DNA from: Pseudomonadota bacterium | GTDB taxonomy: Bacteria > Pseudomonadota > Gammaproteobacteria > Burkholderiales > Gallionellaceae | NCBI GenBank assembly: GCA_021782365.1 | Contig: JAJXVB010000009.1 | Span: 1 to 64,000, forward strand | Length of the DNA: 64,000 nt | Direction: 5' to 3' | Shown here: piece after piece, positions 1 to 64,000 of the stretch | How positions within the stretch are numbered: the stretch's first letter is position 1 | Layout of the letters: each line of letters starts with the position of its first letter | The notes under the pieces: generated by a model | What the model was told of the DNA's origin: nothing | Seen by the model: the letters and a program-made list of their open reading frames with translations, nothing else | The model's database searches: none | Program-made: the position numbers and the translations under genes

Positions 1-66
1 CTTGGCAGAAAAACCCCGGATGAGATTTACAACGTGATGCTGCCGACGGTTAAACAGGCAGCGTGA
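1..66 (+). mobile_element. C-terminal end of an IS3-family-type transposase (cut by the window edge)
   Basis: Frame 1 reads ...LGRKTPDEIYNVMLPTVKQAA*, resembling the C-terminus of IS3 OrfB/integrase-core transposases. Confidence 0.5.
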
Positions 67-207
67 GAGCAGCGGGTGATCCACTTAAAAATCCGATTCC
101 GCTGTTCAAACAACCGGAGCCAGCTCTTACCTCCCTTGAAATCGCATAAAGTTCCGGAGCCTAATCATTTTCCGCCGCAATCTGGAAATAAAACTCTGTG
201 CTTGCAT

Positions 208-531
208 CTATTTCCTCCGCTTTTCTGCCACCGCATAAGCTGCGCTGCCTTCGCGCTTGCCGACGGACAGCACCAGCACGAGCAGCACATCTTCCTCGAC
301 TGCGTACACCAGGCGATAGCCCTGCTTGAGCAGCTTGATCTTGTAGCAACCCGCGAGTTCGCGATGCAGCAATGAGCCGGGTACATGGGGATTCTGCAGA
401 CGCTTGGCGAGTAGCGTCTTGAATGCCTGCTTGATGGAGCCGTCCAGCGCCTGCCATTCGCGCCAGGCATCCGGCACGAACTTCAAACGGTATTTTGCGG
501 CGGCCTTGCGCGCCTCGGGCTTAGAGGTCAT
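208..531 (-). CDS. RelE/ParE-family type II toxin
   Basis: 107 aa with FVPDAWREWQALD...KRLQNPHVPGSLLHRELAGCYKIKLLKQGYRLVYAVEEDVLLVLVLSVGKRE, typical RelE fold; overlaps the antitoxin gene. Confidence 0.85.
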   Translation of the reverse strand: MTSKPEARKAAAKYRLKFVPDAWREWQALDGSIKQAFKTLLAKRLQNPHVPGSLLHRELAGCYKIKLLKQGYRLVYAVEEDVLLVLVLSVGKREGSAAYAVAEKRRK

Positions 532-790
532 CCAGCGTGACCTCGATGGCCCGCCCTTTCTGTTTCAGTCTTTCTTTCGCCAACCGCAATAGACGCAGGT
601 CGTCGAGCTCCTCCAGCATCGCCTCGTAACGTTCCGGAGGCACCATGTAAAAAGCGGGCTTATTGTGGGAGAGCACCGCAACAGCCTGCCCGCCGGATTC
701 GCGCAGCGCTTCGTTGGGGTTCCTCTTGAATTCCGACATGCTAATGGAAAGGTCGGAAAGTATGGTCTCCATCGCCATAGTTAGCTCCAT
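521..790 (-). CDS. Phd/YefM-type antitoxin
   Basis: 89 aa, SMSEFKRNPNEALRESGGQAVAVLSHNKPAFYMVPPERYEAMLEELDD; immediately upstream of the toxin. Confidence 0.85.
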   Translation of the reverse strand: MELTMAMETILSDLSISMSEFKRNPNEALRESGGQAVAVLSHNKPAFYMVPPERYEAMLEELDDLRLLRLAKERLKQKGRAIEVTLDDL

Positions 791-929
791 AATTGGCTCA
801 TAATTTAAAGCCGATTATAAACCTTAAATGCCGAACATCGTCAAGCCATGAAACGGCCTTGCGGCTCATCGTTGCAGACGCGCAACATATCAAACTACAA
901 TCCAGCGTTCCACCCTTTCCACTTAACTC

Positions 930-1967
930 ATGCGCCTCACTGAACTCCGCCAACGATTGCAGGACCTTGGCTGCAAGCCTTGCCACATAGACCGGCTGCT
1001 GCGCGGCTGGACGCAGCGCTGCTCCTACGACAACAAGCGCAGCCCGGCAGCGACATTCTTTCCCGCAGCACTCCACAGCGAATTGCCAGCGATAGAGGCC
1101 AGGCTCGAAAACCTTGCGCGGATCAAAAGCGAACATCCTGCAGGCGAAGGTGTCGCCCGGCTGCTGGTGGAGCTCGCAGACGGCCAGATGATCGAGAGCG
1201 TGCTGCTGCCGCGCGGGGGGCTTTGCGTCTCGACGCAGGTCGGCTGCGCGGTGGGCTGCGTGTTCTGCATGAGCGGAAGAAACGGACTCATCCGCCAGTT
1301 GGATAGCTTAGAGATCATCGCGCAGGTGGCGCTCGCGCGCAGGCTTCGTCAGGTGGAGAAGGTGGTGTTCATGGGCATGGGGGAACCCGCGCACAACCTG
1401 GACAACGTGCTCGATGCGATAGCAGTGCTCGGCATCCAGGGCAACATCGGACACAAGAACCTGGTGCTCTCCACAGTCGGCGATCTGCGCGTTTTCGAGC
1501 GATTGCCGTTTGATAAAGTGAAGCCGGCTCTTGCGATCTCGCTGCACAGTGCGGACGATAATCTTCGAGCCAAGCTTCTGCCGAAGGCGCCGCAGATTCC
1601 CGTAGCAGAGCTCGTAGAATTGGCCGAAGCCTACGCGCGCGCGACGCACTACCCCACGCAATACCAGTGGACGCTGATAGCAGGGATCAACGACAGCGAC
1701 GAAGAAATGAAACGCATCGCTGCGCTTCTGAAAGGCAGGCATGCGGTATTGAACTTCATCCCCTTCAATTCAGTCGACGGCCTCGAATTCCGCCGCCCCG
1801 AACTTTCGCGCACGATCGAATTGACAAAGCGGCTCAACCGTCAACAGATCTACACGCGCATCCGCGATTCCGCAGGACAGGAAGTGGAAGGCGCATGCGG
1901 ACAGCTTCGAGCCCGCGCCGAAAAAACCCGCCCCGTAAAATTCGCCGCGATGCAGACAGTCGCATGA
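930..1967 (+). CDS. RlmN/Cfr-family radical SAM RNA methyltransferase (RlmN-like)
   Basis: CAVGCVFC radical SAM CxxxCxxC, GMGEPAHNLDNV, C-terminal ACGQL cysteine. Confidence 0.8.
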   Translation: MRLTELRQRLQDLGCKPCHIDRLLRGWTQRCSYDNKRSPAATFFPAALHSELPAIEARLENLARIKSEHPAGEGVARLLVELADGQMIESVLLPRGGLCVSTQVGCAVGCVFCMSGRNGLIRQLDSLEIIAQVALARRLRQVEKVVFMGMGEPAHNLDNVLDAIAVLGIQGNIGHKNLVLSTVGDLRVFERLPFDKVKPALAISLHSADDNLRAKLLPKAPQIPVAELVELAEAYARATHYPTQYQWTLIAGINDSDEEMKRIAALLKGRHAVLNFIPFNSVDGLEFRRPELSRTIELTKRLNRQQIYTRIRDSAGQEVEGACGQLRARAEKTRPVKFAAMQTVA

Positions 1968-2158
1968 GATACCGGCACTACAAGGGCGGCATGTACGAAT
2001 TCATCTGCGAGGCAAAGTTGGAGCCAGATCCTTCCGTGATCATGGTGGTGTACCGGTCTCTCGACGACGGAGCCATCTGGACGCGCGAAAAGACCGTGTT
2101 CTTCGAAACGGTAGCGCACGAAGGAAAAACAGTGCCGCGCTTCTCTCCGATAGATTGA
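1964..2158 (+). CDS. DUF1653 family protein
   Basis: ATGA overlap with the preceding stop; 64 aa MRYRHYKGGMYEFICEAKLEPDPSVIMVVYRSLDDGAIWTREKTVFFETV, classic DUF1653. Confidence 0.8.
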   Translation: MRYRHYKGGMYEFICEAKLEPDPSVIMVVYRSLDDGAIWTREKTVFFETVAHEGKTVPRFSPID

Positions 2159-2190
2159 GAATGACGAGGGTCTGACCCTCGTCACCTCAT

Positions 2191-4776
<2,586 letters not shown>

Positions 4777-4859
4777 CGCGCACTCCTAGTTTGAATTCTT
4801 GAATGTCCACAACTTGGGGCGGGGACTCAGGAATTTCAAGTCTTGCTATACTATTTCCC

Positions 4860-5714
4860 ATGACAAACAAATCCGACACCGCCTTGCTTTCCCAAAAGAT
4901 CAGACAGAACGTGAGGAATTCGCTGGATGAGGACGTGGGAAGCGGAGACCTGACCGCGATGCTTCTGCCCGAGGATCTGACTGCTCGCGCGCTCGTGATC
5001 ACGAGGCAGTCCGGCGTGCTCTGCGGCACGCAATGGTTCGAGGAATGCTTTTTTATGCTCGATGCAGGCTGCAAGATCACCTGGCACGCGAACGACGGGG
5101 ACAGCATCAGGCCTTCCCAGACGCTATGCGAGATAGAAGGCAATGCGCGCGCGCTGCTCTCTGCCGAGAGGAATGCGCTCAACTTTTTGCAGACCCTCTC
5201 GGGGACGGCGACCGCAACCCGCCGCTATGTGGATGCGATCAAAGGCACCAGGGCAAAGATCATGGACACCCGGAAGACCCTGCCGGGGCTTCGCGATGCG
5301 CAGAAGTACGCCGTGCGCATGGGTGGCGGGCACAACCAGAGGATGGGCCTGTACGACGGCATACTGATCAAGGAGAACCACATCGCCGCCGCGGGCGGCA
5401 TTGCGGCCGTTCTGGAGAAGGCGTTCAGGATCGCCGCGGACAGGACATCGGTTCAGATCGAAGTGGAAAACATGGTCGAGCTCGACGAGGCACTGGCTGC
5501 CGGTGCGAAGCTGATCCTGCTCGACAACTTCGACATCGACATGCTCGCCGCCGCCGTGAAGCACAATGACGGGCGCGCGGAACTCGAAGCCTCGGGAGGG
5601 ATCACATTGCCTAGCATAAGGGAAGTGGCCGAGACGGGAGTCGACCGCATTTCGATAGGCGCGCTCACCAAGGATGTCGAGGCGCTCGATCTTTCGATGC
5701 GCATCGTGAAATAA
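4860..5714 (+). CDS. nadC: Nicotinate-nucleotide (quinolinate) phosphoribosyltransferase
   Basis: TRKTLPGLRDAQKYAVRMGGGHNQRMGLYDGILIKENH; start moved to the internal ATG at 4860. Confidence 0.97.
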   Translation: MTNKSDTALLSQKIRQNVRNSLDEDVGSGDLTAMLLPEDLTARALVITRQSGVLCGTQWFEECFFMLDAGCKITWHANDGDSIRPSQTLCEIEGNARALLSAERNALNFLQTLSGTATATRRYVDAIKGTRAKIMDTRKTLPGLRDAQKYAVRMGGGHNQRMGLYDGILIKENHIAAAGGIAAVLEKAFRIAADRTSVQIEVENMVELDEALAAGAKLILLDNFDIDMLAAAVKHNDGRAELEASGGITLPSIREVAETGVDRISIGALTKDVEALDLSMRIVK

Positions 5715-5726
5715 AAGGAGGAATAA

Positions 5727-6161
5727 ATGAGCGAAGCATTGCACATCGTCTGCCCGCACTGCGACGGGATCAACCGCGTGCCTTCCGACAGGCTTTCGGC
5801 GCAGCCTTCCTGCGGCAAGTGCCACAAGCCGCTCTTCACATCCCACCCGGTCGAACTCAGCGCAAAAAACTTCAACCTGCACATTGCGCGCTGCGACATC
5901 CCCGTGCTTGTAGACTTCTGGGCGCCCTGGTGCGGGCCCTGCAAGATGATGGCGCCCGCCTTCGTCCAGGCTGCTTCAAGGCTGGAACCCTCGATGAGGC
6001 TGGCCAAGCTCGACACCGAACAGGCGCAGGACATCGGCGCACGCTATAACATCCGCAGCATCCCCACGCTTGCCTTGTTCAAAGGCGGCAAAGAGGTCGC
6101 GCGCCAGGCGGGTGCGATGGACGCGAACGGCATCGTCGCCTGGGCGAAGAGCAAGGTTTAA
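5727..6161 (+). CDS. trxC: Thioredoxin 2 (zinc-ribbon thioredoxin)
   Basis: N-terminal CPHC...CGKC zinc ribbon and WAPWCGPCKMMAP active site. Confidence 0.95.
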   Translation: MSEALHIVCPHCDGINRVPSDRLSAQPSCGKCHKPLFTSHPVELSAKNFNLHIARCDIPVLVDFWAPWCGPCKMMAPAFVQAASRLEPSMRLAKLDTEQAQDIGARYNIRSIPTLALFKGGKEVARQAGAMDANGIVAWAKSKV

Positions 6162-6166
6162 ACAGG

Positions 6167-6766
6167 CTATACCTTTTTCGCGACAAGGTCGATCAACGCG
6201 GACATGCCCGAATGCCCCGATCCCTCCCGGATCTCCTGGTCGTATTCGTGCAGCGAGACGATCTCCATGTCAGAGAATGCCTCCTTCAGCAGGGATTCCG
6301 TATAGAGGTTCTCGGGCGCTGACGGGCCTCCCGTCCTGTATTCGAGCTGTCGCGGCGTGTAGCCGTGCAACAGAAGGAGTCCGCCAGGTTTGAGAGACTC
6401 CTTGATCTGTCCGAACATCTTCTCTCTTAGATCGGGCGGCGCGAACTGGATGAAGACCGCGACCACCGCGTCGTATTTCTCGAAACCGAAGTCCCAGTCC
6501 GCGAGATCCGCAAGCTCAAGCTCGATCTTCACGCCCCTTTCTGCCGCAAGTCTTTTCGCCTTCCCGATCGCGACGCTCGAGCTGTCGACAGAATGCACCT
6601 TGAGCCCCCGCTCTGCGAGCCATACGCCGTTCCTTCCCTCGCCGTCCGCAAGCGCCAGGCAATGCATGCCGGGCTTCAACAGATCGCAGTTCGCGACCAG
6701 AAAACCGGAAGGCTCCGTGCCGAAATGGTATTCCTCCCCTGAATAGCGCTCGTTCCAGATATTCAT
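6167..6766 (-). CDS. SAM-dependent methyltransferase (TehB-like)
   Basis: MNIWNERYSGEEYHFGTEPSGFL...LALADGEGRNGVWLA; good AAGGAGGA RBS before ATG at 6766. Confidence 0.8.
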   Translation of the reverse strand: MNIWNERYSGEEYHFGTEPSGFLVANCDLLKPGMHCLALADGEGRNGVWLAERGLKVHSVDSSSVAIGKAKRLAAERGVKIELELADLADWDFGFEKYDAVVAVFIQFAPPDLREKMFGQIKESLKPGGLLLLHGYTPRQLEYRTGGPSAPENLYTESLLKEAFSDMEIVSLHEYDQEIREGSGHSGMSALIDLVAKKV

Positions 6767-6852
6767 ATCGTCCTCCTTATCGTTTAGCATAGGCATGCTA
6801 GAAATTTATACCAGAGTAATTTACTATACTTACTTTTTCGCAGGAACCTCTC

Positions 6853-8301
6853 TTGAACCATCTGATCAGCGAACTGAAAAGCCTGCTGCCTGCAGAGTCC
6901 GTGCTGTACGACAGGGAAGACCTGCGCCCGTTCGAGTGCGACGGCCTCTCCGTATACCGTCAGCTGCCGATGGTCGTGGTCTTGCCCGACACCATAGAGG
7001 AAGTCCAGAAGGTTGTCCGACTCTGCCGCGAGCACAATGTTCCCGTCGTCGCGAGGGGGGCGGGAACCGGCCTTTCAGGCGGCGCATTGCCGCTCGAAAA
7101 CGGCGTGCTTCTGAGCCTCGCGAAATTCAAGCGCATCATAGACATAGACGTTGAAAACGCGATGGCGACCGTCGAGCCCGGCGTTCGCAACCTCGCGATA
7201 TCCGAGGCCGCATCGCGCTTCGGCCTTTACTATGCGCCCGACCCCTCCTCCCAGATCGCCTGCACGATAGGCGGCAACGTCGCGGAGAATTCGGGCGGCG
7301 TGCATTGCCTGAAATACGGGCTCACAGTGCACAACATCCTGATGCTCAAAGTCGTCACGATGGAAGGCGAGCTTCTGACCATAGGCGGCCAGACGCTGGA
7401 TACGCCGGGTTACGACCTCCTCGCGCTGATGACGGGGTCTGAAGGGCTGCTCGGCATCATCGTCGAGGTCACCGTGAAGCTCCTGCCGAAACCCGAGCGC
7501 GCCCAGGTCGTGCTGGCGGCCTTCGACGATGTCGCACGCGCGGGGGAGGCGGTGGGCGCGATCATCGCAGCGGGCATCATCCCCGCTGGACTCGAGATGA
7601 TGGACAGGCTCGCGATCCAGGCGGCCGAAGACTTCGCGCATGCCGGTTATCCCAGAGACGCGGAGGCGATCCTGCTCTGCGAACTAGACGGCACCCATGC
7701 AGAGGTTTCCGAATACATCATGGAAGTTCGCAAGATACTGACGGACAACGGCGCGACAGAGGTGCGCACGGCAAAGGACGAGGCTGAGAGGCAGCTCTTC
7801 TGGAAGGGAAGGAAATCCGCCTTCCCCGCTGTCGGCCGAATCTCGCCTGACTACTACTGCATGGACGGCACGATACCGCGCAGCCAGCTTCCCCGCGTTT
7901 TGCGCCAGATCAGCGACTGGTCCGCGGAATACGGGCTTCCTGTCGCGAACGTTTTCCATGCAGGCGACGGCAACCTGCATCCTTTGATCCTCTTCGACGG
8001 AAACAAGCCCGGAGAGCTCGAGCGCACCGAGGAATTCGGAAGCCGCATCCTCGATCTCTGCGTCGAGGTCGGCGGCACGATAACCGGCGAGCACGGGGTC
8101 GGCGTGGAGAAGATAGACCAGATGTGCACGCAGTTCAAAAGTGCTGAGCTCGCGCAGTTCCATGCGATCAAGGCCGCATTCGACCCATCCGGCCTTCTGA
8201 ATCCGGGCAAGGCCATACCCACTCTGCACCGCTGCGCCGAATTCGGCGCGATGCACGTCCATCACGGCAGGCTTCCCCATGCTGAACTGGAGAGATTCTG
8301 A
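6853..8301 (+). CDS. glcD: Glycolate oxidase subunit GlcD (FAD-linked oxidase)
   Basis: FAD-binding PCMH domain, ARGAGTGLSGGALP, GEHGVGVEK; operon with glcE and glcF; TTG start. Confidence 0.95.
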   Translation: MNHLISELKSLLPAESVLYDREDLRPFECDGLSVYRQLPMVVVLPDTIEEVQKVVRLCREHNVPVVARGAGTGLSGGALPLENGVLLSLAKFKRIIDIDVENAMATVEPGVRNLAISEAASRFGLYYAPDPSSQIACTIGGNVAENSGGVHCLKYGLTVHNILMLKVVTMEGELLTIGGQTLDTPGYDLLALMTGSEGLLGIIVEVTVKLLPKPERAQVVLAAFDDVARAGEAVGAIIAAGIIPAGLEMMDRLAIQAAEDFAHAGYPRDAEAILLCELDGTHAEVSEYIMEVRKILTDNGATEVRTAKDEAERQLFWKGRKSAFPAVGRISPDYYCMDGTIPRSQLPRVLRQISDWSAEYGLPVANVFHAGDGNLHPLILFDGNKPGELERTEEFGSRILDLCVEVGGTITGEHGVGVEKIDQMCTQFKSAELAQFHAIKAAFDPSGLLNPGKAIPTLHRCAEFGAMHVHHGRLPHAELERF

Positions 8302-9341
8302 TGGATGAAGTTTCATTGCAGCAGCAGGTATTGAAAGCCATCGAAAGCAGGGCGCCCCTTCGCATTTCGGCGGGAAAAACCAAGGCCTTCATGGGGCAGG
8401 ATGCGACAGGCACGCTTGTCGATCTTGGCAGCCATTGTGGCATCATCGAATACGATCCGCGCGAGCTGGTCCTGACCGCGCGTTCGGGAACGAGGCTTTC
8501 CGAAATAGAAAAGGCGCTTGCAGATGCGGGACAGATGCTGGCTTTCGAGCCCCCGTATTTCGGAAGCGATGCCACGCTGGGCGGCACGATCTCGGCCGGC
8601 CTCTCCGGACCCAGGCGTCCCTACAGCGGCTCTGCGCGCGACTTCGTGCTGGGATGCAAGGTGCTGAACGGACGTGGCGAGATCGCAAGCTTCGGCGGCC
8701 AGGTCATGAAGAATGTCGCAGGCTACGATGTCTCCAGACTGCTCGCGGGTTCGCACGGAACGCTCGGCATCCTGCTCGAGATCAGCCTCAAGGTTCTGCC
8801 CAGGCCCGCTTCCAGCATCACGGTGAGCCGCGAATGCAGTCAGGAAGATGCGATCTCCATCATGAGCGAATTCCTCTCCAGGCCCTATCCCGTGGATGGC
8901 GCATGCCACGACGGGGAGCGCGCGCACTTGCGCATCTCGGGAAGCTCGCAGGCGGTCAAGGAGGCGCGCAAGAAGATACCCGGAGACATATTGCCCGATG
9001 CCGACCAGTTCTGGCATGACCTTCGCGAACAGAAGCTGCCCTTCTTCCATCGGCCCGGCACGCTATACCGGATAGCCGTGAAGCCTGCATCCAGGCCCTT
9101 GCATTTGAACGGCCACTGGCTGCTCGACTGGGGAGGTGCCCAGCGCTGGCTTTACAGCGAAGAGGATGTGGCAACGATACGCCACCAGACAGCGCTTTCC
9201 GGAGGCCATGTCACGGCATTCAGAAACGGCAGGAATTCGACGCCTCTTCCGCCTCCATTGTCGGCGCTGCACCAGCGCCTGAAGGCAAGCTTCGATCCGG
9301 AAGACATCTTCAACCGCGGCCACATCTTCGCAACCCTATAG
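8301..9341 (+). CDS. glcE: Glycolate oxidase subunit GlcE
   Basis: FAD-binding protein between GlcD and GlcF; GGQVMKNVAGYDVSRLLAGSHGTLG. Confidence 0.94.
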   Translation: MDEVSLQQQVLKAIESRAPLRISAGKTKAFMGQDATGTLVDLGSHCGIIEYDPRELVLTARSGTRLSEIEKALADAGQMLAFEPPYFGSDATLGGTISAGLSGPRRPYSGSARDFVLGCKVLNGRGEIASFGGQVMKNVAGYDVSRLLAGSHGTLGILLEISLKVLPRPASSITVSRECSQEDAISIMSEFLSRPYPVDGACHDGERAHLRISGSSQAVKEARKKIPGDILPDADQFWHDLREQKLPFFHRPGTLYRIAVKPASRPLHLNGHWLLDWGGAQRWLYSEEDVATIRHQTALSGGHVTAFRNGRNSTPLPPPLSALHQRLKASFDPEDIFNRGHIFATL

Positions 9342-9343
9342 AC

Positions 9344-10555
9344 ATGCAGACATTCATCGACCAGCCAAGAACGCCAGCCATAGAGGAAGCGGAATCCATC
9401 CTGCGAAACTGCGTGCACTGCGGATTCTGCACCGCGACCTGCCCCACCTACCAGCTTCTGGGATCTGAATTGGACAGCCCGCGCGGACGCATCTACCTGA
9501 TCAAGGAAATGCTGGAAACGGGAAAGGCTACCGAAAAGACCAGGCTGCATCTGGACCGCTGCCTGACCTGCCGCTCCTGCGAGACGACCTGCCCTTCCGG
9601 CGTGCATTATGGCAGGCTGATCGACATCGGGCGGGAGATGGTAGAGGAGAAGTCTCCTCGCACGCTGATCGAAAGGCTGATGCGCCGCGCGATGCTCTCG
9701 ACCATCCCCTTTACCGGACGCATGTCTGTAGCACTCTCCGCGGCAAGGCTCGCAAGACCGCTCCTGCCAAAATCGCTGGGCGCAAAAATCCCTGAAAAGC
9801 AGGATCGGGCTGCCATGCCTAGGACATCCCATTCCAGGCGCATGCTGATCCTGGAGGGATGCGTCCAGCCTCTCACCGCGCCCGACACGAATATCGCGAC
9901 GGCCCGCGTGCTCGACAGTCTCGGCATCTCCCTCATCAACGCTTCAGGCTGCTGCGGCGCGCTCAACCAGCATCTTTCGGACTCTCATGGCGCGAAGGAC
10001 ATGATGCGCCGCAACATCGACGCATGGTGGCCATACATCGAAGAGGGAGCCCAAGCGATCGTGATGACGGCGAGCGGCTGCGGCCTGATGGTCAAGGAAT
10101 ACGGCGAACTTCTGAAGGACGATGCTGAATATGCAAAGAAGGCATCGCGCATCAGTTCGCTTGCGAAGGACATCTCCGAAATACTCGCAGGCGAAGACAT
10201 CGAACGTTTCTCGCATGCAGGACGAGGCATGCGCGTTGCCTATCACTCGTCCTGCACATCGCAGCACGGGCAGAAGCTTTCGGGCAGGATCGAAGCGCTG
10301 CTTGCGCGATGCGGCTTCGAGCTCACCCAGGTCGCGGACAGCCATCTCTGCTGCGGCGCTGCGGGATCCTACACGCTGACCCAGCCCGAGCTTTCGGGCA
10401 GACTACTGAACAACAAGGTTGCCTCGCTCGAAGCAGGAAAACCCGAGATCATCGCCACCGCAAACGTGGGCTGCCAGATGCATCTGGCATCCAGCACTTC
10501 ACTGCGCGTCGTGCACTGGATAGAATTGCTCGCAACATCGATAAAAACCAACTAA
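9344..10555 (+). CDS. glcF: Glycolate oxidase iron-sulfur subunit GlcF
   Basis: Two 4Fe-4S motifs (CVHCGFCTATCP, CLTCRSCETTCPSG) and CCG domains. Confidence 0.95.
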   Translation: MQTFIDQPRTPAIEEAESILRNCVHCGFCTATCPTYQLLGSELDSPRGRIYLIKEMLETGKATEKTRLHLDRCLTCRSCETTCPSGVHYGRLIDIGREMVEEKSPRTLIERLMRRAMLSTIPFTGRMSVALSAARLARPLLPKSLGAKIPEKQDRAAMPRTSHSRRMLILEGCVQPLTAPDTNIATARVLDSLGISLINASGCCGALNQHLSDSHGAKDMMRRNIDAWWPYIEEGAQAIVMTASGCGLMVKEYGELLKDDAEYAKKASRISSLAKDISEILAGEDIERFSHAGRGMRVAYHSSCTSQHGQKLSGRIEALLARCGFELTQVADSHLCCGAAGSYTLTQPELSGRLLNNKVASLEAGKPEIIATANVGCQMHLASSTSLRVVHWIELLATSIKTN

Positions 10556-10567
10556 AGAGGAAACCGT

Positions 10568-11743
10568 ATGAACATCAAATCATTCCATCCCCCGCAGCGC
10601 GTCCTGATGGGCCCGGGACCATCGGATGTCAGCCCGCGCGTGCTCGAAGCCATGTCCCGCCCGACGCTGGGCCATCTCGACCCTGTGTTCGTTTCCATGA
10701 TGGATGAGATGAAGACGCTGCTGAAGTACGCCTTCAGGACAGAGAACGAACTGACCATGCCGGTTTCCGCTCCTGGTTCCGCGGGCATGGAGACCTGCTT
10801 CGTCAACCTGGTCGAACCTGGCGACAAGGTCGTCATCTGCCAGAACGGCGTTTTCGCGGGACGCATGAAGGAAAACGTCGAGCGCTGCGGCGGAACCGCT
10901 GTGATGGTGCAGGACGAATGGGGCCGCGCGATCGACCCGCAAAAGCTGGAGGAAGCGCTGAAGGCCAATCCTGATGCGAAGATCGTCGCCTTCGTTCACG
11001 CCGAGACCTCGACCGGCGCGCAATCCGATGCGAAGACCCTGGTCGAGATCGCTCACCGCCACGGCTGCCTCGCCATCGTCGATGCGGTCACATCGCTCGG
11101 CGGATCGAAGCTCCTGGTCGACGAGTGGAAGATAGACGCGATCTATTCCGGAACGCAGAAGTGCATCTCCTGCACGCCCGGCCTCTCTCCCGTGAGCTTC
11201 AGCAACAACGCGCTCGAGAAGATCAAGAACCGCAAGACCAGGGTGCAGAGCTGGTTCCTGGATTTGAACCTGGTGATGGGCTACTGGGGGGGAGCGACCA
11301 AGCGCGCCTACCACCATACAGCGCCGATCAACGCGCTCTACGGTCTGCACGAGGCGCTCGTGATCCTTCAGGAAGAAGGCCTCGAGAACTCATGGGCGCG
11401 CCACCAGAAGAATCACCTCGCGCTGCGCGCCGGCCTCGAGGCGATGGGGCTTTCCTTCGTTGTGCCGGAAGGCGAGCGCCTGCCCCAGCTGAATTCGATC
11501 AGCGTCCCGGAAGGCGTCGACGAGGCGGCAGTCCGTTCCATGCTCCTTTCCGACTATGGCCTCGAGATAGGCGCAGGCCTCGGCGCGATGGCAGGCAAGG
11601 TATGGCGCATCGGCCTCATGGGTCACGCGAGCAATCCGAAAAACGTGAGGCTCTGCCTTGCAGCGCTCGACGATGTGCTGGGAAGACTGAACGCGCCGAT
11701 ACAGCGCGGCGTGGCGGTCGCTGCCGCCAACGCCCATCTCTGA
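10568..11743 (+). CDS. Class V aminotransferase: alanine/serine-glyoxylate aminotransferase
   Basis: MGPGPSDVSPRVLEAMSRPTLGHLDP...SGTQKCISCTPGLSP; next to glcDEF. Confidence 0.9.
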   Translation: MNIKSFHPPQRVLMGPGPSDVSPRVLEAMSRPTLGHLDPVFVSMMDEMKTLLKYAFRTENELTMPVSAPGSAGMETCFVNLVEPGDKVVICQNGVFAGRMKENVERCGGTAVMVQDEWGRAIDPQKLEEALKANPDAKIVAFVHAETSTGAQSDAKTLVEIAHRHGCLAIVDAVTSLGGSKLLVDEWKIDAIYSGTQKCISCTPGLSPVSFSNNALEKIKNRKTRVQSWFLDLNLVMGYWGGATKRAYHHTAPINALYGLHEALVILQEEGLENSWARHQKNHLALRAGLEAMGLSFVVPEGERLPQLNSISVPEGVDEAAVRSMLLSDYGLEIGAGLGAMAGKVWRIGLMGHASNPKNVRLCLAALDDVLGRLNAPIQRGVAVAAANAHL

Positions 11744-11768
11744 TCTTCCAGGTGTCGCGGTCTAAAAG

Positions 11769-12362
11769 ATGAAGCCATTTGCCGAGTCCTGCGAGATCAA
11801 CAAGCACCCCATACTCGAGGTGCTGAAGAGGGTCTTCGCGGACAGAGGCCGCGTGCTGGAAATCGCCAGCGGGACAGGCCAGCATGCGGTGCATTTCGGC
11901 CGCAACCTTCCCCATCTCACCTGGCAGACCAGCGAGCTTGCGAAGAATCACGACGGCATAAAGGCCTGGCTGGAAGAAGCCGGGCTTCCCAACGTGCTTC
12001 CTCCCGTCGCGCTGGATGCGGACGACGAGCGCTGGCCGGTTTCAACATACGATGCGATATTCAACGCGAATACCGTGCACATCATTTCCTGGCCTCAGGT
12101 CGAATCCCTTTTCGCCCATATCGCGCGCGTCATCGAGCTTGGCGGTTGCGTGTGTTTCTATGGCCCCTACAACTATGGCGGAAAATTCACATCGGAGAGC
12201 AATGCGCGCTTCGACGAATGGCTGAAGTCGCGCGACCCGAAAAGCGGGGTCAGGGATTTCGAAGCGATGAACAAGCTTGCCTCCACGCACGGCCTGCATC
12301 TGATCGAAGACATAGAGATGCCCATCAACAACCGGACCCTGGTCTGGCGCGCCGAAGGCTGA
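11769..12362 (+). CDS. DUF938 SAM-dependent methyltransferase
   Basis: VLEIASGTGQHAVHFGRNLPHLTWQTSE...NTVHIISWPQVE, typical DUF938. Confidence 0.85.
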   Translation: MKPFAESCEINKHPILEVLKRVFADRGRVLEIASGTGQHAVHFGRNLPHLTWQTSELAKNHDGIKAWLEEAGLPNVLPPVALDADDERWPVSTYDAIFNANTVHIISWPQVESLFAHIARVIELGGCVCFYGPYNYGGKFTSESNARFDEWLKSRDPKSGVRDFEAMNKLASTHGLHLIEDIEMPINNRTLVWRAEG

Positions 12363-12366
12363 TCCC

Positions 12367-12801
12367 TCACATGCCCTGCATCGGCATGGTCAGCGGCTTC
12401 ACTTCCGCCATCGCCTTCACCTTGATCTCGCGCCCGTTTTCCTTCACGTCGAGCGTCAAGGGCAGGCTCTCCCCTTCCCTGAGCTGAGAACGAAGGCCGA
12501 CCAGCATCAGATGGTAGCCGCTCTTCTCGAGCGACATGCTGCCCTTGGGCAGGTCTATCGCATCGACCTCGCGCATCTTCATCATGCCGTTCTCCTGCTT
12601 CATGCTGTGCATCTCACCCGTCCTGCAGGCAGGGCTAGAAAAGCCGACGAGCGTTGCCCTATGCGCGCTCGTGATCACGAGATCGACCATCGCGGTGTCC
12701 TGGCCTGGCGCCGTCGCGCGCGCCCATGCATGCTCTACGCTGATGTCAGCCGCATGTGCCGCACCCGTCAAAAACAGCATCGCAAAAAACAATTTTTTCA
12801 T
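12367..12801 (-). CDS. PCu(A)C-type periplasmic copper chaperone
   Basis: Signal peptide; VEHAWARATAPGQDTAMVDLVITS, MHSMKQENGMMKMREV, YHLMLVGLRSQLREGE. Confidence 0.92.
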   Translation of the reverse strand: MKKLFFAMLFLTGAAHAADISVEHAWARATAPGQDTAMVDLVITSAHRATLVGFSSPACRTGEMHSMKQENGMMKMREVDAIDLPKGSMSLEKSGYHLMLVGLRSQLREGESLPLTLDVKENGREIKVKAMAEVKPLTMPMQGM

Positions 12802-12872
12802 CTTTCCCCCGTCCTTCCATCGTTATTGAACGGATTATACGCAACCCCGGCCGCTTTGATTACAATCCCACC

Positions 12873-14111
12873 ATGAACATCCTTTCCTCCCTGCCGGGCC
12901 ACATCCAGTTGCGCCGTCTGGTCAGCCTGCGCAGCCTTGCGATCGCGGCACAGCTCTTCGCGCTCTGGCTGGCATGGCGGACCCTGCATATCGAACTCTC
13001 CTGGATTCCGATGCTCATCGGAATAGCGGGGCTCGCCGCATTCAATCTCCTGACACTGCTTCGCATCAGGTCCATGCGGCCCGTGACCAATGCGGAGATG
13101 TTCGCCCAGCTTATCATCGATGTCTTCGTGCTTAGCCTTCTGCTTTACTATTCCGGAGGATCGACCAATCCCTTCGTCTCGCTCTATCTGCTTCCGCTGG
13201 TGATCGCCGCGGCCACCCTGCCCGCCCCCTACACATGGGGCATGGCGGCGCTGACTACGGCATGCTACAGCTGGCTGATGATCTACCACATCCCGCTTCC
13301 TCAGAGGGATATGGAGATGGACAGCCCTTTCAACGTGCATGTGCTGGGCATGTGGATGGGCTTCGTCTTCAGCGCGGTGGTGGTCGCCTCATTCGTGGTC
13401 TGGATGGCGAAGGCCGTGCGCAGCCGGGATCAGCTCCTGGCCGATGTTCGCGAAGAAGTCCTGCGCAACGAGCGCATCGTGGCGCTGGGCACGCAGGCTG
13501 CAGGCGCCGCGCACGAGCTTGGCACACCGCTTTCCACGATGGCCGTGGTGATCAACGAGCTCGAAAGCATGGCCCCAAAGGATCTGCACGAGAGCCTTAT
13601 TCTGCTCGACGAACAGGTCAGGCTCTGCCGCAGGATTCTGGACAAGATGATGGTCAACGCCCAGGGCAGCGGAGCGAGCAAGATCCAGGAGGCCCATGAA
13701 TTCATGGCCGATGTGCTGAACGAATGGCAGCTCCTGAGACCCACCGCCCACTACGATTTCCACGGGGATGAGAGGATGCCCGGAATCAGCGTGGACATCA
13801 CCCTGCGCGCAGCGCTGATGAACCTGCTCAACAATGCGGCCGACGCGAGCGATCTGCCGATAGACATAGACGCGCGATGCGAGAACGACAGGTTCATCAT
13901 CGAGATACGCGACCAGGGACCGGGACTGAGCGAGGAAGTCACGCTCAAGGCAGGTTCCGCATTCTTCACGACCAAGCCCCAGGGCAGGGGGCTTGGGCTA
14001 TTTCTCGCGAATGCGACGGTCGAGCGCATGGGCGGCATGGTGCGCCTTTATAACCGGGATGGCGGGGGTGCGACCACCGAGATCAGCCTGCCGATTGCGG
14101 GGACTCCGTGA
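12873..14111 (+). CDS. regB: Sensor histidine kinase, RegB/PrrB type
   Basis: Six-TM N-terminus, AAGAAHELGTPLSTMAVV H-box, partner RegA downstream. Confidence 0.88.
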   Translation: MNILSSLPGHIQLRRLVSLRSLAIAAQLFALWLAWRTLHIELSWIPMLIGIAGLAAFNLLTLLRIRSMRPVTNAEMFAQLIIDVFVLSLLLYYSGGSTNPFVSLYLLPLVIAAATLPAPYTWGMAALTTACYSWLMIYHIPLPQRDMEMDSPFNVHVLGMWMGFVFSAVVVASFVVWMAKAVRSRDQLLADVREEVLRNERIVALGTQAAGAAHELGTPLSTMAVVINELESMAPKDLHESLILLDEQVRLCRRILDKMMVNAQGSGASKIQEAHEFMADVLNEWQLLRPTAHYDFHGDERMPGISVDITLRAALMNLLNNAADASDLPIDIDARCENDRFIIEIRDQGPGLSEEVTLKAGSAFFTTKPQGRGLGLFLANATVERMGGMVRLYNRDGGGATTEISLPIAGTP

Positions 14112-14653
14112 GCCAGGAAGAATCCGCATCGCTTCTGCTGGTTGACGACAGCGCAACCTTCTGCAGGGTGCTCTCCGCCGCGCTGACCAGGCGGGGATTT
14201 TCCGTAAGCGTCGCTCACAGCGTCGAAGAGGCCCTTCCTGTTGCGAACGAGAACCCTCCCGAGTTCGCGGTGGTGGACATGAAGATGAGCGGCGCATCGG
14301 GGCTGGTCCTCGTGAAGGCGCTGCACGAGCTCGACCCCAATACCCGCATCGTCGTGCTGACTGGCTATGCGAGCATCAGCACCGCAGTCGAGGCCATCAA
14401 GCTTGGGGCGACGCAATACCTTGCGAAGCCCGCCAACGCGGACGAAATCATCGCGGCCTTCAGGCACGAGGCGGACGGCAACGTGGAGCTCAAGACGACC
14501 GAGACCAACATAGAGAAGCTGGAATGGGAGCACATACAGCGCGTGATGCAGGAGAACGGCTACAACATCTCCGCGACGGCGCGTGCGCTAAACATGCACC
14601 GCCGCACCCTGCAGCGCAAGCTCAACAAGCCCCCGCCCGGCGGCAGCGCCTGA
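14108..14653 (+). CDS. regA: Response regulator, RegA/PrrA/ActR type
   Basis: Receiver plus Fis-type HTH (NGYNISATARALNMHRRTLQRKL); overlaps regB. Confidence 0.9.
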   Translation: MSQEESASLLLVDDSATFCRVLSAALTRRGFSVSVAHSVEEALPVANENPPEFAVVDMKMSGASGLVLVKALHELDPNTRIVVLTGYASISTAVEAIKLGATQYLAKPANADEIIAAFRHEADGNVELKTTETNIEKLEWEHIQRVMQENGYNISATARALNMHRRTLQRKLNKPPPGGSA

Positions 14654-14723
14654 AGGCACTTTCCCGTATAATGCAAGGACCTCAACCGGGCTTATCAATT
14701 TCCGCACGCAAAGAGATACCGAC

Positions 14724-15599
14724 ATGTCCACTGAACAGATCCGTCAGAAACTCACCAATGCATTGACCGACCTCGATTCGCTTCCCGCCATGCCTGCCAT
14801 CGCGATGAAGCTGATGGCGCTGGACCTGAGCACTGACGAGGGAGAGGCAGAGCTTCTGAAGCTGATAGGACAGGACCCGCAGATTTCCGCAAAACTGATC
14901 AGCCAGGCCAATTCCCCGATGATGGGCTTGAACCGCAAGGTCGGCACCGTGCCTGAGGCCGCGATGCTGCTTGGCCTGACCAGAGTGAAGGCGGTTGCCT
15001 TAGGCATCGCGGCGATGTCCAATTTTTCCAAGGTTCCCGCGACGCAGAATTTTGCGCCGCAATACCTCTGGCTGCACAGCCTTTCCATCGCCATCGCGAT
15101 GAACACGCTCTCGCTTTCGATGCCGAGGCAGATGAGACCGCAGCAGGACCACATCCATCTTGCCGGGCTGCTGCACGACATGGGTTACATGGCGATACAC
15201 CATGTCGACAGCGGGGCGAGCGACGAACTGCACCGCCGGCTTGCGCTCGAGCCCACCCGCCACGTGGTGGAAATCGAACAGGAGGTGCTCGGCATCTCGC
15301 ACTGCGAGCTTGGCGCGCAGCTCGCCCGCCGCTGGAACCTGCCGGAAGAGATCATAGAAGTTCTGCATTACCACCATACGCCGCACATCGACGAGGTGCC
15401 CCTGAGCAACCTGCTTCCCTACATGATCAACCTTGCAGAGAAGCTGTTGCCCAACTTCGGAATTAACGAATACACCGGCAGCGAGATCAGCGAAATGGAA
15501 TGGCAGACTCTGGGAATAGACGCGGACGAAGCCGACGAACTCAGAAGCACGATCAACGAGATCGCGCTTCAGGCAGCCCAGATGGCCGACATATTCTAG
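14724..15599 (+). CDS. HDOD-domain protein
   Basis: LPAMPAIAMKLMALDLSTDEGEAELLKLIGQDPQISAKLISQANSP, HLAGLLHDMGYMA. Confidence 0.88.
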   Translation: MSTEQIRQKLTNALTDLDSLPAMPAIAMKLMALDLSTDEGEAELLKLIGQDPQISAKLISQANSPMMGLNRKVGTVPEAAMLLGLTRVKAVALGIAAMSNFSKVPATQNFAPQYLWLHSLSIAIAMNTLSLSMPRQMRPQQDHIHLAGLLHDMGYMAIHHVDSGASDELHRRLALEPTRHVVEIEQEVLGISHCELGAQLARRWNLPEEIIEVLHYHHTPHIDEVPLSNLLPYMINLAEKLLPNFGINEYTGSEISEMEWQTLGIDADEADELRSTINEIALQAAQMADIF

Positions 15600-15607
15600 G
15601 CTCAGGC

Positions 15608-16753
15608 ATGAAAGCGATTCTCTTATTCATCGGACTGCTCGCAAGTTTCGCGAGCCTCGCCGAACCTCTTGAACAGGCGCCCGTCCTGGAAGCGAAGTCC
15701 TACCTGCTCTACGACCTCTCGAGCAACCAGATACTGGTGAGCCACAACGCCGACGAACATGTCGAGCCCGCCTCCCTTACCAAACTGATGACGGCATATC
15801 TGACCTTCGGCGCGATAAAACAGGGCAAGCTCCAGATGAATCAAAGCGTGACCGTGCCCTCGGATGGCCCTCACGCTTCGAACGGCGAATCCCGCATGCT
15901 TCTGAAGCCAGGCCAGACCGTCACGATAGACCAACTTCTGCACGGCCTGATCGTGCAATCCGGCAACGATGCGGCCCATCTGTTGGCAACCGAGGTCGGC
16001 GGCACGGAAGCGCAGTTCGTTGCGATGATGAACAGGGAAGCCCAGCGCCTGGGCATGAAGAACACGCACTTCGCAAACCCTGTCGGCATGCCGGATGCGG
16101 AGCATTACAGCACCGCCTATGATCTTGCATTGCTTGCGGCAGCCCTCGTGCGCGATTTCCCCGAAGACTACCCGATCTTCAAGCTCAAGGAATACACCTT
16201 CAACAACGTCTCTCAGGCGAACAGGAACCGCCTCCTTTGGCTGGATCCTTATGCCGACGGCATGAAGACCGGGCATACCGAATCGGCAGGTTTCTGCCTC
16301 GTAGGTTCTGCGCTGCGCGACAAGAGGCGCCTGATCTCGGTGGTGCTGGGCGCGGCATCGGACAGCGAGCGCGCATCGGACAGCCAGAAGCTAATGAACT
16401 ACGGATTCCAGTCCTTCGATGCGGTGAGGCTCTATCAGAACAGCCAGCCCGTCTTCCACGCGCGCGTCTGGAAGGGAACGGAAAGCCACGTAGATCTCGG
16501 ATTCAGGCGCGATCTCGTGCTGACCATCCCCAGGGGGCAGTATGCCGAGCTCAAGGCGAGCGTGGAAACCCACCAGCCCATCATCGCCCCGATAGAATCT
16601 GGCCAGCAGCTTGGCATACTGAGATTCACCCTCAACGGAAAACCGTATGCGCAGTTTCCACTGCTCGCTCTAGACAGCGTCGCCCAGGCCAACGTCTTCT
16701 CTCGCGGCCTGGACAGCATACGCCTCTTGATCAGGAAATACAGCTCCATGTAG
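15608..16753 (+). CDS. D-alanyl-D-alanine carboxypeptidase (PBP5/6 family)
   Basis: Signal peptide, SLTKLMTAYL SxxK, SGN, KTGHTESAG. Confidence 0.95.
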   Translation: MKAILLFIGLLASFASLAEPLEQAPVLEAKSYLLYDLSSNQILVSHNADEHVEPASLTKLMTAYLTFGAIKQGKLQMNQSVTVPSDGPHASNGESRMLLKPGQTVTIDQLLHGLIVQSGNDAAHLLATEVGGTEAQFVAMMNREAQRLGMKNTHFANPVGMPDAEHYSTAYDLALLAAALVRDFPEDYPIFKLKEYTFNNVSQANRNRLLWLDPYADGMKTGHTESAGFCLVGSALRDKRRLISVVLGAASDSERASDSQKLMNYGFQSFDAVRLYQNSQPVFHARVWKGTESHVDLGFRRDLVLTIPRGQYAELKASVETHQPIIAPIESGQQLGILRFTLNGKPYAQFPLLALDSVAQANVFSRGLDSIRLLIRKYSSM

Positions 16754-16762
16754 GAGGCAAAC

Positions 16763-17617
16763 ATGATCTACCTGAACGGACAATACATGCCGATAGAGGA
16801 AGCCAGGGTCCCCGTGCTGGATCGCGGCTTCATCTTCGGCGACGGCGTATACGAGGTGATCCCCGTGTATTCGGGACGCGCATTCAGGCTTGAGGAACAC
16901 CTGAGGCGCCTGAAACACAGCCTGGACGGGATCAGGCTTGCCAATCCGCACAGCGATGAAGAATGGGCGGGCATACTCGACAAGGTAATAGCCGAGAACG
17001 AAGCCCAAGACCAGTACCTTTATCTGCACATCACGCGCGGCGTGGCAAAGCGCGATCATGCATTCCCGAATCCGCCCGTTCCGCCCACCGTGTTCGTGAT
17101 GAGCAATCCGCTCCCCACGCCTCCCGATCATCTTCTCGCCTCCGGCATCTCGGCTGTCACAGCGGAAGACAACCGCTGGCTGAGATGCGACATCAAGGCG
17201 ATATCGCTCCTGCCCAACGTGCTTCTGAGACAGATGGCGATCGATGAAGGATGCGCGGAAACCATACTGATACGCAACAAGGAATTCCTGACGGAAGGCG
17301 CCGCAAGCAACATCTTCGCGGTCAAGGAAGGCATGCTTCTGGCGCCGCCCAAGGACAACCTCATGCTGCCTGGCATCACCTATGACGTGATACTCGAGAT
17401 CGCAGGCGCAAACGGCATCCCGTTCGAGGTGCGCAGGATTTCTTTAGCCGAAGTCCTGCATGCAGACGAACTCCTGCTGACCTCGAGCACGAGGGAAGTT
17501 CTGGCGATCACGAAGCTCGACGGAAAGCCTGTGGGCGCCGGCCTCCCCGGACCAATGTTCAGGCGCATGCATGCGCTCTACCAGGAATTCAAACATAACG
17601 TGATGCGAGCAAAATGA
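16763..17617 (+). CDS. D-amino acid aminotransferase (class IV aminotransferase)
   Basis: VPVLDRGFIFGDGVYEVIPVYSG...LTEGAASNIFAVKEG. Confidence 0.92.
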   Translation: MIYLNGQYMPIEEARVPVLDRGFIFGDGVYEVIPVYSGRAFRLEEHLRRLKHSLDGIRLANPHSDEEWAGILDKVIAENEAQDQYLYLHITRGVAKRDHAFPNPPVPPTVFVMSNPLPTPPDHLLASGISAVTAEDNRWLRCDIKAISLLPNVLLRQMAIDEGCAETILIRNKEFLTEGAASNIFAVKEGMLLAPPKDNLMLPGITYDVILEIAGANGIPFEVRRISLAEVLHADELLLTSSTREVLAITKLDGKPVGAGLPGPMFRRMHALYQEFKHNVMRAK

Positions 17618-17898
17618 CCGATTTCCCGGAGATTCCCGAATCCGAAAGCCTGGTCGAATATCCCAGCGATTTCCCGCTCAAGATCTTCGGCGCGCAGCAT
17701 CCCGAGCTCGCTCAGTCCGTGCTCGAGGTAATCATCAAGCACGCCCCGGATTACGACGCCGCGAGCATGGAGATGCGCGCAAGCAGGACTGCGAAATACA
17801 TCAGCCTCACCTGCACGATACGCGCGACCTCGCGCGCCCAGCTCGATGCGCTTTACCGGGAGCTCTGCGCCCACCCGCTCGTCAAGATGGTATTGTGA
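17614..17898 (+). CDS. DUF493 (YbeD-like) protein
   Basis: LVEYPSDFPLKIFG, upstream of lipB. Confidence 0.9.
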   Translation: MTDFPEIPESESLVEYPSDFPLKIFGAQHPELAQSVLEVIIKHAPDYDAASMEMRASRTAKYISLTCTIRATSRAQLDALYRELCAHPLVKMVL

Positions 17899-18524
17899 TG
17901 CATCCTGTTGTGCATACTCTGGGGCTTGTCGAATATGAAACCACCTGGGAGGCGATGAAGCGCTTCACAGACCAACGCACCCCGGATACGCGCGACGAAA
18001 TCTGGCTGGTGCAGCATCCCCCGACTTTTACCCAGGGGATTGCTGGATTACCCGAGCATCTGCTGCGCCAGACCGACATCCCGGTGATCAGGATAGACCG
18101 CGGAGGACAGATCACCTATCACGGGCCTGGACAGATCGTGGCCTATCTTCTTCTCGACCTGCGCCGCCTGAGGCTTACCGTGCGCGAGCTGGTGAGCGTG
18201 ATGGAGCAGTCCGTGATAGACCTGCTCGACGATTACGGCGTCCCGGCCAAGAGCCGCATCGACGCGCCTGGCGTATATGTGAACGATGCGAAGATCGCCT
18301 CCCTAGGCCTTAAAATCAGGCACGGCTGTTGCTATCATGGGCTGGCGCTCAACGTCGACATGAATCTCTCGCCATTCAGCCTGATCAATCCCTGCGGCTA
18401 TCAGGGGCTGCGCGTGACACAGTGCACGGAGCTCGGCATCACGGCCAGCATCAACGAACTTCAGGCAGGGCTTGCGCAGAACCTGGTGCAGGGCCTGAAG
18501 CAGACAAGGAATCTTATAAAATGA
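17898..18524 (+). CDS. lipB: Octanoyltransferase
   Basis: [23 protein letters not shown]...[21 protein letters not shown]. Confidence 0.97.
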
Positions 18525-19459
18525 ACGAAAACAAACAGACAGGCGCGGCCAAGACCGCGCGCAACCCGATCAAGATCGTGCCCCTTGAGCAGAGGCTGCG
18601 CAAGCCCGAATGGATACGCGTCAGGACCGGCTCTGGCACCGGCTACCACGACGTCAAGAGACTGCTGAGGGAACACAATCTCGTGACGGTCTGCGAGGAA
18701 GCCTCCTGCCCCAACATAGGCGAATGCTTCAGCAAGGGCACGGCGACCTTCATGATCCTGGGCGACGTATGTACGAGGCGCTGCCCCTTCTGCGATGTCG
18801 CGCATGGAAAGCCCAACCCCCCGGATCCCGAGGAGCCCAGGAACCTCGCGCGCTCCATCGGCCTCTTGAGACTCAACTATGTGGTGATCACGAGCGTGGA
18901 CCGGGACGACTTGAGGGACGGCGGCGCAAAACACTTTGCAGACTGCCTGTCCGAGGTGCGTGTAAGCTCTCCAGCCACCCGCCTGGAAATCCTGGTTCCC
19001 GACTTTCGCGGCAGGCTGGATGCCGCGCTCGATGCGCTCTCAACAAGTCTGCCAGACGTGCTGAACCACAACCTGGAGACGGTGCCGAGACTATACAAGC
19101 TCGCCCGCCCGGGCGCCGACTATGCGCATTCCCTGAAGCTGCTCCAGGATTTCAAGGCGAGATTTCCCGGCATACCCACGAAGTCCGGCCTGATGCTTGG
19201 GCTTGGGGAAACCGACGAGGAGGTGCTGGAAGTGATGCGGGACCTGCGCGCGCACGGCGTGGACATGCTGACCCTGGGCCAGTATCTGCAGCCTTCCGAC
19301 GGGCATCTTCCCGTGCTGCGCTATGTCCCGCTGGAAACCTTTGCGATGTTCGAGAGCGAGGCGCGATCGATGGGATTCTCGCATGCCGCCTCAGGGCCCA
19401 TGGTGCGCAGCAGCTACTACGCGGACGAACAGGCACACAAGGCAGGTGTTGCGCTTTAA
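18521..19459 (+). CDS. lipA: Lipoyl synthase
   Basis: [12 protein letters not shown] and [10 protein letters not shown] motifs; ATG at 18521 overlaps lipB. Confidence 0.98.
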
Positions 19460-19460
19460 G

Positions 19461-20729
19461 TTACCAGAGCAGCGGCAACAATCCCAGAACGGCCAACCCC
19501 AGCAGCAGGACCAGGCTCTGCACACCCGTCTTGCGCGAGGAAAGCGCATAGGCATAGATACCCTTGATCACGTTGTTGCTGGCCGCCGCGATCAGGATGC
19601 CGTCCGAGGCGACATGTAGCGGCGTCATCAAAGGCGCCGACTGCGTCAGACCCATGATGAAGGGATCCACATCGGTCACGCCCATGATCGCAGCCAGCGT
19701 ATAGACGCCCGACCTTCCAAGGTAGGTCACGGCCAGATGGGTCGCGACCAGCATGCCGACAAAGAGCAGCGCAAAGAACAGCGCCGCCCTGATCTCCAGC
19801 GGATTCTTCGGTTCGACCGCCTGTCCCGCCTTCAACGCTATGGCATCGGAGCGCCTCGACCAGATCCATCCCGCAGCCATCGCGATGATTGCGAGCACGA
19901 CAAAAGGGATGGCCAGCTTTTCCATCAGGGCCTGATTGAAGAGCGCCAACAGGACCGCGAGGCGCAGATACATCACACCCGATGCAATCAGCATGCCCCC
20001 CGAGAAAAGATGGGGTTGTTCCTGATCCTTGGATCGTCTGGCCAGGGCCACCGTCGCAACCGTAGAGGAATAGGCGCCGCCCAGGAGAGCCGCCAGGATC
20101 ACGCTCCCCTTCTCCCTGGTCAGGCGTTGCAGAACATAGCTGCCGTACGACACGCCGCTGACCGCCACCACGACGACCCAGGTCTTGAAGGGATTGATCT
20201 GGAACGGGGTGTAAGGCACATCGGGCAAGAGCGGCAGGATCACCGCGGAGAGGAAAAGAAACTTGGCGAAGGTCAGGATGTCCGTGCTTTCGATGCGCTT
20301 GGCCAGGCTCTCCAGCCCTTCCTTCAGCTCGAGCAGAAGAAGGCTGGAGACCGTCAGCGCCGTGGCGATCCAGAACATCTCGTGGTAGACGAAGGCGCCG
20401 ACGAGATAGGTGGCAAGCCCCGACATCTCAGATGTGACGCCCGAACTCGACGATGTGGTGAGCTTGTGCCAGTAGGAAATCATCAAAAATCCGCCCACCA
20501 CGGCGAAGCCAATCGCCTGAGGCAGGAGATCGCCGCCCGAGAGCTCGCTCATCGAATAGCCGATCAGCCCGATCAAGGGAAAAGTGCGCACGCCGCCGAA
20601 CGAATAGTGCCCATCCCTGTCCTTGCGCTCCTCGCGCTCCAGCCCGATCAGGAATGACAGGAAGAGAACGAAAAGCACATGCGCCCATTCAGGCGGCATC
20701 GATCCGAAAAGATTCATGGCATCCATCAA
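19461..20729 (-). CDS. MgtC/DUF4010 family membrane protein
   Basis: FLIGLEREERKDRDGHYSFGGVRTFPLIGLIG plus DUF4010-like C-terminus. Confidence 0.85.
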   Translation of the reverse strand: MMDAMNLFGSMPPEWAHVLFVLFLSFLIGLEREERKDRDGHYSFGGVRTFPLIGLIGYSMSELSGGDLLPQAIGFAVVGGFLMISYWHKLTTSSSSGVTSEMSGLATYLVGAFVYHEMFWIATALTVSSLLLLELKEGLESLAKRIESTDILTFAKFLFLSAVILPLLPDVPYTPFQINPFKTWVVVVAVSGVSYGSYVLQRLTREKGSVILAALLGGAYSSTVATVALARRSKDQEQPHLFSGGMLIASGVMYLRLAVLLALFNQALMEKLAIPFVVLAIIAMAAGWIWSRRSDAIALKAGQAVEPKNPLEIRAALFFALLFVGMLVATHLAVTYLGRSGVYTLAAIMGVTDVDPFIMGLTQSAPLMTPLHVASDGILIAAASNNVIKGIYAYALSSRKTGVQSLVLLLGLAVLGLLPLLW

Positions 20730-20762
20730 AAATGCGAAGAGGAATCCATTGTATTCCCGTCT

Positions 20763-21671
20763 TCACTTTACCGCACCAGTCTGGCTCCTGTTGAGGCTCA
20801 CGATGAGCACCCCGCACATCACAAGGAATGCGCCCGCGACCTGCAGGAGCGTGACTTTTTCGCCGAGGAAAAGATAAGCCAGATAGATCGTGCTGACGGG
20901 GCCTATCGAACCGATCAGCGACGCATGGGAGGAACCTATGTGTCTTATCGCATAGGAGAGCAGGAAGACCGGAAGCACGGTGGAAAAGAGCGCCATCGCG
21001 ACCGAATATTCGTAGACGCGAAAGGGCAGATCGAGTGAGCCCAGCCTATGCGTCACCCCAAACTGCAGCAGGCAGGCGATGCTCGCCACGATCATCGCCA
21101 GCGAAGTGAAACGCTCGACGCCCAGTCTCGCGATCGCATGCCCCGCACCCACGAGGTATATCGAATAGGAGAGCGTGCTCGCAAAGACAAGCATGGCCCC
21201 AAGCAGGACAGACTCTCCCTGACGCCCTCCCGCATCGTGCAAAAACACGAGCGCAATGCCCAGATAGCTCAACGCCATCGCCGCGAGCACCTTCCTTCCT
21301 ATCGCCCGTTTGTATATCAGCGCGGCAAGCACCACCGTCATCGTCGGATAGAGAAAGAGGATGAGGCGCTCCAGCCCCGCGGTGATGTACTGCAAGCCCA
21401 GGAAATCGAAGAGGCTGGAAAGATAGTAGCCTATCAGACCCAGCCCCAGGACCATCATCTTGTCCTTTAGAGAAAGCGGATCGATTTTTCTGCGGCACAC
21501 CCAAAACAGCACGGCCACGAAAAAAGGCATCGCGAAAGCCATGCGCAATGCGAGCAGCGTGATGGTGTCGACGCGGTACTGGTAGGCCAGCTTGACCAGG
21601 ATGGCCTTAGCCGAAAACCCGATTGCCGCGAGCAGCGCGAACACCACTCCTGCATAGCCGCCCTCACGCAT
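20763..21671 (-). CDS. EamA/DMT-superfamily transporter
   Basis: About 10 TM segments; [39 protein letters not shown]. Confidence 0.88.
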
Positions 21672-23322
21672 CTGTTCTTTCGTGCAACATCCGGTTCACT
21701 CCGCTCAACAATGCCCTGACCGCTGCGGTCACGATATTCGCATCCATGCCCACCCCATAACAGCTGCCTCTCTCATGTGCGATCTCGATGAACGCGCAGG
21801 CCGTCGCATTCCCGCCGTCGGCGCTCGCCCCTATCGAGGATTCATCGTAGCCCGTCACCTTGACGCTCAGCCCCGCCTTCATCAGCGCATGCACAGCGGC
21901 ATCGATCGGCCCGTTTCCAATTCCCGAGAAGGTCTGCCTTTTCCCGTCCATCTCGATCACGAGTTCGATTCCCTGCTTCTCGCCCGACTCGAAAAGATGA
22001 TGGGCAAGATAGCGCAAGGGCAAAGACGCATCAAGGTAGGCGGCTGAAAAAATCCGCCAGATATCCTGAGCGCTCAACTCCCCTCCATCCCGGTCTGCAT
22101 GTCTCTGAACGACGGATGAGAACTCGATCTGCAGGCGGCGCGGCATGACGATGCCGTATCCCGTCTCGAGCAGATAGGCGATTCCTCCCTTTCCGGACTG
22201 GCTGTTCACCCTGATCACGGAGTCGTAATTGCGCCCGACATCCCTGGGATCGATCGGAAGATAAGGCACGCTCCAGAGTTCATCCGGCTTCTGCCTTGCA
22301 AAGCCCTTCCTGATCGCGTCCTGGTGAGATCCGGAAAAGGCCGTGAACACGAGATCGCCCGCATAGGGATGGCGCGGATGGATGGGCAGCTGGTTGCAAT
22401 GCTCGACCGTACGCGCGACCTTGTCGATGTCGGAAAAATCAAGCCCCGGATCGATCCCCTGCGTGTGCAGGTTGAGGGCAAGCGTGACGATGTCCACGTT
22501 TCCCGTCCTCTCCCCGTTTCCGAAGAGGCAGCCCTCGACCCGCTCAGCTCCCGCCATCAACCCCAATTCCGTTGCTGCGACCGCCGTGCCCCTGTCGTTG
22601 TGCGCATGCAGGCTCAGGATAACGCTGTCCCTTCTTCCGAGATTGCGGTGCATCCATTCGACCTGGTCCGCATACACGTTGGGGGTCGAGACCTCGACCG
22701 TCGCGGGAAGGTTGATGATCACCTTATTGAATGGCGTCGCTCCCCATGCCTTTGTCACCGCATCGCATATCTCGAGCGAGAAATCGAGCTCTGTGGCGGA
22801 GAAAGTCTCGGGGCTGTACTCGAGCACCCATTCCGTCTCGGGCTGTCTCGCGGCAAGATCCTTGATCAGGAGAACCGCATCGACCGCCATCTTGACGATC
22901 TCGTCTTTGCCCATGCAAAAAACCATCTCGCGGAATGGCCTTGAGGTCGCGTTGTAAACATGCACGATCGCGCGCCTTGCACCCTTCAGCGATTCCATCG
23001 TGCGGCGGATCAATGGCTCCCGAGCCGCGGTCAGCACTTCTATCGCAACGTCGTGAGGAATTCGGTTTTCCTCGATCAGGGCGCGCACAAAATCGAACTC
23101 GATCTGCGATGCGGAAGGGAACGCGACCTCTATCTCCTTGAATCCGATCCCGCAGAGCATCTCGAACATGCGCATCTTGCGATCAATATTCATCGGTTCG
23201 AAGAGCGACTGGTTGCCGTCGCGCAGATCCGAGCTCATCCATACCGGAGGATTTTCGATGGTTTTGTTCGGCCACTGCCTGTCTGCGAGCGCTATCGGCT
23301 GAAAGGGTCTGTACTTTTCCAT
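21664..23322 (-). CDS. leuA: 2-isopropylmalate synthase (long LeuA form)
   Basis: [47 protein letters not shown] before ATG at 23322. Confidence 0.95.
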
Positions 23323-23475
23323 GGTCTGCTCCTTGATCTCGATGAGCAGCATCATAAGAAAAATCCCGAAGCAGGTGCTTGCTTTTTATGGTTAATTTAC
23401 GATATAAATAGCAACTATATTCTTATATAAAAAGTAATATTGAAATTATATTTCAAATATACGGAAAGATACAAA

Positions 23476-23931
23476 ATGGACAACTACGACCTGCAGATGC
23501 TGCGCGTGCTGCAGCAGGAAGGAAGGATCAGCAACCAGGATCTCGCGAACCGCATCGGCCTCTCCCCCTCCCCTTGCTTGAGGCGCCTGCATGCGCTCGA
23601 ACAATCGGGGATCATCACCGGATACAGGGCGATGGTCGATGCAAGGGCGATGGGGCTCTCATTGATGGCGCTGATACACATCTCGATGGACCAGCACACG
23701 CCAGAGCGATTTTCCAACTTCGAAGCCAGGATCGCGAAATTGCCCGAAGTGCTCGAGTGTCTGCTGGTCACGGGGCAGGACGCGGACTACCAGTTGAAGG
23801 TGGTGGTCAAAGACATGGACGACTACCAGGATCTGCTCCTGAACAGGATCACGAGGATTGCGGGCGTGACGGGCGTGCACTCGAGCTTCGTGCTGCGCCG
23901 CGTGGTCGACAAGACCGCGCTGCCGCTCTGA
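23476..23931 (+). CDS. Lrp/AsnC-family transcriptional regulator
   Basis: MDNYDLQMLRVLQQEGRISNQDLANRIGLSPSPCLRRLHALEQSGIITGYRA. Confidence 0.93.
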   Translation: MDNYDLQMLRVLQQEGRISNQDLANRIGLSPSPCLRRLHALEQSGIITGYRAMVDARAMGLSLMALIHISMDQHTPERFSNFEARIAKLPEVLECLLVTGQDADYQLKVVVKDMDDYQDLLLNRITRIAGVTGVHSSFVLRRVVDKTALPL

Positions 23932-23938
23932 GCGGCCG

Positions 23939-25582
23939 CTACGCCCCTGCCCGGCAAGCCATCAGCGCATCGCCGAACTCTCGGAAGCTGTTGTCTTTGC
24001 CTATCAGATCGATGATGCCCGCCCGCTCGAGTTTGCCCTGCACGCGCTCGTTCGCGCCCGAGAGGATCACGCGCACGCGGCGACGGTGCAGATCGCGTAT
24101 CACCTCCTCGAGAAACTGCAGCCCGGTGATGTCGATGAACGGCACCCAGCGCAGCCGGATGATCAGGACCTCGGGATCGGTGTGCGTGTCTGCGAGCGCG
24201 CGCTCGAAGTTCTCCACCGCGCCGAAGAAGAAGGGGCCCTCGACGGCATAGACCAGCACGCCAGAGGGCAGAGGCCCCTGCCCCAGCTGCGCGATCTCCT
24301 GGCTCAATTCCTGCTCGGTGGCATGGCGCACCTCGACGCTGCTCGCCATGCGCCTCAAGAAATGCAGGGTGGCCAATATCACGCCGATATTCACCGCGAC
24401 GACCAGGTCCGCGAATACGGTCAGGAAAAAAGTCACCAGCAGGATCACCACATCCGCCCTGGGCGCACGCTTGATCATCCTTATGAAGTGGTGAGCCTCG
24501 CTCATGTTCCAGCACACCACGAACAGGATAGCCGCGAGCACTGCAAGGGGAATGTTGCTTGCGAGAGGTGCTAGCAACATGACGATGAACACCAGAGTTA
24601 ACGCATGGACGATCCCTGCAAGAGGGCTGTTCCCGCCGTTTCGGATATTGGTCGCGGTGCGCGCGATCGCCCCTGTCGCCGCAAAACCCCCGAAAAGCGG
24701 CGTGATGAGATTGGCGATGCCCTGACCGATCAGCTCCTGGTTGGAGTTGTGGCGCGTGCCGGCCATGCCGTCAGCAACCACGGCTGACAGCAGCGATTCG
24801 ATGGCGCCCAGCATCGCGATCGTGAAAGCGGGGCCGATGAGATCGATGATCTCCCGTAAGCTCATGTCGGGAAAGCGCAGCATAGGCAATCCCTGAGGTA
24901 TGCCGCCGAAGGTGCTGCCGATGGTGCGCACGCCTGAAAAGTGGAACACGGCCTGAAGCGAAGTGACCACCACCAGTGCGACCAGGGGGCCCGGAAGGCG
25001 GCGCAACAAGGGCAGGCGCGGCGAGATGATCACCAGCGCCAGAGAAAGCAAAGCCAGTCCCGTGGTCGCGGGATGCCACTGGGGCAACACCTGTAGCAGA
25101 TGCCACAGCTTCACATGAAAATGCGATCCGGCCACCGCAGGCAGGCCGAAGAAATCGCGCCATTCTCCGACCCAGATGATCACCGCGATGCCTGCGGTGA
25201 AACCGAGGATCACCGGATCAGGGATGAACTTGATGATCGTCCCCATGCGCGCCAATCCGAGCAGGAGCAGTATCGCCCCCGCCATCAGCGTGGCCACCTG
25301 CAGGCCTGCGACGCCGTATTTTGCCGTGATGCTCGAGAGGATCACGATGAAAGCCCCGGTGGGCCCGGCAATCTGTATGCGGCTTCCGCCGAAGAGCGAC
25401 ACCGCAAGGCTGGCAACGATGGCGGTATAGATCCCCTGCTCCGGCTTCACGCCTGTTGCGATGGCGAAGGCCATCGCCAGCGGCAGCGCAACCACGCCTA
25501 CGATCAGGCCGGCGATGATGTTGGGCAACCAGTTGCTGCGGCCGAACAGGCCCGCGCGTCTGGCTTCAACAAAGGCGATCAT
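23939..25582 (-). CDS. SulP-family sulfate/anion permease with STAS domain
   Basis: NIIAGLIVGVVALPLAMAFAIATGVKPEQGIYTAI..., C-terminal STAS domain. Start probably ATG at 25582 or 25591. Confidence 0.92.
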   Translation of the reverse strand: MIAFVEARRAGLFGRSNWLPNIIAGLIVGVVALPLAMAFAIATGVKPEQGIYTAIVASLAVSLFGGSRIQIAGPTGAFIVILSSITAKYGVAGLQVATLMAGAILLLLGLARMGTIIKFIPDPVILGFTAGIAVIIWVGEWRDFFGLPAVAGSHFHVKLWHLLQVLPQWHPATTGLALLSLALVIISPRLPLLRRLPGPLVALVVVTSLQAVFHFSGVRTIGSTFGGIPQGLPMLRFPDMSLREIIDLIGPAFTIAMLGAIESLLSAVVADGMAGTRHNSNQELIGQGIANLITPLFGGFAATGAIARTATNIRNGGNSPLAGIVHALTLVFIVMLLAPLASNIPLAVLAAILFVVCWNMSEAHHFIRMIKRAPRADVVILLVTFFLTVFADLVVAVNIGVILATLHFLRRMASSVEVRHATEQELSQEIAQLGQGPLPSGVLVYAVEGPFFFGAVENFERALADTHTDPEVLIIRLRWVPFIDITGLQFLEEVIRDLHRRRVRVILSGANERVQGKLERAGIIDLIGKDNSFREFGDALMACRAGA

Positions 25583-25656
25583 GCTTCCCATCCTTCCGTG
25601 GTTATGCTTGCGCACCGACACTCGAAGGATATCAGGTTGAGCCAAACTGCTCAAAC

Positions 25657-25797
25657 CCGGCCATCTTGGGAATCGCGACGGTAATCGGAACCTGGCCTGC
25701 CAAACGGATCATCGAGCGCATGCCCCGCGAAGCATTCCGGAAATTCGCGACCGTCCTCTTGATCGCGATTGCCGGTTACATGGCAATCCACGGATAG
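25657..25797 (+). pseudogene. Remnant of the C-terminus of a TauE/SafE-type (COG0730) permease
   Basis: Frame reads ...AILGIATVIGTWPAKRIIERMPREAFRKFATVLLIAIAGYMAIHG*, like the last two TauE/SafE helices; the rest of the gene is absent (SulP starts on the other strand). Confidence 0.5.
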
Positions 25798-25901
25798 CCC
25801 GGCCTCACGCGACTCATATAGACGAAGGCGCAATATTCTATTTTTCCCGATTAGGGCGAATCCCCCAGAACATCCCTAATGCTGCCTGGACGTGCCTGAA
25901 G

Positions 25902-26759
25902 CTAATGCTTTGCGATTACGACTTCCAGGTATTCGCCCGGCACGACCAGAGAATCCGGCCCGCCGACGTTCATGCGAGAGAGCAGCGCCTCGATATCAGC
26001 AAGCAATTGAACGCGCCTATCCTGTTCGAGCGCTGCACATGCCTTGTGCAGCGGCCCGTAATATCGGGTGAACACATCGATCCAATGCCCGGCGCTGAGA
26101 TAGCGGAATTGAAAATAACGACGCACGCACTGGATATCCGCAGCCTGGCTGCCGAACAGTTCAACGATTTTCGGCTCGGTTCCCCACAAGAGGGGAGATT
26201 GGGTTCCTGGAGGCGGAGGAACGTAACCGGCAATCAGGCGCAGCAGCTCTCCAAGGAAGCCTTCAGGCGTCCAGTTGGCCATCCCTATGCGTCCTCCTTT
26301 GCGGACGACACGCATCAGCTCGCGCGCCACCTGAACCTGATTCGGCGCAAACATGGCGCCGAACGTCGACATAACCGCATCGAACGCTCCGTCGGGGAAG
26401 CTCAAAGCTTCAGCATCTTCGTCTTGGAACCTGATATCGAATCCTTCCGCCTTGGCACGGACCGCCCCCTTTTCAAGGAGCTGAGGAACGTAATCGGTCG
26501 AGGTCACGCGGGCGAATCTTCTTGCGGCCGCAAGCGAAGCGTTTCCGTTTCCGGCTGCGACATCCAGCACCGCTTCTCCGGCGCGCAGGTCCAGCGCCTC
26601 TGCCAGCGTTTCGCCGACGATCTGGAGCGTGGCGCCAATGATTGCATAGTCTCCGCTCGACCAGACAGCCCGCTGCTTTTGCTTGATCGCATCGAAGTCG
26701 ACATTGCCGGCCTGGAAATGGGATTGGGGTACCATACAGGTTGTTGACTGCTTGTTCAT
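25902..26759 (-). CDS. Class I SAM-dependent methyltransferase (UbiE-like)
   Basis: EAVLDVAAGNGNASLAAARRFARVTSTDYVPQLLEKGAVRAKAEG; AGAGGAGATG RBS. Confidence 0.88.
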   Translation of the reverse strand: MNKQSTTCMVPQSHFQAGNVDFDAIKQKQRAVWSSGDYAIIGATLQIVGETLAEALDLRAGEAVLDVAAGNGNASLAAARRFARVTSTDYVPQLLEKGAVRAKAEGFDIRFQDEDAEALSFPDGAFDAVMSTFGAMFAPNQVQVARELMRVVRKGGRIGMANWTPEGFLGELLRLIAGYVPPPPGTQSPLLWGTEPKIVELFGSQAADIQCVRRYFQFRYLSAGHWIDVFTRYYGPLHKACAALEQDRRVQLLADIEALLSRMNVGGPDSLVVPGEYLEVVIAKH

Positions 26760-26915
26760 GATGCATCTCCTCTTGGGTGACGACATGAGCATTGTTCCTG
26801 AAAGTCATCGTTGACACTTTGCACTGCGTCCGCCAGACTTGATCGACCGTCCGTATTTGGGAGGCCATAGACCGATGGAACGATTCGCAAACAACCAGCC
26901 AGGCTGGGACTGACT

Positions 26916-27917
26916 GTGAGCCGCGATACGCTCTCCGACCTCTTGCTCACTGTGCGGCTGCGCGGTGCGGTGTTCTACTATGTGAGCTTCAAAGACCAGT
27001 GGTCAGCCCAGGCACCTGAAGGCAGCGAAATCGCGGAAGCCGTGATTCCGGGATGCGAGCATGCCATGGAATACCACATGATCGCCAAAGGGAGCGGCTG
27101 GGCGGCGATTTCGGGCGAGCCTCCTGTCAAGCTGGCAGTTGGCGACATCGTGATGTTCCCGCACGGAGACAGCCACGTTCTTTCGAGTGCGCCTGACATG
27201 GAACCCTTTCGCCTGACGGCGGACTGGATATTTTCCACGCGCAACCTGCCCAAACCGTTTCCGATCGCATATCACCACGGCGTCCTGGAGCCGGGAGCGA
27301 AGCTACCCGTAGAGGAAGCAAATACCATCGCAGTGTGCGGTTTTCTCGGATGCGATCTGAAGCCGTTCAATCCGTTGATTGCAGCCCTGCCCAGGATGCT
27401 GCACCTGCCTGCCGCAAGGGCCGGTGACTGGGTTTCGCGCGTCATCGATCAGGCGGTAGCCGAATCGAACAACCCCAGGCCCGGAGGCAGCGCGGTCCTG
27501 GAAAGGCTGTCTGAGATGATGTTCGTCGATGCAGCCCGCCGCTATCTGGAAAATCTTCCCGAGGATGCTACCGGCTGGCTTGCCGGTCTACGCGACCAAT
27601 TCATCGGCCAGGCCCTCGCCCTTATCCATCAAATGCCGGACAAATCCTGGAGCATCGACATATTGGCCCATGAGGTCGGGATGTCGCGCTCTGCATTTTT
27701 CGAACGGTTCGTGAAATATCTCGGACTTCCCCCGATGCAATACCTGGCAAATTGGCGCATCCAGCTTGCGTCCAGGCTACTGCGGGAAACCAATCTCAAA
27801 GTGGCGGCCATTGCCCTGGAAGTCGGATACGAATCCGAGGCGACATTCTCCCGCGCCTTCAGGCGTTTGGTCGGCTCCCCGCCTGCGGCCTGGAGAAAGT
27901 CTCAAACATCTTTCTGA
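26916..27917 (+). CDS. AraC-family regulator with N-terminal cupin
   Basis: Cupin-like N-terminus and C-terminal AraC HTH (SWSIDILAHEVGMSRSAFFERFVKYLGLPPMQYLANWRIQLASRLL). Confidence 0.93.
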   Translation: MSRDTLSDLLLTVRLRGAVFYYVSFKDQWSAQAPEGSEIAEAVIPGCEHAMEYHMIAKGSGWAAISGEPPVKLAVGDIVMFPHGDSHVLSSAPDMEPFRLTADWIFSTRNLPKPFPIAYHHGVLEPGAKLPVEEANTIAVCGFLGCDLKPFNPLIAALPRMLHLPAARAGDWVSRVIDQAVAESNNPRPGGSAVLERLSEMMFVDAARRYLENLPEDATGWLAGLRDQFIGQALALIHQMPDKSWSIDILAHEVGMSRSAFFERFVKYLGLPPMQYLANWRIQLASRLLRETNLKVAAIALEVGYESEATFSRAFRRLVGSPPAAWRKSQTSF

Positions 27918-27957
27918 CGGCTTACGGATCAAAGCCTGCCTCCGGCCGGCGGTTTTC

Positions 27958-27997
27958 AGCCCGGCCTGACTCAGAATGGATCGGCGATATACCGCGC
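27958..27997 (+). repeat. Imperfect direct repeat copy 1, left of kdp operon
   Basis: AGCCCGGCCTGACTCAGAATGGATCGGCGATATACCGCGC aligns to 36185-36225 (about 35/41 positions by eye). Confidence 0.6.
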
Positions 27998-28112
27998 GAC
28001 ACGCGCGCATTTTTACGATTCTTTTATACGGACTCGCCGATTATTTTCAGAATCTATATTGCGCATTGCCTATCATGACTTCGTTCATGAATTCGGCATA
28101 CAGGAGGCAATC

Positions 28113-28205
28113 GTGGATCTTCTATATCTAGCAGGCGTCGGCCTTTTCTTTTTTCTGATGATCGGGCTGGCAACAGGCTGCAACAGGCTGGGAGGCGAAA
28201 AATGA
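28113..28205 (+). CDS. 30-aa membrane peptide upstream of kdpF
   Basis: GTG start after caggaggcaatc: [30 protein letters not shown]; overlaps the kdpF start. Not in the ORF track. Confidence 0.65.
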
Positions 28206-28288
28206 GCCTGATTATCAGCGCTATCGTTGCGGCTGCGCTTTTCATCTATCTTGTTGCAGCGCTCCTTTATCCGGAGGATTTTTCATGA
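28202..28288 (+). CDS. kdpF: Potassium-transporting ATPase subunit KdpF
   Basis: [28 protein letters not shown], typical KdpF; ATGA overlap with kdpA. Not in the ORF track. Confidence 0.93.
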
Positions 28289-30072
28289 ACAGTCATGCAT
28301 GGGTTTTGCTGATCCTTTATCTGGTTGTATTGTTGCTCACGGTCAAGCCATTGGGATCCTATATCGCGAACATCGTCGAAGGGCGCGGGTGGGCAGTGCG
28401 TCTTGGTGGTAGATTCGAGTCCTTGCTTTACAGGCTCTGCGGCGTGAAGGCCGACGAGGAAATGGGCTGGCTGAAATACGCCTTTGCCGTTCTGCTCTTC
28501 AATCTGCTGGGCGTGCTCGCAGTCTACGCGCTGCAGCGCCTGCAGCATTTGCTTCCCTTGAATCCGCAGGCGATGGCGAACGTGAGCGCGGATTCCTCTT
28601 TCAACACCGCGATCAGCTTTGCCACAAATACCAACTGGCAGGGCTATGCGGGCGAATCGACGATGAGCTATCTGACGCAGATGCTCGGGCTCACCGTGCA
28701 GAATTTTCTTTCTGCCGCGACAGGAATAGTCGTTGCGATCGCATTGATACGCGGCTTTGCGCGGCATACGGCGAAGACGATAGGCAATGCATGGGTCGAT
28801 CTCACGCGCATCACCCTTTACCTGTTGCTGCCGATCTCATTGGTGTATGCGGTTTTCCTGGTGGGTCAAGGGATAATCCAGAATTTCGACGGCTACAAGG
28901 ATGTTGCGACCATCGAAGTCACCAGATACGACAATCCCAAGCTGGATTCGTCCGGCCAGCCCATGAAGGACGACAAGGGCAATCCCGTCACCGAGTCTGC
29001 AACGACGAAAACGCAGACGCTGCCGATGGGACCGGTCGCATCCCAGGAAGCGATCAAGATGCTGGGCACGAATGGCGGCGGCTATTTCAATGCGAACTCG
29101 GCGCATCCGTATGAGAACCCGACCCCGCTTTCAAATTTCGTTGAGATGCTTTCCATCTTCCTGATCCCGGCTGCGCTTTGCTATACCTTCGGACGCATGG
29201 CGGGCGACACGCGGCAGGGATGGGCGCTTTTGATTGCGATGACGCTGGTGTTTGCGGTGATGGCCGCAGTCGCGATCCACTTTGAGCAGCAGGGCAACCC
29301 GCTGCTCGGAAAGCTTGGCGTGGACATGAGCGCCGGCAACATGGAAGGCAAGGAGGCGCGCTTCGGCATTGCCGATTCCGGCCTTTTCGCAACGATCACC
29401 ACGCTCGCATCCTGCGGAGCCGTGAATTCGATGCACGATTCATTCATGCCCATGGGCGGGTTCGTGCCATTGTTGAACATGATGCTGGGCGAAGTGATAT
29501 TCGGTGGCGTGGGCTCAGGGCTTTACGGCATGCTGGTCTTCGCGGTCATGGCGGTGTTCATCGCAGGGCTCATGATAGGGCGCACGCCTGAATATTTAGG
29601 AAAGAAGATCGAGGCTTACGAGATGAAGATGGTTTCGATCGCCATCCTCGTCACGCCCCTGCTGGTTCTGGCGGGAACCGCAATCGCAACAATGGCCGCA
29701 AGCGGCGTTGCGGGCATTGCGAATCCCGGCGCGCATGGCTTCTCCGAAATCCTTTATGCCTTTACTTCCGCTGCCAACAACAACGGCAGCGCGTTCGCCG
29801 GGCTTTCCGCCAACACGCCGTTCTATAACGACACGCTCGCAGTCGCGATGTGGTTCGGGCGCTTTGGCGTCATCGTTCCCGTGCTGGCGCTTGCCGGGGC
29901 ATTGGCCGCGAAAAAACGCATAGCTGCAACGTCGGGAACCATGCCTACCCATGGGCCGCTTTTCATCGCGCTTTTGATAGGCACAGTGCTTCTGGTAGGC
30001 GCGCTGAACTACGTGCCCGCGCTTGCATTGGGCCCTGTCGTTGAACATCTCATGCTTTTTGCTTCGCATTAA
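28285..30072 (+). CDS. kdpA: Potassium-transporting ATPase subunit KdpA
   Basis: 595 aa; [25 protein letters not shown] signature. Confidence 0.98.
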
Positions 30073-30081
30073 GGAATAGAT

Positions 30082-32178
30082 ATGTCTACCAAAAAACTCG
30101 CCATGTTCGATCCGGTTCTCGTAAAGCCGGCGGTTGTTGAATCGTTCAGAAAACTCGACCCGCGCATTCAATGGCGCAATCCGGTGATGTTCGTGGTCTA
30201 TGCCGGCAGCCTCATGACCACTGTCCTTTGGCTGCAAGCGCTGGGCGGAAAAGGCGAGGCGCCTGCCGGATTCATTCTGGCGGTGGCGCTGTGGCTTTGG
30301 TTCACCGTGCTCTTTGCAAATTTTGCGGAAGCGCTTGCAGAAGGCCGAAGCAAGGCGCAGGCCGCGGCGCTCAAAAACATGAAGCGTGAGACCCTGGCAA
30401 AAAAACTCTCCTCCAGCCTCGCAGAAGGAGTGAATGCCATTCCTGCCGTATGGGAAAGCATGCACGCCACAGAACTCAGGAAGGGAGATGTCGTGCTGGT
30501 TGAAGCAGGCGACATGATCCCGGCGGATGGCGAAGTCATACGCGGCGTCGCATCGGTGGACGAATCGGCGATCACGGGCGAATCCGCACCGGTGATACGC
30601 GAATCCGGCGGGGATTTTTCCGCGGTGACTGGCGGGACAAGGGTTCTTTCGGACTGGATCGTCGTGCACGTGACGGTGAATCCCGGCGAAACATTCGTCG
30701 ACCGCATGATCGCGATGGTGGAGCAGGCCAAGCGCCAGAAGACACCCAACGAGATTGCATTGACCATCCTGCTGGTCGCGCTGACCATCGTGTTTCTCGC
30801 AGTCACCGTAACCCTGCTGCCCTATTCGATGTTCAGCGTCGCCGCAGCAAAATCCGGTTCGCCCATCGGCATGACCGTGCTGATCGCGCTGCTGGTATGC
30901 CTGATCCCCACCACGATTGCCGGCCTCCTGTCCGCCATCGGCGTTGCAGGCATGAGCCGGATGATGCAGGCCAACGTCATCGCAACTTCGGGGCGGGCCG
31001 TTGAAGCAGCGGGAGACGTGGATGTGCTTCTGCTCGACAAGACGGGCACGATCACCCTGGGCAACAGACAGGCAGCGGATTTTTTGCATGCAACTGGTGT
31101 GACCGAGCATGAGCTTGCGGATGCAGCGCAGCTTGCATCCCTTGCCGACGAAACGCCGGAAGGACGCAGCATCACGGTGCTGGCCAAACAGAAATTCAAT
31201 CTGCGCGAACGCGACATTCATGCGCTCAATGCGACCTTTGTGCACTTCTCCGCGCAGACCAGGATGAGCGGCGTGAACCTCGGGGAAAGGCAGATCCGCA
31301 AAGGCTCGGCAGATGCGATGCGCGCCTATGTCGCAGAGCGCGGAGGACAGTTTCCGCATGAGATATCCGCCATCATAGAGAGCGTCGCCAAGAGAGGATC
31401 CACCCCATTGGTCGTTGCTGAAAGCATGGAAGGAGTTGCGCGCGTGCTGGGCGTGGTGGAATTGAAGGACATCGTCAAGGGCGGCATCAAGGAAAGGTTT
31501 TCAGAGCTGCGCCGCATGGGGATCAAGACGGTGATGATCACCGGAGACAATCGCCTGACAGCCGCGGCGATCGCGGCAGAGGCAGGCGTTGACGACTTCC
31601 TTGCAGAAGCCACGCCAGAGGATAAGCTTGCCCTGATCCGCCAGTACCAGTCCGAGGGAAGGCTGGTTGCGATGACGGGGGACGGGACCAACGATGCGCC
31701 CGCACTGGCACAGGCCGATGTCGCGGTCGCGATGAACACCGGAACGCAGGCTGCAAAGGAGGCAGGCAACATGGTGGACCTGGATTCCAATCCGACCAAG
31801 CTGATCGAGGTCGTGGAAACGGGCAAGCAGATGCTGATGACGCGAGGATCATTGACGACCTTCAGCATCGCCAACGACGTCGCGAAATACTTCGCCATCA
31901 TCCCTGCTGCTTTCGTCACCACCTACCCCCAGCTCGAGGCGCTCAACGTGATGCACTTGGCAAGCCCGGCATCGGCCATCCTGTCCGCAGTCATCTTCAA
32001 CGCCTTGATCATCATCTTTCTGATCCCGCTTGCGTTGAAGGGCGTGAAATACCAGCCGCTGGGCGCTGCGGTCCTGCTGCGCCGCAACCTCTTCATATAC
32101 GGACTGGGAGGCCTCATCGTCCCCTTCATCGGCATCAAGATCATCGACCTGATCATCGCGAGCGCAGGTCTGGCATAG
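30082..32178 (+). CDS. kdpB: Potassium-transporting ATPase subunit KdpB
   Basis: P-type ATPase; [34 protein letters not shown]. Confidence 0.98.
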
Positions 32179-32187
32179 GAGAAAGAC

Positions 32188-32754
32188 ATGAAAAATCTGT
32201 TGCGCTCCGCTGTTTCGCTTTTTGTGTTGTTGAGTCTCATCACGGGCATCGCCTATCCCATAATGACGACAGGCATCGGCAGAGTCTTATTTCCACACCA
32301 GGCTGCAGGCAGCATCATCTCCCTGAACGGAAAACCTGTCGGCTCAAGTCTGATCGGGCAGAACTTCACCGATCCAAAGCATTTCTGGGGAAGACCCTCG
32401 GCCACTGCGCCGCAACCCTATAACGGCATGGCTTCCGGCGGGTCGAACCTGGGGCCTTTGAATCCTGCGCTGCTTGACGCAGTCAAAGGCCGCATCGATG
32501 CGCTGAAGGCTTCCGATCCCTCGAATGCCAGGCCAATTCCTGCAGACCTGGTCACAGCTTCGGGCAGCGGCCTCGATCCACACATCAGTCCCGAAGCAGC
32601 TGAATACCAGGCGCCCAGGATCGCGAAGGCGCGCAACATTCCAATTGAAAAACTGAATGCATTGATCGCCCAACATACCGAAGCAAGACTATGGGGGATT
32701 TTTGGCGAGCCCCGTGTTAATGTGCTTGAACTCAATCTCGCTCTGGACCATTGA
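32188..32754 (+). CDS. kdpC: Potassium-transporting ATPase subunit KdpC
   Basis: GSSLIGQNFTDPKHFWGRPSAT...SGSGLDPHISPEAAEYQAPRIAKAR. Confidence 0.98.
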   Translation: MKNLLRSAVSLFVLLSLITGIAYPIMTTGIGRVLFPHQAAGSIISLNGKPVGSSLIGQNFTDPKHFWGRPSATAPQPYNGMASGGSNLGPLNPALLDAVKGRIDALKASDPSNARPIPADLVTASGSGLDPHISPEAAEYQAPRIAKARNIPIEKLNALIAQHTEARLWGIFGEPRVNVLELNLALDH

Positions 32755-32755
32755 G

Positions 32756-35458
32756 ATGGCCGATCAACGCCCCGATCCCGACGAACTGCTCACCCGCATC
32801 AAGGACGAGGAGGCGCGCGCGGCGCGGGGCAAGCTGAAGATATTTTTCGGCGCATCGGCGGGCGTGGGGAAGACCTATGCGATGCTCTCGACGGCCCATC
32901 AGCAGGCAAGCCTTGGGACGGATGTCGTGATCGGCGTGGTCGAAACCCATGGCAGGAAGGAGACGGAAGCGCTGCTCGAAGGCCTTGAACGCCTTCCGCT
33001 CAAGGAGATTTCATACAGGGGCAGGATACTGAAGGAGTTCGACCTCGACGGCGCGCTGGAGCGCAAACCTGCGCTTATCCTGATGGATGAGCTCGCGCAT
33101 TCCAACGTGCAAGGCTCGCGTCATCCCAAGCGATGGCAGGACGTGCAGGAACTGCTCTCTTCCGGCATCGATGTCTATTCGACAGTCAATGTCCAGCACT
33201 TGGAAACACTGAACGATGTGGTCGGCGGCATTGCGGGTATTAGGGTCTGGGAATCAATTCCCGATCACGTGTTCGACGAGGCGGACGAAGTGGTATTGGT
33301 CGACCTGCCTCCCGATGAACTTTTGCAGCGCCTGAAGGAAGGCAAGGTCTACATGCCGCATCAGGCCGAGTGCGCGATACAGAATTTCTTCCGCAAGGGC
33401 AACCTGATCGCGTTGCGCGAGTTGGCGCTCAGGCGCACGGCCGACCGCGTTGACAGCGAGATGCTGCAATACCGGCGCGATCAGTCCGTCACGCCGGTCT
33501 GGCAAACCCGCGAATCGATCGCGGCCTGCATCGGCCCGGGAGAGGGTGCGGAAAGGATAGTGCGCAGCGCGGCGCGCATTGCGGCCAAGCTGGATGTTCC
33601 CTGGCATGTGATATACGTCGAGACGCCCGAACTCCGCGCGCTTTCTGACAGCAGGCGGCAATACATCTTCAAGGCGCTGAAGCTCGCACAGGAAGCAGGC
33701 GCTGAAACGGCAACGCTCTCTGGAAGCAATGCGGTTGATGCGGTCATCGCCTATGCCAGAAACCACAACCTCTCCAAGGTGATCGTCGGACGCGATCACG
33801 CGCGCGCATGGCGCCCGTGGTACAGATCTGTCGCAGACCGCATCGGCAAGCTGGCGCCCGATCTCGACGTGATCCAGGTTTCCCGTGAAGAAGTAACGGA
33901 TCGAAGGCGTGTATCGACCGACAAGTCCTTCATCGAGAGCCTGGAGGCACCATGGCGTTCGTTTGCGATAAGCGCGGCATATTGCGGCGCAACGACTGCG
34001 ATTGCGATGCTGCTTTACCCGAAGTTCGAGCTGACCAACATCGCCATGCTGTTCCTGTTGGCGGTCATGCTGTCTGCCGCGCGCTACGGGCTCGGCCCCG
34101 CGGTCGCCGCCGCGTTCCTGAACGTGGCGGCGTTCGACTTCTTCTTCGTGCCGCCCAGGTTCTCCTTTGCGGTCACGGATGCCCAATATCTGCTGACTTT
34201 CTCGGTGATGCTCGCAGCCGGCCTGATCACCGCAAAGCTGACCTCGGATCTGACCTTCCAGGCGCGCATCGCAGGCAGGCGGGAGCAACGCATGCGCGCG
34301 CTTTACGAGATGTCGCGCGAACTTTCCGCAGCGCTTCTGCCCGAGCAGATCGTGGGCATCTGCCAGCGCTTTGCCGAAACGGAGTTCAGCGCGCGCACCG
34401 CTCTCGTGCTGACAGGAAAGGACGACAGACTCCTGCCGCCTGTCAGCGTCCAGGGAAGCGGACTCGCGGTCGATGCGGGGATCAGCCAATGGACATTCGA
34501 TCATGAAGCCGAGGCAGGCCTTGGCACCGATACGCTGCCCGGGAGCCCGATGCTATATGTTCCGCTCAAGGCGCCAATGCGGATGCGCGGCGTGCTTGTG
34601 CTCGAACCGCGCGATCCGCGTCTGCTCCTGATTCCCGAGCAGCGCCGTCTGCTCGACACCTTCGCGCGCCTGATCGCCATCGCTTTGGAACGCGTCCACT
34701 ATGTCGACATCGCCCAGCAGACCACCGTGCAGATGGAATCGGAACGGTTGCGCAACTCCTTGCTTTCTGCAATATCGCACGATCTGAGAACCCCGCTGAC
34801 GGCCCTTATCGGGCTTGCCGACTCGATGTCTCTGACCAAGCCTCCACTCACGCAACAGCAGGCGGAGATTTCGGTCGCCATGCGCAAGGAGGCGCAGCGC
34901 ATGAGCGCACTCGTGAACAACCTGCTCGACATGGCGCGCCTGCAGGCCGGATCGGTCAAGCTGAACCTGCAGTGGCAGCCGCTGGAGGAGGTGGTAGGGA
35001 GCGCGATCAAGGATATGGGCGCAAACCTGCATCAGCACCGCGTTTCCGTCCGCCTGCCTGAGGATCTTCCGCTTCTGCAGTTTGACGCGGTGTTGATAGA
35101 GCGCGTGCTGGTGAACCTGCTCGACAACGCAGTAAAATACACGCCAACCGGCAGCCTGATCGAAATCGGCGCGAAGCTTGGTGAGCGCGACACGGTAGAT
35201 GTAATCGTGCAGGACAACGGGCCTGGATTGCCTGCCGGACGAGAGGAGGAGATCTTCAAGAAATTCGAGCGCGGACAGAAGGAAAGCGCCACACCCGGCG
35301 TTGGCCTCGGGCTGACGATATGCCGCGCCATCGTGCAGGCTCATGAGGGATGGATACGCGCCGAGACGAGGCCGGAGGGTGGCGCCCGCTTCATTTTTTC
35401 CCTGCCGCGCGGCATTCCCCCTTCGATGAGCGAGGAGCATTCCGATATCCATGCATGA
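32756..35458 (+). CDS. kdpD: Osmosensitive K+ channel sensor histidine kinase KdpD
   Basis: GKLKIFFGASAGVGKTYAML N-terminus, USP-like domain, 4 TM, HATPase; ATG at 32756. Confidence 0.97.
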   Translation: MADQRPDPDELLTRIKDEEARAARGKLKIFFGASAGVGKTYAMLSTAHQQASLGTDVVIGVVETHGRKETEALLEGLERLPLKEISYRGRILKEFDLDGALERKPALILMDELAHSNVQGSRHPKRWQDVQELLSSGIDVYSTVNVQHLETLNDVVGGIAGIRVWESIPDHVFDEADEVVLVDLPPDELLQRLKEGKVYMPHQAECAIQNFFRKGNLIALRELALRRTADRVDSEMLQYRRDQSVTPVWQTRESIAACIGPGEGAERIVRSAARIAAKLDVPWHVIYVETPELRALSDSRRQYIFKALKLAQEAGAETATLSGSNAVDAVIAYARNHNLSKVIVGRDHARAWRPWYRSVADRIGKLAPDLDVIQVSREEVTDRRRVSTDKSFIESLEAPWRSFAISAAYCGATTAIAMLLYPKFELTNIAMLFLLAVMLSAARYGLGPAVAAAFLNVAAFDFFFVPPRFSFAVTDAQYLLTFSVMLAAGLITAKLTSDLTFQARIAGRREQRMRALYEMSRELSAALLPEQIVGICQRFAETEFSARTALVLTGKDDRLLPPVSVQGSGLAVDAGISQWTFDHEAEAGLGTDTLPGSPMLYVPLKAPMRMRGVLVLEPRDPRLLLIPEQRRLLDTFARLIAIALERVHYVDIAQQTTVQMESERLRNSLLSAISHDLRTPLTALIGLADSMSLTKPPLTQQQAEISVAMRKEAQRMSALVNNLLDMARLQAGSVKLNLQWQPLEEVVGSAIKDMGANLHQHRVSVRLPEDLPLLQFDAVLIERVLVNLLDNAVKYTPTGSLIEIGAKLGERDTVDVIVQDNGPGLPAGREEEIFKKFERGQKESATPGVGLGLTICRAIVQAHEGWIRAETRPEGGARFIFSLPRGIPPSMSEEHSDIHA

Positions 35459-36146
35459 ATTGCCAGCCACGATCATCGTCGTCGAGGATGAGCCTAGCAT
35501 AAGGCGCTTCCTGCGCCTCGCGCTGGAAGCCGAAAACTTCCAGGTGTACGAGGCGGATTCGGTCAAGCGCGGAATCATCGAGGCGGGCACCAGAAAGCCC
35601 GACCTTGTCGTACTGGATCTTGGCCTGCCCGATGCAGACGGTGTGGAATTCATACGCGATCTGCGCACCTGGTCCGACATTCCGATCATCGTGCTGTCCG
35701 CAAGGACTTCGGAGGCGGACAAAGTTTCAGCGCTCGATGCCGGCGCGGACGATTATCTGATCAAGCCGTTCGGAACTGAGGAGCTGATGGCGCGCGTGCG
35801 CGCCCAGTTGCGCAGGCGAAGCTCGCTTTCAGCAAGGTCAGGCCAGAGCGTCTGCATCTTCGGCAGGATCAGCGTCGATCTTGCGCGCAGAACGGTGGAG
35901 CGGGACGGAAAGCCTCTGCATTTTACGCCGATCGAGTACCGGCTGTTGACCAGCCTCCTTGCAGCGCCCGACCGCGTGCTCACACACCGGCAGCTATTGA
36001 AGGAAGTCTGGGGGCCGCATCATGCCGAGGACAGCCACTATCTGCGCGTTTACATGGGGCATCTGCGCAAGAAGATAGAAGACGACCCGTCACTGCCCAA
36101 ACATATCCTGACCGAAGTCGGCATAGGCTACCGCTTCGTGATGTGA
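35451..36146 (+). CDS. kdpE: Response regulator KdpE
   Basis: OmpR-family receiver plus winged helix downstream of kdpD. Confidence 0.96.
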   Translation: MHELPATIIVVEDEPSIRRFLRLALEAENFQVYEADSVKRGIIEAGTRKPDLVVLDLGLPDADGVEFIRDLRTWSDIPIIVLSARTSEADKVSALDAGADDYLIKPFGTEELMARVRAQLRRRSSLSARSGQSVCIFGRISVDLARRTVERDGKPLHFTPIEYRLLTSLLAAPDRVLTHRQLLKEVWGPHHAEDSHYLRVYMGHLRKKIEDDPSLPKHILTEVGIGYRFVM

Positions 36147-36184
36147 GCTTTTGCTCGGTGCGGCAGTCATCCTGACCCGATCGT

Positions 36185-36225
36185 AGCCCCGCCCGACTCA
36201 GAAAGGATCGGCGAATATCTCGCGC
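36185..36225 (+). repeat. Imperfect direct repeat copy 2, right of kdp operon, overlapping the 3' end of the reductase gene
   Basis: AGCCCCGCCCGACTCAGAAAGGATCGGCGAATATCTCGCGC, direct orientation relative to 27958-27997. Confidence 0.6.
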
Positions 36226-37151
36226 ATCGAGGCGCCCGCGAAGAAGGTCTGCTTCTTGGCCGCGTTCACCATCAGCGGATTGCCGCACAGGAAAACGCGC
36301 CATCCAGAAAGATCCGGATGCTCGGCGAGCGCCGCCTCGTGCACCATGCCCTTCGCATAACCTTCCGGCGCATCGCCTTCCGAAACGCAAGGCCTGTAGC
36401 TGAAGTTGGGATACCGGCTTTCGAGCTCTTTCAGCTCTTCGACCAGATAGAAACCGTATACATCGTAACCACCGTGGTATAGGGAAAGCCTGCCCCTGTG
36501 CCCGCTCTGCAACGCATCGCGCACGATCCCATAGAGCGGCGCCAAGCCGGTTCCTGTCCCGATCAGGATGATGTTCTGGTCCGGATTGCCGGGTGCGTAG
36601 AAGCAGTCTCCCGCAGCCTCGGATATCTCGATCCGGTCACCCGCCTTGAGATTCTCAAAGAGCCAGCCGCTCACAAGGCCGTTGGGCACCTTGCGCACGT
36701 GAATCGCAAGCGACTCGTCAAGCCTTGGCACGCTGGCGAGCGAATAGCTTCTGGCGGTGGTCTTGTCCTTGTAAAGGTTCAGGAATTGCCCCGCCCTGTA
36801 TTCGAAGATTTTTGAAGGGCTGAGCTTGATTCCCAGGATATCGGGTTTCAGGCGCTCGACGCTCACGACTTCCGCAGAAAGCCTGTTAACTCCCGCTTCA
36901 GGCAACGCCACCTCGATGTCGCTTTCCGGAAAACATGAGCAGGCAAGAAAGTAGTTTTGCATCGCAAGGGTTGGTTTGAGCCCCGCCTTCGCTTTTTCCG
37001 GAACCTCCCCGTTAACCGTTCGCATCAGACAGGTCTGGCAGATGCCGGAACGGCAGGAAGAAGGAACCGGAACACCCTGGGCAGTCAGACAGTCGAGAAC
37101 CGAATCGGTCCCGCACTCGTATGACTGCCCGCCGTAGATCACCTTGGCCAT
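36198..37151 (-). CDS. 2Fe-2S / FAD / NAD(P)H oxidoreductase (ferredoxin reductase type)
   Basis: CRSGICQTCLMR ferredoxin motif, RSYSLAS FAD motif, GTGTGLAPLYGIVRDAL, C-terminal ADPF. Confidence 0.9.
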   Translation of the reverse strand: MAKVIYGGQSYECGTDSVLDCLTAQGVPVPSSCRSGICQTCLMRTVNGEVPEKAKAGLKPTLAMQNYFLACSCFPESDIEVALPEAGVNRLSAEVVSVERLKPDILGIKLSPSKIFEYRAGQFLNLYKDKTTARSYSLASVPRLDESLAIHVRKVPNGLVSGWLFENLKAGDRIEISEAAGDCFYAPGNPDQNIILIGTGTGLAPLYGIVRDALQSGHRGRLSLYHGGYDVYGFYLVEELKELESRYPNFSYRPCVSEGDAPEGYAKGMVHEAALAEHPDLSGWRVFLCGNPLMVNAAKKQTFFAGASMREIFADPF

Positions 37152-37163
37152 GGGTGTATGCGC

Positions 37164-37526
37164 TTACTTGCCCAACACGTCTTTTCTCGTGCTCTCGGCG
37201 ATCGCCGCGGCCTGCGCGATCAGGTTCGCCGGCACCTTGAGCTCGGTGAGCGTCGAACCGATATGCTCCATCACCGCGTCAAAATGGGAATCGTTGAGTC
37301 CTTTGGCGACCAGGTGGGCATGTCCCTTTCTCATGTCTTCGCCGGTATAGTTGTGAGGCCCGCCGAAAGCCATCGTCAGGAACGCCTTCTGCTTGGCAGC
37401 CTGTTTGTCCATGTCGACGCCTTCGAAGAAACGGTTGATGCGGTCGTCCTTCAGAACTTTGCGATAGAAAATGTCCACAGCAGCATTGACCGCAGCGTCA
37501 CCACCGATATCAGTATACAGACTCAA
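37164..37526 (-). CDS. Group 1 truncated hemoglobin
   Basis: MSLYTDIGGDAAVNAAVDIFYRKVLKDDRINRFFEGVDMDKQAAKQKAFLTMAFGGP...KGHAHLVAKGL. Confidence 0.93.
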   Translation of the reverse strand: MSLYTDIGGDAAVNAAVDIFYRKVLKDDRINRFFEGVDMDKQAAKQKAFLTMAFGGPHNYTGEDMRKGHAHLVAKGLNDSHFDAVMEHIGSTLTELKVPANLIAQAAAIAESTRKDVLGK

Positions 37527-37588
37527 TTTGATCTCCTTTGTCGTTTTGCCCTTGGGGCGGATGTATTGTCAAATCAGAAGACATACTT

Positions 37589-37611
37589 AATATGCATTCT
37601 TAATACATCTT
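37589..37611. promoter_or_regulatory. Candidate NsrR-binding palindrome
   Basis: aatatgcattcttaatacatctt; reverse complement AAGATGTATTAAGAATGCATATT closely matches AAGATGCATTTAAAATGCATCTT; lies between divergent globin and nsrR genes. Confidence 0.75.
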
Positions 37612-37739
37612 ATATTCCGCAAAGGGCGGCGTCAAGCAGAAAATCAAAATTCGTCAAAACACCTTCTCGCACATCTTCCAAAGACTTGCGCTTAATCGGA
37701 TAATGCGACGCACACGACAAACTTTGGCCTGCCCGCAAG

Positions 37740-38189
37740 ATGCGCTTAACGTTATATACCGATTATTCCCTGCGCGTGCTGCTATACCTCGCGCACAAGG
37801 AGAATGAACTCGTCACCATCACGGAGCTCGCCGACTTTTACAACATCTCGCGCAACCACCTCGTGAAGGTGGTGCACAACCTGGGCCTTAACGGCTATAT
37901 AGAGACCAACCGCGGAAGAGGCGGCGGAATCAGGCTGGCCCGCCCCGCAAAGGACATGCAGATAGGCGAGATCGTGCGGACGACCGAACCTGATTTCGAT
38001 TTGCTGGAATGCTTCAACGAAGAAACCGACCGCTGCGTGGTCAGCAAGTCCTGCTCGCTGAAGGGTGTGATCCATGAAGCACAGGCGAACTTCCTAAGCG
38101 TGCTGGACAAATATACGCTGGCCGACATGGCGCTGAAGAAGAAACCGGAAGGCTCATTCAGATCCATCCCGATCAGACAGAAGAATTGA
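37740..38189 (+). CDS. nsrR: Rrf2-family nitric oxide-sensing repressor NsrR
   Basis: MRLTLYTDYSLRVLLYLA, NRGRGGGIRLARPAKDMQIGEIVRTTEPDFDLLECF, three clustered cysteines ECFNEETDRCVVSKSC. Confidence 0.93.
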   Translation: MRLTLYTDYSLRVLLYLAHKENELVTITELADFYNISRNHLVKVVHNLGLNGYIETNRGRGGGIRLARPAKDMQIGEIVRTTEPDFDLLECFNEETDRCVVSKSCSLKGVIHEAQANFLSVLDKYTLADMALKKKPEGSFRSIPIRQKN

Positions 38190-38190
38190 G

Positions 38191-38391
38191 CTATTTTTTG
38201 CCCGTTCGCTTTTGCACGACATCCCAGGCCATGTAAGCCATCACGCAGAACACAAGCGTGCATACGATGAAGATGATGCGTTGTTCGGAGTCATTGCTGA
38301 CCAGCCCCCCGATAAACATGTGCACCGAATATCCCGCGATGAGAAGCGCGCCGATACCCGCCACCAGAAAGATCAGTATCTCGACCATCAT
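38191..38391 (-). CDS. Small membrane protein (66 aa, 2 TM)
   Basis: MMVEILIFLVAGIGALLIAGYSVHMFIGGLVSNDSEQRIIFIVCTLVFCVMAYMAWDVVQKRTGKK; overlaps upstream gene. Confidence 0.7.
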   Translation of the reverse strand: MMVEILIFLVAGIGALLIAGYSVHMFIGGLVSNDSEQRIIFIVCTLVFCVMAYMAWDVVQKRTGKK

Positions 38392-39848
38392 GTCCCCGGT
38401 TTCCTGGCTGCAGGCTGAACAGACGGTTGAACGGGTTCGTGCTTGACTTCGACGATCACGCCGCCTTTTCTGAGATCCACCGTTTCGACCCTTCCCGCCT
38501 GCATCGTCGCGAGATTGCGCGACAGCGAACTGTTGGCCGGATTATGCGGATCGAAAAGCAGATAATCGACCCCTTTCAGCATCCCATATAACGCATCGGC
38601 ATCGCGCGCCTCGGGTGGCAAAGGGAGCGCATCGCAGCGGCAACCCAGCATGGTCAACGCCGGCCATTGGCTCGCGACGCGCAACTTGTGAGCGGGAGCT
38701 TGCCCGTGCGCATCCTTCAGCATGTCTTCGGCGTTCTCGGAGAACGCGCGTATCAGCGCATCCCGAGGCGCAAGTTCGCCAAGCTGCGTGGACTGATAAT
38801 CCGCCTTGTCATTCAGCATGAAGGAAGTCGAGACGACGAAGACCAGAACCAGCGCGATGCCGCGCTGCGACCAGAATCCTCCCTGCGCATCGGATCTCAG
38901 GAGCACAGGAAATCCCCAGTAGAGCACGACAGCCAGCGCGGCCACGGCAAAGGCCCCGTCACCATTGAAAAGCCCGATGACAAGGGATGCAAGCAACACC
39001 CGTCCCAGCAAATCCGTCCACATCCTGCCCGACTGGCTGATCGCGACCCAAAGCAACAGGACCAGCATGCCCACGCCGGAAATCCAGCCGCCCATACCCA
39101 GATCCCCGCCGTCTGAAGGCCCCAGCAGCATGCCTGACGCAGCGCGCACCGGATTTGCGAACCAGGATATGTGGCGCCATCCCATCGTCAGAATCAGCGC
39201 GATCACCATTGCGAAGATGACTCCGGCAAACACATAGTTGCGGCGCTCTCGATCCAAGGGATTCTTGTGCCACGACCAGAGCAGCATCAATGGATAGGCG
39301 AGCCCCATGGGATGCAGGGTTGCCGAGATGAGCGCAAGGAATATCTGCCCGAAATACACCCCTCCCAGGGCCTGCCTGGATTCACGGTAAATCTTGTCAG
39401 TCCAGGCCCCCATCGCAAAAACAAAAAGCAGGAAAGGCCCGACCGACATCGTATCGATCTGATGAAGCACCAATGGAGAGATCAAGAGCAGTCCGGTCGC
39501 AATCAGCGACGACTCCTCCTGATCGCTGACCTGCTTGCGCCAACTGTGCAGACCCCATGCGACGATCGCCATCACGATGATGGTCGTCACTTTCGCAGCG
39601 ATCAGGTTTCCTGTCCAAAGCGCACCTGCTGGAATGAAGAACAGCGTGCGAAAGTCGGGCAATCCCATGGTCACGATGGAGCTGACCACACCATCGGCGA
39701 CAGACCAGACCAGAAGCAGGGCATGAGCCCCACCCTCATCCAGTCCGAAGTTCGACTTGTTGAGAAGCAGGATCACTGCAGCGCCCCAGACCGCGAGCGC
39801 GAAGTAGGCCAGATATTCCTTGGGAATGCGCGATAACAAGTTATTCAT
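38388..39848 (-). CDS. Polytopic membrane protein of unknown function
   Basis: 486 aa, many TM segments and soluble C-terminus; arrangement reminiscent of GT-C-type membrane proteins (weak). Confidence 0.75.
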   Translation of the reverse strand: MNNLLSRIPKEYLAYFALAVWGAAVILLLNKSNFGLDEGGAHALLLVWSVADGVVSSIVTMGLPDFRTLFFIPAGALWTGNLIAAKVTTIIVMAIVAWGLHSWRKQVSDQEESSLIATGLLLISPLVLHQIDTMSVGPFLLFVFAMGAWTDKIYRESRQALGGVYFGQIFLALISATLHPMGLAYPLMLLWSWHKNPLDRERRNYVFAGVIFAMVIALILTMGWRHISWFANPVRAASGMLLGPSDGGDLGMGGWISGVGMLVLLLWVAISQSGRMWTDLLGRVLLASLVIGLFNGDGAFAVAALAVVLYWGFPVLLRSDAQGGFWSQRGIALVLVFVVSTSFMLNDKADYQSTQLGELAPRDALIRAFSENAEDMLKDAHGQAPAHKLRVASQWPALTMLGCRCDALPLPPEARDADALYGMLKGVDYLLFDPHNPANSSLSRNLATMQAGRVETVDLRKGGVIVEVKHEPVQPSVQPAARKPGT

Positions 39849-39920
39849 ACTCGATCCGTCGTAGCTAGTTAACCTTGAGATTGTACCGCACTGTCGTTGA
39901 GATCTGTCTGAAAATCGGCG

Positions 39921-40505
39921 CTACTGGTTGATCGAGAGCAGCAGCCTGATGTCCTGAGCCATTTGATCCGCCGGCTCTTCATAGCGCGACAGCAGCAAGG
40001 GCTTTCCTCTGGTTCCCAGAAGAAAGATGCCATCGCTGTGATCCAGCGTGTAGCCGCCGTGCTTGTCAAACTGCTTCTGGTAATTCACGCCGAAGGATTT
40101 AGCGGCCTTTTGCGTTGCCTCCGCATCGCCATAAAGCCCGAGAAAGGACGGATTGAAAGAAGTCACATATTTCGCGAGCAGCGCGGGCTTGTCCCTTTCG
40201 GGGTCCAGCGTGACAAATATCACCTGCACCCTTTTCGCATCCGGACCCAGGATGCGCATCACCTGTGCCAGGTCGGCAAGCGTGGTAGGACAGACATCCG
40301 GGCAATGGGTATAGCCGAAGAAAAGCACGGCCACCTTGCCCCTGAAATCCAGCAGATTGCGCGGTTTTCCGTTGAAGTCGAAGAGCGTGAAGTCCGCATG
40401 CGTATGCTGCCAGGTCACGTCTATCGCATGATAGGGCGATGGCAGATCGCGCTGGCCGCACGCAGACAGCAGCAGAAGCAATGCGGCGCACAAAATGCTT
40501 TTCAT
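39921..40505 (-). CDS. SCO1/SenC/PrrC-family copper-binding protein
   Basis: Lipoprotein signal; FFGYTHCPDVCPTTLADLAQVM CxxxC motif, later LDHSDGIFLL His. Confidence 0.94.
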   Translation of the reverse strand: MKSILCAALLLLLSACGQRDLPSPYHAIDVTWQHTHADFTLFDFNGKPRNLLDFRGKVAVLFFGYTHCPDVCPTTLADLAQVMRILGPDAKRVQVIFVTLDPERDKPALLAKYVTSFNPSFLGLYGDAEATQKAAKSFGVNYQKQFDKHGGYTLDHSDGIFLLGTRGKPLLLSRYEEPADQMAQDIRLLLSINQ

Positions 40506-40512
40506 CGAAGGC

Positions 40513-40929
40513 TTACTTGCCTTTCCCGTCGTTCGCATTTGTCTCCTGCTCGGCGTCCTTCTCATTCTTTATCGAGACTTCATTCCTGTGGACCATGTAC
40601 CAGATGAAGGCGCCGGCTGCGCTGATGTAAACCAGGGAGCCCAGAAAGCCCGGATCCTTCACCCAGTCGGTCCACTTGACGACCACGCCCGGCCTCAATC
40701 CCCAGAACGGGAAACTCAATCCCACGCCAACCAGGAACACACTCGCGACGACCGCCCAGAACCAGTAAGGCACCTTGAGCTGGGATTCGGGAATCTTCTC
40801 GACCAGCTCCCAGTCCTCCATGCCGCGCTTATCCAGCCGCTCTTCGTTAGAGTCATAACCGAAGTGGTCCTCGCGCAACTTTCCCCATTGCGACTTTTCC
40901 CCTGACAACTCAAGATTATCCTGATCCAT
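40513..40929 (-). CDS. Two-TM protein, CcoP-N-terminus-like, no heme-c motif
   Basis: 138 aa; VPYWFWAVVASVFLVGVGLSFPFWGLRPG ... LGSLVYISAAGAFIWYMVHRNE; internal ATG at 40929. Confidence 0.6.
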   Translation of the reverse strand: MDQDNLELSGEKSQWGKLREDHFGYDSNEERLDKRGMEDWELVEKIPESQLKVPYWFWAVVASVFLVGVGLSFPFWGLRPGVVVKWTDWVKDPGFLGSLVYISAAGAFIWYMVHRNEVSIKNEKDAEQETNANDGKGK

Positions 40930-40939
40930 CACCGTTCTC

Positions 40940-42283
40940 CTAATCGACAAAATGCTGCAGTTCAAAGCGCCCGACCCAGCCATCGCGCGAATGAACCACG
41001 ACGATGAAGGGATGCAGTCCGTGGGAAAGCGAAGGCGACATCGAGAGAAACACCGATGCTCTCCCAACCGTCGGCAGGCTCACCTTGTTGCTGCTCAGTG
41101 TAAAGCTTCCAGCGGGGAGGCCCTCGACCGAGACTTCCAGTTCCGCAGGGCGATATCGCTTGTTCGCGATCTCGATGCGATAGTCCCGCGCCGACTGGCT
41201 GTGGCCCATCTGCACATATCCCGCGGAAAGATGATAAGGCTGATAAGACCAAAGACCCCAAGCAAACATCGCGATGCCCAGCACTGCAATAGGCAGGGTC
41301 CAGCGCATCCTGGACAACAGCGCGATCGAATTGTCCCTGAACTTGCCCAGCCTGGTTTTCGCGCGCTCCCCGAATTCGAAGCGCAGGAGACCGCTCTTGC
41401 CCTTTTTCGCATGGAGCGCATTGCACGCATCGATGCAGTCGCCGCAGTTGATGCAGCTGTCGTAGATCATGGTCTTGCGCGGATCGAGCCCGATGAAGCA
41501 GGTGGTCACGCAGAAATTGCACTTCTCGCACTCTGCCGAACGGCTCTCGTCATAGAGCACATGCAGCGTCTCCTTGGTCTTGAAGGAATGCTGCCAAACT
41601 CTGTAGACGCAGGCGAAACGGCACCAGAAATGCCTGAGCACCGAGACATCCAGCAGGATGATCAGCACCCAGACGAAATAGATCCAGTGAAGCGAACCGG
41701 CAAGCCTGGGATCATTCCTGAACAGGATGAAGGAAAGAACGACATCCGGCGGATAGAAATAGAGCAATGGCAACAGCGCGAACAGCATCGATGCGCCGAC
41801 GAGGGACAAGGCAAGCAGGGTCCAGTTGAGCGCGTTGTTCTTGGCCGCGGCGACCTTGAGCGCCTCGCCGTTCAGGCTGATCTCGGCGCGTTTCCCCAGA
41901 AGCTTCCTCGTCATGTGATTTGCCCACTCAGCCATCGAGTTCTGGGGACATGCCCATCCACAAAACACCGTGCCAGCAGTCGAATAGAGTGCAACCAGGA
42001 GGGTTGCCAGGGTGATCCACAGACCCGTTATCAGAAAGAAGTCGGAAAACCATACCTGCCAGCCCAAGACCACCAGCGCACCGTTTTCGGGATCTATCCT
42101 GAATAGCCCGGAAACCGGGATCAACACCAGCGCTATCAGGAAGGCGATCTGAACGGCGCGCCGCTTCCAGCGAAAATTGTTCATACCCTTTTTGGATCCG
42201 CCGCTGACGACCTTGACCGGTATCGCGGAAAGCGTCTTGTTCATCGCTGATGACATGTTTACCTTCGTTCTAGCCGCATTCAT
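40940..42283 (-). CDS. ccoG: Cytochrome c oxidase accessory protein CcoG/RdxA/FixG
   Basis: Membrane ferredoxin; CGWACPQNSMAEW, CEKCNFCVTTCFIGLDPR, CINCGDCIDACNALHAKKGK. Confidence 0.95.
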   Translation of the reverse strand: MNAARTKVNMSSAMNKTLSAIPVKVVSGGSKKGMNNFRWKRRAVQIAFLIALVLIPVSGLFRIDPENGALVVLGWQVWFSDFFLITGLWITLATLLVALYSTAGTVFCGWACPQNSMAEWANHMTRKLLGKRAEISLNGEALKVAAAKNNALNWTLLALSLVGASMLFALLPLLYFYPPDVVLSFILFRNDPRLAGSLHWIYFVWVLIILLDVSVLRHFWCRFACVYRVWQHSFKTKETLHVLYDESRSAECEKCNFCVTTCFIGLDPRKTMIYDSCINCGDCIDACNALHAKKGKSGLLRFEFGERAKTRLGKFRDNSIALLSRMRWTLPIAVLGIAMFAWGLWSYQPYHLSAGYVQMGHSQSARDYRIEIANKRYRPAELEVSVEGLPAGSFTLSSNKVSLPTVGRASVFLSMSPSLSHGLHPFIVVVHSRDGWVGRFELQHFVD

Positions 42284-44859
42284 AAGGCGCTTTTCGCCTC
42301 GTAATCCAGAGGCGCTACCGCGAGGAGCCGCAAACGGTAGCGCTCCGCATCCTCCATGTTGCCCGCCGCCTTCTCAAGATGCCAAAGGGCGCGCAGCGCA
42401 CCCGCATGGTCTGGGGATATCTTGAGCACGCGCTGCAGCGCCTCGCGTTCGCTCAAGCCGTGCTCGCGCGCCTGTATCAGCGACTGCATCATACTATCAG
42501 CTAGCGCATTGGCAATCCAGTGGTCGCGCGGATTCGCCTGGTATGCCATCCATATCATCTGGACCGATTTGGACTCATCCCCCCTGAGGGCCAATATCCA
42601 GGCCTCATTCGTCAGCGTGGCGGCCATATAGGCGCGGCCGAACGCCTCCCTGTCCTGCTTCTGAACCCCCAGAATATCCGCTGCAGCATCGACATCCGGG
42701 TGGCGCATCATCAGCCAGGAGAGCAGATTCGCGAGGTTGACGCTCCCATCGTAACGCGCTTTTGGCAGGCTGTATTCGATATAAGGCACCCATTCATCCT
42801 GAACCTTCCCAGCGCTTTGAGGCACCGCCCCCCAGTAGCGCCCGAGCCAGGTCCATATCCCCTCGTTTCCTGTCGCGGGGCCATCGTCTTTCATCCTCAT
42901 AAGATTGCGCTTCATCGCATCGGCGATGGGAAGAGGCTTTTGGGGCCCGACGAGCGCGAGATGCATGCCGTCCATGAACATCTGCGCATCCGGGAATGCC
43001 TCTCTGAAGCTCCTGAGCACGACAGACAGCGAGCCGATGTCGAACTGGTTCAACGCAAGCCACTGAACAAAGATCCCGTCCGGATTCAGATGGCGCCTGG
43101 CGCGCTCGAACTGTTGCACGGAAAGAAGAGAACCCATGCCAGCGAGATCCGGATGGAAAAGATCCCCTATGATCACGTCGTATTTCCTGTCAGTCGCATT
43201 CAGGTAGTGCCTCGCATCATCCCGGTACACCTTAGCCTGATCGACTGCACCCTTGTTCACCTCGGAAAACCAATGGCTGGCGGCATAGATCGCACCCTGG
43301 GAAAGCTCCACCGCGCTTCTGCTGAGATCCGGGAATGGCAGAGAGCCGCCCATCGAAATTCCCGTCCCCAGCCCCAGGAAAAGCACGCTCCTGGGATCCG
43401 GATGCAGAAGCAATGCAAGCCTTGCCTGATCCATTTGTATCTCTACAGCGCCGGGATCGCTGGACGCGTCCATGCGCTGAAGATCCGTGAGCAATATGCG
43501 CTGCCCGTCCTTGTGACGAACAACATGAGTCAAAGACACGGCATCCTCGTACAGGTAAAGATCGCGGCTTCCGCCCTCTGCGATCGGCAGCAATTCATGC
43601 ACGGGCGGCATGTTGCGCAAAGGCCAAGCAAAAAGCAAAAGACATGCGAAACCCAGCCAGCCCCGCCTCGAATTCAATCCCGCGAGTCCAAATCCTGCGA
43701 TCGAAAGGGCTGCGATAACGACCAGCGCAGCCGTGCCAAAGTTCGGTATGATCACGAGACAACCAAGCAATGCTCCGATGCCCCCTCCCAGACTGTTCGC
43801 GCCATAAAGCCATACCGCATTGGCATCCTTATGGCGCCAGGCCAGCAATGGAAGCCACGCGCCCAGAACCAGCGTGACAGGAAGCGTGAAAAGCGCGGCT
43901 ATCGCGGCCTGTGCGCCGACTGCGCCAAAGAAGGAATTGAACTGGCTACTCTCTACCCAGGATGATGTGGCAGGCAAAAACCAGAGACCCAGCAGCGCGC
44001 CGCCTCCCGCGACGACAGGCAGAATGCCCGCAATCCTGCGCGGCGCGATCAGGCTGCCCAATGCGATGCCGGTCAGGAAAACGGCCAGTATCACGCCCAG
44101 CACGTATTCGGTTCTCAGCATGATCATGCCATAAAGCCTCACCCAACCCACCTCTAGCATCAGGCTGCCCGCACCTATTCCCGCATACAGAAGAAGTGCA
44201 GACATCGGCGGACGCGGCAACGCCTTTTGGTCCTCGCCTGTCTTTGCGTGCCTCGAGAAATACAGCGCGGTGATGCCCACCAGCAAGCCTAGAAATGCAG
44301 CGACCCTGACCGACCCCGTCCATCCCAGAACAGGAAGCCCCCAAAGAGGGAACAGCGCCCCCAATGCGCCGCCTATGGTATTCAGTCCATACAGTTTCCC
44401 GAGGGTAAGCGGCGTGCGATCGATTGCCTTCAATACCAGCGTAAAACCGACGCCCATCGCAAAGGCCGGAATCATGAGCAGGCTGGTCGCTTCTAGCGCC
44501 TGCAGAAGATACCACTGAATGAGACCCAGTCTTCCCGATGCGTCGTCGAGCCAGATGCTCACATGCCTCATTAAACCGGGCAGCGCCAGCGCGTATAGCG
44601 CAATGGCCACCTCTATGATGGCGAAAAAGGCAAGCGGCTTTCTGCCTTTGTATTTCACGCCCGCCATGCTTCCGCCGCCCAAACCCATCATGAACGCAGT
44701 GACGGTCAACACGACGCCGAAGATGCTGACGCCAAACTGCATGGACAGCATGCGCGACCAGAGCACTTCATAGGCGAGGCTGGTGAATCCGGATAATGCA
44801 TAGAGCAGGGCCACGCCCCACCACCATGGCTTAGCGCTGTTGCCGGAAATTGAACTCAC
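42280..44859 (-). CDS. Membrane-fused spermidine synthase-like protein
   Basis: 859 aa; MFS-like membrane part (SGFTSLAYEVLWSRML), spermidine synthase-like domain (VLFLGLGTGISMGG), TPR-like C-terminus. Confidence 0.85.
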   Translation of the reverse strand: MSSISGNSAKPWWWGVALLYALSGFTSLAYEVLWSRMLSMQFGVSIFGVVLTVTAFMMGLGGGSMAGVKYKGRKPLAFFAIIEVAIALYALALPGLMRHVSIWLDDASGRLGLIQWYLLQALEATSLLMIPAFAMGVGFTLVLKAIDRTPLTLGKLYGLNTIGGALGALFPLWGLPVLGWTGSVRVAAFLGLLVGITALYFSRHAKTGEDQKALPRPPMSALLLYAGIGAGSLMLEVGWVRLYGMIMLRTEYVLGVILAVFLTGIALGSLIAPRRIAGILPVVAGGGALLGLWFLPATSSWVESSQFNSFFGAVGAQAAIAALFTLPVTLVLGAWLPLLAWRHKDANAVWLYGANSLGGGIGALLGCLVIIPNFGTAALVVIAALSIAGFGLAGLNSRRGWLGFACLLLFAWPLRNMPPVHELLPIAEGGSRDLYLYEDAVSLTHVVRHKDGQRILLTDLQRMDASSDPGAVEIQMDQARLALLLHPDPRSVLFLGLGTGISMGGSLPFPDLSRSAVELSQGAIYAASHWFSEVNKGAVDQAKVYRDDARHYLNATDRKYDVIIGDLFHPDLAGMGSLLSVQQFERARRHLNPDGIFVQWLALNQFDIGSLSVVLRSFREAFPDAQMFMDGMHLALVGPQKPLPIADAMKRNLMRMKDDGPATGNEGIWTWLGRYWGAVPQSAGKVQDEWVPYIEYSLPKARYDGSVNLANLLSWLMMRHPDVDAAADILGVQKQDREAFGRAYMAATLTNEAWILALRGDESKSVQMIWMAYQANPRDHWIANALADSMMQSLIQAREHGLSEREALQRVLKISPDHAGALRALWHLEKAAGNMEDAERYRLRLLAVAPLDYEAKSAL

Positions 44860-44914
44860 TCGTTTAGAACCATGTCAGGCTGTTCGGTCGCGAAGCAGCG
44901 ACCGCGCACACCTG

Positions 44915-45310
44915 TTAGAAGGGATAGAACCAGACCAGGCCCACGATCGCATGAGCGATCGCCATGGACACGCTAAGTCCCGCAAAAAGCATGTGAGACA
45001 CAAAGACCTGCTTGCCATACAAACCCATCGCAAGACCCAAGCCGCCGGTGATCAGGACCAGGATGAACAGCACGACTCCCATCAGGAACATGATCTGCTG
45101 CTTTTCCTTTTGCGGGATAGATTTCTCACGCACATCTTCCTGGTGCTGTTTGTTGAAGGCCTGCAGTATTTGCGCGCTGTCCTCCCCGTTCGAGACTGTC
45201 TCTGCATGGGCAAGGTTCATGGAAGAACACATCGCGATTAGCAGCACTCCGAAGAAACGCAGTGAAAACGATTTGATAAAGGTATTGAGAATGCGTGACA
45301 TGATTTTCAT
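44915..45310 (-). CDS. Small membrane protein, unknown
   Basis: 131 aa with signal-like N-terminus and two C-terminal TM segments; within the cluster. Confidence 0.65.
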   Translation of the reverse strand: MKIMSRILNTFIKSFSLRFFGVLLIAMCSSMNLAHAETVSNGEDSAQILQAFNKQHQEDVREKSIPQKEKQQIMFLMGVVLFILVLITGGLGLAMGLYGKQVFVSHMLFAGLSVSMAIAHAIVGLVWFYPF

Positions 45311-45573
45311 TCTGATATGGGTTTACGGGCAATATCGGATGCGGGGCTGCTGGATTTCTTCATCGCAACACGCCAGGCCAGAACGGCCATCAGCACGAAG
45401 GGAACGAAGACGCCCATCAAAAGAAAGATGAAGATATACCAGGGCGTGGCGATCGTCACATGGGTAAATCGGTAGCTGTCGACCGCGGCATGCGCATTTG
45501 CGGCAAACAGCAAAGACATCATCAGCCCGGATTTGATCGACTGTCTATACATCATGCACCTCCGATGATCCAT
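45307..45573 (-). CDS. Small membrane protein, unknown
   Basis: 88 aa; signal-like N-terminus, one TM (WYIFIFLLMGVFVPFVLMAVLAW); overlaps the next gene. Confidence 0.6.
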   Translation of the reverse strand: MDHRRCMMYRQSIKSGLMMSLLFAANAHAAVDSYRFTHVTIATPWYIFIFLLMGVFVPFVLMAVLAWRVAMKKSSSPASDIARKPISE

Positions 45574-45580
45574 TTAAGTT

Positions 45581-46633
45581 TCATTTAACATCTTGTGCGC
45601 AGCGGAATCCGTAGAAATCCGAAGCCAGATTTGGCAGCGCGAAATCCCTGTGATAGGTCGCGGTCGAGAATGGATCGCCCTTCCAGGATCCACCCCGCAT
45701 GACCTTGTACATCATCTTCACTGGCACGAGATCGGCCACCTTGAGCGCTCGATCCTCTGCGCTTTCCACCTTCGCCACCTTGGCCTTGAATATCTCGGCA
45801 TCCGCATCCGTTCCGCTGTAGGGAACGAAGTTGCTTGCCGTCCATTCGTCCACATTGCCCGCCATGTCGTATACGCCATAGGGGCTCACACCCTTGTCGT
45901 AAGTGGTGACGATGCTGGCAGACCCCACATTGTAATAAGTGTTGAGCCGCGCAGGATCCATCTCGTTGCCCCATGGCCAGCGCCTGCCGTCCGTGCCCCT
46001 TGCCGCCTTTTCCCATTCAGCCTCGGTGGGCAGCCTCTTGCCCGCCCACTTCGCATAGGCCTCGGCGTCGTACCAGTTGACCATCGTGACCGGCATCAGC
46101 AGCGTTCCCTTTAGCGGCTTGCCGTTCTTCCAGTCCAGCGGCGGGCGATGACCCGTCGCAGCGATGAACCTTGCGTACTGGGCGTTGGTGACCAGGTACT
46201 TGTCTATGCGATAGGCCTTGAGATCGACCGTATGCATGGGGCGCGACTGGGGATCCGCGTTCTTGAGGTCCGTGCCCATTTCGAACTTTCCGGCAGGAAT
46301 GAGCACCATGCTGTCGAGCTCTTTCCATTGATCATTTTTCAGCAGCGCATTCGCCTGCGCCACGGTATAGCCGGCCGACTCGTCCAGGCGCTTCTCATTC
46401 TCTTCGTGAAGCGCGATATCCTCTCCCGCCGCGCGTATGTGGGCCGCCTCATCCTTGAGGTTGTAACTTGCCATGCCGCGCATCTCGCTCATCCTCAGTG
46501 ACCCGAGCTTGACCACATGCAGACTGCCGCCTATCATCGCAAGCGAAATGCATGTGATCAGCGTGGCTGACAGATAGCGCTTTCTTTTCAGCCGCTCTGC
46601 TTCAGTCAGAGGTTGCAACTTTCTTTCCGACAT
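45581..46633 (-). CDS. Membrane-anchored SUMF1/FGE-domain protein
   Basis: N-terminal TM; MVLIPAGKFEMGT, NAQYARFIAATGHRPP, RLPTEAEWEKAARG, YDMAGNVDEWTAS, VMRGGSW, YGFRC. Start at 46633 overlaps the upstream stop. Confidence 0.9.
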   Translation of the reverse strand: MSERKLQPLTEAERLKRKRYLSATLITCISLAMIGGSLHVVKLGSLRMSEMRGMASYNLKDEAAHIRAAGEDIALHEENEKRLDESAGYTVAQANALLKNDQWKELDSMVLIPAGKFEMGTDLKNADPQSRPMHTVDLKAYRIDKYLVTNAQYARFIAATGHRPPLDWKNGKPLKGTLLMPVTMVNWYDAEAYAKWAGKRLPTEAEWEKAARGTDGRRWPWGNEMDPARLNTYYNVGSASIVTTYDKGVSPYGVYDMAGNVDEWTASNFVPYSGTDADAEIFKAKVAKVESAEDRALKVADLVPVKMMYKVMRGGSWKGDPFSTATYHRDFALPNLASDFYGFRCAQDVK

Positions 46634-47082
46634 CAGGATTCCTTTTCCACCATCACTTCTTCTGCCACCGCATCGGCCAGCATGTAAGAGCGGCCATAGA
46701 TGTTCTTGATCAGCACCTCTCCCAGGATTCCGCCTATGCCGGCTGACTCCATCGCGAGGATCACATAAAGCCCCCACCATCCCATCGGATTCAGCGTCGC
46801 TCCGTGGGGGACTCCCGTGACGTAAAGTATCTGCCAATAGCTGAAGCAGCGCACGATGAGCGGCGGAAAATAACATAGCCATTTCGCGCCCTTGCCGAAG
46901 ATCCAGGCCATCAGGAGACCCACGAGCAAAGGCAGAACGAACACGTCCAGCATCCACTTGAAGCTGAACGTGGCAAGGCCCAGAAAAAGCTCCATCTTGA
47001 CGCCCAGGAGCCTGTCTCCAAAATAGTTGACCAGAACGCCGGTCATCAATGCAAACAAACCCGTAACGAATCGCTGATTCAT
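46633..47082 (-). CDS. Four-TM membrane protein, unknown
   Basis: 149 aa, hydrophobic; overlaps both neighbours, in the oxidase cluster. Confidence 0.7.
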   Translation of the reverse strand: MNQRFVTGLFALMTGVLVNYFGDRLLGVKMELFLGLATFSFKWMLDVFVLPLLVGLLMAWIFGKGAKWLCYFPPLIVRCFSYWQILYVTGVPHGATLNPMGWWGLYVILAMESAGIGGILGEVLIKNIYGRSYMLADAVAEEVMVEKES

Positions 47083-47561
47083 TTCTTGTACTCCAGGCCC
47101 GTCAATTTTTCGTATTCTGCCTTCTTTGTCTGCTCAAGATACCAGTCCTTGACCTTAAGGCTCGCCAGATACTCGGCAAGTATACGCCTATCATCTTCAG
47201 GGAGCTTCGCATAGGAAGGCATCATGTATTCCTTCTTTAGCCTGCTCTTCAGCATGGACTGCGGATCTGAAGATGAAAGATAATCGTAAAGCCATGACTC
47301 GCTACGCAGAGAGCCTATGCCGTCTAGTATGGGCGCGGGGACAGTCTCCATCATGTCCTTCATCGTCCAGAGTGAATGGCATTCCTTGCAGCCGTTTACT
47401 CTGTAGATCTCGGTCGCCCTTTCGGCGACTTCATGAGACGCCGTGCTGTAATAAGGTATGTCCCTCTCATGATCCTGCTTCACGTGCGTGAATGAACGGA
47501 TCATGCCAAACAGCAGCAATACGCCTATTGAGCCGAGTACGAACTTCTCGCCTGCCTTCAT
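47079..47561 (-). CDS. Membrane-anchored monoheme c-type cytochrome
   Basis: MKAGEKFVLGSIGVLLLFGMIRSF anchor; IYRVNGCKECHSLW CxxCH; MMPSYAKLPEDDRRILAEYL Met-ligand region. Confidence 0.9.
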   Translation of the reverse strand: MKAGEKFVLGSIGVLLLFGMIRSFTHVKQDHERDIPYYSTASHEVAERATEIYRVNGCKECHSLWTMKDMMETVPAPILDGIGSLRSESWLYDYLSSSDPQSMLKSRLKKEYMMPSYAKLPEDDRRILAEYLASLKVKDWYLEQTKKAEYEKLTGLEYKK

Positions 47562-47836
47562 GCCGAATTCTTGTGCTTTGCGCTTTGTTCAGCAAGATGG
47601 CGGTTTCTGCTTTCGACCTGTTCCTTGATCACTTCACGGCTCTTTGCATATTCGGCAGGATCCATCTTGTCCTTGTCGTTCTCGTCGAACATCACGTACT
47701 TGATGTCCTCATTGAACTGCTCGTTTTTCATGCCCCAGCGGATCCAGTACACAACCGCCAGGATGATCATCGCGCCTATGATCAGCCACAAGTAGATGGT
47801 CCAGCCATCGGGAAGATTTTCAATAAAATTTGCCAT
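47558..47836 (-). CDS. CcoS-like single-TM protein with extended C-terminus
   Basis: WLIIGAMIILAVVYWIRWGMKNEQFNEDIKYVMFDENDKDKMDP resembles the CcoS TM followed by SGQFDDL...ILFDDD. Confidence 0.6.
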   Translation of the reverse strand: MANFIENLPDGWTIYLWLIIGAMIILAVVYWIRWGMKNEQFNEDIKYVMFDENDKDKMDPAEYAKSREVIKEQVESRNRHLAEQSAKHKNSA

Positions 47837-47857
47837 TTCTATTTACCAGACAAGTTA

Positions 47858-48139
47858 TCAGAAAAGGTAGCCAGCAAGCATCTGCATCGCACCTATGACC
47901 ACGGCAGCAACTATACCAAGAATGATTGCGGCGAGCATCCACTTCTCGCCCGTTCTCAGGCTTTCCTTGCGGCTCACATGGGTCATCATCGCAAAGACGA
48001 TACCGGAAAACACGGCGATCCCGACCAGCAGGAAGACGAATACCCATTCGCTGAATTGCTGACTGCGCATGCCCTCGATGCTGAGATCGAGCTTGGGAGA
48101 AATTTCAGGGCTTAAAAGAGCAACCGAAATGCTGCCCAA
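47858..48139 (-). CDS. Two-TM membrane protein, unknown
   Basis: 93 aa; EWVFVFLLVGIAVFSGIVFAMMTHVSRKESLRTGEKWMLAAIILGIVAAVVIGAMQMLAGYLF. Confidence 0.65.
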   Translation of the reverse strand: MGSISVALLSPEISPKLDLSIEGMRSQQFSEWVFVFLLVGIAVFSGIVFAMMTHVSRKESLRTGEKWMLAAIILGIVAAVVIGAMQMLAGYLF

Positions 48140-48230
48140 TATTGGGGATAATAGTTGAATCGTGAGCTCCTATATCACAGGGCAACCGGGAATTTCATTC
48201 GCACGCCCAAAAACCATTGCTCCTGAAAGA

Positions 48231-48291
48231 ACAAATGCGCCCTATTACGACAGCGCATTTGTTTATTCGTTCTGCCGGGACTAGCCCGGCA
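48231..48291. other. Two consecutive hairpins between oxidase structural and accessory genes
   Basis: ACAAATGCGC...GCGCATTTGT (48231-48262) and TGCCGGG-ACTAG-CCCGGCA (48273-48291). Confidence 0.6.
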
Positions 48292-48299
48292 ATCGAATA

Positions 48300-48407
48300 T
48301 CAGTCCCTCTTGTTACGATCGATGAACAGACTGTAAAAGAACGGGAATGACAAAGCCACCAGACACAAGCAACCCAGCACCAAAGGACCGTTATCAACTT
48401 CTATCAT
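48300..48407 (-). CDS. 35-aa single-TM protein, CcoQ-like by position and architecture
   Basis: MIEVDNGPLVLGCLCLVALSFPFFYSLFIDRNKRD*; GGAG RBS; not in ORF track. Confidence 0.6.
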   Translation of the reverse strand: MIEVDNGPLVLGCLCLVALSFPFFYSLFIDRNKRD

Positions 48408-48464
48408 TTGATTCTCCAGATAAGTTGGGCGGTTCCAGCCTATGCCGAAACCGCTCCAGTTTGA

Positions 48465-49109
48465 TTAATGAACGTTATGCCTAGGCTGCCATGAAGATGG
48501 TGGCAGACGCTTGATCATCACGATCACCATGGTGAAGAAGTAGGACAGATAGAAGATGTCTATCGTGTAGCCTTTGTCCCACCAAGGTTGCTTGCGCTCG
48601 ATCGTGCCATCGGGTTTCAGGTTACCCTGGAAGTTAGCAAGAACGACGTGATCCCCAACGACTTCATATTCGCCCAGATCGACGCCGCTTGCCATCAAGG
48701 CCTCCATCTGCGGCTTGATGATGCGAAGATCGTTCATGGACAGCGGATGACGCTCGAGCATGTCTTCCATGGAACGGCCATCGAGCGTGCCGGTTCCCTT
48801 GTTCAACTGCTCGATCTTCTTCATCGCTTCTTCGTCGTTGGTGATTGCCTTGACTTCTGGCAGATCCATCGACTTGATGTAGCCCGCATAAAGCGAAGCT
48901 GTCGGACGCTGACCCCAGAGAGGGAAGGTAACCGCAAAAGCAGTCAGCACTGTCAATACAACGAGCAGCACGACCGGCATCGGCATGCGATTGTTGTCTT
49001 CCGTGATGCCACCCAGGTTTTCCTTCTCCCAAAGAACCTTGTCCTTTTCGTTTGTCGCCGCGTCGACCATCGTGATCAGCGGTTTTTCAAAATTCCAAGC
49101 CATATTCAT
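48465..49109 (-). CDS. CcoP-N-terminus-like membrane protein lacking heme-c domains
   Basis: 214 aa; LGGITEDNNRMPMPVVLLVVLTVLTAFAVTFPLWGQRPT resembles CcoP DGI..DNxxPxxW+TM; no CxxCH; second TM at C-terminus. Confidence 0.6.
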   Translation of the reverse strand: MNMAWNFEKPLITMVDAATNEKDKVLWEKENLGGITEDNNRMPMPVVLLVVLTVLTAFAVTFPLWGQRPTASLYAGYIKSMDLPEVKAITNDEEAMKKIEQLNKGTGTLDGRSMEDMLERHPLSMNDLRIIKPQMEALMASGVDLGEYEVVGDHVVLANFQGNLKPDGTIERKQPWWDKGYTIDIFYLSYFFTMVIVMIKRLPPSSWQPRHNVH

Positions 49110-49116
49110 ACCCCCC

Positions 49117-50073
49117 TTATTTCAGGCTCAACATAAAGTCGATCAGACTACGGATTTCGGAGTTTTTAGCATAGCTAGGCACTTCAGGCGGCGTTACGCG
49201 CTTGCCTTCGCGATACTCGATGTACTCCTGTCTCCACTTCGGATAATCGATCTTGTTGCCGTTTGCATCCTTCTCTCCCCACAGGTAATCGAAGCGAGGC
49301 ATGATGGAATGCGGCTGCACCAGACGAGGATTGAAGAAGTGCATCATCATCCATTCCCTGGAGGAATTGCGCGATCCGACGTGCAACAGGTCAGGCGCCT
49401 TTCTGTCCGAACCGAAAGCGGTGGGAGACTCTCCGTTGAAGTCACCCTGCATAGGTGGCGCACCGAAAACCTGCCAGTCCTGTGTTTCTTCAGGAAGCAG
49501 GGTGTGGCACCACCAGCAGCCTTCACGAACGAACATCGTCTTGCCAGCACCCGCATGAGAAACATCCTCATCCTTGGCAACACGCAAGACGTCGTCAGGC
49601 GTCCAGCCCTTTGTTGTCGACAGGTCCTCGATATAGCTCACTTCCTTGCCTTGGTATACGGCCTTGTTCAAGGCGAATACGGCACCCGCTTCCTTGCGCG
49701 CATCTTCGATGTGACCCTGCTGAACGCTCAGCTCCTCAACACCGGTTCCGAGTATCCTTGGATGCAGGATACCGGCCGGGAAAGGCGCGCCCGCAGGATA
49801 GACGAACACCGTCTGCTGCTGAGCCAGAGGCTGACCCGTTTTCGGATCGTTCTTCAGGTTCACGACGATCGGCTTGTTCTTGCCCTTCAGGAACGGGTCA
49901 TCGAGGTTGAAGCCCGTTTCGTGTCCGACGGTCAGCTGCTTTGCCAGAGCGACATCGGTCGACGCAGTCGATGCGATGTTGATGCTTGGAAAGAACAGCG
50001 TGATCGTCATCGATCCGCTCAGCGCGAGGCCGAAAATCCTCGCGCCGATCTTATACTCTCTAAATCCAGCCAT
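49117..50073 (-). CDS. CcoO-like monoheme cytochrome c subunit
   Basis: FVREGCWWCHTLLP...GSDRKAPDLLHVGSRNSSREWMMMHFFNPRLVQPHSIMPRFDYLWG matches CcoO architecture. Confidence 0.92.
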   Translation of the reverse strand: MAGFREYKIGARIFGLALSGSMTITLFFPSINIASTASTDVALAKQLTVGHETGFNLDDPFLKGKNKPIVVNLKNDPKTGQPLAQQQTVFVYPAGAPFPAGILHPRILGTGVEELSVQQGHIEDARKEAGAVFALNKAVYQGKEVSYIEDLSTTKGWTPDDVLRVAKDEDVSHAGAGKTMFVREGCWWCHTLLPEETQDWQVFGAPPMQGDFNGESPTAFGSDRKAPDLLHVGSRNSSREWMMMHFFNPRLVQPHSIMPRFDYLWGEKDANGNKIDYPKWRQEYIEYREGKRVTPPEVPSYAKNSEIRSLIDFMLSLK

Positions 50074-50096
50074 GCTTGATCTCCCTATTTATTATA

Positions 50097-51503
50097 TTAA
50101 CGCTCGTATTGCAGCTCATGAGGCATGCGGCCCGCCGGGATCACGGTGCCTTTTCTGGCAGTCATCCACATGTTGTAGAGCCACATCGTATTGCCGGTGA
50201 ACACCAGCGTACCACCGAGCCAACGCGCGATCATATAGGGATGCTCAGCAATGACCACATCGATGTAGGGAACTTCGTAAATCTTGCCTGCGCCCTGGAT
50301 CAGACCCGCGATCGTCATCGAGACCCAATAGGTCGTGAAACCGACGAGCAGAAGCCAGAAGTGCATGTTTGCGAGCTTCAGGGAATAAAGCTTGCGGTTC
50401 ATCATGGTTTGCAGACCGAGATACACGGCAGCAGCCTCGAGGAATGTTGAGAATCCAAGCAGCGCGAGGTGGGCGTGTGCAACGATCCAGCCCGTACCGT
50501 GGATGTACCAGTTGATCGCGCGAGTCTGCTGAAAACCACCCTGCATGTTCAAGGGAATCGCCATCAGACAGCCAGTGATCGTGAAACGAACCTCGATGTT
50601 CTCGACGAACATGTGCCACTTGCCCTTCATCGTCAGCATGATGTTGGAGACGAAAGCGATCGCAGGGACCAGGATCAGCACGCCTTCAACCGATGCGAAA
50701 GACTTCAGCCACTCGGGCAAAGGCGCCGACATCAGATGGTGTGCAGCGGGTGTCGAATAGAACACCACCACGGACCAGAAATGCAGGTGACCGATACGGT
50801 GAGAGTACAGCGGATTTCCTGTCACCTTAGGAATCGTGTAGTAGGCAATCGCAGCCGCAACAGGCGTGATCCAAAGACCCAGCACGTTGTGCGCAAACCA
50901 CCATGTCAGATAGGCTTCAGTCAAACCTGTCAGATGGAAGAACTCAGGAGAGTTGCCCACCAGGAACACGATGATGACCATGAAGGTCGCCGCAGCAAAG
51001 AACCAGTTCGTGGTGTAGATACCCTGAGTGCGACGGTTCAGTATCGTCATCCAAACGTTTACACCCAGGGGGATGAAAACGAAGCTAGCGAGATACAAAT
51101 CCACTGGCCACGGGAAGTCGGAGTATTCACGTCCGGATGTAATGCCAGCCCAAAGAACTGTCAGGCCAACCAGCAAGCCTATGTTCCACAGCATGCAGTT
51201 CCAGATGCCCAGCTTCTCGGACCAAAGCTTGTTGTTTCCAAGCGCCGGCGTGATGTACATCATGGCCATTGCAAACGCCATCGATATCCATCCGAAGATC
51301 ACCGCCATCACATGCACCTGGCGCATGTGACCGAACGAAAAGTATATCTCACCGGTCACAAAGTCGGGAAATGCGAGCTTGGCCGCATTGAAAGACCCCA
51401 ACCCGGTTCCGATGACAAACCAAATAATTGCTGAAAAACCAAAGAATACCGCCGATGCTCCTGATGGAATATCCTCATTCTTGGCCATTAGATATTTAAA
51501 CAT
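50097..51503 (-). CDS. CcoN-like heme-copper oxidase subunit I (cbb3/C-family)
   Basis: GHMRQVHVMAVIFGW, TWWFAHNVLGLWIT, HFWSVVVFYSTPAAHHLM (HH plus Tyr 6 residues before), WIVAHAHLALLGF (HxH). Confidence 0.95.
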   Translation of the reverse strand: MFKYLMAKNEDIPSGASAVFFGFSAIIWFVIGTGLGSFNAAKLAFPDFVTGEIYFSFGHMRQVHVMAVIFGWISMAFAMAMMYITPALGNNKLWSEKLGIWNCMLWNIGLLVGLTVLWAGITSGREYSDFPWPVDLYLASFVFIPLGVNVWMTILNRRTQGIYTTNWFFAAATFMVIIVFLVGNSPEFFHLTGLTEAYLTWWFAHNVLGLWITPVAAAIAYYTIPKVTGNPLYSHRIGHLHFWSVVVFYSTPAAHHLMSAPLPEWLKSFASVEGVLILVPAIAFVSNIMLTMKGKWHMFVENIEVRFTITGCLMAIPLNMQGGFQQTRAINWYIHGTGWIVAHAHLALLGFSTFLEAAAVYLGLQTMMNRKLYSLKLANMHFWLLLVGFTTYWVSMTIAGLIQGAGKIYEVPYIDVVIAEHPYMIARWLGGTLVFTGNTMWLYNMWMTARKGTVIPAGRMPHELQYER

Positions 51504-51531
51504 GCGCTACCCCCTTCATTCAAAAGAACAC

Positions 51532-51642
51532 TCAGTGTTGATTGTTACTGTTTTTGTTTTCATGCGGTATCAATATATACCACGACAGCAACATGCTGGA
51601 AAACGCAAGCAGCACACCCAATGAACCAGCAATCAAAGCCAT
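51532..51642 (-). CDS. 36-aa single-TM protein upstream of the CcoN-like gene
   Basis: MALIAGSLGVLLAFSSMLLSWYILIPHENKNSNNQH*; GGGGGAT upstream of ATG; not in ORF track. Confidence 0.6.
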   Translation of the reverse strand: MALIAGSLGVLLAFSSMLLSWYILIPHENKNSNNQH

Positions 51643-51682
51643 AGCCTATCCCCCATTTAAGATAAAAACCAACAAGCTGAAT

Positions 51683-51964
51683 TTAAGCAGCAGCCTGTTC
51701 CAATTTTTCGTGACGACCCAGCGCAACGATCATGATCATGCAGAAAGCAAACCCGAATACGAGCATCGCCCAGTCGATAAAGCCGGTAAACGTGTGCGGA
51801 TCGTAGGCCGTTCCGTTGATGCCGCCCCAATTGTCAAAGCCACCGCGCCCCATCAGACACATCAGCGTTGCGCCGAACACGCTGCCGTTCCCCATCCCTG
51901 TCAGCATGCCGCCGATCAGGATCAGCCAAAAAGATCGAAGTTTTACAGGCTTTTTCGTACTCAT
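51683..51964 (-). CDS. Two-TM membrane protein, first gene of oxidase operon
   Basis: 93 aa MSTKKPVKLRSFWLILIGGMLTGMGNGSVFGATLMCLMGRGG...; GGGGGG region before the ATG at 51964. Confidence 0.7.
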   Translation of the reverse strand: MSTKKPVKLRSFWLILIGGMLTGMGNGSVFGATLMCLMGRGGFDNWGGINGTAYDPHTFTGFIDWAMLVFGFAFCMIMIVALGRHEKLEQAAA

Positions 51965-51995
51965 GTACCCCCCCATGCTATTAATTATAAAAACC

Positions 51996-52037
51996 AAGGC
52001 AAGACTTGTTCACACACCCTATCCGTCAACTTGCCTT
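51996..52037. promoter_or_regulatory. Inverted repeat AAGGCAAG...CTTGCCTT upstream of the oxidase operon
   Basis: 8-bp perfect arms (51996-52003 / 52030-52037) just upstream of a TATAAT on the minus strand (51984-51989). Confidence 0.4.
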
Positions 52038-52168
52038 ACCCGTCCATACCGTTTGCGCATCCAAGCCGTACCACTCACTTTGGGCCAGCCTAAACAGTGG
52101 CGGATGTTACTGATTGCGAGTTTGGCTTGTCAAGGGAAGTTTCCTCCCAAGCCCTGTACCGCCTGCCG

Positions 52169-52190
52169 GAGAACAGTGTGCACTGTTCTC
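52169..52190. promoter_or_regulatory. Perfect 10-bp-arm palindrome GAGAACAGTG-TG-CACTGTTCTC
   Basis: Read directly; in the ~500-bp divergent intergenic region; no T-tract follows. Confidence 0.55.
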
Positions 52191-52367
52191 GGAATCACCC
52201 CATTTGACTATGCATTTCAGGCATTACAACCCACCCCAATCAGGAAGATTAATTATATTTAATGTCCATCTTTTTAATTTTCCCCACCTGCCCTCAACTC
52301 GCATCGCTCAAGAAAATCACCGCCCACGACCGCGATATGCCCGCACTCTAATATCCCCTTCGCTTAT

Positions 52368-52396
52368 TTGACATCCTCAAATATTTACGCTTATTA
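52368..52396 (+). promoter_or_regulatory. Sigma70-like promoter for the 72-aa gene
   Basis: TTGACA, 17-nt spacer, TTATTA; about 70 nt upstream of the ATG at 52466. Confidence 0.5.
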
Positions 52397-52465
52397 TCCA
52401 ATCGTGGTTTTTCACAAGCGCCACCGACAGTTTACTTTTCATAACGTTTTTCACGGGGTAGAAAA

Positions 52466-52684
52466 ATGGATTCAAATAACATACACGCAGAAAAAGAAGC
52501 CAAACTGAAAGAACTGCAAGCTCAAGAAGAGAAGCTGAAGGAATTGCAGGCCGACCTGGCAAAGCTGAATGCAAAGGTAAAAAATCACGAGGAACTTTCT
52601 CCTGAGGATACCAAATTTGTCAGCGAACTCGGCTGGATTAGCGCGCTTTCCGTTACGATCGCCGCCATCGCTGCCAGCATGTAA
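52466..52684 (+). CDS. Small coiled-coil protein with hydrophobic C-terminus
   Basis: 72 aa EKEAKLKELQAQEEKLKELQADLAKLNAKV...WISALSVTIAAIAASM; promoter upstream and hairpin downstream. Confidence 0.65.
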   Translation: MDSNNIHAEKEAKLKELQAQEEKLKELQADLAKLNAKVKNHEELSPEDTKFVSELGWISALSVTIAAIAASM

Positions 52685-52692
52685 TTCAATTC

Positions 52693-52721
52693 ACGCTTAA
52701 AGATTAAAAAATTTTAAGCGT
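52693..52721 (+). terminator. Possible terminator/hairpin
   Basis: ACGCTTAAA gattaaaaaat TTTAAGCGT, 9-bp perfect arms just after the stop at 52684; weak T-tract. Confidence 0.45.
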
Positions 52722-52833
52722 TTGACAGGCGGGCTTTCATTGCGCCTGAATGCTGGAGTCGTTATACTTAGTCCGAAGAAGTTGCGCTCGCCGCTCTTCG
52801 AGAAGATTCATATATATTTACCGGGGGAATAAC

Positions 52834-52944
52834 ATGCCAATCGCACTTTTCATACCAATCGGAATTTTTCTTGTAGGCATCATCATCGCTGTACAACTCG
52901 GTGGAATAGGCGTTGATCTGCTGGCCGAAAACAGCAGGAAATAA
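52834..52944 (+). CDS. 36-aa single-TM protein
   Basis: MPIALFIPIGIFLVGIIIAVQLGGIGVDLLAENSRK*, preceded by ccgggggaataac. Confidence 0.55.
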   Translation: MPIALFIPIGIFLVGIIIAVQLGGIGVDLLAENSRK

Positions 52945-53053
52945 TCAGCAATTCATTCGCGATTACATGAATCAAAGTGTCCGGCATTTGCCGGGCATTT
53001 TTTTCCGGCCTGCCATTGGCTGAATTATCCAAGCCGCTACAAGACACCCCCTC

Positions 53054-53575
53054 ATGAGCACTGCCTCGACGCATCAACCTCTGTTGAAATTTCTTCTGTT
53101 TTCCGCATTCTCCTTCTTTGTCGGCACTGTGCACGGCATGCTTCAGGTGATGCCCCCGATACGAGCCTGGCTGGACTCCATAGGCAGCCCTTACGGCGGA
53201 CCTGGGCACATGATAGATCCGCTAGCCCACGCTCACATGAACCTCGTAGGCGGTGTAGTGCTTCTCGCGATGGGCGTCACCTATTATCTGGTGCCCATAT
53301 TTACCTCCAGGAAGCTTTATTCGGTAAAACTTCTCAACCATACTTTCTGGTGGGTTAGCATAGGCGTATACAGCTTTTACATCATACAGATGGTATTTGG
53401 AATCTGGGAAGGGATGCTGCTGCACTCAGATCCCCTTAGAATTCCCACCGTGCACCGTTTTTATGGCCCCCTGATTGCCATCTCGGGAACTGCGATGCTG
53501 GTGGGCTTCACAACTTACCTTGCCAACCTTCTGCTCACCGTATTCAGGGGACAGCCTAACCCTTCGAAAGGCTGA
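53054..53575 (+). CDS. Short CcoN-like (COG3278-type) membrane protein, C-terminal half only
   Basis: 173 aa; DPLAHAHMNLVGGVVLLAMGVTYYLVPIFTSRKLYSVKLLNHTFWWVSIGVYSFYI aligns with the HAHLALLG...RKLYSLKLANMHFW part of the full-length CcoN. Confidence 0.8.
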   Translation: MSTASTHQPLLKFLLFSAFSFFVGTVHGMLQVMPPIRAWLDSIGSPYGGPGHMIDPLAHAHMNLVGGVVLLAMGVTYYLVPIFTSRKLYSVKLLNHTFWWVSIGVYSFYIIQMVFGIWEGMLLHSDPLRIPTVHRFYGPLIAISGTAMLVGFTTYLANLLLTVFRGQPNPSKG

Positions 53576-53936
53576 CCGGGAATTCCAGTATTTTCTCGGC
53601 ATTACCCTGCAGGATTTTAACTCTTATGACCGCCTTCTTTTCGTCGCCAAGATCGACGGCCCTGCGGTACACCCCGATGAATCCATCCTGGATTGCCTGC
53701 ACCCACGGCATTGCATCATCTCCTCGCAGGTAGATCGTCAGATCCGACGCAGGCCTGCCTCTTGGCCCCGTCGCGATGACAACCACATCCGACATGCCGG
53801 CAAGAGGCGGATTGGGATGCGTCTCTATCCTGACATCCATGTCTTTCCAGTGTTGCGAAGGTATGGATATGCCATTACCGGCTGAATCGCAGGCCGTAAT
53901 CATCCAGAGCAGACAAAACAGTAATATTTTTTTCAT
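53556..53936 (-). CDS. FixH/YtkA-like lipoprotein
   Basis: Lipobox MITAC; DVRIETHPNPPLAGMSDVVVIATGPRGRPASDLTIYLRGDD...GFIGVYRRAVDLGD. Confidence 0.55.
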   Translation of the reverse strand: MKKILLFCLLWMITACDSAGNGISIPSQHWKDMDVRIETHPNPPLAGMSDVVVIATGPRGRPASDLTIYLRGDDAMPWVQAIQDGFIGVYRRAVDLGDEKKAVIRVKILQGNAEKILEFPVSLSKG

Positions 53937-53988
53937 ATGGATGCGGCCGCACAGCGAATGATCAGCGCACAGCGCTCATGTTTGCGCA

Positions 53989-54453
53989 TTATTTCGGCTG
54001 GCATTGATTCTTGAGTGTATCGCGAGCTGAAACAAACTTGTCTTCGTTTGGAAACTGCCCCTTGTGGAATACAAATTGCAGGAGCTTCCCGGCTCCATCC
54101 TGCCCTGACAGGCCGAATGATTTCCCCGCATAGTCTGGAAAATACCTGATATTTTTCAAAAGATCGATCTGGATCCCATTCTTCTGCAAGACCCCCACGC
54201 TTTGGCCGGCGATCAGCAACGCCACCGGCGCGCTTGGCAGCAGCATCAGCCTGGTCTTGAATACCCTGTTGAATCCCGCAATGAAGAAAAAGCAGGTAAG
54301 AAAAAAGAGCAGGTAGCTCAGGTTATGCTCGCTTCCATACCAGAGGCTCGCCGATATCGATCCAAGCGCCACCACGGTCGGAACATAGAGCAACAAGTCC
54401 CACATCATTCCCTTGCGATCTGCAACCAGATCAAATCTCAACGCCTCTCTCAT
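53989..54453 (-). CDS. Membrane protein of unknown function
   Basis: 154 aa, two N-terminal TM segments; co-directional with neighbours. Confidence 0.6.
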   Translation of the reverse strand: MREALRFDLVADRKGMMWDLLLYVPTVVALGSISASLWYGSEHNLSYLLFFLTCFFFIAGFNRVFKTRLMLLPSAPVALLIAGQSVGVLQKNGIQIDLLKNIRYFPDYAGKSFGLSGQDGAGKLLQFVFHKGQFPNEDKFVSARDTLKNQCQPK

Positions 54454-54467
54454 GGATTTGCTCGCTG

Positions 54468-54956
54468 CTAAAGGACTACCTTGATCGCATCATCCATCTC
54501 ACCGGTAAGCATCCGGCCCGCCTGCTCGAAGCGGACTATGCCGTTTTTGTCGATGATGAAGGTCCAGGGATCGCCCATCACGTTGTAGGCCCTGTACGCC
54601 TGCGGATTTTCATATTGATCTATGTGTATGAAGATGATTCTGTCCTGATACTTCTCGAGCATGCCCTGCAGCATTTGAAGCTGCTGATCGCAGTTCGTGC
54701 AATGTCCGGGAGTTGCAAATTCAAGCACGATAGGCTTACCGGTTTGAAGCGCCTTGTCGATCGAATACTGGTACATCCTGGCATCAGGCTGCCTGTATGT
54801 CGTCACCTTGCTCAGGTTTCCGCCGACATCCGCCAGCGTCTTGGTTGGCAGACTGGGCGCTTTCGACCCGACATTGAATCCCGAAGACAGCCGTTGTTCG
54901 CCGCAGCCCGCAGTCAGGCCCAGCATCAGAATTATGACTGCCCACGCCTGTTTCAT
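54468..54956 (-). CDS. Thioredoxin-fold lipoprotein
   Basis: Lipobox LTAGC; PIVLEFATPGHCTNCDQQLQMLQGMLEKY CxxC; ATGA overlap with the upstream gene. Confidence 0.85.
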   Translation of the reverse strand: MKQAWAVIILMLGLTAGCGEQRLSSGFNVGSKAPSLPTKTLADVGGNLSKVTTYRQPDARMYQYSIDKALQTGKPIVLEFATPGHCTNCDQQLQMLQGMLEKYQDRIIFIHIDQYENPQAYRAYNVMGDPWTFIIDKNGIVRFEQAGRMLTGEMDDAIKVVL

Positions 54957-55471
54957 TTCGGCTTTTGCCATCCGCACTTTGTCGTCTTGTAAAGGTTGTA
55001 ACCCCAGATGATGTTGGCCGTGAGAACCAGAATGCCGAATATGCCAACCAACGCCATGAAGCTGTTGACCAATTTTTCCGCATCAGGCCCCTCCATCAGC
55101 CCCCCTGCAAGGCCCGCCATCAGGAAGAATACGACCATCCCCAGGAGGCCGAAGTTATGCATCCAGAAATGCACCTTGACCAGCCTGAGACTGTAAATCT
55201 GTCTCATCGACACTGTAGGCACGACATAATATAAAGATGCGAATATCGCCATCTCGACCCAGCCCAGGAGATTGATATGGCCGTGAGCCAGCGTGATCAA
55301 GCGTCCGTGCGCGCTGTAATCAACGAAATGCCGGTATGCCGGGATTCCTCCCATGATCGCACCCCATGAAAAGCCGACAATGCTGTATATGATGCAGGCA
55401 TAAACGAACCAAAGTATGTATTTTCTGTATTCTGCCGCCTCTGCCGGTGTATGTTCAATGCTTTGCGTCAT
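54953..55471 (-). CDS. Short CcoN-like (COG3278-type) membrane protein, second copy
   Basis: 172 aa; GRLITLAHGHINLLGWVEMAIFASLYYVVPTVSMRQIYSLRLVKVHFWMHNFGLLGM. Confidence 0.8.
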   Translation of the reverse strand: MTQSIEHTPAEAAEYRKYILWFVYACIIYSIVGFSWGAIMGGIPAYRHFVDYSAHGRLITLAHGHINLLGWVEMAIFASLYYVVPTVSMRQIYSLRLVKVHFWMHNFGLLGMVVFFLMAGLAGGLMEGPDAEKLVNSFMALVGIFGILVLTANIIWGYNLYKTTKCGWQKPK

Positions 55472-56030
55472 TCTTTTCCTCTTTGCCTTTCATCCAGTCA
55501 CGTATATCGGTAAAGCTCGTCTTCCATCCTGCGGGGGTCCACATCTGAACCATCGCATCGACGAATCCTGATTGCTCCTCAGGCGGTTCAAACGAAGACG
55601 AAGATCCCTGGTCGGCTTTCAATTCGGAGAGGAAGACCGCCATGGAATGAAGCTCTGAATCGGGAAGCTCGGAAACGTATGCCGCATCTTTGGGAGGCGC
55701 GCCATGATCGAGCGTTTTTGCGCCATAGGTATTTTCTGGGTTCTTTAGAAAATTGTAGAAATACACCACATCATGCTTGGAACCCAAGCCGTCCAGGCTT
55801 ACGCCCATGCTGGTTCCGCTGCCCACCGCATGATGACATTCGTAACACCCTCTCTGCTGGTAGATGCCGTAACCCTTCTCGCCTTCCGCTGTAAATTCGT
55901 AATGCGTCAAAATCGGAAAGAGTGGCTTTTTTGAGTGATGCCTGGTCGACTCAAGCGAAAAAAAGCTGATTATCGTGATGACAAAAAGCAGGCCAATAAT
56001 GCCAAAAAGAATTTTCTCGCCGAGTTTCAT
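55455..56030 (-). CDS. Membrane-anchored monoheme c-type cytochrome (paralog of 47079-47561)
   Basis: MKLGEKILFGIIGLLFVITIISFF anchor; YGIYQQRGCYECHHAV CxxCH. Confidence 0.88.
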   Translation of the reverse strand: MKLGEKILFGIIGLLFVITIISFFSLESTRHHSKKPLFPILTHYEFTAEGEKGYGIYQQRGCYECHHAVGSGTSMGVSLDGLGSKHDVVYFYNFLKNPENTYGAKTLDHGAPPKDAAYVSELPDSELHSMAVFLSELKADQGSSSSFEPPEEQSGFVDAMVQMWTPAGWKTSFTDIRDWMKGKEEKNDAKH

Positions 56031-56096
56031 CTATCCCAACCCCGCCCCTGAATTCATGGGGCTTCAAAACAACTACAAAATCGTTTCACCAAAAAC

Positions 56097-56130
56097 AAAT
56101 TCCAGCACCCATCTCTGGGTGCTGGAATTT
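56097..56130 (-). terminator. Rho-independent terminator downstream of the diheme cytochrome gene
   Basis: Perfect 15-bp stem AAATTCCAGCACCCA/TGGGTGCTGGAATTT, loop TCTC; followed on minus strand by TTTGTTTTTGG-like sequence. Confidence 0.85.
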
Positions 56131-56140
56131 CGAAAGAATA

Positions 56141-56941
56141 TTACTTGGTGATCTTGACGTTCTTCATGACTGTTTCATTGTCGATCTCGTATCCATCGCC
56201 AGGCGTGCTGTCTTCTGCCTGGGAGAGATAGGTCGCCGCATTGTTGATATCGTCATCGCTCAGATTCTTTGCGATTGCGCGCATCTGGCCCAGCGGATCA
56301 TTGACACGTCCGTTGGCTGGATCGGCCTTGGGATCATTTGCTCCGTTGCGCCAGTCATGCAGCTGGTTGACGATATAGACAAACTTCTGCTGAGCGATCT
56401 TGGGATAGACGGGATCGGAACCTCGGCCATCGAAACCGTGGCATGTCTGGCAGGCAGAAACCTTGCTGCCGTAACGAACCAGTATCTTGCCCTTGTAGGC
56501 CTCGCCGACCGGTTGACCGGCCGTTTTCAACGCAGCCAGATCGGACAGATCCGCCTTGCTGGGCTTGGGCAAAGAATTCACATATGCCGCCAAGTCGCGC
56601 TTTTCCTGCTCGGTAAGCGATTTCGCGAAGCCATTCATGGCCGCCCCCAGACCCTGGGGCGTACGCTTGTCTTCCGCAAAATTGGTCAACTGCTTGACCA
56701 CATATACGTATCCGATATTGGCCAGACGGGGAGTACCCATATCGTCATTTCCCATCGCTTTTTCGCCATGGCATGAACTACAAGCCGGCACACTGCCATC
56801 CGCCTTGCCGTTTGTAAAGATGTTCTTACCGTTTGCTATATTTGCCGTGACCGGCGCGCCCTCTGCAAAAGTAGCGCCCGAAAAAGCCAGCATGGTAGCG
56901 GCCCCCCAACACACCATTGCCAATTTGGATATTCTAAGCAT
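56141..56941 (-). CDS. Diheme cytochrome c4-type protein
   Basis: Signal peptide; CSSCHG and CQTCHG motifs in tandem cytochrome c domains; start MLRISK at 56941. Confidence 0.92.
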   Translation of the reverse strand: MLRISKLAMVCWGAATMLAFSGATFAEGAPVTANIANGKNIFTNGKADGSVPACSSCHGEKAMGNDDMGTPRLANIGYVYVVKQLTNFAEDKRTPQGLGAAMNGFAKSLTEQEKRDLAAYVNSLPKPSKADLSDLAALKTAGQPVGEAYKGKILVRYGSKVSACQTCHGFDGRGSDPVYPKIAQQKFVYIVNQLHDWRNGANDPKADPANGRVNDPLGQMRAIAKNLSDDDINNAATYLSQAEDSTPGDGYEIDNETVMKNVKITK

Positions 56942-57012
56942 GCACCCCTCCCCCACTAAAAGTTTAATAATCCGCAAGCAGTGCAGATCAAATCATTCCT
57001 TGATATGGACTA

Positions 57013-57117
57013 TCAGGAACCTTTTTTCATCAAAATAAATGCAGCACTGAACAAAAACCCAAAAATGCATGCATACATGATAAGCACTTGGCTCGTCGTC
57101 ACATCTGGTTCAAGCAT
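57013..57117 (-). CDS. 34-aa single-TM protein upstream of the diheme cytochrome
   Basis: MLEPDVTTSQVLIMYACIFGFLFSAAFILMKKGS*; GGGGAGATGCCAA before ATG. Confidence 0.55.
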   Translation of the reverse strand: MLEPDVTTSQVLIMYACIFGFLFSAAFILMKKGS

Positions 57118-57384
57118 TTGGCATCTCCCCTGGATACTCATGTTTATAAAATATACACCCCACCCCCGCAACGGAGGACTTTTACACTTTATCATCAAGA
57201 AATATGCTAAGCAAGAAGGATTGCCGCTCAAATACCCAGCATTAAATATTTTTAATATTTGCCCGCGGATTGCTTTTAATTTTTCACGCTAAAAAACCGG
57301 CTGAAAATTTTGATCGGTCAGCTCATTTCATCCCTCTGTCTTGAAGACTGTTATAATCGACGCCAATTCTTTTTTTGCATCTTC

Positions 57385-59295
57385 ATGAACATCCTGTACG
57401 AAGAAGACGGCAGCTTCAAGGTCGGCAGCATCATGGCCGACAACACGAGTTCGCTGCAGATCGAAAGCCTGTCCGGAAAGCGCAGCAAAATCAAGGCAGC
57501 CAATGTCTTGCTGCACTTCGCAGAACCTTCTGCGTCCGATTTTTTGATCAAGGCTGAAATGCTCGCGAATGAAATCGACGTGGAATTCCTGTGGGAATGC
57601 TGTCCGCCCGATGAATTCAGCTTCGAGGAAATCGCGACCGAATATTTCGGTCACAAACCGACTTCGCTGGAAGCCGCCGCAGCGCTATTAAGGCTGCACG
57701 GCGCGCCTATCTATTTTCACAGAAAAGGCAAGGGGCGTTATCGGGCAGCGCCAGCCGACGTGCTCAAGGCAGCGCTGGCAGGCGCAGAAAAGAGAAGGCA
57801 GGCACAGGCATTGCAGGCACGCTATACAGACGAACTCATAAGATTCGAGCTTCCGCCAGAATTCGCCGACCATCTCTCGCAGATACTCTACAAACCCGAT
57901 CGCAATACGCTTGAAGTCAAGGCACTGGAAGCCGCCTGCGAAGCGACCCGCCTTTCCGCTGCGCATTTGCTGCACCGCTGCGGCGCGATCCCTTCCGAGT
58001 ATGACTACCACCTTCAAAAATTCCTGTTCGAGAATTTCCCCAAAGGCACGGACTTTCCTATCATCGGCCTGCCAGAGATCGCTGAATTGCCGATAGGCGC
58101 ACAGGATGCATTCAGCATAGATGATGCGCACACCACGGAAATCGACGATGCGTTTTCCGTGGATAAGCTTGCCAACGGCAACTGGCTCATCGGCGTGCAC
58201 ATCGCAGCACCCGCGCTTGGCATACCGCGCGACTCTACTGCTGACAGGATTGCCTCCTCGCGCCTTTCCACCGTATACATGCCAGGCTCCAAGATCACCA
58301 TGCTGCCCGACAGCGTGGTGCAGGCGTTCACACTTTCAGCGGACCGCATCACGCCCGCTCTTTCTATGTATATCGAAATCGAGCCAGAAAACCTTTCTAT
58401 CGTCCGGTATGAAAGCCGCATAGAGCGCGTGCACATCGCATCCAACCTGCGCCACGATACGCTGGAGCCCCTGTTCAACGAAGAGACTCTGGCAGCAGGA
58501 AAGCTCGACTATCCCTATGCAGAGAAGCTGACGCTGCTTTGGCATGTCGCTCAGAAGATGGAGGCCGCACGAGGCAAGAGCGACAACAATGCCCAGCTAG
58601 ACTACAACTTCCACATCGAATCCGCAGGGCTCTCGGCCGGGCATCCGAACGATCGCGTGAGCATCACGACGCGACGCCGCGGCTCCCCCATAGACAAGGT
58701 CGTGTCAGAACTGATGATACTGGTCAATTGCGAGTGGGGTAAGAATCTCGCGGAGCACGGCTTTCCGGGCATCTACCGCACCCAGCAGGGCGGCAAGGTC
58801 AAGATGAGCACGGTCGCAGCGCCCCATCAGGGCCTTGGTGTTGCGCAATACATGTGGTCGAGCTCTCCCCTGCGCCGCTATGTGGACATGGTCAACCAGC
58901 GCCAGATCATCGCGATGCTGCAAGGAATGAATGCGCCCTACCCCAAGAACGACACCGCGCTTTACGAAATACTGTGCAACTTCGATGCGACATATACGGC
59001 TTACGGCGAATTCCAGCGCAACATGGAACGCTACTGGTGCCTGCGCTGGCTCATGCAGGAAAACAGGGAGAAGATTGAAGCCGTCGTATTGCGGGAGAAT
59101 CTCGTCAGGATGCAGGAAATACCCCTCACGTTCCGCGCTTCTTCGCTTCCCGAGCAATTCCCCCCAGGCGCCCGAATCGAACTGGCCGTCACCGGGATAG
59201 ACCTGCTCGATCTTTCCTTGCAGACGCGATACATCGCAACGCTGCCAGATGAAGCGCCAGTCACAGAAAACCAGCAAGAGGAAATCGCTTGCTAG
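57385..59295 (+). CDS. RNB-domain exoribonuclease (RNase II family)
   Basis: AQDAFSIDDAHTTEIDDAFSVD...STVYMPGSKITMLPDSVVQ; internal ATG at 57385. Confidence 0.92.
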   Translation: MNILYEEDGSFKVGSIMADNTSSLQIESLSGKRSKIKAANVLLHFAEPSASDFLIKAEMLANEIDVEFLWECCPPDEFSFEEIATEYFGHKPTSLEAAAALLRLHGAPIYFHRKGKGRYRAAPADVLKAALAGAEKRRQAQALQARYTDELIRFELPPEFADHLSQILYKPDRNTLEVKALEAACEATRLSAAHLLHRCGAIPSEYDYHLQKFLFENFPKGTDFPIIGLPEIAELPIGAQDAFSIDDAHTTEIDDAFSVDKLANGNWLIGVHIAAPALGIPRDSTADRIASSRLSTVYMPGSKITMLPDSVVQAFTLSADRITPALSMYIEIEPENLSIVRYESRIERVHIASNLRHDTLEPLFNEETLAAGKLDYPYAEKLTLLWHVAQKMEAARGKSDNNAQLDYNFHIESAGLSAGHPNDRVSITTRRRGSPIDKVVSELMILVNCEWGKNLAEHGFPGIYRTQQGGKVKMSTVAAPHQGLGVAQYMWSSSPLRRYVDMVNQRQIIAMLQGMNAPYPKNDTALYEILCNFDATYTAYGEFQRNMERYWCLRWLMQENREKIEAVVLRENLVRMQEIPLTFRASSLPEQFPPGARIELAVTGIDLLDLSLQTRYIATLPDEAPVTENQQEEIAC

Positions 59296-59297
59296 GC

Positions 59298-60122
59298 ATG
59301 GTAAAAAAACGCGTTTCCGCAGCGATGCTCTTTTCCATCGCGCTTCACGCCTTCATCCTGTTCGGCATCGCGCTCTCCCTTCCCAAGCCGAATGCGGCAG
59401 CATTCATGCAGCCATTGCATGTGGTTCTGGTCAACAGCCGCTCCAAGTCCAAGCCCATCAAGGCCGATGCGCTGGCCCAGGCAAATCTGGACGGCGGGGG
59501 AAATACCCCGGAAAACCGCCAGGTCAAGAGCATGCTGCCCAACATCAGCGATGACACCAAGATTTCTCCAGAGCAGGAGGCAAAGCAGGTGGCAAAACTG
59601 GAGGATGAACCGCGCCGCATGATGACCCGCCTGAAGGGAAGCTACAAGGTCGCGGTGCCGGAACCCAAACAACCCGAATCCGCAGAAGACCTGGTGCAGC
59701 GCAGCCTCGAGATCGCTCGCCTCGAGGCGCAGATCAGCAGAGACAATGACTACTACCAGCACCTGCCGCGGCGCAAATTCGTCGGCGCACGCACCCAGGA
59801 ATACCGCTTTGCGCAGTATATCGAAGACTGGCGCATCAAGGTGGAACGCATAGGCAACCTGAATTATCCGGAGCAGGCAAGGCGGGAGCAGCTCTATGGC
59901 AAACTCCTGCTTTCCGTTTCGATCAGGGCGGATGGCAGCGTGGAGAGCATCGAAATCAACCGATCTTCCGGCCACAGGCTCCTTGACGCCGCCGCGATGC
60001 GCATCGTCAAGCTCGCCTCCCCCTTCGCACCGCTGCCCCCCAGCATCACCAAGGATACAGACATCCTGACCATCACGCGCACCTGGTCATTCTCGCCTTC
60101 GGACAGACTGGAAAGCGAGTAG
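59298..60122 (+). CDS. TonB-family energy transducer
   Basis: N-terminal TM, C-terminal NYPEQARREQLYGKLLLSVSIRADGSVESIEINRSSGHRLLDAAAMRIVKLASPFAPLP. Confidence 0.85.
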   Translation: MVKKRVSAAMLFSIALHAFILFGIALSLPKPNAAAFMQPLHVVLVNSRSKSKPIKADALAQANLDGGGNTPENRQVKSMLPNISDDTKISPEQEAKQVAKLEDEPRRMMTRLKGSYKVAVPEPKQPESAEDLVQRSLEIARLEAQISRDNDYYQHLPRRKFVGARTQEYRFAQYIEDWRIKVERIGNLNYPEQARREQLYGKLLLSVSIRADGSVESIEINRSSGHRLLDAAAMRIVKLASPFAPLPPSITKDTDILTITRTWSFSPSDRLESE

Positions 60123-60162
60123 GTCCTTGTCGCATCCGGGATTTGTCGTTAAAGTGCACCGC

Positions 60163-60468
60163 ATGAAACCAAACGCATACGCCAGACTGCTCCTGATGTT
60201 CGCACTGCTCTTCGTGCAGACGGGCGGTTTGATGCATGAGGTTTCCCATATCGTCGTCCACCACACTCAAGACCATACACTGCCTCACGACAAGCGCTGC
60301 GACCTTTGCGCTGCCTATGCACAGATGGGTTCCGCGCTGGGAAGCCCTGTCCTGGAGTTCAAGCCTCCCTCATCCCCTTTGACGCTGGCCGATACCATTT
60401 TTGGCGTCTTCTTTGCAGCACCTTTCATTTCCGCCTTTGCCGCGCGCGCGCCTCCCATATCCGCCTGA
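60163..60468 (+). CDS. DUF2946-like small protein
   Basis: LLMFALLFVQTGGLMHEVSHIVVHHTQDHTLPHDKRCDLCAAYAQMGSALGS; upstream of TBDR. Confidence 0.6.
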   Translation: MKPNAYARLLLMFALLFVQTGGLMHEVSHIVVHHTQDHTLPHDKRCDLCAAYAQMGSALGSPVLEFKPPSSPLTLADTIFGVFFAAPFISAFAARAPPISA

Positions 60469-60529
60469 GCCTCTCTTCATCCTCCTGCTCACCGCATGAG
60501 GGATTTTCATTGCTTGTACGGATCAAGAA

Positions 60530-62872
60530 ATGTCTTCGTTCAAAAATTTAACGGGCATCGCCTTGCTTTTTTGCATGCCTGCCGCCATGGCCGACGAGAT
60601 TCAGGGCGTCGTTCAGGACAGCCTCGGCAGACCCATAGCAGGCGCCGCTCTTAGCCTCAAGACCGTCACGAAAAAGGTGATCGGAAAAACACAAAGCGAT
60701 GCGCAGGGTCGCTTTCGTTTCAGCAACATGGATCGGGGGATCTATGCGGTAGAGGCTGATAAGGCCGAATTCCAGACGGGTGTTTCCATCGTCAACCTCT
60801 CCAAGGGAAAGGATGCCGAGACCAGGCTTACGCTCGCCGCAAAAGCCACCCAGGAAGTGCGCATCGCGGCCAAGCGCAGGGACACTTCGCGAAACATCGT
60901 TTCCGCAAAGACCGGAGGCAGCGGCTATCGCTTCGATGAGAAGAACATACAGGAAATGCCCCAGGGTGAGGCCACGCCCTTGAACGAGGTTCTGCTGCAG
61001 GCGCCCGGCGTGGTCAATGACTCCAACGGCCAACTGCATGTGCGAGGCGACCACGGAGATCTTCAGTACCGCATCAACGGCGTCATCCTGCCTGACGGCA
61101 TCAGCGGATTCGGCCAGGCGCTGGATGCAAGGTTCGCGCAGAGCATCAATCTTCTGACCGGCGCCCTTCCTGCCCAGCATGGATTCCGCACCGCGGGCGT
61201 CATCGAGATCAACACCAAGAACCAATTTCAGGCGGGCGGCAACATCGATCTTTACGGCGGAAGCTTCGGCACGTTCAACCCAAGCTTCGAGTATGGCAAC
61301 ACGGTGGGCAACTTCTCCTATTTCGTGGACGGCTCCTTCCTGCGCAACGATGTCGGCATCGCAAGCCCAACACCCGGCAACCCGCTGCACGACCAGACAG
61401 AGCAGCGCAGAGGATTTGCCTACCTGTCCTATCTTGTGGATCCGACCACCAAGGTCAGCCTGATGTCGGGAGTATTCGACGGTTCATTCCAGATTCCGAA
61501 CAATCCGGGACAGCCTGCCGACCCCAACAATCTCGGGATAGGCAATTACATGAATCTTGCCGGCCTGAATTCCGCGAATCTCAACGACATGCAGATCGAG
61601 ACCAACCGCTTCGTCGTCGCATCGCTAAGCGGCTCGATCAGCGACCGCAGCGATTACCAGATTTCGCTCTTCACCCGCTATTCGAGCTTTCACTACATCC
61701 CGGATATCCAGGGAAACCTCGCGTTCAACGGGACGGCATCCGACCTCTTCCGAAGCAGCACGAGCAGCGGCATCCAGGCAGACAGTAGCTATCGCCTGAA
61801 CGATGCGCACACCCTGCGCATGGGACTCTTCGGCAGCATCGAAAATATCGTGAGCAACAACATCGCCACCGTATTTCCGGTCAACCAGCTGACGGGTCTG
61901 GTTTCCGGATCGGCGTACACCATCCTGGACAACAACAGCAAAAACGGTAATACGCTTTTCGGCGCATATCTTCTCGACGAATGGAAGCTCACTGACAAGC
62001 TGACCGTGAATTACGGCGGGCGCTTCGATTCCGTCAGCGCCTATGTCAACGAGCAGCAGTTCAGCCCCAGGTTGAACGTGACCTACAATGCGACCCAGAA
62101 GACCACCCTGCATGCCGGTTTTGCGCGCTATTTCACGCCTCCCCCGACAGAGCTCGTCTCAACGAGCGACCTAGCATTGTTTTCCGGCACGACCAATGCC
62201 GCAAACGGCCTCAACTCACCCGTGAGATCGGAGCGCGACGATTATCTTGACGCGGGCCTCACCCATCAGCTCACGAGCACGGTGAGCCTGGGGGCGGACG
62301 CCTTCTACAAGAAGAGCCAGAACACGCTGGACGAAGGCCAGTTCGGGCCCGCGCTCTTGATGACTCCTTTCAACTATGCGGAAGGCAAGATCTATGGCGT
62401 TGAGCTTTCCGGCAATTACACGACTGAAAAGGTTACGGCCTATGCCAATCTCGCAAGAACCGTAAGCCAGGCTACGAATATCATCTCCAGCCAGTATCTT
62501 TTCGATCAGGCAACGCTCGATTATGCTGCGAACAACTGGGTGAACGTCGATCATCAGCAGTCACTGACCATTTCCACCGGAGGCTCCTATCTCATGAACA
62601 ACGGAACGCGTCTGAACGGAGACCTGATATTCGAAAGCGGGCTTCGCAACGGCTTTGCAAACACCACGAGCCTTCCTTCGTACACCGTGCTGAACCTCGG
62701 GATGAGCCGCAAGTTCGATCTTCAGGGTGTCGGCCCGCTCGAGGCTCGCCTCGTGATGACCAACGTGCTGGACAAGATCTATGAGATACGCGACGGCTCA
62801 GGCATAGGCGTATTCGCCCCGCAATACGGCTTGAGGCGCGGCCTGTTTGCAGGTCTCACCCGAAACTTCTGA
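60530..62872 (+). CDS. TonB-dependent outer-membrane receptor
   Basis: Signal, carboxypeptidase-regulatory-like domain, plug (LNEVLLQAPGVVNDSNGQLHVRGDHGDLQYRINGV), C-terminal beta-barrel ending GLTRNF. Confidence 0.93.
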   Translation: MSSFKNLTGIALLFCMPAAMADEIQGVVQDSLGRPIAGAALSLKTVTKKVIGKTQSDAQGRFRFSNMDRGIYAVEADKAEFQTGVSIVNLSKGKDAETRLTLAAKATQEVRIAAKRRDTSRNIVSAKTGGSGYRFDEKNIQEMPQGEATPLNEVLLQAPGVVNDSNGQLHVRGDHGDLQYRINGVILPDGISGFGQALDARFAQSINLLTGALPAQHGFRTAGVIEINTKNQFQAGGNIDLYGGSFGTFNPSFEYGNTVGNFSYFVDGSFLRNDVGIASPTPGNPLHDQTEQRRGFAYLSYLVDPTTKVSLMSGVFDGSFQIPNNPGQPADPNNLGIGNYMNLAGLNSANLNDMQIETNRFVVASLSGSISDRSDYQISLFTRYSSFHYIPDIQGNLAFNGTASDLFRSSTSSGIQADSSYRLNDAHTLRMGLFGSIENIVSNNIATVFPVNQLTGLVSGSAYTILDNNSKNGNTLFGAYLLDEWKLTDKLTVNYGGRFDSVSAYVNEQQFSPRLNVTYNATQKTTLHAGFARYFTPPPTELVSTSDLALFSGTTNAANGLNSPVRSERDDYLDAGLTHQLTSTVSLGADAFYKKSQNTLDEGQFGPALLMTPFNYAEGKIYGVELSGNYTTEKVTAYANLARTVSQATNIISSQYLFDQATLDYAANNWVNVDHQQSLTISTGGSYLMNNGTRLNGDLIFESGLRNGFANTTSLPSYTVLNLGMSRKFDLQGVGPLEARLVMTNVLDKIYEIRDGSGIGVFAPQYGLRRGLFAGLTRNF

Positions 62873-62896
62873 AGCCAATAACACAAGAGGACAACC

Positions 62897-63538
62897 ATGC
62901 AGGACATACATGAAGCACTTCAGGCTCTCAAATTCGGCGGCGCGATGGTCTATCCGCTGCTCTTCCTGGCTATCCTGGCGCTCGTGATCACGATAGACAA
63001 GCTGTTCGTGTACTGGCGCTATGCGATGCTCCCGAAGAAGTTGCTCGACCTGGTCGAGACCTACGGGTTTTCCTGGGATGATCTGGAGAAAGACCTCAAA
63101 GAACTTCCTCCCAACAATTATTTCGGGAGGTTCTTCGGCATCATCCTTAAAAACCGCCACAAGCCATCGTGGTGGGTGGAATCCCGCGCGGGAGACGAGG
63201 CAAAGCTGATCGAGAATTCGATGAATCGCGGGCTCTGGGTTCTGGAGACCGTGGTGACGGCAGCCCCCCTCTTGGGGCTTCTGGGCACGATCACCGGCAT
63301 GATGCATTCGTTTCAGCTGATAGGCGGCAGCGGGCTGGTCGACCCGACAGGCGTCACAGGGGGCGTCGCTCAGGCGCTGATCGCCACGGCACTTGGTCTA
63401 TTCATCGCAGTCCTGGCACTGTTCGCCTTCAACTTCTTCTCCAAGCGCGAATCCCAGACACTGGACGAGATGGAGCGCCTGGGCACCCGCCTCCTGGACA
63501 ACATCCGCATGGGAGAACAGGGCAATGAAGCTGCGTAG
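62897..63538 (+). CDS. exbB: MotA/TolQ/ExbB proton channel protein
   Basis: LETVVTAAPLLGLLGTITGMMHSFQLIGG...VTGGVAQALIATALGLFIAVLALFAFNFF. Confidence 0.93.
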   Translation: MQDIHEALQALKFGGAMVYPLLFLAILALVITIDKLFVYWRYAMLPKKLLDLVETYGFSWDDLEKDLKELPPNNYFGRFFGIILKNRHKPSWWVESRAGDEAKLIENSMNRGLWVLETVVTAAPLLGLLGTITGMMHSFQLIGGSGLVDPTGVTGGVAQALIATALGLFIAVLALFAFNFFSKRESQTLDEMERLGTRLLDNIRMGEQGNEAA

Positions 63539-63929
63539 ATCCAGAAAACCCAGGAAGGGCCGCATCGAAATCATCCCGATGATAGACGTGATGTTTTTTC
63601 TGCTGGCGACCTTCATGCTCGCATCGCTTTCCATGCAGAACCTGCATTCCCTGACGGTGAACCTTCCCCAGGGGCAGGCAGCCCCCATGCAGGCCAAGAC
63701 GCCGGTTACGCTCACCATCACAGAGGATAGCCGCATCTTCCTAGACAAGACCCGGGTCACGCTGGACACGCTGGCAGGAATCCTAAAGCCCATGCTTCAC
63801 AGCCCCGAGTCCAGCGTGATCGTCGCCGCAGACAGCAAGGCCCCCAACGGCATCACCGTGCAAGCGATGCTGCGCGCGAGAGAAGCGGGTGCGCAGCATT
63901 TCCTCATCGCGGTCAAGCATGCCAACTGA
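63525..63929 (+). CDS. exbD: ExbD/TolR biopolymer transport protein
   Basis: RIEIIPMIDVMFFLLATFMLASLSM; overlaps exbB. Confidence 0.92.
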   Translation: MKLRRSRKPRKGRIEIIPMIDVMFFLLATFMLASLSMQNLHSLTVNLPQGQAAPMQAKTPVTLTITEDSRIFLDKTRVTLDTLAGILKPMLHSPESSVIVAADSKAPNGITVQAMLRAREAGAQHFLIAVKHAN

Positions 63930-64000
63930 GAATTCAAGACGCGACAGTCCCTGGCGCAGGCTGCCCTGGACATTGCCTGCCGCGTTGCTGCTGTCGATGG
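63919..64000 (+). CDS. Start of a further CDS, possibly a second TonB (truncated by window)
   Basis: MPTENSRRDSPWRRLPWTLPAALLLSM...; overlaps exbD and starts with basic N-terminus then hydrophobic segment. Confidence 0.5.
   Translation, partial: MPTENSRRDSPWRRLPWTLPAALLLSM

Follow-up and report, generated by a model that had tools for sequence, protein, structure and literature searches.

A conserved gene cluster for a probable C-family heme-copper O2 reductase without a diheme CcoP subunit, from a Gallionellaceae genome

Introduction

Among the closest described relatives of the locus reported here is the canonical cbb3 oxidase, CcoNOQP, a respiratory enzyme that bacteria use at low oxygen, with the P. 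stutzeri enzyme (3mk7) as reference. A "distal" form of cbb3 has also been named, a label that reportedly goes back to a sub-tree of Ducluzeau et al. 2008. The available passages of papers on Sideroxydans, Gallionellaceae and Zetaproteobacteria distinguish "proximal" from "distal" forms (PMC8788666, PMC10734462, PMC7029218), and those of the Sideroxydans paper state that the two differ in subunit composition (PMC8788666). The available text on Ferrovum JA12 noted in 2016 a cbb3 cluster in which subunit III is missing, with co-localized c-type cytochromes proposed as substitutes (PMC4725956).

The locus lies in a stretch of 64,000 nucleotides, which we call the window; the genome to which it belongs (G000), that of a Gallionellaceae-like betaproteobacterium, measures 2.53 Mb and is 93.7% complete. 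Like canonical cbb3, the locus encodes a CcoN that keeps the ligand set and the cross-linked His-Tyr pair, a monoheme CcoO, the CcoP anchor motif (in the protein called PN214 below), a CcoG-like factor and a weakly CcoS-like one. Unlike canonical cbb3, it has a CcoN of only 30% identity to that of P. stutzeri, no diheme CcoP and no CcoI marker domain, replaces Y237, S240, Y317 and E323 of CcoN, and carries about 20 further conserved genes. The "distal" cbb3 shares host groups with it and occurs in lineages with two forms, a likeness by description only, whereas the available parts of the papers concerned do not describe its gene set (PMC8788666, PMC10734462, PMC7029218). The Ferrovum JA12 cluster likewise combines CcoN and CcoO without subunit III, but its description, in the text available, includes no heme-less CcoP-N protein, mini-CcoN, formylglycine-generating-enzyme (FGE)-like protein, proton-path changes or module shared across classes (PMC4725956). 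F. myxofaciens P3G carries the module (L063). A third C-family lineage (L121-L123, L134) shares the replacement of E323 by Q, the set of CcoN, CcoO and monoheme cytochrome, and the absence of a diheme protein beside CcoN; however, it keeps Y237, S240 and Y317, has lost H243, and shows no other module genes nearby except Sco-like and Rrf2-like ones. The CcoN proteins of L121-L123 are 32 to 34% identical to the window's CcoN. The nitric oxide reductase cNOR (NorBC) also joins a C-family-like core to an anchored monoheme cytochrome c, but the module lacks the NorB Glu ligand and has the cross-link Tyr.

The first-pass annotation left room for this being an oxidase type already described. That is so in part: the type is known from the missing subunit III in Ferrovum (JA12, PMC4725956) and, in the passages available, from the proximal and distal cbb3 forms, while no description of the full module, the mini-CcoNs or the proton-path replacements was found in the literature searched. 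We read the cluster as one terminal O2 reductase, a C-family heme-copper enzyme of a type with dispersed CcoP, with a probability of about 0.8.

Results

The cluster spans positions 38191-57231, with genes almost all on the minus strand, and the module comprises about 25 genes, including the CcoN and CcoO homologs of a C-family heme-copper oxidase. Synteny covers about 20 genes and extends to Gallionella, Sideroxydans, Nitrotoga, Ferrovum, gammaproteobacterial MAGs and a second class of the phylum. Because gene order is retained in most of 80 loci, also in genomes of another class, the cluster is not a chance association. In single loci the diheme/cytc191/mini-CcoN block, SpeSyn or the FGE-like protein is detached or missing, and several of the surveyed genomes are drafts, where failure to see a gene does not prove that it is missing. 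Besides the genes treated below, the cluster contains the following.

38191-38391, minus strand: 66-aa membrane protein that travels with the module (43 of 80 loci)
38388-39848, minus strand: 486-aa multi-TM protein that travels with the module (38 of 80 loci), no Pfam match
42280-44859, minus strand: SpeSyn, 859 aa, fusion of a multi-TM part and a spermidine-synthase-like domain (PF01564; 58 of 80 loci)
44915-45310, minus strand: membrane protein TM131, whose C-terminal hydrophobic stretch holds two invariant His residues, H106 and H120
45307-45573, minus strand: small membrane protein TM88, recognized by locus comparison
46633-47082, minus strand: membrane protein TM149, conserved in the module
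47858-48139, minus strand: small membrane protein TM93, conserved in the module
51683-51997, minus strand: membrane protein TM104, upstream of ccoN (77 of 80 loci), start codon uncertain
52466-52684, plus strand: 72-aa helical/TM protein, closest relatives only (4 loci)
52750-52944, plus strand: 64-aa TM protein, closest relatives only (3 loci)
57013-57231, minus strand: 72-aa TM protein at the cluster's upstream end (8 loci)

The two His residues of TM131 are 14 residues apart, and an ortholog gave a weak b561-type match. Three flanking genes were left out of the module: conservation with it was not seen for the Fdx reductase gene (36198-37151) or the Rrf2 gene (37740-38189), and the RNB gene (57310-59295) is conserved in the closest relatives only.

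The catalytic core is encoded by two genes.

49117-50073, minus strand: CcoO-like membrane-anchored monoheme cytochrome c, 318 aa (PF02433, 63 bits, over the cut-off)
50097-51503, minus strand: CcoN-like catalytic subunit, 468 aa (PF00115, 261 bits)

The window's CcoN has all His ligands, and its Tyr stands six positions ahead of the HH pair. The His ligands of heme b, heme b3 and CuB and the cross-linked Tyr on a separate helix (Y251) are kept in 89 of 89 aligned CcoN sequences, in which W203 and G211 are also conserved. The CcoO-like protein, found in 79 of 80 loci and the only FixO of the window genome, has a long extension ahead of a heme domain with the single motif CWWCH, and matches CcoO in the PDB at E values of about 1e-12. 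The first-pass annotation was right about both proteins, having described a CcoN with every His ligand and the cbb3-type Tyr and a CcoO with one CxxCH. In the phylogeny that it proposed as a check, the module CcoN proteins form their own clade on a long branch (support 100/99). NCBIfam equivalog cut-offs were missed by CcoN (225 of 583 bits), CcoO (66 of 201) and CcoG (126 of 317). The idea that the module CcoN is more conserved than the canonical one was set aside: three beta/gamma genome pairs agree (84-87 versus 75-79%), but cross-class comparisons are not consistent.

Upstream of the core lie the genes of two mini-CcoN proteins and their neighbors.

53054-53575, plus strand: short CcoN-like protein 1, four-helix, HxH kept (PF00115, 43 bits, over the cut-off)
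53556-53936, minus strand: 126-aa putative lipoprotein (16 loci), with a FixH-like label from position only
53989-54453, minus strand: membrane protein TM154 (53 of 80 loci)
54468-54977, minus strand: Trx169, thioredoxin-like lipoprotein with CxxC (PF00578/PF00085)
54953-55471, minus strand: short CcoN-like protein 2, four-helix (PF00115, 57 bits, over the cut-off)
55455-56030, minus strand: cytc191, membrane-anchored monoheme cytochrome c (PF00034)
56141-56977, minus strand: diheme cytochrome c4 (PDB cytochrome c4 1etp, E 2e-25)

The first-pass annotation had named both short CcoN paralogs. Protein 1 aligns with CcoN at an hhalign probability of 95.8. In protein 2, H63, H65, H101 and H105 are invariant, and its AF2 model (pLDDT 87) resembles the last third of CcoN in a Foldseek comparison (TM-score 0.75-0.78). 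Both mini-CcoNs probably bind heme b and serve as accessory or electron-transfer subunits. Trx169 has invariant C25, C93 and C96, Pfam gave no match for the 126-aa lipoprotein, and the cytochrome c4 is a likely periplasmic electron donor.

From synteny alone, we infer that the roughly 25 products belong to one complex. That there are two complexes, the CcoNO oxidase on one side and the mini-CcoN, cytc191, Trx and cytochrome c4 block as a membrane module of its own on the other, seems to us rather unlikely. Such a division would agree with the behavior of the diheme-cytc191-miniCcoN-Trx-TM154 unit, which in some loci (L008, L012, L029, L032, L063) is separated from the CcoNO block or points the other way, and with the mini-CcoNs carrying their own HxH pairs; however, both blocks usually share one locus, across two classes, and we know of no activity for a four-helix HxH protein.

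The counterparts of CcoP in a single terminal oxidase would be found among three further proteins and cytc191.

40513-40929, minus strand: PN140, 140-aa paralog of PN214 (by hhalign)
47079-47561, minus strand: cytc160, membrane-anchored monoheme cytochrome c (PF00034, CKECH)
48465-49109, minus strand: PN214, 214-aa heme-less homolog of the CcoP N terminus (FixP_N, PF14715, in orthologs)

Across the whole window genome nothing matches FixP_N above the cut-off, and PF14715 had no hit of any strength in ten further named-locus genomes (G001-G006, G008, G009, G013, G014); canonical CcoP was found in none of these eleven genomes, which lack canonical cbb3, and the same survey does detect CcoP adjoining canonical CcoN. 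FixP_N is significant in 14 of 25 PN214 orthologs and over the cut-off in one genome (G095). PN214 has an invariant motif GG-x-x-E-x-N, whose Glu lies just before the first membrane helix, and PN140 aligns with it at an hhalign probability of 92.9 (E 3.6e-7); neither matched a four-sequence canonical CcoP alignment by hhalign. In cytc160, C58, C61, H62 and M114 are invariant, with Met114 the likely axial ligand, and a fold search gave a weak NorC match (E 0.02); cytc191 is its paralog (hhalign probability 99.2).

Three proteins resemble assembly factors, and a fourth is FGE-like.

39921-40565, minus strand: Sco1/SenC copper chaperone (PF02630)
40940-42283, minus strand: CcoG/RdxA/FixG-like ferredoxin-type membrane protein (TIGR02745, about 125 bits, below the 317-bit equivalog cut-off)
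45581-46633, minus strand: TM-anchored SUMF1 (FGE-like) protein (PF03781, 199 bits)
47558-47836, minus strand: CcoS/FixS-like single-TM protein (PF03597 below threshold, E 0.02)

The CcoS/FixS-like protein is kept in 72 of 80 loci, and its best ortholog (E 0.004) is still below the PF03597 cut-off. Sco belongs to the window's cluster, is rare in other module copies and is not a regular member. The CcoI marker domain (PF12156) was not found anywhere in the window genome; it is absent from 12 of 12 genomes without canonical cbb3 (the window genome and 11 others) and present in 5 of 5 with it. The nearest solved relatives of the SUMF1 protein are FGE, EgtB, PvdO and PorK. Its tail reads STATYHRD...GFRC in six sequences, with no CHRSYC-type motif, and the two Cys residues expected at the copper site from FGE structures are missing. 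It is probably a structural or assembly subunit.

Much of the first-pass annotation withstood this survey: the absence of a diheme CcoP and, by its marker domain, of CcoI, the separately encoded mono- and diheme cytochromes, and a multi-subunit oxidase distinct from ccoNOQP-GHIS, given its separate clade, the synteny, and the lack of CcoP and of the CcoI marker domain in genomes carrying only the module enzyme. Its several CcoP-N-like proteins come down to PN214 by Pfam and PN140 by profile comparison, and of its assembly factors CcoG-like and Sco are present, while CcoS-like is a sub-threshold match.

The possibility that this is a standard cbb3 oxidase, with CcoP and CcoI encoded elsewhere or lost from draft genomes, could appeal to the incompleteness of the window genome and to the FixS- and CcoG-like genes; it is already disfavored for the genomes tested and very improbable, considering that CcoP is missing where only the module occurs yet detected beside canonical CcoN, and that CcoN is divergent and the ccoN, ccoO and ccoG equivalog cut-offs are missed.

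The proposed K-path residues of CcoN, which we take to be Y237, S240, H243 and Y317 in P. stutzeri numbering, reportedly derive from Hemp et al. 2007 and Buschmann et al. 2010. All four are kept in the five canonical CcoN sequences aligned, and the corresponding positions are H, G, H and A in 89 of 89 module CcoN sequences, which also have E323 replaced by Q. With three of the four replaced, protons would have to be taken up along a modified route, and proton pumping by the module oxidase may be reduced or organized differently. Candidate residues for such a route are H235, H239, H241, T308 and N319 of CcoN and E37 of PN214.

In five Nitrotoga genomes the module CcoN is the only full-length heme-copper oxidase, and four of the five also lack cytochrome bd. 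Nitrotoga respires O2 with nitrite (PMC6050957), and the module enzyme seems to be the sole O2-consuming enzyme of some nitrite-oxidizing bacteria. As four Nitrotoga genomes have no other recognizable terminal oxidase, the enzyme very probably reduces O2 rather than NO. NO reductases are not known to take up cytoplasmic protons via the K-path route. A C-family-derived NO reductase would agree with the lost K-path residues, and weakly with NorC among the nearest fold matches of cytc160, but is highly implausible for the sole heme-copper enzyme of aerobic nitrite oxidizers, with Gly in place of the NorB Glu at the CuB site (position 211) and the cross-linked Tyr in 89 of 89 sequences, and a PDB match of 30 bits to NorB versus 212 to CcoN.

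Discussion

In the terminal O2 reductase proposed here, high-potential donors, Fe(II) or nitrite, would pass electrons to cytochrome c4, which is diheme and soluble, and to the monoheme cytochromes c anchored in the membrane, from these to the CcoO heme, to heme b and to b3/CuB, where O2 would be reduced to water, and the heme-less CcoP-N protein would retain the CcoP anchor and its invariant Glu. Iron and nitrite oxidizers work with small redox spans. A tentative joint reading is that a heme-less anchor and separate monoheme cytochromes share the functions of CcoP, that the K path is replaced by another, which might pump less or not at all and suit Fe(II) and nitrite as donors, that copper is delivered without CcoI, and that one-third-size CcoN proteins carrying heme b are genuine subunits of a complex of very large size.

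Where the sole oxidase has neither CcoP nor the CcoI marker domain and has lost most of the proposed K path, nature itself tests which features C-family enzymes require for proton pumping and assembly. For Nitrotoga, Ferrovum and many Gallionellaceae, the presence of ccoN is no ground for assuming a standard high-affinity, proton-pumping cbb3 oxidase.

Gene order and genomic setting

Every gene named in the first-pass annotation was found in the sequence, and the features discussed here are as follows.

28285-36146 (+), kdp potassium-transport genes, KdpD-type sensor kinase, and response regulator near the 3' end of the cluster, seemingly unrelated to it
40513-40929, PN140, CcoP N-terminal-like protein
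44915-45310 (-), TM131, membrane protein
45581-46633 (-), SUMF1, FGE-like protein, membrane anchored
47079-47561, cytc160
48465-49109, PN214, CcoP N-terminal-like protein
49117-50073, CcoO-like subunit
50097-51503, CcoN-like catalytic subunit
53054-53575 (+) and 54953-55471 (-), mini-CcoN, short CcoN-like proteins
55455-56030 (-), cytc191
56141-56977, cytochrome c4
59289-63538 (+), TonB, TonB-dependent receptor, and ExbB-type genes near the upstream end of the cluster

The neighborhood search proposed earlier recovered one recurrent order over 80 loci, TM104-CcoN-CcoO-PN214-TM93-CcoS-cytc160-TM149-SUMF1-TM88-TM131-SpeSyn-CcoG-PN140. A second block, cytochrome c4-cytc191-mini-CcoN-Trx-TM154, mostly lies directly upstream of the CcoNO block, and the second mini-CcoN stands at either flank, varying among loci. 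Across the phylum (399 genomes surveyed), CcoN identity is either 68 to 80% or at most 34%, with nothing between. The 68 to 80% matches belong to families f39, f59, and f72 of another class, by inference perhaps the Zetaproteobacteria. Seven genomes of these families supplied eight loci for comparison, and each keeps module genes in the same order over the length that its contig covers.

The source genome (2.53 Mb, 32 contigs, 93.7% complete; the window is from contig C10) holds no other full CcoN/CcoO pair, and a genome-wide search returned no second FixO. An A-type-looking oxidase subunit I lies on contig C14 (497 bits), and a cytochrome bd fragment lies at a contig edge. The CcoN is closest to that of "Proteobacteria" MAGs (97 to 98%), followed by named Gallionella, Sideroxydans, Nitrotoga, and Ferrovum records and gammaproteobacterial MAGs, part of them labeled Chromatiaceae.

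Catalytic subunit and its paralogs

CcoN was compared with Pseudomonas stutzeri CcoN (3mk7, residue numbering used here) and with canonical CcoN from four genomes carrying both types (G007, G010, G012, and G123). The module CcoN is 30% identical to the canonical protein and, in the phylogeny that had been called for, forms one separate clade, supported at 100/99, whose branch measures 3.66 changes per site. The expected histidine ligands and tyrosine position are indeed present: H60 (heme b ligand), W203, H207/H257/H258 (CuB ligands), Y251, H345, H347, and G211 are kept in all 89 aligned sequences. Equally uniform (89 of 89) are the replacements Y237→H, S240→G, S320→L, T321→N, Y317→A, and E323→Q. 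For the one path by which protons enter C-family enzymes, Hemp and coworkers in 2007 and Buschmann and coworkers in 2010 reportedly proposed Y237, S240, H243, and Y317. A third C-family lineage (L121, L122, L123, and L134; CcoN, CcoO, and a monoheme cytochrome), hosted by other members of the same order, has CcoN 32 to 34% identical to that of the window (L121 to L123). It retains Y237, S240, and Y317, with H243→G, and the loss of those three is thus specific to the module clade among the sequences compared. The path is described elsewhere as a few polar residues leading to the cross-linked tyrosine, with no more detail stated (PMC8780969).

Both mini-CcoN proteins are, as suggested earlier, CcoN paralogs; profile comparison shows homology of each with CcoN and between the two. 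The minus-strand protein aligns with the C-terminal part of CcoN (columns 322 to 450), and its predicted fold (pLDDT 87) resembles that of CcoN chains in solved cbb3 structures (Foldseek E of ∼2e-5 to 9e-5; TM-score 0.75 to 0.78 over the query). Both retain the HxH by which CcoN binds hemes b3 and b, and their sequences suggest heme binding.

In TM131, His106 and His120 are invariant; they lie in a C-terminal hydrophobic stretch with the 14-residue spacing of b-type cytochrome helices, and the protein may bind heme b. An ortholog weakly matches cytochrome b561. SUMF1, a regular member of the cluster, lacks the expected catalytic cysteines; its relatives include GldK/PorK, which are structural proteins.

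CcoP, CcoI, and cytochromes c

No protein in the genome exceeds the FixP_N cut-off, in keeping with the reported lack of a diheme CcoP. FixP_N matches occur in 14 of 25 PN214 orthologs, with the G095 protein over the cut-off and the G048 protein borderline, and the orthologs share an invariant LGG-x-x-E-x-N motif followed by conserved N and P, resembling DGIxExxNPxP of canonical CcoP. The window's PN214 has no CxxCH, and hemes are encoded separately, as noted before (by CxxCH: CcoO, one, as first read; cytc160, one; cytc191, one; cytochrome c4, two). Thus, the CcoP membrane anchor persists without hemes. Among the proteins first annotated as heme-less CcoP-N-like, only PN214 is supported by FixP_N; PN140 is a paralog of the PN214 orthologs by profile comparison. 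The CcoI marker domain occurs in 5 of 17 genomes tested, exactly those that also have the canonical enzyme and CcoP.

Cytochrome c4 is a plausible electron donor, since 8smr and 8snh, the Pseudomonas aeruginosa bc1-cbb3 supercomplex entries among the matches listed for its gene, include cytochrome c4 chains. In cytc191, an invariant His109 lies in the region that carries the likely axial Met114 of its paralog cytc160, so bis-His ligation of the cytc191 heme is possible.

Relation to described oxidases and predicted function

This oxidase type has been described in part. For Ferrovum JA12, no subunit is reported beyond I and II, and co-localized cytochromes are proposed as a subunit III substitute (PMC4725956). 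Proximal and distal cbb3 forms are described for Sideroxydans (clusters of differing subunit composition, both highly expressed; PMC8788666), Gallionellaceae (PMC10734462), and Zetaproteobacteria (PMC7029218). The open-access papers searched do not describe the other parts of the module, and priority claims are limited to that scope.

Nitrotoga, which oxidizes nitrite aerobically and is predicted to have a cbb3 oxidase (PMC6050957), is informative on function. Five genomes (N. fabula, LAW, MKT, HW29, and SPKER) each encode exactly one full-length heme-copper oxidase, that of the module, plus two mini-CcoN, and cytochrome bd was not found in four of the five. The module enzyme is therefore very probably O2 reducing. 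It resembles the canonical cbb3 oxidase as a predicted C-family O2 reductase that receives electrons from cytochromes c. It differs in lacking CcoP and the CcoI marker domain and in its altered proton path, and its proteins fall below the NCBIfam equivalog cut-offs of the canonical family. On these sequence features, and given its separate clade, it is, as the first-pass annotation held, not a standard ccoNOQP-GHIS operon, and we file the enzyme as a distinct variant within the C family.
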